Shown here: positions 1-64,000 of the stretch, piece by piece
How positions within the stretch are numbered: the first letter of the stretch is position 1
Layout of the letters: the number at the start of each line of letters is the position of its first letter
NCBI GenBank assembly: GCA_963576725.1
Contig: OY755241.1
Coordinates: 80,573,153-80,637,152, forward strand
Direction of reading: 5' to 3'
DNA length: 64,000 nt
Origin: Azorinus chamasolen
Lineage: Eukaryota; Mollusca; Bivalvia; Cardiida; Solecurtidae
Notes under the pieces: model-generated
Seen by the model: only the letters and a program-made list of their open reading frames with translations
Told to the model about the DNA's origin: nothing
Databases searched by the model: none
Made by a program: the position numbers and the translations under genes

Positions 1-811
1 TGCAAATTGCTTGTATTCTTTATCATTAACCCTTTCACCGCCAATGTCGCAAAAATGCACCACGACAAATAGTGCAATCCCAAATTCTAATCTATTGTAA
101 TAATTACCTTTACTATTGTAACCCGGGGTCAGAATCAAAACGGATCAAGAAGGGTTGTTGAGAGTTCTTTTAATCAGTACAAGTATAAGAAAAAAGGATC
201 TGAAATACAAAATAGCAGTGATGAGAACTATGTTGAGCCAGAGTTGAATAATAAGACTTGCGTATCGAAATCCAAATAGCGTAACCGACTTGATTCATTG
301 TTAACCGAACAAATGACAGAATTGTAAATTAAATCCTAAACAATTAGAAAGAAGGCTCACCAGCTGGTCGTTATAAGAAGAAAGCAATAGCCACGGAGAG
401 TTTTCTATGATAAAGACGTCCGTCTAGTACGAGAGTTATAGCCAGAATATAGGAAGCGGGAAAAGAGGTTTAGCTCATTAACTACGGTCAGGTGACTTGA
501 TATGCTTCACTCACCATGTCAACTCACACTTAACCGATTCTCTCGTGCACACTCATCACGCACATGAACATACATACAAGTGTAAACATACTAACATGTA
601 CATAACATATTGGGGATCCATACAGGGAAACTATGGTCTGGTTACACTAGCTTTTAAGAAACTATTGATCTGGTGTCAAACAGTGTGGACCCTGGTGTGT
701 TATTTGGTGTCTCATCTGGATCTAGATTGTTTGTAAATGTATTCGTGGATTTGTCAAAGACAACGAAAAACGTTATTTAAATTACATACTCTCATAACGG
801 CCCAGGCGTAA
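1..811. other. 5' intergenic stretch, decayed repeats only
   Basis: No gene is supported. Positions 27-50 resemble the inverted end of the TTAA family seen at 17601-17627. Positions 675-735 carry a decayed hairpin of the 'GGATCCAGATGAG' type. The open frame at 497-736 runs through this hairpin and has no coding features. Confidence 0.5.
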
Positions 812-1020
812 TACAGTAAAACCTCTCTATATCGGCCACTAAATTACATCAAGTATTTTGTGTTAAAGGCAGGTGAATGCTTAAAGCAATGTGAAAGTAA
901 AACAGAACGATCCTAAAGGAGCATTCTGTTTTACTTTCACATTGCTTTAAGCAGCCATCTGCCCTAAATAGCAACTAATTAACACAATTTAGTGGCCGTT
1001 ATAGAGAGGTTTTACAGTAT
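812..1020. mobile_element. Pogo/Tigger-like MITE with hairpin core
   Basis: The element opens with TACAGTAAAACCTCTCTAT and closes with the near reverse complement ending in a TA. Such ends with a TA target are typical of pogo/Tigger-type DNA transposons. The middle (about 868-962) is a long palindrome whose apex reads GATCC-TA-AAGGAGC. It is too short to code and is non-autonomous. Other copies in the window start at 2541, 19943, 23750, 23984 and 47868. Confidence 0.75.
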
Positions 1021-1066
1021 TAAGACGACAGGAGCCGTCTGATCAGTGCCTACTCTGTTTACTAGT

Positions 1067-2347
1067 AAAGGTGCCCGACGCATGCTTGGACTCACCTACG
1101 GACTCCCCCCTCCCCCTAAAAAAATAATAAAAAATAAAATGTGATCGAAGTATGTAAAACTAGCCTAAAACTATCTATTTGAACCTTAAACCACTCAGAA
1201 AAAACAAGAAAAACACGACCCGGAAAAAAATCCTATCGGGTCTATATATGTATTGAAAGGTATCTACGTCAGATCAGCGGCGGAAAATACAACAGTAATG
1301 TTTTTCAAAGTCTTACAGCAAAGCCAATTCAACACCAATTTCAATCATTTTGGTCTTGATCCGTTCCAAACACCATATGCTAAGCGGCACAATTAGTGCC
1401 TGCCTTAAATAGTGCTCCGTCCTGTCGCTGCAAGACTGCAAATTAGAAAAAACGCTAGGGCGAAACGATGTGACTCCCGTCAGGATGCATAGAAGTATAT
1501 AGGGAGCTCTGTATTCGTTAATCTTTTCAACAAAAACGCGAATTATGGTGAAACACTATCGAAAAACATTAAACTCACCGCAATTAAAACGGCGCTTACT
1601 ATTTCCAGTCTGCTACGAGGCGCCAGTTTTCCTTTTGAACGGATGCGACCATTTTGCTGTGACCCGGCTCATAAACTATTCGATATGCAAATTGACTACT
1701 ACTTCCGGGCCACAGCGAAATAGCCACCTCCGTTAAAAACGAAAGTAGGAGAAAGAAAACTGACGTCTCGTAGCAGACTGGAAATAGCCAGCACCGTTTT
1801 AACTGCGGTGAGTTTAATGTTTTTCGAATGTGTTTCAGCACAATTCTCGTTTTTGTTGAAAAGTTTAACGAATAAAGATCCCCCTATATACTTCTTTGCA
1901 TCCTGGCGGGAGTCACATCGTTTCGCTCTAGCGTATTTTCAAATTCGCGGTCTTGCAACGACAAGACGGAGCAATATTTCAGGAAAGCACTAACTGTTCC
2001 GCTTAGCATATGAAATTCGGAACAGATCAAGACCAAAATAATTGAAATCGGTGTTGAATTGGCTTTGCTGTAAGACTTTGAAAAACATGACTGTTGTACT
2101 TTCCGCCGCTGATCTGACGTAGTTAGATACCTTTCAATACATATAATTATAGACCCGATAGGAATTTTTTTCCGGGTCGTGTTTTTTCTTGTTTTTCTGA
2201 ATGGTTTAAGGTTCAAATAGATAGTTTTAGGCTAGTTTTACATACTTCGATCACATTTTTTTTTTATTATTATTTTTTATTTATTTATTTTTTTTTGGGG
2301 GGGGGGGGGGGTCCGTTGGTGAGTCCAAGCATGCGTCGGGCACCTTT
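1067..2347. mobile_element. Long foldback element with 10-bp target duplication (Mutator-like?)
   Basis: Two arms of roughly 575-595 bp (1067-about 1640 and about 1753-2347) are inverted copies of each other around a spacer of about 110 bp. The ends read AAAGGTGCCCGACGCATGC and its reverse complement. GTTTACTAGT flanks the element on both sides (1057-1066 and 2348-2357), giving a 10-bp target-site duplication. Long inverted repeats with 9-11 bp duplications fit a non-autonomous Mutator-like or foldback element; the class is inference. The open frames inside are mirror images of the two arms, not genes. The right arm has expanded T and G runs (2255-2311). Confidence 0.75.
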
Positions 2348-2540
2348 GTTTACTAGTGGACGATCTGTTTATGCACTTTCTAAAATGGTTATAATGATCC
2401 ACTTTCCATATTTCACATTCCATAGTTCATTATAGTTTGTGCCTGAACATTCACAGGCGCGGATTTAGAGGGGGGCAGAGTCTGTGTACCCCACCCCCTT
2501 AAAACAAAAAACATTTTTTTTAGTAATGTTTAAATCTATA

Positions 2541-2741
2541 TACAGTATAACCTCTCTATAGCGACCACTGAATTGTGTTAATTAGGCCTAGTTGGTATTT
2601 AGTGCAGGTGGCTGCTTAAAGCAACTTGAAAGTAAAACAGAACGCTCCAATAAGAGCAATTTGTTTTACTTTCACCTTGCTTTTAGCAACCACCTGCCTA
2701 TAACACAAAATAAGTGATGTAATTTAGTGGTCGTTGTATCT
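2541..2741. mobile_element. Pogo/Tigger-like MITE, 3' end degraded
   Basis: It starts TACAGTATAACCTCTCTATA and holds the same core palindrome as 812-1020 (GCAGGTGGCTGCTTAAAGC with its inverse). The right terminal repeat is decayed around 2735-2745. Confidence 0.65.
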
Positions 2742-3353
2742 ACTAAAATCAATAAAACAATGATTCAGCAGGAGTGTTTTATTTCCCTCACTCAGTTAAG
2801 CTCTTTTTCAACATGTATTACAAACATACTATTTATGTATGTCATGAAACCTAAAACTCTACGCCCCCCCCCTTTCCAAAAAATTTCTATGGTGGTATAT
2901 TTCTGCCACTAGTTACCACTTAGCTTTCGCGAAAAGTGTCCAGCTAATATCTCACATACTTTTATCTAATAAGTGGAACGTGGAATCTTTTCATGAAAAC
3001 TTGATAATTATATTATCGCGTAAAAAATACCCCTTTGTGTCATGTACTTCCACCACATTATATCTATCTATATGAAGCGAAATTTGTGTTGAACACGTTC
3101 TTGTTAACTTATCTATACTAAAATTAGGTTCTGCACATTAATGGACCACTATTGCAGTCATCCGAAAACACTTGTATATTTTAGATAAATGGTAACATGA
3201 TATTTTCTAGTTAATTCTGTTTTCGTGATAAACAACAAGATAAAGTCTTTAATTGGTGGCAGTTTACAGCAGTATCATGACAAAATCCATGTTAACATAT
3301 TTATCTGGTGATCGTGAACAGTCTCCATGTCCCACTTTTCAGATAATTCTCTT

Positions 3354-3569
3354 ATACTGTAAAAACCCTCTAAACCGGAATTTTATTAGAGATAATTTAG
3401 ATATTTTTAGGCAGGTGGCTACTTAATAGTTAATACAGGATGAAGGTCATGCGCAAAGCTCCTAGAGAGGAGCTTTCTGCATGATTTTCACCCTGTGTTA
3501 AGCTGCCACTTGTCTCCAATGCCGATAGTTATACTATAGTTAACGTCCGAATTGAGATGTTTTACTGTA
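3354..3569. mobile_element. Pogo/Tigger-like hairpin MITE, diverged copy
   Basis: It starts TACTGTAAAAACCCTCTAAA and ends GATGTTTTACTGTA. The core palindrome includes AGCTCCTAGAGAGGAGCTTT, flanked by GGCAGGTGGCTACTTAA and its inverse. Confidence 0.6.
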
Positions 3570-3642
3570 CATAGCGCGAAAGTTTCGTGGACACTAACAA
3601 GTTCTGCATTTATGTGAGATATTAACAGAAAATGTTCATGAT

Positions 3643-3894
3643 AATAAACCATTTCCCTGTTCTACATTTATTCCAAATGTCGATACTTACTGAACATTTA
3701 TGGACGAAATAGTTATAACGAAATATGGATGGTGGAAACTTGTAGCCATTTCAGAAAGAAAAGAGACATATCTTTCGATTTCCATTAGCAAATAGAGCAG
3801 ACCCTGATCAGACGGTTCCTATAGGAGCCGTCTGATCTGGGTCTACTCTGTTTGCAAATGCGTGAAAACACGTTTACATGAAGGAAAGGGTTAA
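3643..3894. mobile_element. TTAA-flanked (piggyBac-like) MITE, family P1
   Basis: The left end is degraded (AAACCATTTCCCTG) and the right end is intact (AAGGAAAGGGTTAA). The central hairpin at 3795-3855 has the arms GACCCTGATCAGACGG and CCGTCTGATCTGGGTC around the apex TCCTATAGGA. It is a close match to the canonical copy at 42418-42668. Confidence 0.7.
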
Positions 3895-4166
3895 GTAGTG
3901 TAAGAAATATGCCACCATAGTTAAGAACTAAATATAAGGCTGCATAGTCTTAGTATATGACACACAATCAGTATATCCCTGGCTACAATCGATTTACTGT
4001 ATGAGACCACAGAACGACACCTGACAGGTGTATGGCAATCTATGCAGAGTTGGATACGGGATGTACTACTTGTGGAGTATGTGGCAACATGTGCATACAG
4101 TAAACTGAATAAGCGTGTGCCCTGGTAAACGAGAAAAGGTGAACATTTACCTCAAGAAGCGTAGAA

Positions 4167-18691
<14,525 letters not shown>

Positions 18692-18816
18692 TAGTTTGCT
18701 AAGGCTAATCTGTCATCAACTCTTTGCTTGACTAAGATTTATTGAAAGTCAACATCAATTATGAATATACTAATATATTTATTATGGGCGGATTATATTT
18801 TGAATCTTATTTCTTA

Positions 18817-19046
18817 TATAAACCCATTCTATCTTATTGACGACTTTTGAAGACTCCGTTAAAATCACTTTGTGAAACCATTGTGATTAATAGAGCATTT
18901 GCTCCGAATGCGCGAAGGCTCTATTTACAACAATGGTTTCAAATCTACGCAATTCTAACTTTTTCCTTCTCTCTAGTTAAATTTCCTTTTCGGAGATTTT
19001 TTCAAAGATAGCGTGTCTAAAAATAGCCTATGAGGAAATGGGTTAA
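18817..19046. mobile_element. TTAA-flanked MITE, family P2, inverted copy
   Basis: It begins ATAAACCCATTCTATC and ends ATGAGGAAATGGGTTAA. The hairpin of GAAACCATTGTGATTAATAG and its inverse lies at 18876-18942. It lies just past the SDR gene. Confidence 0.75.
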
Positions 19047-19281
19047 CCCCGATATAGGCGGCTGCAAAAATAGTAGACTCAGATCAGACTGCTCCTGGTA
19101 TTGATCAGAGTCTGCTCTGTTTGTTTCTGAAAAAAATATACGTCTGAGTCTACATTTCTTACATGAATATTCATCAGGTAAAGTGTTAATAATACGTAAG
19201 GACAATTTGATATGGTGGGGAGTAGAGGCGCTGTCTGTTCTATACCTTTTGAAAAGATGCAAAACGATTAGGAAAATGAAA

Positions 19282-19594
19282 TACAGTTGAAGTTCGATAA
19301 CTCGAACTTCAAGGGACGATACAAATTAGTTTGAGATAACATAAGTTCGAGTCATCCGATTTCTAATCTGATCACTTCCTCAGGTTCACATCTTAATACA
19401 GGTCTACAGTAATGCTGAAAGCTACTGTAGGAGTTTTCAGCATTACTTTAGACCTGTATTAAGCTGTCACGTGTGTTTTAGATATCTGTAGAGATACATT
19501 ATTAGAGCAAATCTGTTTTGTAAGTTTTGGAAGGACTTAACGGTTTGATCGAGTTATCCCGAAGTTCGAGTTATCCTAGTTCGAGATAACTGTA
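19282..19594. mobile_element. Tigger-like MITE, 'GAAGTTCGATAACTCGAAC' variant
   Basis: TACAGTTGAAGTTCGATAAC opens and GTTCGAGATAACTGTA closes. The core palindrome (19405-19460) has AATGCTGAAAGCT and its inverse around ACTGTAGGAGT. A sister copy is at 39405-39730. Confidence 0.75.
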
Positions 19595-19834
19595 GTAAAG
19601 AATAAAACCATAATCTCTACAGGAGAATTCATTTATTTCAATGGCCAGAGTGTTCTCGTAAAACAGGATCCAGACTGTTTGTAAGTTGTCACACCTTATG
19701 CCCCACGGGGTATATTGGTTTTGCTCTGTCTGCACTATGGTTGGTTGGTCTGTTTGGCCCCGATTTTTACGTTGGCAATAACTGCACATACATATTTAAA
19801 AAGTGGCATGCATGTTCAACTTATGGGGATCATT

Positions 19835-22048
19835 AGCTAAACATTTATTTATATACGGTAATTTGTAGGATTTTTACTGTTATCTGGGCCAAACTTTATA
19901 AAGCAAATATACATTACGTCTAAACTAGCATTTCATTGGTATTACAGTAAAACCTCTCTATAACGACCACTAAATTACATCAAGTATTTTGTGTTAAAGG
20001 TGGGTGGCTGCTTATAGCAAGGTGAAAATAAAACAGAACGCTCATATAGGAGCGTTCTTTTTTACGTTCATCTTGCTTTAAGCAACCACCTGTCCTAAAT
20101 GCCAACTAATTAACGCAATTTAGTGGCCGTTATAGAGAGGTTTTACTGTAACACGTATATATGGCGGTAATCCGGCCAAAGAATACGTGGAATAAATCAG
20201 CAATTGACGAGGGTTGGTAAAATGCACGGTTATGCCAATTGTATAAGAAACAAACAACGGAAGTACTTACAGTGTAATAAATGATAGTTTAACGAATTTC
20301 AGATCTATTTTGCTGGAGGCATTGTTTATTGAAAACCCAAATAATTCACTGCGACTGGGAATTATATAGTACATGTACTATATACAGGCACACGCAGTTA
20401 GTTCCGTGAAATATAATATCAGATATGTAGCTCAATCATTGCTTAAAATTGATAAGTATGTTTGCTCATTCATATTTGTTTGGCATAGTTATTGGTTGAT
20501 AAGTATTATTCTCATTTGTTTGGGATTTCAAAATGAACCAAGATTTTTTTATGCCTTGATTTTACAATTCCCACAACTTTTTAATTTAAAATAATAAGGG
20601 TACTTACTAACATAAGTCCCCATACTTGATCATAATACGACATATATTGATGTTGAATGCATATCTATAATATTTAGCTTGCTGAGCAAATATATTTTAC
20701 ACAAATTTTCACCCGCTATATTTTCAAGTAGCAAGCCATAATCAGTTTGTCTCCCAACATGCACGCAGGGTGTCAAACAGTTTAGATCTTGATGAGAAAC
20801 TAAGTTACTCACATGCAAAAAATACTCATTCATCCATCCGCAGCAAGTTAAAGGTAAACATCTAACAACAACCTATATATTTACTGGATTAAATTCTGCG
20901 TATTCCATTCAGTCTATCACAAATTGCCATTTATATACCTTTGAATACAAATAAGACTAAACGGATTGGGTCCGAAATGAATAGTGGCCGAAACGACCCG
21001 ACACAGTTGAAAACACACGCTTGAAACCGGTACCCCTTGAAACATCCTGAAGTCCAGGGAAACAAAACACTGAAAACATGCTAGATATGATTAGTTGACT
21101 GATTTAGACTATCTTTGGTTTTGAGGTGAGCATCTTAAAATTCATATTGCATGACAGTTATGTATACTTGAAGGACGGCGAACGGTTTAATTCACAGCCG
21201 TCAACATGACGGTGAACCCGGAAGTCAGCCTCGAATGGGCACACTTTCAATTAGTTTTGTTTCCAATTAGTGCTTGATGAAACGAACACAATTATAATAT
21301 ACGGTCGTATTAGGCTTACATGTGTCGTTACGCGTGATGTCATTTGTGTTGATATCCTAATTTGTAATCGACTGCAGTTGGCATGCAGGTAGAGTAAATC
21401 CGCCAAATTTCGGACATAGCTAAAGCTCGGACAAACTACATCACTTTATCGTCTCCGAATTATAAGAATAACGAAGCTTGTAAATAACACTCTATTATTA
21501 TAACACCTAAGGTGGCATTATAAAGTTAAACATAGTAGAACTAGAGGCTAGATCATATATAAGCGTAGGAGTGTTTTCCATATTTTTTTTTTATTTTTTT
21601 TTTATTTTTTTTTGGGGGGGGGGGGGCAAACTTAGAAGGGAGGGATGTATTGGCGGGGGTTTTGGAGAAAAATATGCAATATATTTGCTTTTCACTAGCT
21701 TAAAACTTCCAATGCCTTTTTTATATAATAGAAATATGTGATGCAGTCAGGGGAACGGAGAAAAAAAGATTATGCCTCTGACGGGATTCGATCCCCTTGT
21801 TATGTTTGTGAGATTATAAAGGTTCTTGGGGAATTATTTTGATTACAGTAAAGAACTTAACAAACACGTGTGTTGATTTTCTTCCATCTGTTTTACCCAC
21901 AATTCCTCATACTTTCACTTTCAGTTTCACAAACCGAATCCAAGGGAATTTACTAGCACTGCCACAGGGATCTGTTCCAGTGCTTGTTATCTCCCTTCCC
22001 TTATCTTTATCATTTCACAAATGACTCATACAATGCACACCATTATTC
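19835..22048. repeat. Large duplicated block, copy A (2.2 kb)
   Basis: It aligns by eye with 23660-27132 over several segments: the MITE with its flanks (19835-20950 with 23660-25165), GGTACCCCTTGAAACATCCT onward (21030-21440 with 26560-26985), and a shared end ATTTCACAAATGACTC (about 22010-22030 with about 27098-27115). Copy A alone has about 450 bp at 21445-21900 with a T/G run (21580-21627). No convincing gene lies in it. Confidence 0.75.
19943..20150. mobile_element. Tigger-like MITE (208 bp), nearly intact
   Basis: TACAGTAAAACCTCTCTATA opens and TATAGAGAGGTTTTACTGTA closes, a perfect 20-bp terminal repeat. The core has AACGCTCATATAGGAGCGTT at the apex. The same insertion exists in duplicate copy B at 23984, so it predates the duplication. 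Confidence 0.88.
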
Positions 22049-22155
22049 AAAATGGAATCAATTATATGAATCGGGAGAACAGATGCCTTAGACCAAATGG
22101 ACTGACAGCACCATGTCAATTCACTGTGATTGCCATAGATAGAACAATGCTGCAT

Positions 22156-22310
22156 TTTTATACGCCCGTTACGAGACGTATTATGGAATGACGCTCTCTT
22201 CCTTCTGTCTGTCTGTCTGTCCTTCTGTAACATCTCTAACTCAAGTTCCGCCTGATGGATCCTTCCCAAATTTAATCCCAATGTTTATATGGACATTGGT
22301 TTTGGTGATA
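22156..22310. repeat. Truncated pearl-like 5' end
   Basis: The hairpin ATACGCCCGTTACGAGACGTAT is followed by CTGTCTGTCTGTC and AACATCTCTAACTCAAGTTC, matching the 5' ends at 44463 and 46617. It breaks off against the LINE fragment. Confidence 0.6.
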
Positions 22311-22900
22311 GTTGTGTGTGAGTGTCTTCAAAAGAGGTCTGACTCTTTGAGTCTGCTTGGTAAGATTCTACTTTCTCTGAGTAGAAATCAACCTTTGACT
22401 TTGTCAACAGCTTGTTTACTTTGGCACACTGTTCGCTGCACAGCTGGTGGTCTATTGTGAGTTTGGAATGTGTGCGATTTCTTTCCATCTTGCGCCGTAC
22501 ATGTTTAGCATCGTGCAGTTCCTGGGTATACCACGGACATGACGGTCTGAGCGTCATAGTTTTAGTACACAATTGTGCATGTTTATTAGCAAGTGCCGCT
22601 TTAATAAATAAATGCGTGTACACATGTATATGTGTTAACCAGTTCACCAACATCTGTCATTTGCAAACTTACTTTGATGGATTCTGAGTTGAGGAGATTT
22701 GTTTTAAATGGGTCGACATTTGGAGGTTTAGCCGCCTTTGCTTCGAAAGTCAAAGAAAAATGATAGCGCAATATTATACCAGTACTGTCAGATAGTCCTG
22801 GGTCGGTGACTTCAATATTTGACACACAGTCATTAAGCCTACCGTTTCTCGTGATAATAACATCAAGGGCATGTCCACCAATATGCATGGGTTCATCCAC
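22290..22900 (-). pseudogene. LINE retrotransposon fragment (endonuclease/RT junction)
   Basis: The reverse strand encodes GHALDVIITRNGRL and EVTDPGLSDSTG, as at the end of an APE-type endonuclease. In another frame it encodes CPWYTQELHDAKHVRRKMER and VNKLLTKSKVDFYSEKVES, typical of the link to the reverse transcriptase in CR1/L2-type LINEs. The frame changes near 22640, so it is dead. The catalytic RT region is absent. Confidence 0.7.
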
Positions 22901-22949
22901 ATGCTAGTGTAATCCAAATGACTCTAGTGTACTAACAAAGTTAGTTGTG

Positions 22950-23640
22950 TTCTAACTAAAAGCGTACTAATCCGTACTTATTGCTGTGCATAGGCCCTGA
23001 AAAGTGTCGTTCCGTATTACACCGTGTCATTTCCGTATTTAACCGTGTCATTTCCATATAAAACCAAGTCATACCGTAACAATCCGTATCCCCCATGGCC
23101 CATTCCTACATTAACCTACCATAGGTACGTCAAAACCCGTAGTCGCACCGATGTATGCATCCGTATCGGTCTACGGAAATTGACATTTCCGGGGTCATCC
23201 GTGAGATTTAATTCGTAGTGGAACTGGCGATGGGATCCGTGAATGTGTGACCTAGTCATCAATACACGTTTTAATACGGAACGAAACGTGTCAGAGCGTG
23301 TGCACTGCGGATGAACAACGGTTTGCTACGGTATAAGTAAGAGTTAGTACTCATAAGAACGGTCTAATACGGGTTAGCACGGATGTACTACGGTTGTCTG
23401 GTCCGTGGTCAAATTTTGAACATGTTCAAAAATTGTCACGGATATACAAGTGCTACTACGCCCGACTATAGCTAAAATATAGAAAGCTGCGAATATACAA
23501 GTACTAAGTACTACGTATGTCTACGGCTAAAATACAGAATGCTACGGACAAATACAGATTGCCACGAATGATGCTGGATCGTATCTGTAGCTAATTCGGC
23601 ATCATATCCGTGAATGTGTGACCTAGTCATCACATATTCC
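22950..23640. repeat. CCGTA/TACGG-rich tract with strand switch
   Basis: From about 22970 to 23175 the word CCGTA or CCGT recurs every few dozen bases. From about 23270 to 23580 the complement ACGG/TACGG recurs instead. A 26-base piece with ATCCGTGAATGTGTGACC occurs at both about 23234 and 23607. There are no coding features. It may be a large decayed inverted repeat or a diverged satellite. Confidence 0.55.
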
Positions 23641-23749
23641 ATTATAATAGACACACCCTTTTCAGATCATGAGCTAAACATATATTTATACTTGGTAATT
23701 TGTAGGATTTGTATTGTTAATTGGGGCAACCTTTACAAAGAAAACATTA

Positions 23750-23957
23750 TACAGTAAAACCTCGATTATTCGAATTTTCGGTATAGAAGAATTTAGACCC
23801 TTTTAGGCAGGTGGCTGCTTAATGCATGGTGAAAGTCATACAGAAAGCTCCTAGAGGAGCTTTCTGCATGACTTTCACCATGCATTAAGCTGCCATCTGT
23901 CTTAAAGATTGATACTAATACGTATTTTAGTGTTTGAATAATCGAAGTTTTACTGTA
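23750..23957. mobile_element. Tigger-like MITE, 'CCTCGATTATTCGAA' variant
   Basis: TACAGTAAAACCTCGATTAT opens and ATAATCGAAGTTTTACTGTA closes. These ends are the most Tigger/pogo-like in the window. The hairpin apex at about 23848-23867 is AAGCTCCTAGAGGAGCTT, inside GGCAGGTGGCTGCTTAATGC and its inverse. Confidence 0.85.
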
Positions 23958-23983
23958 TGTCTAAACTAGCATTTAATCGGCAT

Positions 23984-24348
23984 TACAGTAAAACCTCTCT
24001 ATAACGACCACTAAATTACATCAAGAATTTTGTGTTAAGGTAGGTGTCTGCTCTATAGCAAGGCGAAAGTCAAAATTTAGCTTCTCAGCAAACATTATTT
24101 GAAATTTCAAATATTATAATTATGCTATGCACTTTGTATACAAATATTACCATAATGGCTATACTATGCGGATGCAAATTTATGCCAAATAAAAGATATG
24201 TTATGTTATGTTATGTAAAACAGAACGCTCCTATAGGAACGTTCTGTTTTACTTTCACCTTGCTTTAATTAAGCAACCACCTGCCCTAAATAGTAAATAC
24301 TAACTAATTAACGCAATTTAGTGGCCGTTATAGAGAGGTTTTACTGTA
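23984..24348. mobile_element. Tigger-like MITE with a nested retroposon
   Basis: The ends are those of 19943-20150, but about 140 bp (24070-24212) has been inserted in the left arm. The insert ends GCCAAATAAAAGATATG then (TTATG)n, a simple tail like those of short LINE/SINE copies. The apex ACGCTCCTATAGGAACGT is preserved. Confidence 0.8.
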
Positions 24349-27133
24349 ACACGTATATATGGCGGTAATCCGGCCAAGGAATATGTGGAATAAATCAGCA
24401 ATTGACGAGGGTTGGTAAAATGCACGGGTATGCCAATTGTATAGGAAAAAAAAAGGAAATACTTACAGTGTTAATAAATGATAGTTTAACGAATTTCAGA
24501 CCTATTTTACTGGAGGCATTGTTTATTGAAAACCCAAATAGTTCACTGCGACTGGGAATTATATAGTACATGTACTATATAGAGGCACACGCAGTTAGTT
24601 CCGTGAAATATAATATCAGATATGTAGCTCAATCATTGCTTAATATTAATAAGTATGTTTGCTCATTCATATTTGTTTGGTATATTTATTGGTTGATAAG
24701 TGTGTATTCTTATTTGTTTCGAATTTCAAAATGAACCAAGATTTTTTCCTTAATGTTATGCCCTGATTTTACAATTTCCACAACATTTTAATTTAAAATA
24801 AAAAGGGTACTTACTAACATAAGTCCCCATACTTGATCATAATACGACATATATTGATGTTTTTAATCTTTAGCTTGCTGAGCAAATATATTTTACACAA
24901 ATTTTCACCCGCTATATTTTCAAAGAGCAAGCCATAACCAGTTTGTCTCCCAACATGCAAGCAGAGTGTCAAACAATTTGGATCTTGATGAGAAACTGAG
25001 TTACTCAACATGCAAAAATAATCACTCATCCATCCACAGCAAGTAAAAGCTTTTACTTTACATCTAACAATAACTTATATATTTATTGGATTAAAGTATG
25101 CGTAGTCCGTTCAGTCTGTCACAAAATTGCCATTTATATACCTTTGAATAAAAACATGACTAAATTTTATAATGTTGATTGGGTCCGAAATGAATAACGA
25201 TCCGACACCATGAACTGTCCGATCTGGATCTACTCTATTTGCAAACACGCGTGAAGCCGTTTATATAAGAAGGGAAGGATTGGGAAATTGATTTTAAAGC
25301 AAATTAGGTGTCTGTTGTCAACAGTGCAAAATCGTGTTTATTAATATTTTTTCTCTTAAGAATATTTATTAAAGAGTTCATGACCTCGTGAATATTCATT
25401 ACAGGGATTACAGAGACGCTAGACAACCTTGATCGAATCTAAAGAAATAAGTCTTCGGACTAAGCAATCAGAGCATATTCTGATCAGACAGTTCCTGCGT
25501 GATTTGGGTTTACGCTAGATCTATTAACAAAACGTTTTTATAGAATAATTTTCACGAAGAAAAAGCCCATTAACCTACAGTGCTAGACCTAAGTCACATT
25601 TATAACAGAATATAGCATATCCTTTTTCATAATTGTAGACCCAAGTCATCCACTCCATCTCTAGTATAACTTTCACCACGAAGTAAATAAATCGTGCTTT
25701 CACGGGAAACAGCCATCGAGACAAAATGTAAATCACATCACATTTTCTTGAACGTTTCTTCTTTTGGTAATTTAAATAATCCTATTTAGTCTGTCGGATT
25801 AGGAGCTACACCCATATACGATATCTAGTTCGACATTTATCGCGAATGTCACAAGTGACGTCACAAGGGAGATAAGCAAACGACCAAAATTAGCCAGCGC
25901 TTACTTATCGGTGATATACCGGTATGACAGCTGCTATGTGCGGTATGACTATTTATTGTGTTTTCGAAACTACGTCGTACAAGGCACCCATTTGTCAAAT
26001 ATTTACGAAAAAGTGTCCTGCCTGTTTACTTGACCTCTAAAGCTGTGGACGTTGTCCTCTACGATGGCGTATGAATACATAAAGTTCTACGCATACCGCA
26101 ATGTCATTCACCAACGAATAACCGTCGGAAAATAGCTTGGTCTTGGCTGACCACCCAGTAGTAATTTGTGGTCGTGTACTGACCACCCAGTAGTAATTTG
26201 TGGTCATGTACTGACTTTTAAGCAGTGCATATATATATACGTAAATATTTAATAACTCCGGAAGGCGTTGCGTATTATAATAACTTGTGGTGGTGGACAC
26301 GTTGTGTACACAGACATTTTTAAATATTTTAACGTGGTGGATATTATACTATTTTCATTAGTGTACAATGTGATATTTTCAATCGGTCAATAGCTATACA
26401 TAGCTAATGTTTACATGTTGTAATTATCAAACCGACTCTAAATAAAATTTGAATTGAATTGAAAATTGGGCTGTGGATTATACTATTCCCAGTGATCTAC
26501 TGGGGTTCGCCATTGCTGGCGGTGAAGATTTACAGAACAGAACAGAATAGCGAACCCCAATAAGCGGTACCCCTTGAAACATCCTGAAGCCCAGGGAAAC
26601 AAAACAGCCTAGATATGATTAGTTGACAGATTTAAACTATCTTTGGTTTTGAGGTGAGCATCTTAAATTCATATTGCATGACAGTTATGTGTACTTGAAG
26701 GACGGCGAACGGTTTAATTCACAGACGTCAACATGTTGACGGTGAACCCGGAAGTCAGCTTCGAATGGGCACACTTTCAATTAGTTTTGTTTCCAATTAG
26801 TGCTTGATGAAACGAAAACAATTATAATATACGGTCGTATTAGGCTTACAAGTGTCGTTATGCGTGATGTCATTGGTGAATTTTGTGTTGATATCCTAAT
26901 TTGTATTCGACTGCAGTTGGCAGGTAGAGTAAATCCGTCAAATTTCGGGCACAGCTAAAGCTCGGACAACTTACGTCAATTTATCGTTTCCCTCATACTT
27001 TCACTTTCAGTTTCACAAACTTAATCCAAAGGAATTAACTAGCACTGCCACAGGAATCTGTTCCAGTGCTTGTTATCTCCCTTCCCTTATCTTTATCATT
27101 TCACAAATGACTCTTACACTGCACACCACTATT

Positions 27134-29722
27134 AGCTCACCAGAGCACAAAGTGCTCAAGGTGAGCTTTTGTGATCGCCCGTTGTCCGTCGTCCAGCGGC
27201 GTGCGTCGTCCGTCGTCAACAATTTGAACCTTTAAAAATCTTCTCTGAATCTACAGGGATCTCAACTTTCATCTTTGGCACATAGCATCATATTCAGGTC
27301 CTCTACAAAAGTTATATAAATTATGCCCCTGGGGTCAAAATTGACCCCGCCCCAGGGGTACTTTGTTTTCAATAGAAACATATAGTAAAACTTTGAAAAT
27401 CTTCTCTCTGAAACCAGAAGGTTCTCAACTTTCATAATGCATTGGCACATAGCATCATATTCAGGTCCTCTAAAAAAGATATATAAATTATGGCCCCCAG
27501 GGTCAAAATTGGCCCCGCCCCAGGGGTGCGCAGTTTTCAATAGAAACAAATAGTGAAATCTTTGAAAATCTTCTTCTCTGAAACTGAAAGGTTCTCAGCT
27601 TTCATATTTGGCACATAGCATCATGTTCAGGTACTCTACATAAGTTATTTTATTTATGGCCCCGGGGTCAAAATTGGCCTGCCCCGGGGATGGGCAGTTT
27701 TCAATAGAAACATATAGTAAAACTTTGAAAATCTTCTCCTTGAAACCAGAAGGTTCTCAACTTTCATAATGCATTGGCACATAGCATCATATTCAGGCCC
27801 TCTAAAAAAGATATATAAATTATGGCCCCCAGGGTCAAAATTGGCCCCGCCCCAGGGGTGCGCAGTTTTCAATAGAAACAAATAGTGAAATCTTTGAAAA
27901 TCTTCTTCTCTGAAACTGAAAGGTTCTCAGCTTTCATATTTGGCACATAGCATCATGTTCAGGTACTCTACATAAGTTATTTTATTTATGGCCCCGGGGT
28001 CAAAATTGGCCTGCCCCGGGGATGGGCAGTTTTCAATAGAAACATATAGTAAAACTTTGAAAATCTTCTCTCTGAAACCAGAAGGTTCTCAACTTTCATA
28101 ATGCATTGGCACATAGCATCATATTCAGGTCCTCTAAAAAAGATATATAAATTATGGCCCCCAGGGTCAAAATTGGCCCCGCCCCAGGGGTGCGCAGTTT
28201 TCAATAGAAACAAATAGTGAAATCTTTGAAAATCTTCTTCTCTGAAACTGAAAGGTTCTCAGCTTTCATATTTGGCACATAGCATCATGTTCAGGTACTC
28301 TACATAAGTTATTTTATTTATGGCCCCGGGGTCAAAATTGGCCTGCCCCGGGGATGGGCAGTTTTCAATAGAAACATATATTTGATCCAGGGTTCAAAAT
28401 TTGAAAATCTTGGTAGAGGACTATTAGATAATGCAACATACCAAACATCAAAGGTCTATGCCTTACAGTTTCAGAGAAGAAGATTTTATAAAGATTTTCC
28501 TATGAAAAACTGATAAGCCCTGGGGCAGGGCCATTTTTGTCCTGGGGGTCATAATTTGAACAATCTTAGTAGAGGACCATTAGATGATGCTATATACCAA
28601 ATACCAAAGGTCTATGCCTTACAGTTTCAAAGAAGAATATTTATAAAGATTTTCCTATGAAAAACTGATAAGCCCTGGGGGGCGGGGCTTATCAGTTTTT
28701 TAATTATGACCCCTGGGCCAAAAATGGCCCCACCCCGGGGCTTATCAGTTTTTCATTGGAAAATCTTTAAAAATCTTCTTCTCTGAAAATGTAAGAAATA
28801 GACCCTTAGTATTGGTATGTAGCATCATCTAATGGTCCTCTACTAAGATTGTTCAAATTATGACCCCCAGGACAAAAATGACCCAGCCACGGGGCTTATC
28901 AGTTTTTCATAGAAAAATCTTTAAAAATCTTCTTCTCTAAAATTATAAGGTATAGACCTTTGATATTTGGTATGTTGCATTATTTAATGGTCCTCTACCA
29001 AGATTAATCAAATTATGATCCCCGGACCAAAAAAGGCCCCGCCTAAGGGCTTATCAGTTTTTCATACGAAAATCTTCTCCTCCAGAACTGTAAGGTCTGG
29101 GCCCTTGATATTTGGTATGTAGCATCGTCTAATGGATTTCTACCAAGATTATTCAAATTATTACCCCTGGGCCAAAAATGGCCCGCTCTGGGGCTTATCA
29201 GTTTTTCATATGAAAAGCTTTAAGAATCTTCTTCTCCAAAACTGTAAGGCAGAGACCTTTAATATTTGGTATGTAGCGCTATCTAATAGTTTTCTACCAA
29301 GATTGTTCAAATTTTGTCCCCTAGGTTGAAAATGACCCCGCCCAGGGGCATATCAGTTTTTCATCGGAAAGTTTTAATAAATCTTCTTCTCTTAAAAATC
29401 TTTAAAAGTCATCTCTGAACTTGTAAGGCATAGACCTTAGATATTTGGTATGTTGCATTATCTAATAGTCCTCTACCAAGATTTTCAAATTTTGAACCCT
29501 GGATCAAAAATTGCCCTGCCCTGGGGCTTAACAGTTTTTCATACGAAAATCTTTAAAACATCTTCTCCTCCAAATCAGTAAGGTCTAGACTCTTTATATT
29601 TAGTATGTAGCATCATGTAATGGTTATCTACCAAGATTTTTCAAATTATGTAATCTGTCATTGAAATCATTAATCTGTTATGAACAGGTGAGCAATTAAG
29701 GGCCTTCGTGGCCCTCTTGTTT
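27134..29722. mobile_element. Pearl/Helentron-like element with 166-bp and 332-bp tandem core
   Basis: The 5' end is a nested hairpin (AGCTCACC-AGAGCAC-AAA-GTGCTC-AAGGTGAGCT) followed by CGTCCGTCGTC. The core has units of about 166 bp in pairs, repeating at exactly 332 bp (27654 and 27986), with GGTCAAAATTGGCCCCGCCC and TAGCATCATATTCAGG. From 28380 the units diverge and use CTTATCAGTTTTTCAT. The 3' end is the hairpin AGGGCCTTCGTGGCCCT then CTTGTTT. It is non-coding; the reverse-strand frames are repeats of the unit. Confidence 0.75.
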
Positions 29723-30918
29723 CAATATCTGGAAATGCCAGAGAATTTTGAGAATGGTAAGGGAAATTTAAAAATATCTATATATGAGCTATAGGCGAGT
29801 ATCAGGGAAATGTCAAGGAATTTAAAAAAAATAAGAGTGAATACCTTTTATTTAACTTCTCCTATTTTCAAAATTTCCTAAAAAAACTACATGACAAAAG
29901 AATGGCAAATATTGCATTTAATATGTCAGGTAAATTTTAACTTCTCCTATTTTCAGAATTTCCTAAAAAAAACACATGACAGAAATAGCAAATATTGCAT
30001 TTAATATGTCAGGTAAATTTTAAATTATGTCAAGAAAATATCAAGTAATTCTGTTCTCTCTGGTTACAAAGGGTTTTCTCAGTGACCCTTTACACTTTGG
30101 AGGTTCTGCCCGTTCATATATGAAATAATGGCAATGTCATTATGCCCATGACATACACAGTAGAGTCATACACAGGGGCCCGAAGTGTACCTTGCACCCC
30201 AAATGACCTGCCCATACACAGGGGTCTGAAGTGTACCTTGGGACCCAAATGTCCTGCTCATGTAAAAATCCATTCTGGGTCGAAGCTATTGTTTACATAT
30301 ACATGTATATATACATGTACATAAGAAACATCTTGCCATAGACTATTATGTTGGCAGAACTTTAGATTCTGACAAGTTCTTCATCTAATGCAGAGCTTTG
30401 TACCCTTTTTACATAGGAGGGCCACCTGGAATCATATCTATATCTTTAACACATGAATATTTATTAGGTGCTTTTAATTATATTGCATTAACACATACTT
30501 ATGTTTACCTTTGCAGAATTTGTAAAACATAAAAAGCAAACACTAGACCCTGATCAGACTGCTTCTACGGGAGTCATCTGATCTGGATCTTCTCTGAATA
30601 TGTATATGAGGGAAAGTGTTGAGCAAAACGAGTAAACATTAATGAAATCAGAAAGGGATATTTATGGAATAATGGGGTAATTAGAGGTCCAGATAAGGTG
30701 CATAAATTTCAACATTTTCAGGAACAACCCCTTTATTTCTCCACCAAACCCTATACTATGACCACTTTTTAGAATCGTCTCGAAGAGACGATTCTAAAGA
30801 GTGGTCACAGTATAGAGTTTGGTGGAGAAATGGCGATTTTATTAGCTGGATACGCACCCTTATCTGTAGTTCTTGGTAATGATAGACCTGTTATCACTAT
30901 TTCTTCTCCTATTTTTAG
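29723..30918. other. Spacer upstream of the NLR-like gene
   Basis: It holds two short tandem duplications (84 bp at about 29860-30025; 46 bp at about 30172-30264), a decayed P1-type element (about 30400-30622, hairpin arms GACCCTGATCAGACTG and ATCTGATCTGGATC), and the hairpin at 30741-30829. A 5' untranslated exon or promoter for the downstream gene may lie here but I cannot point to it. Confidence 0.55.
30741..30829. repeat. Hairpin repeat of the 'CACCAAACCCTAT' family
   Basis: Arms TTCTCCACCAAACCCTATAC and GTATAGAGTTTGGTGGAGAA surround AATCGTCTCGAAGAGACGATT, an almost perfect 90-bp palindrome. It lies just ahead of the acceptor for the first coding exon of the NLR-like gene. Confidence 0.85.
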
Positions 30919-31411
30919 AATGGCGTTATCAACACTCAGACTGCAGGATGAGAACTATCTTAATTGGTTACGTGACAGTATGGCACTCCTGTTTCTAAAG
31001 GAAGGTATTGAAGACTTCACAGACAAGAGAGTGTCAGACTTGCATGCTGATTTGCTTGGAATTGTGTCTCAGCAACTGTCTCAGCAGCAATCTTCATCCT
31101 GCAATTCCTGTACCCATCGACATGTGAAACGATACAACCGCACCTGGAGTGTTGGGTGCCCAACCAATGTCTGCAACATATGGCTGAAAGAGATCTTGAA
31201 AAAACATACAGATGCCAAAAACATTGCTCGCACCAACTTGAAGCCACAACTTTGGCCATCCCACCCCTGGGAAGTGGCCAAGTGTTTCCTTCCTCATGGA
31301 AGTGAGAATGTTGCAGCTGCCAAAGATACCGACGTGGCGGCTGCTTTGAAAATGATGTGGTCTTGTACATTCATGTACAAATTCTTCTCAGACCTCAACT
31401 TAGTGCAAGAG
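30919..31411 (+). CDS. NLR-like gene, coding exon 1 (HEPN, first part)
   Basis: TTCTTCTCCTATTTTTAG is a strong acceptor placed one base before ATGGCGTTATCAACAC, so the start codon at 30920 is preferred over the upstream in-frame ATG at 30830, which lies in a hairpin repeat. It encodes 164 residues beginning MALSTLRLQDENYLNWLRDS, rich in Trp and Cys (SCNSCTH, WPSHPWEVAKCFLP). The donor is GTGAGA. Confidence 0.85.
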
Positions 31412-34400
31412 GTGAGATTCTTTAGATGAATTACGTTGAGTGTCACATTCTATTTTTCAAGTGTAATTAACGCTCTTAAAAGATGACATCTTAAAGGAAA
31501 CTATGTTATTTATTTTCATCCCTATTGAAAAATTGTACACTCTACTATCTATAAAGTGGTGGCCATTTGCAAAGAAATAGCTGATAGAATTAGCATTTTC
31601 TTCCTTGTTACTGCATGGCACTGAGAGATATTTGGCATAGGAATTCCTGCAAAACGATGCGATCAAATTCAGCGACAAAATTTATTGAAATGGGCAGTCG
31701 TATAAAGCTGTATCAAAAATATTCTCAATCCATGTGGGACTCAAGTTTCCATGGCAACCGAAAGAAAAATGTTAACATCTCTAAAACGAGAGATTAGAAT
31801 TGAATGATTTGACTTGTAAGGATAGTCTTTTGGTGACCCTTTTCCTAAATAGCAAAAACCAAGTTGATATGCAGAAAACTTAGTCGCCATAGGTGGAGCT
31901 ACACTTCCTTATTATACCCCCCTTTTGAAAAAATGGGGGTATATTGCTTTGCACATGTCGGTCGGTCGGTCGGTCTGTCGGTCGGTCGGTCGGTAGATCG
32001 ATGGTTTCCGAATGATAACTAATAAACGAGTTGACCTAGAATCTTCACACTTGCTGTGGTGGTTGGTCATGACAAGTAGATGACCCCTATTGTTTTTGAG
32101 GTCACTAGGTCAAAGGTCAAGGTCGCCATGACCTAAAATGGTGAAATAGTTTCCGATCAATAACTGCTCAAGGGTTTGGCTTGGGATCTTCAAACTTGCT
32201 GTGGTGGTTGGTCATGACCACTAGATGACCCCTATTGATTTTGAGGTCACTAGGTCAAAGGTCAAGGTCACCATGACCTTAACTGGTAAAATGGTTTCTG
32301 ATCCATAACTGGTCAAGGGTTTGGCTTAGGATGTTCAAATTTGCTTAGGTGGTTGGTCATGATAACTAGATGAGTCCTATTGTTTTTTAGGTCACTAGGT
32401 CACTAGGTCAAAGGTCAAGGTCACCATGACCTTAAAGGCTGAAATGGTTTGCGATCAATAACTGCTCAAGGGTTTGGCCTAGGATCTTCAAATTTGCTGT
32501 GGTGGTTGGTAATGACCACTAGATGACTCCTATTGTTTTTTAGGTCACTAGGTCAAAGGTCAAGGTCACCATGCTCTTAACTGGTCAAATGGTTTCCGAT
32601 CAATAACTGCTCAAGGGTTTGGCTTAGAATCTTCAAACTTGCTGCGGTAGTTGGTTATGACAACTGGATGACCCCTATTGTATTTGAGGTCACTAGGTCA
32701 AAGGTCAAGGTCACCATGACCTTAACTTGCAAAATGGTTTCTGATCAATAACTGCTCTAGTGTTTGGCTTAGGATCTTCAAATTTGCTTAGGTGGTTGGT
32801 CATGACAACTAGATGAGCCCTATTGTTTTTTAGGTCACTAGGTCAAAGGTCAAGGTCACCATGACCTTAACTGGTGAAATGGTTTGCGATCAATAACTGC
32901 TCAAGGGTTTGGCTTAGGATCTTCAAACTTGCTGTGGTGGTTGGTCATGACAACTAGATGACCCCTATTGATTTTGAGGTCACTAGGTCAAAGGTCAAGG
33001 TCATCATGACGTTAACTGATGAAATTGTTTCCAATTATTAACTGCTCAATGGTTTGGTTCGGGATCTTCAAATTTGCTTTGGTAGTTGGTCGTGACCACT
33101 AGATGACCCCTATAGTTGTTGAGGTCACTAGGTCAAAGGTCAAGGTCACCATGACCTTAATATGTGAAATGTTTTCAGATCAATAAATGATCAGTGGTTT
33201 GGCTTAGGATCTTCAAAGTTGCTGTGGTGATTAGTCATGACCCCTAGATGACCTCTATAGTTGAGGTCACTAGATCAAAGGTCAGGGGGTCTGGGGGGGT
33301 ATACATGTTTTACAAACATCTCTTGTTATATAATAATATCTGTCATTTGGTAGGCATAGTCCCCAGATAACATTCTATCAAAATTGATCTAAACCATGCT
33401 ACTTAATTTCCTTATACGAGTTGTGCAGGAAATCGCATGCAGAACAACCAGCCACCCAATCAGCACCACAACAAGAAAACAACAAATGTACATAACTATT
33501 AAAACACAAAGATACACACAAGGACAAAATAAACCAACAATAGGGGGAAGATGGAATGCGAATCTCGGTCTGGGCATTTAGATTTTTAATGTGAGGAAGC
33601 CTTCCAGCTGGCTTGCGGAAGGTCGGTGGTTCTACTTGGATATTCTTCTGTGCACGAAACATTGCGATTTGTTCTGTGCAAGGAATAGCATCTGGGGTCT
33701 TTCTCCACCAGTAATTAGCTAGATGTTTTGATATGAGTGAATTACTGTTAAAACGAAGTAAAACCTGATAAAACAAACCAAATTGTCTGCCAGTAACATC
33801 TCTAAACGAAGTAAAACTTGATAAAACAAACCAAATTGTCTGCCTGTAACATCTCTAAATGAAGTAAAACTTGATAAAGCAAACCAAATTGTCTGCCTGT
33901 AACATCTCTAACTCAAGTTCTGCTTTGTGGATACTCCTCAAATTTCACAACAATGTATATATCTGTGCCCATATTTATGAAGTTCTTTAGGAGTATTTTA
34001 ACTTTCGGACAACTTGAGGAGAATATCTCTGTCTACATTTATAGTAAAACTATTGAGTAAATTTTTATTCCATGCCTTCTAGAATATTTGGTTTAGTATA
34101 TATTTTATAAATAGCTCTATTTCTCTTAAATATCTGTAGTTGTATTAATTTTGTTTCCCACCACGTAGTTCTCAAATTTCACCACAGTGTATATCTGGAC
34201 ATGCTCCCTTTCTCTGTTCTAAGTTTAGTGCAAATTTCACTACCTACTGAATATTTATTGACAAACTAGTTATAAATAAATATGGAAGGTGGAACATTGT
34301 AGGCATTTTAGAAAGCAAAGAAACAGAGCTATCAAATTCTATCAGCAATTCTAGGAGCCGTCTGATCTGGGTCTACTCTGTTTGCAAATGCGTGAAAACA

Positions 34401-37400
34401 CGTTTATATGAGGGAAAGGGGTAGCACGAATGTGTACCGGTACGTATATCCAACTCCAACTTCAAATGTTGAATAAAGTCTCGATGCCACGGGCGTATAT
34501 TGTGCCCACTGGTTTTCTTGAAAACTAGTTTGAAATCCAGGGAAAGAACCCATTTCAGTTCAGTGTTATCTATCCAATCACGTTATCGGCATTGGTCAGT
34601 CCTTGAACTATGATTATTTATCAGCTCTTACCTTCCAGGTCTTGAACATACGACATGCATTAATGCATTCATGTGATATGAATGTGAGTGATGCCAAGCT
34701 GCAAGATGATACAGACAAAATGATCCGACTTCTCAAAAGTTTGGTACACCTATCACCCGCAGAAACAAACACAGTGCAGAAATCAATTGACAGCATAATC
34801 GAGGTAAACTATTAGACACTTTAATAGGAATAGTCTTCTTGTGACCCGCTAGCAAAATTGTTAAAACTGTCTTTATATCTCAAAGGACCTGGCCTCAAGG
34901 GCGGACTTTAATTACTTATATAAGTATATATAAATTCTCCAAAACCGCTGGTCCAAATTGAACAGTATTATTTATGAATAATCTTTATCACAATTGCTAA
35001 AACCATGCCTTTTGGAAAAAGCGTGACTACCGTGGGTAGAGCTAAAACTTTTTATATGACTATATGTATAGGAAAACTTTAAAACTCTTCTCCAAAACTC
35101 TTGGTTCTCCAATTGTTTTAAAAAAAAACATGGCTACAGAGGGATGTGTGTGTGTGTGTGGGGAGGGGGGGGGACTAACCTCCTTGTGGCTAACTAACTT
35201 GAGCAAATTTTAAAATCATCTGTAACTATTGTCACTGACCGTTCAGAGGGGGTTCTTCGGAACTTCTTCCAGCTCCTCCCTAATATTTGTCTTTGAGCAT
35301 CTCTTTGTGTTTAGATAGTTGTGTACCCCATAACGGCTTCCCAGCAGTTGCTCTGATTTCAGCAAAGTCAGTGAGTACATAACTGCAGATTTTCCCAGTT
35401 GGTATGACATGTTTTACATATTGTCATATGTTTACTGCCTTCTATGTTGAAAATCCAGCGGGGATATCTTATTTACACTATTTGTTAATTTAAGCTAGTG
35501 TGAGGTTTGGACGTCCGTAAACCGGTTTAAACACCAAGTGGTGATTTTGCCACTGACCGTTCCAAAGTTGTACTCTGTTTGTCACCCTTACTTTTGTTTG
35601 TCTTCTGTCTTTGTGCTTTTTTTCATGTTTGGAATGTTTGTCTCTTATACTTGTGTGCTTGTTAAGGTTTTCTTTGTTCTTCTCGTGTATGTGCGTGTGT
35701 TTGGGTGTGTAGTTCTGTGTGTGACATGCTATCTATTGATGTTTTGGTGACGGTTGGGTCTTGTTTGTGGCTTTGCCTGCTTGACCTTACTACTTTTCAG
35801 CTCACCAGAGCACAAAGTGCTCAGGGTGAGCTTTTGTGATCACCTAATGTCCATCGTCTGTCGGCGTGCATCGTTCGGCGTCTGTAGTCAACAATTTGAA
35901 CATTTAAAAATATTCTCCTCTGAACCTACAAGGTTCTCAGCTTTCATCTTTGACACATAGAATCATCTGTAGGTCCTCTGTAAAAGTTGTATAAATGATG
36001 CCCCTGGGGTCAAATTGGCCCCGCCCCAGGGGTGCCCAGTTTTCACTATATGTTTCTATTGAAATACAAGGTTCTCAGCTTTCGTATTTGGCACATAGCA
36101 TCATGTTCAGGTCCTCTACAAAAGTTATATAAATTATTGCGCTGGGATCAAAATTGGCCCCACCCCAGGGGTGAATTGTTTTCTATAGAAACATATAATA
36201 AAATTTTGAATATCTTCTGTGTTCAAAATTGGCCCGCCCCAGGGGTAGCCAGTTTTCTATAAAAACATATAGTACAAATAAATATATTATCCTCTGAAAC
36301 TGAAAGGTTCTAAACTCTCATATGTGGCACACAGCATCATGTTCAGGTCTTCTACAAAAGTAAATATATAAATTATGTCCAGGGATAAAAATTGACCCTA
36401 CCCCAGGGCGGGCTAGTTTTCTATAGAAATATTTTATTCTCTGATTGTCCGTCGTCCATTGTCGTGCGTCGTCCATCGTCACCAACAATTTGAACATTTA
36501 AAAATAATCTCCTATGAATCTATAAGGTTCTCAGCTTTCATCTTTGGCACATAACATCATATTCAGGTCCTCTACAAAAGTTATATCAATTATGCCCCTT
36601 GGGTCAAAATTGCATCGCATCATGTTCAGGTCCTCTACAAAAGTTATAAAAATTATGTCCCTGGGGTCAAGATTGGCCCGACCAGGGGTGGCCAGTTTTC
36701 AATAGAAACATATAATAGTGAATACTTCAAAAATCTTCTCCTGAATCTTGAAGGTTCTCAGCTTCCATATTTGGCATATAGCATCATGTTCAGGTCCTCT
36801 GCAAAAGTTGTATGAATTATGCCCCTGGTGTCAAAATTGGCCCCGCCCCAGGGGTGGCCAGTTTTCAATAGAAACATATCGTTTGAAAATCGTCTCCTCA
36901 GAAACTGGAAGGTCCTCAGCTTTCATATTTGGCACATAGGATCATGTTCAGGTCCTCTACAAAATGTTTATAAATTATGGCCCTGGGGTCAATATTGGCC
37001 CGCCCCAGGGATAGCCAGTTTTCAACAGAAATACATAGTGAATTAAAACTTAAAAATCTTCTCTTCTGAATCTGGAAGGTTCTCAGCTTTAATATTTGGC
37101 ACACTACATCATGTTTAGATCATCTACAAAAGTTACATGTATATGAATTATGGCCCTGGGGTCAAAAATGGCCTCGCCCCAGAGGTGGTCAGTTTTCAAT
37201 AGAAACATTTAGGGAAAACTTTGAAAATCTTCTCCTCTGAAACTGGAAGGTTCTCAGCTTTAATATTTGGCACATAGCATGCATCATGTTCAGTTCCTCT
37301 ACAAAATATATATAAATTATGCCCCTGGAGTCAAAATTGGCCCCGCCCCAGAGGTGGTCAGTTTTCAATAGAAACATTTAGGGAAAACTTTGAAAATCTT

Positions 37401-40400
37401 CTCCTCTGAAACTGGAAGGTTCTCAGCTTTAATATTTGGCACATAGCATGCATCATGTTCAGTTCCTCTACAAAATATATATAAATTATGCCCCTGGAGT
37501 CAAAATTGGCCCCGCCCCAGAGGTGGTCAGTTTTCAATAGAAACATTTAGGGAAAACTTTGAAAATCTTCTCCTCTGAAACTGGAAGGTTCTCAGCTTTA
37601 ATATTTGGCACATAGCATGCATCATGTTCAGTTCCTCTACAAAATATATATAAATTATGCCCCTGGAGTCAAAATTGGCCCCGCCCCAGGGTTAGCCAGT
37701 TTTCAATAGAAAACATGAAATGAACACTTTGAAAATCTTCTCCTCTGATTGTCTGGTGGGCAATATTAGAGCCATTCTGGCTCTCTTGTTATTAAATATA
37801 CATATATGTTTCACTGTTTTCAAAGTTTCTAATGTTTTACTTCCATTTAATATAATGACAAGCGATGTTTTACGCAAGCGTAGAATGGCTGCATATCATA
37901 TGTTTAAGCTGCAGGGATAAAAGGAGATAATACAGAGAGCAACATTATTATTTAGTAATTTTAATTATGCAAGGACATGCAAAGTTTTGACCAAAGACGA
38001 TCAACTGACTACTGAAATATAAGCAACTGTTCCTCTGAACAGGAATGAGTTTTGTTCTAGCTGCTTTTGTTCTGATTTTTAGCATTTATAACAACCTTTA
38101 TGAACAATCTGGATCTAGATGAGACGCAGGGTAACTTGGCACCTCATCAGGGTTCTAACTGTTTTTCATTCTGACATTTATTTTTGAATAGATATGGAAG
38201 GAAAAAAATGCAACAGACAAGATTTGGAGACCTTAGCCCCTGCAGTGCCATAAAGACAGATCTGTAATATCATATATAGCAAACAGGTTGGATCCAGATG
38301 AGAAACCCAATAACACGGTGTCTCATCAGGATCTAAACTGTTTGACATCCTGTTTATATTTTTATGAAGACATAGAACAAACATGCATTCCATAACTTGA
38401 AGCAGACGAAAATATGACTAGTAGATTACAATTATGGCACTGAAAGGGTAAGGTAAATTGCTCAGATTGGAGTACATAATGCTTGAACATACCTGCAAAT
38501 GACCTGCATAATGTTAACAACACATCAAACATCAAACAGTTCTTAGGTATTAATAAGGCTAAGCGAAAACTGAAAATATTGCAGCTGGGTTTTTCTTGAG
38601 TGTACATCTGCAGTGTAGTCTTGCAGCAATAATTGTTATTTTGAATTTCAATAAAAAAAATGCACGACTGCTGGGGGAAATGTATTACAATCCAGTAAAT
38701 AAATGCAATAGAATTGAATACAAGTTGGAATTTTCTATCACACATTTAAATGAAAAATAATCTGGCCGTAAATCATGGGAACTTTCAACTCCCATCAAAG
38801 TGTGGCTGCGGTGATAGCCTCAGCCACTAATGAGAAACAGCATAGTATATTTTTCAGAGATCGATATTTTAAGTCCGAGTGAAATGTATTATTTGATTAG
38901 ATACTTGAAGGAAAACTTATTGCAATACATATAAATGAAACTCAATAATTAGCATATATCATTCAATCATGTCCTTGAGCCTCGGATTATACTGTATAAC
39001 AAAAACTTGTTAATATTTTAGCTCCGTTCCAAAAGACTGGATGTTACTCTTCATAAAGAAACGATTGTTCTTAGCTCACGCATGCATGCGGTTGAGTCGG
39101 AGCTTGCAACTCACAGGGTCAAGTGCAGCGACTACGAAACCAATTCACGCCAGGACCTCACTAAATCCTCGGAAGATTTAAAGGCTCTTGAAAATGATTA
39201 CAAACAGACAAAGGCAGAGATGACTCAGGTATTTTAACATTGTTATGAACTTGTGTTAATCATTTATAAGCTAGAACTTGGATAAATTGGCGATATTGTC
39301 AAAACTTCTTATAACACTTTAGTAAGTTGAGCTGTTTGGATTGCCCTGTGTCATTATTTGTGTGCTGTCAGATGTCCGTCAACGATTTCTTAAACCACTA
39401 CATGTACAGTTTAACTTCGATATCTCGAACTTCGGGATAACTCGAACTTCGGGATAACTCGAACTAAAAGTTCGGTCCTTCCAAAATCTTACAATACAGA
39501 ATTTCTCTAAAATGTATCACTACACATATCTAGAAACACATTTCACAGCTGAATGCAGTTCTACAGTAATGCTGAAAGCTCCTGCAGGAGCTTTCAGCAT
39601 TACTGTAGACCTGCATTAAGCTATGAACTTGAGAAATTGTCCAGATTCTAAGTCTGATAACTCGAACTTCTATTATCTCGAACTAATTTATATAGTCCCT
39701 TGAAGTTCGAGTTATCGAAGTTCAAATGTACCTGGATCAGATTTATATAAACGGTCCCGGCTTGCTGCATAATTGGACTACAATAAACGGTCCCGGCTTG
39801 CTGCATAATTGGACCGCAGTAAACGGTCCCGGCTTGCTGCATAATTGGACCGCAGTAAACGGTCCTGGCTTGCTGCATAATTGAACCACAATAGCTAAAA
39901 TAGATTTAGTGAACAATTTATTAATCCCCCATCGCATAGAGGAGGGGGGTTATAGGAATGGCCTTCGTCTGTCTGTCTGTCTGGCTGTCCGTCTGTCTGT
40001 ATGTCTGTCCGTTACAATTTCGTGTCCACTCCATATCTCCTATACCCCTTGAAGGATTTTCAAGAAACTTGCCTCAAATGTTAACCATGTTCAGACAATG
40101 TGCAGAACATATGTGGCAGATATGTTGGCTCAAGGTCAAGGTCACATTTGAAGGTCAAGGGTTTTAACCTTCAATTTCCATTGCATTTTTGTGTCCGCTC
40201 CATATCTTCTAAACCCTTTGAAGGATTTTCATAATACTTGAGTCAAATGTTAACCAAATTAAGACAATGTGCAGAACACATGTGGCAGTCATGTCGGCTC
40301 AAGGTCAAGGTCACATTTGAAGGTCAAGTGTTTAAACCTTCAGTTGCCATTATATTTTGTGTCCGCTCCATATCTTCTAAACCATTTGAAGGATTTTCAT

Positions 40401-43400
40401 AAAACTTGAGTCAAATATTAACCGAATTGAGATGATTTGCAGAACACATGTGGCAGTCATGTCGGGTCAAGGTCACAATTGAAAGTCGTGTTCTTACCTT
40501 CAGTTTTCATTATATTTGATAGACCATGTGTACTCTAACTTTGATACCCAGTCCCGAGTGTTTCCACTACCTTACACAGACCATTTCTTGACCTGGATTG
40601 TGCTACCACAGTGAAATCATTATTGGTAATTAACAATTACGATATTATTACACTTTGTCAAATTAAATACTATCTTGTCTTGTGTTGTCTTATCCAAATG
40701 CATGAAATGTAGTTTTAAAACCCATTGTATCACCTTAAGGTCAATGTCTTAATTTAGGTGGCAGCGATGGGGGATATAGCTGTCCTTTGGACTGCCTTGT
40801 TCAAATAGAAACGCTTAAAGAATGGACTGGATTCTCATCAAATGTAAAAAAATGAACTGTATGTAATACTATCAGTAGACTAATATGTGTAGATTAGTCA
40901 GAGAGGGGATACGTTCATTTACATTGTCTTTTAGGAAGAAGAAGGAAAAAGTGTGAGGTTGGACTCCCCTAAACTGGTTTAAAACCCTAGTGACTTTCCA
41001 GTGCGGTATTTCTATCTCCCCCTATTGTTTGGTTGTTTTTTCTTTGCGCGTCTCTTTGTGTTTTTGGCAGTTATGTACATTTGCTGTGTTTTCTTTTTAT
41101 CTTTTTTTTTTGAAAAGTTAACAGTTACTTTTATTTTCAAACAAACAAATTCCCTAAAATGTAACATTATAACTATTGTGATGATATCCTATAATTATGA
41201 CATGTATTTAGGTTAGAATTTGGTTTACAATTGTCCATGAATTATCTGTTTTAGCTGTATTTTTGGAAGTCTGGTTTATATCTAATGCTAATGCTGAAGA
41301 GTTTTTTTTATTCCAGATATTGATGGTATAAATTCTTTGCATTTACTCAAAAATATATCTCTTATTTCTATCAACAAAATATCAAGCTTATAGTCCTTTC
41401 TGTCTGAACCTAGGATTACACTTAAGCTATCTATCTTGAGTGTAGGATCATATTTCAGAAGTTTTTCTCTAATATGGTTTAACAATGCTGTGTTTTCTTA
41501 TGTTGCTGTTTGGGCGGCTGTTTGTTCTGTAAGTGTTGTTTCCTGCATAGCATGACTCATATTTGTACTTTTTATATAAATTGATCTGGTCCTCTATATA
41601 AGTAGCTCTATATATGTAGGTTACAGGAGCTAAAATGAATAATTGATAATTTCTTTAAATGACATTTCGTATAGAGCTAAGAATTGATTTCTACTTGATC
41701 TGCTATTGGCCTTTTTGCGGACTTTTTTAAAAATAATTCTGGTCCGCTGCTTAATTAGGCCATGGGAGATAAAATAGATTAATAATAAATTGTTTTTTAA
41801 ATGACATCTCCCCCGAAACCATTGAACACATTCCCTCCTAGTGACTCATTTTGGAGCCGTGTAAAAGTCACATTTTGAAACCATTGATAGAGCATTTGCT
41901 CAATAGTAGCAATTGTTCTATTTATCACAATGTTTTCAACTACTTAATTCTAATAACATTCTTTTCGATAAATATATTCCAAGAAGTTGTGTCTAAAAAT
42001 AGCCTAGGAGGGAATGAGTTAATGAATTGCCTCCGGATCTTTAGGTGACCCTCTCTCAAAGTTATATAACCCGTTTTAATAGGTCATGAGAGTTAAATTT
42101 AAAAGATTTTAAACAAAATTTTCTTTGAACGTTATTGGCTTAACCAGTGAAGGCTTCTTACCAAATTCGACAAGAATGATCTCAATGTGATCCTCTGTAG
42201 GATTTGTATGAATTGTTCCGATCAACTGCGCAAGTTTACAAGAGCTTAATATAGATTTTAATTGACAGTTCCTTTAGGCAGCTTTTAATTAGCTGGATGG
42301 ACTTTTACCAAATTTTGTAGAGTTTGATCTGCATGGCAAGTATTTATTTTATTGGTTCAAATCATGCTGGTCCACTGCATAATTGGGTGGTAAAGTAAAT
42401 ATATATGACCAATTTATTTAACCCTTTCCCTGTTCTATGTTTATTTCAAATTTCAATACCCACTGAATATTCATGAACAAAATAGTTGAAATGAAACCTT
42501 GAGGGTGGAACATTGTAGCCATTTTAGAAAGTAAAGAAACAGAACTATTCAAATTCCACTAGTAAACAGAGCAGACCCTGATCAGATGGCTCCTCTAGGA
42601 GCCGTCTGATCTGGGTCTACTCTGTTTGCAAATGCGTGAAAACGCGTTTATATGAGGGAAAGGGTTAAACGATGTTTGCTCTTTAACTGCAGAATTGAGT
42701 TTATCAAACATAATCAAAATGATCTTTAGATTCTCGTCTATCAAATTCAAATAGTTAGATGTACATAATAGACTATTAGTGATTAGGAGGGCAATACAAA
42801 TATAGTCTGAAAGTGGGAGATACTTCGAAACCAAAAGTAGCAGTGAGAAAATTGCAGACTCGGTTTCATTGAGTCTGTTCATTAGTATTAAAAAAGTCAT
42901 GTCTCTCTAATGCTGTGTATAGCTATTGAGTCTTGGATCGGGCTATTATTTGTCCTATATATAATATGTCATCCTTTCAGAACAACAGATGTACAATGAT
43001 CCCATGGAAGCAGTATAATGTCGTCCTGTACTTCATTCTCGGTGTTATAATTTCTGACCTTTCTGGATCACTAGTTTCAATGGCTGTTAGTTTTGAAAAT
43101 TCAGTACTGCTTAAACTAGTGCTAGGAGGACGTGAGTAATGTTGCACTTTATATAACTGCACATGAAGAGACTCCATAACCGAGTCAGCAATTTCTGTTT
43201 TTACATAGCTTCTTTTTGACTAGCCTAAACAAATGTGTGTGTACACGAAACCGTAATCATACTCATACTGACAAACTTGGCCCGTTATCATACTCATACT
43301 GACAAACTCGGCCCAACAAGTTGAGAGGTGATGACAACCACATGAGTCAGTCTCGATTGCATTGGCGGGACTAAGCCTCGGAACATCCAATCCAGAGTGG

Positions 43401-46400
43401 AATGCATCACAGAACAGCATACCCATAAATTGGTCAGATCTTTACCTGACGTCATGATGACGCAAAGAAACTTCAGGATAATTACAGAAAAACGTCTAGG
43501 ATCTGTAATAAAGATCCAAAATATAGAATATCGTCCTTGATAGCTTTTTACTCTTTTCGAGGTCAGATTGCTGAGGCTTTACAAAATGTTAGTATTAAAT
43601 GGTGTCGTAGAAAAAATGTTGAGTCTAATGGTCTTTCAATTTTTTTAAAAAAACAACAACTAATTTTTAATATAATGGACAAAGGTATTTCATTTTATAC
43701 CTCAAATGAACACCTTCTTCCACCCAAACCTAGAATTTCTTTTAGACATCTTATAACGGGTTTACAGTAATTCTATTCAAAATTCGTTTTTGTTTGCTGT
43801 TGAGAAGTCATAAAAAAGGTTATTACTAGCTCGACCATTCATTTAACGAAGATAAAAGAACATGTAAAATGCTATTGAGATAAGGGTTGTGAAAATTCTG
43901 TATTAAATCTCTTCTGGTCTATTAAGAATGTTTCAAAGTCTTTAACAAAAGGTTTCTTGTATCCATTGTAAGTACATACGACTTTTCTACTTTGTACACA
44001 ACCCTTCCTCAGTATTCAGTTCAAGATGAACTTACTTCTGATCATCTGATACCTTCTGATCCTTCGAGATCATGAATTTAAGTATTACTTGATCTGAAAA
44101 TTGAATACCGCTTAAACTGGTGCTAGAGGGCGTGAGCAGTGTTGCACTTTCAATTACTGTTCATGAACAGACTCAATAAAAACCGAGTCTGCAATTTTCT
44201 CTTTTTGTGTTGCAAATTTTGTTCACGGGGGATCACTTCCCTTCAGAATTTACTAACTTAATCCAGAAAGAAAACAAAACATTTCTGACATGTAATGCTG
44301 ATAAAGCTTTCTTTACTGACGAGCAAATGAAATATTTAACCAATTGGACTTGCTCAGAAGCACTAACTTTTCTTCTGGATAACCTATTTTAACTTCATGG
44401 GAACTTCATACTGCCAGGTGATTGGTATTCCTATGGGTAAGAATTGTGCCCAGATGGTCGCCGATTTGTTATACGCCGTTTGAAAAGACGAGACGTATTA
44501 ACGAATGACGCTGTTTGGCTGTGTGTCTGTCTGTCCGTCTGTTTGTCTGTCTGTAACATCTCTAACTCAAGTTCTCAAATTTCACCACAATGTTTATCTG
44601 GACTTGCTACAATAGCCTGTCGAGTCCCGGTATGTATATCTAAGGTCAAGGTCACACAATTCGGACTTTAGCATATGCAATTAGCAAATATATTAAATGT
44701 CTGTCTGTAACATCTCTAACTCAAGTTCTGCTTGGTGGATCTATTTCAAATCTCACCACAACATTTTCTGGACATGCTACAGTAGCATGGATGTGTCCCA
44801 GTACGTATTTCCAAGGTCATGGTCGTACAATTGGACTTAGAATTTGCGTTTAAAATTATCTTGAACAAATTTTGTCAAGTCCACGTATTAACATACACCT
44901 TTAAGATAAAGCTATGAAACTTGGAACACTTGTACGCCATCACAAACTTCACCTGCATTTTGACAAAATTATGACCCTTTTTGATTGAGACTTTTTAGTT
45001 AAGGTTTTTTGTTAACGTCCACTTATCTACATAATCCTTTGCGATAAAGCTTTGAAACTTGTTACATTTGTTCACCATCACAAGCGTAATCTGTAAGTAA
45101 GAGTACATAACTCTGTCAAGCATTTTGACAGAATTATGTCCCTTTTTGATTGAGAATTTTTGCAATGAAGAAAATTTTCCAAAATAGGGAATTATTATCA
45201 TAAATACTTGCAACTGCTCTGATCTAATATTTCGACCACTAAGGGCCTTTATCAAAGATTATCATGTCTTGACATGATAATCTTTGAAAAAGACCCTTAG
45301 TGGTCGAAATATTAGATCAGAGCAGTTCAAGTATTTATACGAGTATAGAGAATTTTTGGTTAAGGTTTTTGTTAAAGTCCACTTATTTTAGTGTTTTTTT
45401 TCTGGCCTTTTTGGGGCCGATAATGGGCCCGATTCCCCTCCTGGAAAAGTATATATTTCCCCCTATTTGGAAAAAAATTCCCTTCCAATTTCCAAGACAC
45501 TGATAACAGATAACAGAATTATTGAAATATTTTGGAAAAAACATAGACCTACCCTATAAGATGTCTTTGATCTGGGTTTTACGGAATAACAGTAAAAATA
45601 GAAATATCCCTTATGTACATTGTTATATTTAATTTCCCCTATTTGGCTCTCACGACGCATTTTTCCCCTATCAAAGGGCCCCGCCACCATTCTCCAAAAA
45701 GTGAAAAAACACTGTATAAAATTACATAACCCTTTGAGATAAAGCCTTGAAACAATTGTCTACCATTACAAGCTTCATATTTTGAGAAAAAAACTCGTGA
45801 CATGTAACTTGAGGGGGTTTTCAGGTTGTTTGGACGTTTAGAATAGATAAGGCGTTGGCTCAGTTTATCTTTAATATGGCTATTTGCAGGTAATGCCAAG
45901 TTCAAGCTCTGGAAATAAACATAAAGGAGCATTTAGTTACAAATTCACCATATAGAGCATACATGTAATAATATAAAGGTACAGCAATGGTCATTCAATA
46001 AATACATGCATTTCAATACTCTTTATTTCCGACCATTCACCTATGGGAACAGAGCTGTTCTGGCCACCCTTTCTCCACACACTCGTCACTGTGAGGTTAA
46101 ACTGCAAATTATAGGATTAGTTTAATGTATGAATATGAATATGGTTAATGAGTTATTGTCAGTAAAATATGAGCTAGACATTATGAAGGGAATATTACCA
46201 AACTTAATACTGAAGAAAGGAATTTAAACAGTAGAAATACATTTCCCATGAAAACTGACAAATTAACCTTAACCGAATCATTCCCACATCATAGAATTAT
46301 ACTCTGCATTTTAACTCCAGCACAAATTAATAAACTAACACCAAATAGGAAGCAAACTTACTTTCTGCCAAACAACAACCATGCCACATCAACTTCAAAC

Positions 46401-49400
46401 CACAGAATGACTTCATTCTTTGAAATACTGGCTAAAACTGACCCCACCTATAAAAGACTGACCAGTCTCGTGCATTGACATGCATAAGTGAATTTCCCAT
46501 GATGCTATATAGAGCAAACAAGAAACACTGAGTAAAGGGAGAAGACCCTTTCACAACAACTAAACATTATCATCAAGCTAACCGCAGCTAACTCTTTTAA
46601 AATCTAACTGGTTACAGACATATTATAGAATGGCGCTGTCTGCCCATCTGTCTATAACATCTCTAACTCAAATTCTGCTGAGTGGATCCTTCTCAAATGT
46701 TCATCTGGACATACTACAGTTGCATGGATGTGTCCCGGTATGTATATCTGGACATGCTACAATAGCATGGGTGCGTCCTGGTATGTATATCTGGACATGC
46801 TACAGTTGCATGGGTGTGTCCCGGTATGTATATCTGGACATGCTACAGTAGCATGGGTGTGTCCTGGTATGTATATCTGGACATGCTACAGTTGCATGGA
46901 TGTGTCCCGGTATGTATATCTGGACATGCTACAGTAGCATGTGTGTCCAGGTATGTATATCTGGACATGCTACAGTAGCATGGGTGTGTCCAGATATGTA
47001 TGTCTGGACATGCTAGAGTTGCATGGGTGTGTCCAGGTATGTATATCTGGACATGCTACAGTAGCCTGGGTGTGTCCAGGTATGTATATCTTGACATACT
47101 ACAGTTGCATGGGTGTGTCCCGGTATGTATATCTGGACATGCTACAGTTGCATGGGTGTGTCCAGGTATGTATATCTGGACATGCTAGAGTAGCATGGGT
47201 GTGTCCAGGTATGTATATCTGGACATGCTAGAGTAGCATGGGTGTGTCCCGGTATGTATATCCAAGGACAAGCTCACACAATTGATATTAGAATTTGTGA
47301 TTAGTTTTAGTTAAAAACGGCCTCGACAGGGTGTATATTGTGCCCTCCGACACACTTGTTTTTGTACTGATATGAGAGAGATTTCATGTTACGTTTGAAT
47401 CTACAAGCACAATACAACCTCACTGATTTTATTAGAAAAGGAATGGAGATGGCAATTTTGTTGTCATGGTAATGTTAGATCTGCAAAAAGCGTTTGATAC
47501 AGTAGACCACTCTATACTCTTAATGAAACTTGAAGCATCTGAACTTGGAAAGGACATCTTGACTTGGTTTTTGTAGTACCTTTCTGATCGTCAACAGCTT
47601 GATGTGTGGATCTATTCTGGGCCTTCTTCTGTTTTTACTTTATATTAATGACATGTCAGCTGTTGTTAAAAATAAGCTTATGCTTTATGCTGATGACTCA
47701 GCCATACTTGTTTCAGACAAACATTTGTCCTCTGTGGAAATGACACTCTCTGAAGATCTTGGCAGAGTGAGTCAGTGGTTAATTGATAACAAGTTTACAT
47801 TCAGGCAAGACAGACTCTATTGTTTTTGGCTCAAAGCATAAACTGAAATCAAGATCTCATATGAATATATAGTAAAACTCCGCTAATGCGACCACCGAAA
47901 ACGGGCATAATTCTGGGTGGCAGAGGCAGGTGGTAGCTTAATGCAGGACGAAAGGTATACAGAAAGCTCCTATAGGAGCTTTCTGCATACCTTTCGTCCT
48001 GCATTAAGCAACCACCTGGTTTAGACGACATCAGTGGCTGTTTATTAAGTGGTCGCATTAGCGGGGTTTCACTGTATGTTGTAATGGCACACCTATTAAA
48101 TCAGCATCGTTTGTCAATTATCTTGGTGTAACTATAGATCAACATTAAAATTTTGTCTTTTAATGGTATGGCAGAATCAATTATAAGAAGGCTAATGCCA
48201 GGCTTAAGTATCTTTACAGGAAGAAGGATTTTCTTACACAACATACTAAAAAGCTGCTTGTAATGGCTCTAATTCAGTGTCATTGTGATTATGTTTGTGC
48301 TGTTTGGTATAAGAGAATATCAAAATCTCTTAAACTTGAATTGCAAACGACACAGAACAAGCTGATTAGATTTATATTCAATCTTGATTCAAAAAGTCAT
48401 GTTGGGTATCAGCATTTTAAATCTCTTGATTGGCTGCCTGTTGACAAGAGAGTTGATCAAATTATATTATGCCATGTGTACAAAATTAAACATAACCTAT
48501 CACCTGATTATATGCAGGATTACTTAACATTGCAAAAATATGTACACTCTTATAACACCAGACTAAAAGAAAGAGGTGGTTTCAGTTTGTCAAAAGTTAA
48601 AGGTGCTGCAACAAACTCTTTCTTTTATACTGGATCTAACCTTTGGAACAGCCTACCAGTTGAATTTACTGAGATACACAACTTGTCTTCCTTCAATTCA
48701 GCAATCAAGAGGCACTTAATGAGCAATATTATTTCTTAGTATTGTTTATATTTACACAGTATTTTAATGAGCTTGATTGCTTATGATTTTTACAATTTTC
48801 GGCAAACAACTTGTCTATCATGCACTTATCATTTACTTTACTGGTGCATAACTTGTATTTCTTACATTTTAAATTAACCCATTCCCACATATTTACGCCT
48901 TTTGACGCTTCTGTAAATGTCACTTTGTGAAACCATTGTGATAAATAAAGCATTTGCTCCTATTGGAGCAAATGCTCTATTTATCACAATGGTTTCAAAC
49001 TACAAAATTCAAAAGTTTTCTTTTTCTCTAGTTAATGCTCCTTTTCGGTAGATTTATTCAAAGAGGTTGGGTCTAAAAATAGCCTATGCGGGAATGGGTT
49101 AAGCGACTGTGATACAACAATTGTGTACCCATTTTTGTCTGTGACTGTGATAGTATTTATAAATGTAACTACTTTTGATGCCAATTTTAATATTCTATTT
49201 AATAATATGCCTTGCAATTTAATTCATGTGATATAGCATCCACTTGTGATAGTATTCATATTATATCTTAAAGCCTCTCTGTTATGCCACCCATGATAAG
49301 GTTCACAATGGAAATAAGAGCATGCTCTTTGTTGTGTTATCCTTGGTATAGAAAGCATGCCATAGTTTTTTCACTATGCATCATTTTACGTATTATTATT

Positions 49401-49465
49401 TATTATGATGTGATACATGTTTGTTAACCATATTATGTTTTCTGTTTGCCGAAATAAATCAATAA

Positions 49466-49506
<41 letters not shown>

Positions 49507-52500
49507 AAGCTAACCCTTCCGACACTTATGCAGCTTTTCTTAATCTAGACCTCAAAATTAACAATTAAATGATTTCTTCTAAAATATATGACAAAAGAGA
49601 TGACTTTTATGTTAATATTGTACATTTCACTTATCTTAACGGAGATGTTCCCTGTGTCCTATCTTACGGGGTTTGTATATCTCAACTTATTCGTTTGGCT
49701 AGAGCATTTTAACTGAAAAGCTGCTTAAGCAAGGATATAGATACCATAAACTAAGAAAAACATTCTCTAAATTCTATTATCGAAATAGCTTACTTATTGG
49801 CAAGTACAAATGTAATATAAAGGCTTAGATAACCCTTTCTTTGATGTTTTGATTCCTTTCATTTGCCCAACATAACTCAAATTGAATACAGCTAATCCTT
49901 CCTGCACTTATGCAGCGTTTCTTGATTTAGACCTTATCATTGATAATGGAATGATTTCTTCTAAAATTTATATTTTCGTTTTACATGCACTTTACCACTG
50001 TATTTGCCATCGCGGTTGTTGTATATTAGAGGGGATGTGTGTATTTACACTGTTTGTCTTTTAGGGTGGGGATGGAATAAGTGTTAGGTTGGGCACTCCA
50101 TACGGGGAAGGTGGAAGTACTGCCTTGGAACTGTCAGTGGCAAATGTCACTGGGCGGTTCAACCAGTTTAGGGGCGCCCAACCTCACACCTATTCCATCC
50201 CCCTCCTAAAAGACAAACAACGAAAATAAACGTATCCCCTATCCGACTAATGTACAACAACCGCACTGGCAAATACAATGGTAAAGTGCATGTAAACCGA
50301 AAACATATTTAAGTGCAACAAATTATCAACCTATTGCTAATGTACTCAATGATTGAGCTGCAAACAGAGTAACTGTAGAAAAGTAATAAAGTTGAGATTT
50401 AGATATTGTGATTTAAATCTGGTGTACATATACAGTGCTCCCTACTTACAACAACACCCTTTGGGACACGAAAATTGTAGGTGTTGTTCAGAGGGAGTTG
50501 TTATAGGGAGGGAAAATCAAACATAATTAGCTTGTTTGCAGATCCCCAGATCGTGTGTATTTCGATAACTAAAACCGTTATACCTCAATCAAACCCTATG
50601 TTGTGACCACTCTAGAATCGTCACAAAGTGACGACTCTAAATAGTGGTCACAACATAGGGTTTGATGGAGGCATAAAGAAAATACAATGGAAAAAGGTTT
50701 TTTCTGGAGCCTTGTTGTTTCGGAAACAGTGACATGCGTTGTTGTAAGGAGGGAATCATTATTGAGAGGACCGTTGAAGGAAGGGAGCACTGTAATTCCA
50801 CAGAAACATGTTTAGGATTACATCTTGATGAAGTTATTGATTGAAGGCCAAAGTCACTAATAGTGAAACTAGGTGCTGTGGCTAATTTCCTGTTTGATGT
50901 TAGTAATAATGTAATTCAATTACTTGTAGCTTCAAGAAATAAAGGACAGATTTGAAGAGTTTCTGCTGAAAAATGATCTGACTCAAGATGTTGCTAAACT
51001 GTCAACAACGTTACAGGAACACGGTCAAAAGTTCGATCTCCTTGGGCAGAAGTTTGACCTTCATGATCAAAGATTGTCTGCACTTGAACAAAAAGAGAAG
51101 GTAAGTACACAACAACGACCTTTATTAAGAACTAAAGCTATCAATGTTTACTTCATATTTACAATTACTTGATCACTCAAGAGATGGGTAGGCAGTGGTC
51201 TCTTAATACAATTATGTAAATTTACCCAAAACTAAGAAGTAGACAAAGGAAGGAAATACTCTAGTCTGCTTGTCTGTTTGTACAAGATACAAGATACAAG
51301 AAACTTTATTTATAGTCGGGTGTTACAGAATAACATTAACTTTTGTAGACCTTATTTCTAGCTTCCATTTTCTATGGAAATAATTATAAATGCACCTATA
51401 AATTTACATTTGAGTCTGACTGCTGTCAACATCAAGTTCAATGATTGGCGTTGTCTTGTCCTTCGTCCATTGTTAACAACATTTTAAATGATTTTTATGC
51501 CCCCATAGACGATAGTCGGGGGGCATATTGTTTTTGCCCTGTCTGTTTGTCTGTTTGTCTGTTTGTTTGTCAGCAACTTTAACATTGGTCATAACTTTTG
51601 AGCCAGTACAGATAGAGATTTGATATTTGGCATACATATGTATCTCATAAAGCCGCACATTTTGAGGGGTGACGTGTCAAGGTCAAGGTCATCCTTCAAG
51701 GTCAGAGGTCAAATATATGGGTCAAATCGCCGACTTTAACATTGGCCATAACTTTTGGACCAGTAGAGATAGAGACTTGATATTTGGCATGCTTGTGTAT
51801 CTCATGAGGCTGCACATTTTGAGGGGTGACATGTCAAGATCAAGGTCATCCTTCAAGGTCAGAGGTCAAATATATGAGGGGGCATAGTGTTTCACAAACA
51901 CATCTTGTTTAAGAATGGTCAGCAGGTGACCCTCTATCATATTGTATAAATCGTTCTGATCCACTTCATGTTTTGTTTATTAGCTCACCTTGCACGAAGT
52001 GCCAAGGTGAGCTATTGTGATCACCCTGTGTCCATCGTCATTTGTCGTCAGTCCGTTGTCTGTCGTCAACTTTTTCTTCAAATGACATCTCCTAAACTAC
52101 TTGCTGGAATTTTACCAAACATGGCAGAAATGTTCCTTGGGTCAACCACTTCAAAATTTGTTCATAAACTTTGATTCCATGTAGAACTCTGGTTGCTATG
52201 AAAACCAATGTCCAAAAAAGTAAAAACTTTAAAAATCTTGTTTTCAAAAACTGAAAGGCCAATGGCTACCAAATTTGGTATGTAGAATCATCTAGTGGAC
52301 CTCTACATAGATTGTTCAAATTTTGCCCCTTGGGTCAAAATTGGCCTAACCCCGGGGGTCACAGGTTTTACATAGGATTATATAGTGCAACTTTGAAGAT
52401 CTTCTTGTCTTAAACCGAAAAGATTAGAGCTGTGATATTTGGTATGTAGCATCATCTGGTGAACCTTTACTAAGATTGTTCAAATTATGCCCCTTGGGTC

Positions 52501-55500
52501 AAACACGGCAACACCCTAGGGGCCAAATGTTTTACATTGGATTATAAAGTAAACACTTTAAAAAAAAATTCTTGTCTCAAATCTGAAAGGCTTAGAGCTG
52601 TGATATTTGGTATGAAGCATCATCTGGTCAACCTTTACTAAGATTGTTTAAATTATACCCCTGGGGTCAAAATTATCGTCACCCTGGGGGTCACACATTT
52701 TACTGAAAACTTTAAAATCTTCTTGTCAAAACCTGTAAGGCCTAGGGCCACCACATTTGGTATGCATAATCATCTAGTGGACCTCTACATAGATTGTTCA
52801 AATTTTGCCCCTGGGGTCAAATTTGGCCCAACCTCGGGGATCCTAAATTTTACATAGGATTATACATATATAGTAAAAACTTTAGATCTTCTTGTCCAAA
52901 ACTGAAAAGCTTAGAGCTGTGATATTTGGTTGTAGCATCATCTGGTGAACCTTTACTAAGATTGTTCAAAGTATGCCCCTGGAGTCAAACACGGCCACAC
53001 CTTGGGTGTCACATATTTTACATTGGATTATATAGTACTCTCACGTTTATGTATATCAGCCTGCTCTCTCTGGTTTATGTCTGTCAGACTGTCTCTCTCT
53101 GGTTTATGTCTGTCAGACTGTCTCCCTCTGTTTTATGTATATCAGACTGTCTCTCTCTGGTTTATGTCTATCAGACTGCTCTCTCTCTGGTTTATGTCTA
53201 TCAGACTGTCTCTCTCTGGTTTATGTCTGTCATACTGTCTCCCTCTGTTTTATGTATATCAGACTGTCTCCCTCTGTTTTATGTATATCAGACTGTCTCT
53301 CTCTGGTTTATGTCTGTCAGACTGTCTCTCTCTGGTTTATGTCTGTCAGACTGTCTCCCTCTGTTTTATGTATATCAGACTGTCTCTCTCTGGTTTATGT
53401 CTATCAGACTGTCTCTCTCTGGTTTATGTCAATCAGACTGCTCTCTCTGGTTTATATCTATCAGACTGTCTCTCTCTGGTTTATGTCAATCAGACTGCTC
53501 TCTCTGGTTTATGTCTATCAGACTGTCACTCTCTGGTTACGTCTATCAGACTGCTCTCTCTATCAGACTGTCTCTCTCTGGTTTATGTCAATCAGACTGC
53601 TCTCTCTGGTTTATATCTATCAGACTGTCTCTCTCTGGTTTATGTCAATCAGACTGCTCTCTCTGGTTTATGTCTATCAGACTGTCACTCTCTGGTTACG
53701 TCTATCAGACTGCTCTCTCTATCAGACTGTCTCTCTCTGGTTTATGTCTATCAGACTGTCTCTCTCTGGTTTATGTCTATCTGACTGTCTCTCTCTGGTT
53801 TATGTCTATCAGACTATCTCTCTCTGGTTTATGTCTATCAGACTGTCTTTCTGGTTTATGTTTATCAGACTGTTCTTTGATTTATGTCTATCAGACTGTC
53901 TCTCTCTGGTTTATGTCTATCAGACTGTCTCTCTCTGATTTATGTCCATCAGACTGCTCCCTCTGGTTTATGTCTATCAGATTGCTCTCTATGGTTTATG
54001 TCTATCAGACTGACTCTCTCTGGTTTATGTCTATCAGATTGCTATCTGGTCTACGTCTATCAGGCTGCCCTCTCTGGTTTATGTTTAACAGACTGCTCTC
54101 TCTCTGGTTATGCCCCAACATAGTGGTGGCATATAGGATTGGCTTTGTTTGTACGTCCGTACGCACATCTAAAGTTTGTCCTGGCTCTTTCTTGGAAAAT
54201 ATTTGTTGAATCCATACCAAACTTTACACACAAGTTTGTGGCCATTATATCTTGGTCAAATTCGATAAGCATATACAATTTTTTGAGTTGCGGCCCTTTA
54301 TTTGCAACAAAAAAATTGGAACTGAGGGCATCAGTGTCCTATGGACACATTTCTCGTTATGTCTCCCCCATTTGTAATGGGGAGACATACTGCTTTTGGT
54401 CGAGTTGTCCGTCCGTCCATCTGTCTGTCTTTCACACTCATGTCCGCTCCATATCTCTCATAAATATGGAAGGATTTCAAAATGATTTGACACAAATATT
54501 GGACTCAACAAGATGATGTGCAGATCAGGTCAAGGTCACAGTTCAAGGTCAAATGTTTCAACCACACCCTTCCTGTCCGCTCCATATCTCTTAAACCCTT
54601 GGAAGGATTTCAAAATGATGTTGCACAAATGTTCTTCATAACAAGGCGATGGCAGACAGCAGGATTCAGGCACATTCTTCAAAGGTCAAGGTCACAGTTC
54701 AAGGTAAAATGTTTTAGCCTTAATTTTCATTTCTGCTCCACATTTGTATAATGCTTCGAAGGATTCCAAAATGCTGTGGTACAAATGTTCTTCTTAACAA
54801 GCCAGTGTGCAGACAGAAGGATTTAGTCAAGTGTGTCAAAGGTCAAGGTCACAATTCAAGGTCATGATCACAATTTAAGGTAAATTATTCACACTTTCTT
54901 GTCCGTATGATAACTTCCAGATGGCTAATGTCATTTGATTGAAATTTCATACATTGACAGAGCATGATGAGAGGAAGTGTCATGTATAAGGGTCATAACT
55001 CTGGCTTCCATTCTTTTGGAGTTATTGCCCTTTGTTACATTTTTGTCCGATCAATAACTCCTGCTCTACTGATGCTATTGGAATGACAATTCATGTATTG
55101 AAAGAGCATGATGGAAGGAATGTGGTGTACAAGTATCATAACACTGGCTTCAATAATAATAGAGTTTTTGCCTTCTATTTTCTGCAGAGTGATGGGACTT
55201 TGAAATGTTTACATGGAAATTTTGTCCGCAGGGTTATTTTCAAAACCTTTATTTTGATATTTATGAAATTTGCTTGGTTGGCATCATGCCTAGTTGTGCA
55301 TATCTTATTCCTGTTCCCGTTTGATGAGTTATGGGACTTTTTGAAATTTTGTTTTTGGATATTCATGAAACTTCTCACCTCTCTTCAGAATTCATAGGAT
55401 TAAGCAGCACAATGCCTAGTTGTGCTCAGTTCTTTTTTTCTGATTTTCTGCAGAGTTATGGGACTTTGGAAAGTTTGTCCAAGCGCTGGGGGAGACATCA

Positions 55501-58500
55501 GCTTTTGTATTAAAAATAATTCTGGTTTATGTCTATCAGACTGCTCTGTTTTGTTTGTCTATCAGACTGTCCTCCCGGGTTTATGTCTATCAGACTGCTC
55601 TCTCTGGTTTATGTCTACCAGACTGGCTCTCTCTGGTTTATGTCTATCAGACTGTCTCTCTCTGTTAGACTGTTCTCTCTGGTTTATGTCTGTCAGACTG
55701 CTCTCTCTGGTTTATGTCTGTCAGACTGCTCTCTCTATCAGACTGTCTCTCTCTGGTTTATGTCTGTCAGACTGTCTCTCTCTGGTTTATGTCTATCAGA
55801 CTGTCTCCCTCTGGTTTATGTCTATTAGACTGCCCTCTCTGGTCTATCAGACTGCTCTCTCTGGTTTATGTCTATCAGACTGCTCTCTCTGGTTTATGTC
55901 TATCAGACTGTCTCTCTCTGGTTTGTGTCTGTCAGACTGTCTCCCTCTGGTTTATGTCTTTCAGACTGCTCTCTCTGGTTTATGTCTATCAGACTGCTCT
56001 CTCTAGTTTATGTCTGTCAGACTGTCTCTCTCTGGTTTATGTCTATCAGACTGTCTCTCTCTGATTTATGTCTATCAGACTGTCTCTCTCTGGTTTATGT
56101 CTATCAGACTGTCTCTCTGGTTTATGTCTATCAGACAGCTCTCTCTGATTTATGTCTATTAGACTGTCTCTCTGGTTTATGTCTATCAGACTGTCTCTCT
56201 CTGGTTTATGTCTATCAGACTGCTCTCTCTGATTTATGTCTATCAGACTGTCTCTCTCTGGTTTATGTCTATCAGACTGTCTCTCTCTGGTTTATGTCTA
56301 TCAGACTCTCTCTCTCTGGTTTATGTCTATTAGACTGCTCTCTCTGATTTATGTCTATACAACTGTCTCTCTCTGGTTTATGTCTATCAGACTGTCTCTC
56401 TCTGGTTTATGTCTGTCAGACTGTCTCCCTCTGGTTTATGTCTATCAGACTGTCTCTCTCTGGTTTATGTCTGTCAGACTGTCTCTCTCTGATTTATGTC
56501 TATCAGACTCTCTCTCTGGTTTATGTATATCAGACTGTCTTTCTCCGGTTTATGTCTATCAGATTGCTCTCTCTGGTTTATGTCTATCAGACTGTCTCTC
56601 TCTGGTTTCAGTCTATCAGACTGCTCTCTCTGGTTTACGTCTATCAGACTGCTCTCTCTGGTTTATGTCTATCAGACCGCTCTCTCTGGTTTATGTCTAT
56701 CAGACTGTTTCTCTGGTTTATGTCTATCAGACCGCTCTCTCTGGTTTATGTCTATCAGACTGTCTCTCTGGTTTATGTCTATCAGACTGCTCTCTCTCTG
56801 GTTTATGTATATCAGACTGCTCTCTCTCTGGTTTATGTCTATCAGACAGCTCTCTATGGTTTATGTCTATGAGACTGCTCTCTCTATCAGACTGATCTCT
56901 CTGGTTTATGTCTATCAGACTGTCTCTCTCTTGTTTATGTCTATCAGACTCTCTCTTTGGTTTATGTCTATCAGACTTCTCTTCCTGTTTGCAAAAGTGT
57001 TAAGCGGCACGTCTGTCAGATGAAGTGTTTTCTCATTATGCCATGAATATTCATGAGATCATAAATATTAATTAAAATAACCTTTAAAATGATACATAGC
57101 CACCAGAACATTCGGCCATGATAGAAACATATCTGTATTAAATGTAATTAGTTTGAATTAAGGGTAGTGAACAAGTTTTCCAGGGTTCAAGAGTCCGGGG
57201 TTTAACTGTATTTTATAAGCAAACCCTTAGGATCAGAGAGCTCCTGCAGAATCTATCTGATCAGAGTCTACGCTGTTTGCAACGGCATAGAAAGGCATAT
57301 GTATTAAGTAAATGATTAAGATTTAAAAAAAAATACATAGTTCCATGTAGTCCAGTGTTCACTCGTTATCAGGATATTAAGTGTTTTAATTGGTTGAATG
57401 TGTTTAGTCTTACCTGTTTGACTACTCATATAAGGAATAGTGACACCATGAAACTATTTTCGAACTGAATTGATATACAATGAAGTAAATATTCCAAATA
57501 GGGAATTTATATAATACATAAATACTTAAACTGCTCTGATCTAATATTTCGACCACTAAGGGCCTTTTTCAAAGATTATCATGACATGATAATCTTTGAC
57601 AAAGGCCCTTAGTGGTCGAAATATTAGATCAGAGCAGTTTAAGTATTTATGAATTGATATAATATCATATGTACATAGTGTTTTATGATTTTCAATTTGG
57701 TAGATCTATTTTAGTTTCAAAAGCATAGAAATCAGACCCTAATCAGATGGCTCCATAGTTCCTGAGTTCTGTAACTCGCTCACTCATTCACTGTTAATGA
57801 AGAGTAACAAGAGTGTTTGGAGGAGCACATGTGTCACCTGCTGGCAGCTAACACAAAATAAGTGACACACTGCCTCTCGGCAGGTGACACAAAAACTGGT
57901 TTGGATTTAATGAAAACCAGGCGGGATACATGTGGCCCAATAAATCTATATTTACATTCTAGGACAAAGAAGACACTACTGCTGGTAGAGCTGTTTGTAG
58001 CTGGGAGGAGCAGTGCAATTGTAAGTACAGTAAGGGTCTAGGTGAGTTGGTACAGTGCTCCCTCCCTACAACGGCCCTCTCAATAACGATTCCCTCCTTA
58101 CAACAACGCATGTCACGGTTTCCGAAACAACAAGGCTCCAGACAACTTTTTTTCCATCGTAGTTTCTTTATGCCTCAATCAAACCCTATGTTGTGACCAC
58201 TCTTTAGAATCGTCACTTTGTGACGATTCTAAAGAGTGGTCACAACATAGGGTTTGATTGAGGCATAACGGTTTTAGTTCTCGAAATACACCTTATCTGG
58301 GGATCTGCAAATTAGCTAATTATGTTTGATTTTCCCTCCCTATAACAACTCCCTCTGAACAACACGTACAATCTTCGTATCCCAAAGGGTGTCGTTGTAG
58401 AGAGGGAGCACTGTATTGCCATTTGTGTTATAACTATCACTATTTTGTCTGAGCATGGATATTTGTCAATTTTGTATCTCAAAAGTCAATTAAAAGTAAA

Positions 58501-61500
58501 TCAAAAGTTAATCATTATGTAGTCATTCCTATTGATCACCTCTCTTTAGAACTTCCATCTTCCCCCTATTGTATGTTTGTTTTGTCTTTGTGCGTCTTTT
58601 GATGTCCGAAACAACAAGGCTCCAGACAACTTTTTTTCCATCGTAGTTTCTTTATGCCTCAATCAAACCCTATGTTGTGACCACTCTTTAGAATCGTCAC
58701 TTTGTGACGATTCTAAAGAGTGGTCACAACATAGGGTTTGATTGAGGCATATCGGTTTTAGTTCTCGAAATACACCTTATCTGGGGATCTGCAAATTAGC
58801 TAATTATGTTTGATTTTCCCTCCCTATAACAACTCCCTCTGAACAACACGTATAATCTTCGTATCCCAAAGGGTGTCGTTGTAGAGAGGGAGCACTGTAT
58901 TGCCATTTGTGTTATAACTATCACTATTTTGTCTGAGCATGGATATTTGTCAATTTTGTATCTCAAAAGTCAATTAAAAGTAAATCAAAAGTTAATCATT
59001 ATGTAGTCATTCCTATTGATCACCTCTCTTTAGAACTTCCATCTTCCCCCTATTGTATGTTTGTTTTGTCTTTGTGCGTCTTTTGATGTTTTTATAGTTA
59101 TGTACATTTGCTGTTTCCTTGTGTTGCTGTTTTGGCGACTGTTTGTTCTGTATTTGGTGTTTCCTGCATGACTCATTTTTGTACTTTTACAATCTTTACA
59201 ACAGCAGGTGTGGCGGCAGTAAAACGTCGTCCCATACTTCATTCTCAGAGTTGGTATACTTTCTGATCCTTCGAGATCATGAATTGCAGTACTTTTTGTT
59301 CTGAAAATTAAATACTGCTTAAGCTGATGCTAGGGAGCGTGAACAGTGTTGCACTTTCAATTACTGCTCATGATCAGACTCAATAAAACAGTGTCTACAA
59401 TTTTCTCTTTTTGTATTGCAATGTTTGCTCTCGGGGAAACACCTCTCTTCAGAACTGTTATACTCATGTTGTACTTGCCAGTAAGTGGGTGATTTGGATA
59501 ATAAAACTTAGAGAAAGTGTTTCTTAGTTTATGGTATCTATATCCTTGCTTAAGCAGCTTTTAAGTTAAAATGAGATTTCGACTGTTAAAATCGTCAAGA
59601 CTAATCTGATAATCAATATAACCAATATACGTGGGAAGTGGTACACGCTCGCACCAATGACTTATTGGCAATTTTTGAAAAGTAGTTTGAATCTGACACC
59701 TGTTCTTTTAATCCCTTACAACTGCATTTGTGCTTTCCATTAGCTGTATAGTGTAAATAAAAAGTTTTAGATAATTAAATTATGGTGTATTTTTGCATAC
59801 AATTTGAAGTGCGTATAAGTATTATACACTATACTCTGCATAAAAACGAGGCAAGTCAATATATTTTCAGAACTTCATTATAATTGATCTTAACCCTTCA
59901 CTTGCTGTTCACGTCAATATACCTACCTGTAAATAGTGAAGACTTAGATGAGACAGCTCCTGCAGGAGCTGTCTCATCAGGGTCTGCACTATTTACAAGT
60001 TGATTGTGCAACCAGTGCACTCCACAGCAGTGATTGCACAGCGAATTACTTGTACACAATGAAGATATATATAATTATACAACAGGGCATGGATAAGGAA
60101 GGAGAAATGTATTTTAAAATCCAGCAAGAGAAGGTTTAAATTCTTTGTTGAATATTTTCAGGACAGTAACCTGCTACTCAAAATAAAATAACATTTCCAA
60201 ACAGCATTGTTCCAGATCAGACTATTGAGTAATTAACAAATGAACTCCCAGACATGATTGCTTGGTTATTTTGGTTGATTAACTAAGTTATTTGATTGAT
60301 ATTGCTATCTGCAGTGTACCCACTATTCGGATTATACTTACTTTGATGGGTGGAAGTTTCATTGCCTAATATCCATCGGTGTGTTTTGAGGTTGATAACA
60401 GTTTCCCCTGTGTTATTTATAACTCCAAGGCAAGTCCCGCATGATTTATAGAATTCTGAATGGTCATTGGTCAATTATATTTAGCATATTTATACTTAGA
60501 TTTTGAATTTGGCTACAGTGGAAATTTTTTGTATGATCATTTATCAGCATAGTTAGTACTTTCCGAATAATGACGAATAGTATTACCCATGTCTTACGGT
60601 GATCGCCGACCATATAAAAGTACATGTATGAGTCATGCAGGAAACACCGTGCCAAGGCGGGGCTCTCTTAGTCACCCCTACTTTTGCTTGTCACAAGGTA
60701 TTATGGGTTGTGACAGAAACTTTGTAATCATATCCATATTATGTCATAAGCATATAGAACAGACCCTGATCAGAGCGCTTCTACAGACACTGTCCGATTT
60801 GCTATATTATGTTTGCAAAGGTACCAGAAGTCATCTAGATGAGGAAGAGGGTTAATCCATATAAGTATTTAGACTTTTCTTGACTTTATTTCAGCTGTAC
60901 AACAGTACCTCATTGAGATATACCAGACAAAGTGCTTGTGGGAAAATCCGATGACAACTGACCAACAATGTATTCCAGATATTTATGTGCCACCTGCTGT
61001 AAAACTAATGAGGGAGAAAGACGAACATGGTGGATTGGAAGAGGTGATAAGGGAACAGTCCGAGCCGTTGCATCAAAGCTATCAACAGATCTTCTCTTCT
61101 CGGTCTGGGCCATGTACAAATGTATACATTACTGGAGACGCTGGGACTGGAAAAACTACATTTTGTAACCAGATGGCTCTCGCCTGGTGCGAGGCAGTGA
61201 AGACTGTCCGTGACAGGGCAGTTTTAGCAGAAGATCTTACAGTTCTGTCACATTTTAAATTCCTGTTTTATATTAATTTGAGAGACACTGGGGCAATCTA
61301 TCATATTGAAGACATGCTTAAAAAGTTTATGAAATATGCTCCATTCTCTGTAGACATACCCACTTTACTGAAAACCGAGAAATGTTTGATTGTTCTTGAT
61401 GGCTTGGATGAGTGGTCTTGTCCAGATGAGACAAAATGCCCAGGTTTGAATGAACATATACCGGGCAGAAACATAATGAATAAGAACTGTGTCTTTCTTA

Positions 61501-63317
61501 CTACATCAAGAAATTGGAAGTATGATGTTAGTGATCTGAAAACAAAAGATGTAGATAAATACATAGAGTTGTGTGGCATTAGTAAGAAATCCTCAGAAGA
61601 ACTGGCTCAGAAATTGGTTGGTTATCTAGATAAGAAATCACAAAGAACAACAAAAACAAATATTGGTACCTTTCATACAGAAATACACCAGAGAAAGCTG
61701 TCTGACCTTATAACTGTGCCAGTTCTTTTGATACAGTTGGTAACTCTGTGGTATTGTGGCAAAGACTTTGGTAACACACAATTACAGTTGTACTGTAGTA
61801 TGCTAGATCTGCTGTTTGAACGGTCTCGGAAAAGAATGTCTGAAAAACAGTTAGAAAGTACATGTACAGCTGCTAACAAACAGGAAATGCTGCTTCCGGA
61901 ATGTTTCAGTTCAAAGGACTACTGCCACAGTCATGCAGAGTTACTACTGTGCTTATCTAAGTTGGCATATAAGTCTCTGTTTAACAAACAAATGGAAGAA
62001 GCTTTGGTCTTCAAAAGTTCGAAACTTGATATTTTTGGAATTTCTCAATCAGATATCAACCTTTGTTTACAATGTGGCATTCTATCTCAAAATAAGGATT
62101 TTGGTAACTATACAGGAAAATATAAAAAGTTATCATTTTTGCACAAAACAATGCAAGAATTTCTGGCAGCATTACATATAGTCACTGTTCAGCCTGTTGA
62201 AAAAACCTTGGAATGTCTGAGAGAATTCTGTAGTTCAATAGATGTAATGATAGAAATGTCTCAAGTTTGGCTGTTTGTGTCTGGGATGAGTCCTGACATA
62301 ATGAAACAGTTGTTGAAACACTTCACTAGTGTTATCAATGCTGACAAACGGATACAAAACTACAGACAGAGTTTACGTGACTGGTCAGGAGAACGTTTGA
62401 TACAAGACATACAGGCATTTGTGGCTGATTGTGTTGTTGAAGGTCGAAATAATGGCCACACATACGAAAACATCGGTTTAGAAGACTTGTATATTGACAA
62501 ACACACTTTTAGACATGTAGAACGCTTGTTGCCAGGCAAAATATCGTCATGTATAAAGTCCATGTACATAGACGACACTGGCGTGATGACAGTTGACCAG
62601 TTAAGATGTATAACTGGTCTCTTACAACACAGTCGGACAGCTCAAAAATTGCACCTACATGACCTTGAGTCACGTATTACCAGAGAGACACTGACAACAT
62701 TCTTACAAAACTGTTGTAACCAGTTGACAAGTTTAGACTTGTTCCGAGTAATACTAACAGAGAGCGGAGTGACTTCAATATGTCATAGTATCAGCGAGTG
62801 TTTAATGGCACTCAGGCTGGGTGGGGTTACACTGACTCATGCAGATAAAGTAAAACTGTTGGCCGGGTTTTCACAGTCAGCCATCATTAAACAGTTAGAC
62901 CTATTGTTAGACTGTTCAGACCATGACGGACAGTGTAGACCTCGTATAGACTTGTCTTCTATGGCACAGTTACAGACACTTAGGTTATGGTTCATGTGTA
63001 TAGATAATCTACCGACCATGACACAATGTGTGGAGAGGGTTTACCTGGTGGGTGTTACATTTTCAGTTACGACTCTGTGTGAGTTTGCACGGAGGATTTC
63101 ACCGACAAAACGCCACTTAAAGGTAACACTAGACAGTGTTACAGTTAGAGAGGGGAATGAGGACCATGTAGACCTTGAGACTTTCCTCCGTGGTTGTCCC
63201 GGTCTGACAGTGACACGCTTCATGTACTACGACAGTTACAACACAGGGTTCATAGACTACGAGCATGATGACTATTTCAACACATGGTTAATACGCTTCC
63301 ACACAAACAAACAATAA
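30919..63317 (+). CDS. HEPN-coiled coil-NACHT-LRR protein (NLR-like), six coding exons
   Basis: Joining 30920-31411, 34639-34803, 39022-39228, 50930-51100, 57963-58020 and 60895-63317 gives one open frame of about 1171 residues; all introns are GT-AG. Residues 1-219 resemble the DZIP3-like HEPN region found in many bivalve NLR-type proteins, with R169-HALM-H174 fitting the R-x4-6-H motif of HEPN ribonucleases. Residues 220-345 are charged, heptad-like coiled coil. The NACHT NTPase follows: Walker A GDAGTGKT (445-452), Walker B LIVLDGLDE (529-537), sensor-like VFLTTSRN (564-571) and FLHKTMQEFLAA in the winged-helix region (779-790). From about 890 to 1150 is a leucine-rich repeat-like region. 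There is no signal peptide, so it is probably cytosolic. The proposed role, an innate sensor that oligomerises and acts on RNA, is inference. Exons 1-4 all end in phase 0. Confidence 0.88.
31911..33327. mobile_element. Pearl-like element with nine units of about 145 bp
   Basis: The 5' hairpin CCCCCTTTTGAAAAAATGGGGG is followed by (GGTC)n-type sequence. Nine units start near 32060, 32200, 32350, 32500, 32650, 32793, 32938, 33081 and 33230, each with GGTTGGTCATGACAA and TCACTAGGTCAAAGGTCAAG. The 3' end has ACATGTTTTACAAACAT then CTCTTGTT. It lies in NLR intron 1. Confidence 0.72.
33400..33905. repeat. Inverted dispersed repeat and a 63-bp triplication
   Basis: 33400-33600 matches the 9285-9625 family on the other strand. 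33755-33905 holds three copies of a 63-bp unit containing AACAAACCAAATTGTCTGCC, followed by a pearl-type AACATCTCTAACTCAAGTTC. Confidence 0.65.
34205..34425. mobile_element. P1-type MITE, left hairpin arm deleted
   Basis: CCCTTTCTCTGTTCTAAG to GAGGGAAAGGGG. Only the right arm CTAGGAGCCGTCTGATCTGG remains (34351-34370), so no hairpin can form. Confidence 0.65.
34639..34803 (+). CDS. NLR-like gene, coding exon 2 (HEPN motif exon)
   Basis: 55 codons, phase 0-0, acceptor TTACCTTCCAG and donor GTAAAC. It starts VLNIRHALMHSCDMNVSDAK. R-x4-H here is the putative catalytic pair of the HEPN fold, and two amphipathic helices follow. Confidence 0.85.
35799..37790. mobile_element. Pearl/Helentron-like element, second AGCTCACC copy
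   Basis: The same 5' hairpin as 27134 (AGCTCACCAGAGCAC...GTGCTCAGGGTGAGCT), then tandem units of about 165 bp. Three units at about 37185-37690 repeat at exactly 169 bp and are nearly identical, a recent local expansion. The 3' end is AGAGCCATTCTGGCTCTCTTGTT. It lies in NLR intron 2. Confidence 0.75.
38103..38345. repeat. Pair of 'GGATCCAGATGAG' hairpins
   Basis: Two hairpins in the same orientation, at 38103-38165 and 38285-38345. Each has one arm reading AGATGAG and the other CTCATCAGG. In NLR intron 2. Confidence 0.65.
39022..39228 (+). CDS. NLR-like gene, coding exon 3 (coiled coil)
   Basis: 69 codons, phase 0-0, acceptor AATATTTTAG, donor GTATTT (weaker than consensus). Highly charged helical sequence, e.g. 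SRMHAVESELATHRVK and SEDLKALENDYKQTKAEMTQ. Confidence 0.82.
39405..39730. mobile_element. Tigger-like MITE, 'TTCGATATCTCGAACTTCG' variant
   Basis: It opens TACAGTTTAACTTCGATATC and closes TTATCGAAGTTCAAATGTA. The perfect central palindrome includes AAAGCTCCTGCAGGAGCTTT and TACAGTAATGCTG with its inverse. It is just after coding exon 3. Confidence 0.75.
39748..39892. repeat. 36-bp tandem repeat, four copies
   Basis: Unit with AACGGTCCCGGCTTGCTGCA and TAATTGGACCGCAGT, four consecutive copies with few changes. Because 36 is a multiple of 3, the reverse strand stays open and gives a false 76-residue frame. Confidence 0.88.
39922..40520. mobile_element. Pearl-like element, 3' end missing
   Basis: The hairpin CCCCCATCGCATAGAGGAGGGGGG and (GTCT)n are followed by three units of about 170 bp with TTGAAGGATTTTCA and GGCTCAAGGTCAAGGTCACA. 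Confidence 0.6.
41288..41485 (-). pseudogene. Possible retroelement coding fragment
   Basis: The reverse strand is open for 65 codons (KIDSLSVILG, KLDILLIEIRDIFLSKCKE). The composition resembles the C-terminal tail of LINE polyproteins but I cannot match it with confidence. It is flanked by the dispersed 9285-type repeat. Confidence 0.3.
41823..42022. mobile_element. TTAA-type MITE, family P2, diverged
   Basis: ACACATTCCCTCCTAG to AGGAGGGAATGAGTTAA, with the hairpin GAAACCATTGATAGAGC and its inverse around TTTGCTCAATAGTAGCAATT. Confidence 0.7.
42418..42668. mobile_element. TTAA-flanked MITE, family P1, best copy (251 bp)
   Basis: TTAACCCTTTCCCTGTTC to GAGGGAAAGGGTTAA: a 10-bp inverted repeat CCCTTTCCCT next to TTAA at both ends. 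The hairpin at 42563-42628 has arms AAACAGAGCAGACCCTGATC and GATCTGGGTCTACTCTGTTT around GGCTCCTCTAGGAGCC. It is the reference for the other P1 copies. Confidence 0.9.
43537..44460 (+). pseudogene. Retroelement reverse transcriptase fragments (Penelope-like?)
   Basis: 43537-43770 is open (KWCRRKNVESNGLS, HEHLLPPKPRISF-like). 43979-44015 encodes DFSTLYTTLP. 44280-44390 encodes AFFTDEQMKYLTNWTCSEAL and LLDNLF. 44410-44462 encodes QVIGIPMGKNCAQMVADLL across a frame change. I recognise this order from a retroelement protein common in bivalves; the class name is tentative. It is broken by frameshifts and cut at 44463 by a pearl-like insertion. Confidence 0.6.
44463..44860. mobile_element. Pearl-like element inserted in the retroelement
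   Basis: The hairpin ATACGCCGTTTGAAAAGACGAGACGTAT and (GTCT)n are followed by two units with AACATCTCTAACTCAAGTTC. It starts exactly where the reverse transcriptase frame is lost. Confidence 0.6.
45202..45345. repeat. Long perfect hairpin, 'CTGCTCTGATCTAATATTTC' family
   Basis: Arms of about 60 bases, AATATTTCGACCACTAAGGG and CCCTTAGTGGTCGAAATATT, meet at TCATGTCTTGACATGA. A sister hairpin is at 57517-57651. Confidence 0.85.
46617..47372. mobile_element. Pearl-like element with 43-bp tandem core
   Basis: The 5' part has AACATCTCTAACTCAAATTC. About twelve 43-bp units follow (46703-47262) with TATGTATATCTGGACATGCT and GTGTGTCC. The 3' part ends GTGCCCTCCGACACACTTGTTTTT. Because 43 is not a multiple of 3, several frames stay open and give false Cys/Trp-rich proteins. 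Confidence 0.8.
47868..48076. mobile_element. Tigger-like MITE inside the LINE
   Basis: TATAGTAAAACTCCGCTAAT and TTAGCGGGGTTTCACTGTA flank the perfect hairpin GCATTAAGC...AAAGCTCCTATAGGAGCTTT. It splits the LINE coding region. It has the best-preserved palindrome of its family. Confidence 0.9.
48874..49102. mobile_element. TTAA-flanked MITE, family P2, inside the LINE 3' region
   Basis: TTAACCCATTCCCACATA to GCGGGAATGGGTTAA. The perfect hairpin GAAACCATTGTGATAAATA and its inverse surrounds TTTGCTCCTATTGGAGCAAA. It sits between the LINE stop and its simple-repeat tail. Confidence 0.88.
49506..49975 (+). pseudogene. Retroelement C-terminal fragments, two copies
   Basis: 49508-49712 encodes ANPSDTYAAFLNLDLKI, SSKIYDKRDDFYVNIVHF and VCISQLIRLARAF; 49720-49825 encodes LLKQGYRYHKLRKTFSKFYY. 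A second start of the same segment is at 49882-49970 (ANPSCTYAAFLDLDLI). This is the downstream part of the retroelement at 43537-44460. A reverse-strand piece of the same is at 59460-59590. Confidence 0.65.
49972..50304. repeat. Foldback of the 9285-type dispersed repeat (333 bp)
   Basis: Arms running inward from TTTTCGTTTTACATGCACTT and its near inverse meet near 50140. The arms include GTATTTGCCATCGCGGTTGT, which elsewhere occurs as single, non-inverted copies. Confidence 0.75.
50431..50794. mobile_element. TA-flanked MITE, 'CAGTGCTCCCT' family
   Basis: TACAGTGCTCCCTACTTACA opens and GGAAGGGAGCACTGTA closes. The core is the CAAACCCTATGTTGTGACCA hairpin at 50582-50670. The ends again resemble pogo/Tigger-type. 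A sister copy is at 58051-58415. Confidence 0.82.
50930..51100 (+). CDS. NLR-like gene, coding exon 4 (coiled coil with heptad repeat)
   Basis: 57 codons, phase 0-0, acceptor TTACTTGTAG, donor GTAAGT. It contains the heptad series HGQKFDL-LGQKFDL-HDQRLSA. It is separated from exon 3 by an 11.7 kb intron of repeats. Confidence 0.85.
51496..51910. mobile_element. Compact complete pearl-like element (415 bp)
   Basis: The hairpin TATGCCCCCATAG...GGGGGGCATA and (GTCTGTTT)n are followed by two core units of about 150 bp with GGTCAAGGTCATCCTTCAAG, then GGGGGCATAGTGTTTCACAA and CATCTTGTTT. It is short enough to define both ends of the family. A further copy starts at 63777. Confidence 0.72.
51982..53037. 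mobile_element. Pearl/Helentron-like element, third AGCTCACC copy
   Basis: The hairpin AGCTCACCTTGCACGAAGTGCCAAGGTGAGCT and a GTCC-rich stretch are followed by about six units of roughly 165 bp with TTTGGTATGTAGCATCATCT. It merges into the 29-bp minisatellite at about 53038; no 3' hairpin is seen. Confidence 0.65.
53038..54110. repeat. 29-bp minisatellite array 1
   Basis: The unit is TCTCTCTCTGGTTTATGTCT followed by ATCAGACTG, with variants CCCTCTGTTTTATGTAT and units shortened by one or two bases. About 37 units. No unit contains a stop in any + frame, so all three frames stay open for hundreds of codons (the longest is 427). In NLR intron 4. Confidence 0.92.
54108..54357. mobile_element. 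Short pearl-like element with both hairpins
   Basis: The 5' hairpin is TATGCCCCAACATAGTGGTGGCATA, with GTACGTCCGTACGCAC downstream, and the 3' hairpin is GTGTCCTATGGACAC followed by ATTTCTCGTT. It has no tandem core and lies directly against the minisatellite. Confidence 0.6.
54359..55515. mobile_element. Pearl-like element, 'GTCTCCCCCATTTG' type
   Basis: The hairpin ATGTCTCCCCCATTTGTAATGGGGAGACAT and (GTCC)n are followed by units with CATATCTC, AGGATTTCAAAATGAT and CAAGGTCACA. A second unit type (about 54960-55500) has TTCATGTATTGAAAGAGCATGATG-like sequence. The frames at 55032-55397 have no recognisable domain and run through this repeat. Confidence 0.55.
55516..56985. repeat. 29-bp minisatellite array 2
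   Basis: About 50 units of the same repeat and orientation as array 1, open in all three + frames. The two arrays are separated by about 1.4 kb of pearl-type elements, suggesting those inserted into one longer array or that the array was copied. Confidence 0.92.
57517..57651. repeat. Long perfect hairpin, second copy
   Basis: Arms AAATACTTAAACTGCTCTGA to its inverse, meeting at ATCATGACATGAT. It is more perfect than the 45202 copy. Confidence 0.87.
57963..58020 (+). CDS. NLR-like gene, coding exon 5 (linker)
   Basis: A 58-base exon between TTTACATTCTAG and GTAAGT, encoding DKEDTTAGRAVCSWEEQCN plus one base. It shifts the phase from 0 to 1, so skipping it would put the NACHT exon out of frame. 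It is short, hence less certain than its neighbours. Confidence 0.72.
58051..58415. mobile_element. TA-flanked MITE, 'CAGTGCTCCCT' family (365 bp)
   Basis: TACAGTGCTCCCTCCCTACA opens and GAGAGGGAGCACTGTA closes. The core hairpin (58171-58265) is perfect: TATGCCTCAATCAAACCCTA and inverse around GTCACTTTGTGAC. It starts 31 bases after the donor of coding exon 5. Confidence 0.88.
58121..59088. repeat. Exact tandem duplication of 484 bp
   Basis: 58121-58604 and 58605-59088 match with only a few base differences (e.g. CATAACGG versus CATATCGG; GTACAATC versus GTATAATC). The unit covers most of the MITE plus part of the dispersed repeat to TCTTTTGATG. It must be very recent, or could be an assembly error. 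In NLR intron 5. Confidence 0.9.
59890..60139. mobile_element. TTAA-flanked MITE, family P3 (250 bp)
   Basis: TTAACCCTTCACTTGCTG to CAGCAAGAGAAGGTTTAA. The hairpin apex is ACAGCTCCTGCAGGAGCTGT. It is the same length as the copy at 8392-8641. In NLR intron 5. Confidence 0.87.
60700..60856. mobile_element. Decayed P1-type element beside the NACHT exon
   Basis: It has GAACAGACCCTGATCAG and a weak opposite arm, ending GAGGAAGAGGGTTAA 38 bases before the exon 6 acceptor. Confidence 0.5.
60895..63317 (+). CDS. NLR-like gene, coding exon 6 (NACHT and LRR)
   Basis: The acceptor is TTGACTTTATTTCAG. The exon completes a Ser codon and runs 806 further codons to TAA. It holds the whole NTPase module and the C-terminal leucine-rich part (e.g. 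LTSLDLFRVILTESGV, LQTLRLWFMCIDNL). There is no ATG in the first 50 bases; the region upstream of Trp380 is exon sequence in frame, so this is not an independent gene. It is much more codon-like and stop-free than anything else in the window. Confidence 0.95.
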
Positions 63318-63776
63318 TATAAGTTACACGATGTACGGGTTTGTATGCCGGATTTGGATTCAGTATTTCCTGAGCGCGAAGCATATAACTTAAAATGTTT
63401 TTAAACTTAACTTAAAAGTTTTACACAAAACGTTTACTATCTGTTGAGACAAGTTTTAATTCGAACTTCAGAAAAAGGTTATTTTTCATCTCTCAGCTGC
63501 CTTTTATCATATTTTAAACAATTCAGAATTATTTAAACACTCAACTGTCAGTATTTGTTTTATTATTTAGAACATTTCCTGCCAAATAAAACAAGTTTGA
63601 TCTCAAAATTCAGGAAAAAAGTTGTTTTCCATCTCTGAGCCGCCATTACATTTTGTCTTTTAAACCACTTAGAATGTTTTAATAACCAAACGCACAACTA
63701 TGAGTATTTATTTTCATAGTTGAAACATTTCCAGTCGGTTTATACAAGTTTTAAAAAATCAGGAAAAATATCTTTT
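63318..63776 (+). other. 3' untranslated/flanking region of the NLR-like gene
   Basis: AT-rich sequence with no repeats recognised until 63777. AATAAA at 63585-63590 is a plausible polyadenylation signal, which would give a 3' UTR of roughly 290 bases. Two diverged copies of a segment with CAGGAAAA and TTTTCATCTCT may mark a small internal duplication. Confidence 0.5.
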
Positions 63777-64000
63777 TATGTCCCCATTGACAATAGTCGG
63801 GGGCGTATTGTTTTTGCCCTGTCTGTCTGTTTGTCTGTTTGTTTGTCAGCACCTTTAACATTGGTCTTAACTTTTGAGCCAGTACAGATAGAGACTTGAT
63901 ATTTGGCATGCATGTGTATCTCATAAATCCGCACATTTTGAGGGGTGACATGTCAAGGTCAAGGCCATCCTTCAAGGTCAGAGGTCAAATATATGAGGGG
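63777..64000. mobile_element. Pearl-like element, runs off the window
   Basis: The 5' hairpin TATGTCCCCATTG...CGGGGGCGTA and (GTCTGTTT)n match the copy at 51496-51910, followed by one core unit with GGTCAAGGCCATCCTTC. Confidence 0.72.

What the first reader, a model, noticed from the sequence alone, without database searches (positions are those of the whole stretch)
30919..63317. NLR-like receptor with a putative RNA-cleaving HEPN effector
Six exons assemble in frame into HEPN (R169-x4-H174), coiled coil, NACHT and LRR-like parts. HEPN R-x4-6-H motifs form the active site of many RNases, and NACHT proteins oligomerise on sensing ligands. Together these suggest an innate sensor that cuts RNA when assembled, analogous in logic to HEPN-carrying NTPase defence systems in bacteria. 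The domain order is seen in the sequence; the mechanism is inference.
Basis: partly seen in the sequence, partly recalled or inferred. Interest (0 to 1): 0.8.

Follow-up and report, generated by a model that had tools for sequence, protein, structure and literature searches.

The report
Clam NLR with CXorf38-type HEPN domain
A clam-like genome carries an immune-receptor-type gene whose front end is a possible RNA-cutting domain of a kind already described in print, so it is a good new example rather than a new system.

Summary
The gene looks real and its main parts are as described. Exons 1 and 2 (30920-31411, 34639-34803) join in phase into a 219-aa domain with R169-x4-H174. The last exon (60895-63317) encodes NACHT plus an NLR-type C-terminal half; its predicted fold matches NLRC4, NOD2 and NLRP3 (best Foldseek E 1.5e-21). 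Exon 4 has good coding support, exon 3 weaker; exon 5 could not be fixed. The head is not DZIP3-type HEPN but CXorf38/DUF4559 (Pfam E 8.6e-40) with an inserted Cys cluster; Swt1-like HEPN also matches, below its cut-off. Seven of 24 homologues, from four named bivalve genera and one unnamed source, carry DUF4559+NACHT. The CXorf38-HEPN/NACHT fusion and the RNA-degrading idea were published in 2013 (PMC3710099); 45 of 99 Corbicula 'NLRP' genes carry DUF4559 (PMC8298618). Against a simple RNase reading: at the aligned arginine column R is kept in 2 of 8 sequences (this one and P0008); any Rx4-6H string nearby is present in 4 of 8. Verdict: new member of a known kind; catalysis plausible for this copy, unproven.

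The parts
30920..31411 (+). Exon 1: codons 1-164, N-terminal part of the CXorf38/DUF4559 HEPN-class domain, with the Cys cluster (C61, C64, C80, C85) and the WEVAKCF region
   Evidence: Pfam PF15112 E 4.8e-29 on the ORF; four cysteines invariant in 8 of 8 aligned sequences; donor GAG|GTGAGA
34639..34803 (+). Exon 2: codons 165-219, contains R169-H-A-L-M-H174
   Evidence: AG acceptor CTTCCAG, donor GAG|GTAAAC, phase 0 to 0; with it the PF15112 match runs over profile positions 1-194 and rises from 102.3 to 137.5 bits
39022..39228 (+). Probable exon 3: 69 codons, helical linker
   Evidence: open, AG..GT, phase 0 to 0; coding score reached by 4 of 65 null segments: moderate
50930..51100 (+). Exon 4: 57 codons, coiled-coil-like linker
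   Evidence: donor AAG|GTAAGT; coding score above all 138 null segments
57963..58041 (+). One candidate for exon 5 (26 codons plus one base); not established
   Evidence: phase 0 to 1, acceptor TTCTAG, one of 30 candidates that passed loose filters; coding score +0.21 per codon
60895..63317 (+). Exon 6: NACHT NTPase, helical domains and LRR-like C-terminus, ending in TAA
   Evidence: PF05729 E 7e-9; P-loop GDAGTGKTT and LIVLDGLDEW aligned with 23 relatives; model pLDDT 79.1, best PDB match NLRC4 E 1.5e-21

Best explanation
This is one gene of the bivalve CXorf38-HEPN/NACHT receptor family, about 1,180 residues. A NACHT-LRR-like module holds the protein closed until the C-terminal part meets a ligand of infection or damage. 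Nucleotide exchange then drives oligomerisation, the coiled coil brings the N-terminal HEPN domains together, and HEPN dimers act on RNA (cleavage in copies with R-x4-H, such as this one). Shown here by sequence or prediction: domain order, the exon 1-2 junction, NLR-like predicted fold, the same fusion in other bivalves, intact R/H pair and P-loop. Inferred: ligand sensing, oligomerisation, HEPN dimerisation, RNA cleavage, immune role.
For: PF15112 E 8.6e-40 and Swt1-like HEPN (PF18731) E 2.2e-4 on residues 1-219; DUF4559+NACHT in 7 of 24 hits; NLR-like fold. The relative P0008, which has R184-N-E-L-L-H189, is predicted helical there, with the motif at the end of helix 174-188 and followed by helix 197-211 (10-residue block pLDDT 83-94 over 171-220), and with long helices in the linker (242-284, 290-350). 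HEPN_DZIP3-NACHT proteins with RNxxxH (P0007, P0011) are among the NACHT relatives, P0011 inside a starred clade (99/97) with DUF4559 forms, as expected if the two HEPN types can serve as alternative heads. The 2013 analysis calls the CXorf38 family active (PMC3710099).
Against: R at the aligned motif column is kept in 2 of 8 sequences; 4 of 8 have no Rx4-6H string nearby. The Swt1-HEPN match is below Pfam's curated cut-off (21.9 versus 27.5 bits) and was found for 2 of 8 members. Profile-profile comparison with DZIP3-HEPN gave probability 4% (E 0.01), though it put the two motifs in register. No solved structure of the domain was found by sequence, and the fold searches were filled by NLRs, so the HEPN fold was not tested; in the P0008 model the Cys insert (51-100) and linker (241-350) are low confidence (block pLDDT 39-52 and 47-69). 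No transcript; exon 5 unresolved; 26 kb lies between exons 2 and 6. P0011 has a long branch, so its place in the tree is unsure.
Confidence: 0.6

Rival explanations
1. The CXorf38-type head in these bivalve NLRs is mainly a non-catalytic assembly or RNA-binding domain (helical bundle plus Zn ribbon) that recruits partners; R-x4-H in this copy is a leftover.
For: Six of 8 aligned members have G or S at the arginine column, while the histidine column is kept in 7 of 8 and the four cysteines in 8 of 8; 4 of 8 have no Rx4-6H string nearby.
Against: The window's copy and P0008 keep R and H in register; P0009 has an R-x4-H string one residue out of register and P0002 an R-x6-H ending on the same H, so at 22-27% identity the column count may overstate the loss. 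The 2013 paper calls the family active. The window's domain scores higher against PF15112 (137.5 bits) than the five relatives scanned with scores shown (51.7-84.9 bits), so it may be the more conservative copy.
Confidence: 0.24
2. Two neighbouring units, a CXorf38-like gene (exons 1-2) and a separate NACHT gene (exon 6), mistakenly joined across 26 kb.
For: Exon 5 is unresolved and the interval holds tandem arrays and a retrotransposon-like fragment.
Against: Seven relatives carry both domains in one protein in the same order, with the part matching exon 6 starting at residue 291-391, against about 346-373 here; exon 2 ends on a GT donor before the next stop; exon 4 scores as coding.
Confidence: 0.08
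3. A decaying copy of the family, not expressed.
For: Large introns full of repeats; exon 5 not found.
Against: Five exons are open with usable splice sites, and the P-loop, Walker B and R/H residues are intact.
Confidence: 0.05

Closest known systems
CXorf38 family of Swt1-like HEPN domains fused to NACHT/DEATH (Anantharaman et al. 2013, PMC3710099; passages read)
   Same: HEPN with inserted Zn ribbon, fused to NACHT; the same proposed logic linking NACHT to RNA degradation
   Different: the passages name cephalochordates and cnidarians for the NACHT fusion; this one is of the bivalve type, with an NLR-like C-terminal half
DUF4559-bearing 'NLRP' genes of Corbicula fluminea (PMC8298618, section 14 and one other passage read)
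   Same: NACHT plus DUF4559 in a bivalve; 45 of 99 members
   Different: what I read there does not mention HEPN or a catalytic motif
DZIP3/hRUL138-like HEPN-NACHT proteins of Pinctada fucata (PMC9646362, passages read)
   Same: HEPN head, NACHT, LRR or other repeats; Rx4-6H motif (194 of 202 in that paper)
   Different: another HEPN family (PF18738); the motif is nearly universal there but not in register among the DUF4559 heads compared here
Vertebrate NLRs (NLRC4, NOD2, NLRP3)
   Same: NACHT, helical domains and C-terminal half share the predicted fold
   Different: a HEPN-class domain in place of the CARD or PYD known from those proteins (recalled)

Membership tests
CXorf38/DUF4559 (PF15112) | match to the family profile above the curated cut-off | tested here: met
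   137.5 bits versus cut-off 27; covers profile positions 1-194 of 305
CXorf38/DUF4559 (PF15112) | Cys cluster (Zn ribbon) inserted in the domain | tested here: met
   C61, C64, C80, C85 invariant in 8 of 8; zinc binding itself not tested
HEPN superfamily | R-x4-6-H motif at the expected place | tested here: met
   R169-x4-H174 in this copy; at the same columns R in 2 of 8 and H in 7 of 8, any nearby Rx4-6H string in 4 of 8
HEPN superfamily | HEPN helical-bundle fold | tested here: inconclusive
   P0008 head predicted helical apart from a low-confidence insert; PF18731 match below cut-off; fold searches were filled by NLRs
HEPN superfamily | RNase activity | not testable with these tools
   needs an assay
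DZIP3/hRUL138-like HEPN (PF18738) | match to PF18738 | tested here: not met
   no PF18738 match listed up to E 1 for the window's domain, while P0007 and P0011 match at 4e-32 and 1.6e-14
NLR (NACHT-LRR receptors) | NACHT domain with intact P-loop and Walker B | tested here: met
   PF05729 36.2 bits versus cut-off 26.7; motifs aligned
NLR (NACHT-LRR receptors) | C-terminal leucine-rich repeats | tested here: inconclusive
   alternating helix/strand and NLR match over the chain, but no LRR family among the 17 Pfam families listed
Bacterial HEPN-NTPase defence proteins | match to a defence-system profile | tested here: inconclusive
   only weak PADLOC matches, best E 0.0099; the likeness is of logic, not shown homology

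The most novel reading that the evidence does not exclude
In bivalve CXorf38-NLRs several heads have lost the HEPN arginine while a few, including this one, keep it. Assemblies could then be mixtures of sensor NLRs with dead HEPN heads and a few catalytic executor NLRs, a division of labour like the sensor/helper split known for plant NLRs (recalled), with RNA cleavage as output.
Probability: 0.1. Interest if true: 0.65.

Novelty: new member of a known kind. Interest (0 to 1): 0.36.

Why it matters
If the RNase step is real, some animal NLRs carry their own nuclease, a parallel to bacterial HEPN-NTPase defence and to RNase L. In the passages I read, the 2013 prediction for CXorf38-NACHT proteins had no biochemical test. 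This copy, with R and H intact beside relatives that lack R, would be a good pair for such a test, and could bear on human CXorf38, which the 2022 and 2025 papers call uncharacterized (PMC9623088, PMC12196990: titles and starts of abstracts in a listing; in the second a term search for RNase, HEPN, DUF4559, domain and interferon found none).

Tried and rejected
DZIP3 assignment: rejected. Search with the 219-aa domain: 149 candidates, none at E 0.001 or better. Search with the 8-row domain alignment: one hit of 2444 candidates, P0025, a 172-aa fragment that stops near the end of exon 1, so no full single-domain CXorf38 protein was obtained and motif conservation outside bivalves was not tested. 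Sequence search of solved structures: nothing meaningful for the domain (best E 0.75), nothing for exon 6 at E 0.01. tblastn of exon 6 against phages: no match. Fold searches of the P0008 model: the 50 rows shown by each are NLRs and a few other NB proteins; no HEPN entry is named there, which says nothing about the fold. Linker exons could not be placed by homology: tblastn of relatives' linkers gave no credible match. Profile comparison with DZIP3-HEPN: probability 4%. Hairpin 5' of exon 1 as a gene-specific control element: not pursued, since 18 such palindromes lie across the window. Script faults: one search had too strict a splice filter and listed nothing; the tblastn steps returned nothing (usage error shown); rerun.

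Full report
What was checked. The window reads as a repeat-rich animal genome; the relatives found are bivalve where named, so a bivalve source is likely, but no record names it. Exons 3 (39022-39228) and 4 (50930-51100) are open and in phase; exon 4 has a consensus donor and a coding score above all 138 null segments, exon 3 is reached by 4 of 65 (trained on exons 1, 2 and 6; the 29-base arrays and the exons were left out of the null; both exons had been picked for helical content, and the null is not corrected for that). Exon 6 starts at 60895 after TTTATTTCAG with two bases of a split codon, so an unseen exon 5, or another acceptor, must supply one base; I could not fix it. The total comes near 1,180 residues if exon 5 is about 26 codons, close to P0002 (1173) and P0005 (1189).

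Relatives. One search with exon 6 gave 24 proteins at E 0.001 or better (only the 7,991 best-sharing candidates were scored); 7 of 24 carry DUF4559 and NACHT (Ruditapes, Mercenaria, Mya, Dreissena, and one unnamed source), 2 of 24 carry HEPN_DZIP3 and NACHT (Ruditapes, Mactra). On a tree of the NACHT region of 24 rows (the window plus 23 of the 24 hits; P0024 was left out of the alignment), the Mactra DZIP3 form sits in a starred clade (99/97) with four others, three of them DUF4559 forms. This suggests that HEPN heads of two kinds have been exchanged on one NACHT type; that row has a long branch, so this is tentative. The window's own row is in no starred set of up to half of the rows.

The motif. 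At the two columns of R169 and H174, R is present in the window and P0008 (2 of 8), and is G or S in P0002, P0003, P0005, P0009, P0013, P0020; H is present in 7 of 8. Counting any Rx4-6H string near the motif, 4 of 8 have one (window, P0008, P0002 as R-x6-H, P0009 in another register) and 4 of 8 have none (P0003, P0005, P0013, P0020). Identity to the window is 22-27%, so single columns should not be pressed hard. The two DZIP3-type heads both have RNxxxH. By itself R-x4-H is common: 653 of 2000 shuffles of this domain contain it.

How it most likely works. Domain order, junction and fold are shown by sequence and prediction. Sensing, ADP/ATP-driven opening, oligomerisation, HEPN pairing and RNA cutting are inferred from NLR and HEPN biology. 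I put 0.6 on the whole reading for this copy and 0.24 on a non-catalytic head.

What is known. Anantharaman et al. 2013 (PMC3710099, passages read) defined the CXorf38 HEPN family with an inserted Zn ribbon, listed fusions to dsRBD, NACHT, ankyrin, CARD and DEATH, and proposed degradation of cellular RNAs or targeting of viral RNAs. The Corbicula genome paper (PMC8298618) counts 45 of 99 'NLRP' members with DUF4559. The pearl oyster paper (PMC9646362, passages) describes DZIP3-HEPN/NACHT expansion with Rx4-6H. A full-text search for DUF4559 found 2 papers (passages of both read), and for CXorf38 together with HEPN 1 paper; no biochemical test of the domain was seen in the passages read. The library lacks most subscription journals. 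So the finding is a sound new member of a known kind.

Noticed in passing
window 57502-57666, 45209-45330, 58160-58276, 58644-58760, 30731-30835 and 13 more places: Eighteen long near-perfect palindromes (arms 25-82 nt, loop 0-3 nt) in several sequence families, probably foldback or MITE-like elements; one lies 85 bases 5' of the exon 1 ATG.
   Followed up: partly
window 30735-30831 compared with 58168-58268: Two palindromes with related arms differ from each other yet each stays 94-100% self-complementary, so changes are matched on both arms.
   Followed up: no
window 58121-59089: A 484-base unit in tandem, two copies 99% alike, before the last exon.
   Followed up: no
window 53038-54109 and 55521-56982: Two large arrays of a 29-base unit that stay open in several frames and yield long spurious ORFs.
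   Followed up: no
window 47598-48739 +: Stretches that look like the reverse-transcriptase and C-terminal part of a non-LTR retrotransposon (YADD-like motif at about 47.7 kb); recognised by eye, no Pfam match for 48164-48736.
   Followed up: no
P0007 and P0011: DZIP3-type HEPN-NACHT proteins whose NACHT parts are related to DUF4559-type ones, hinting at exchange of heads.
   Followed up: partly
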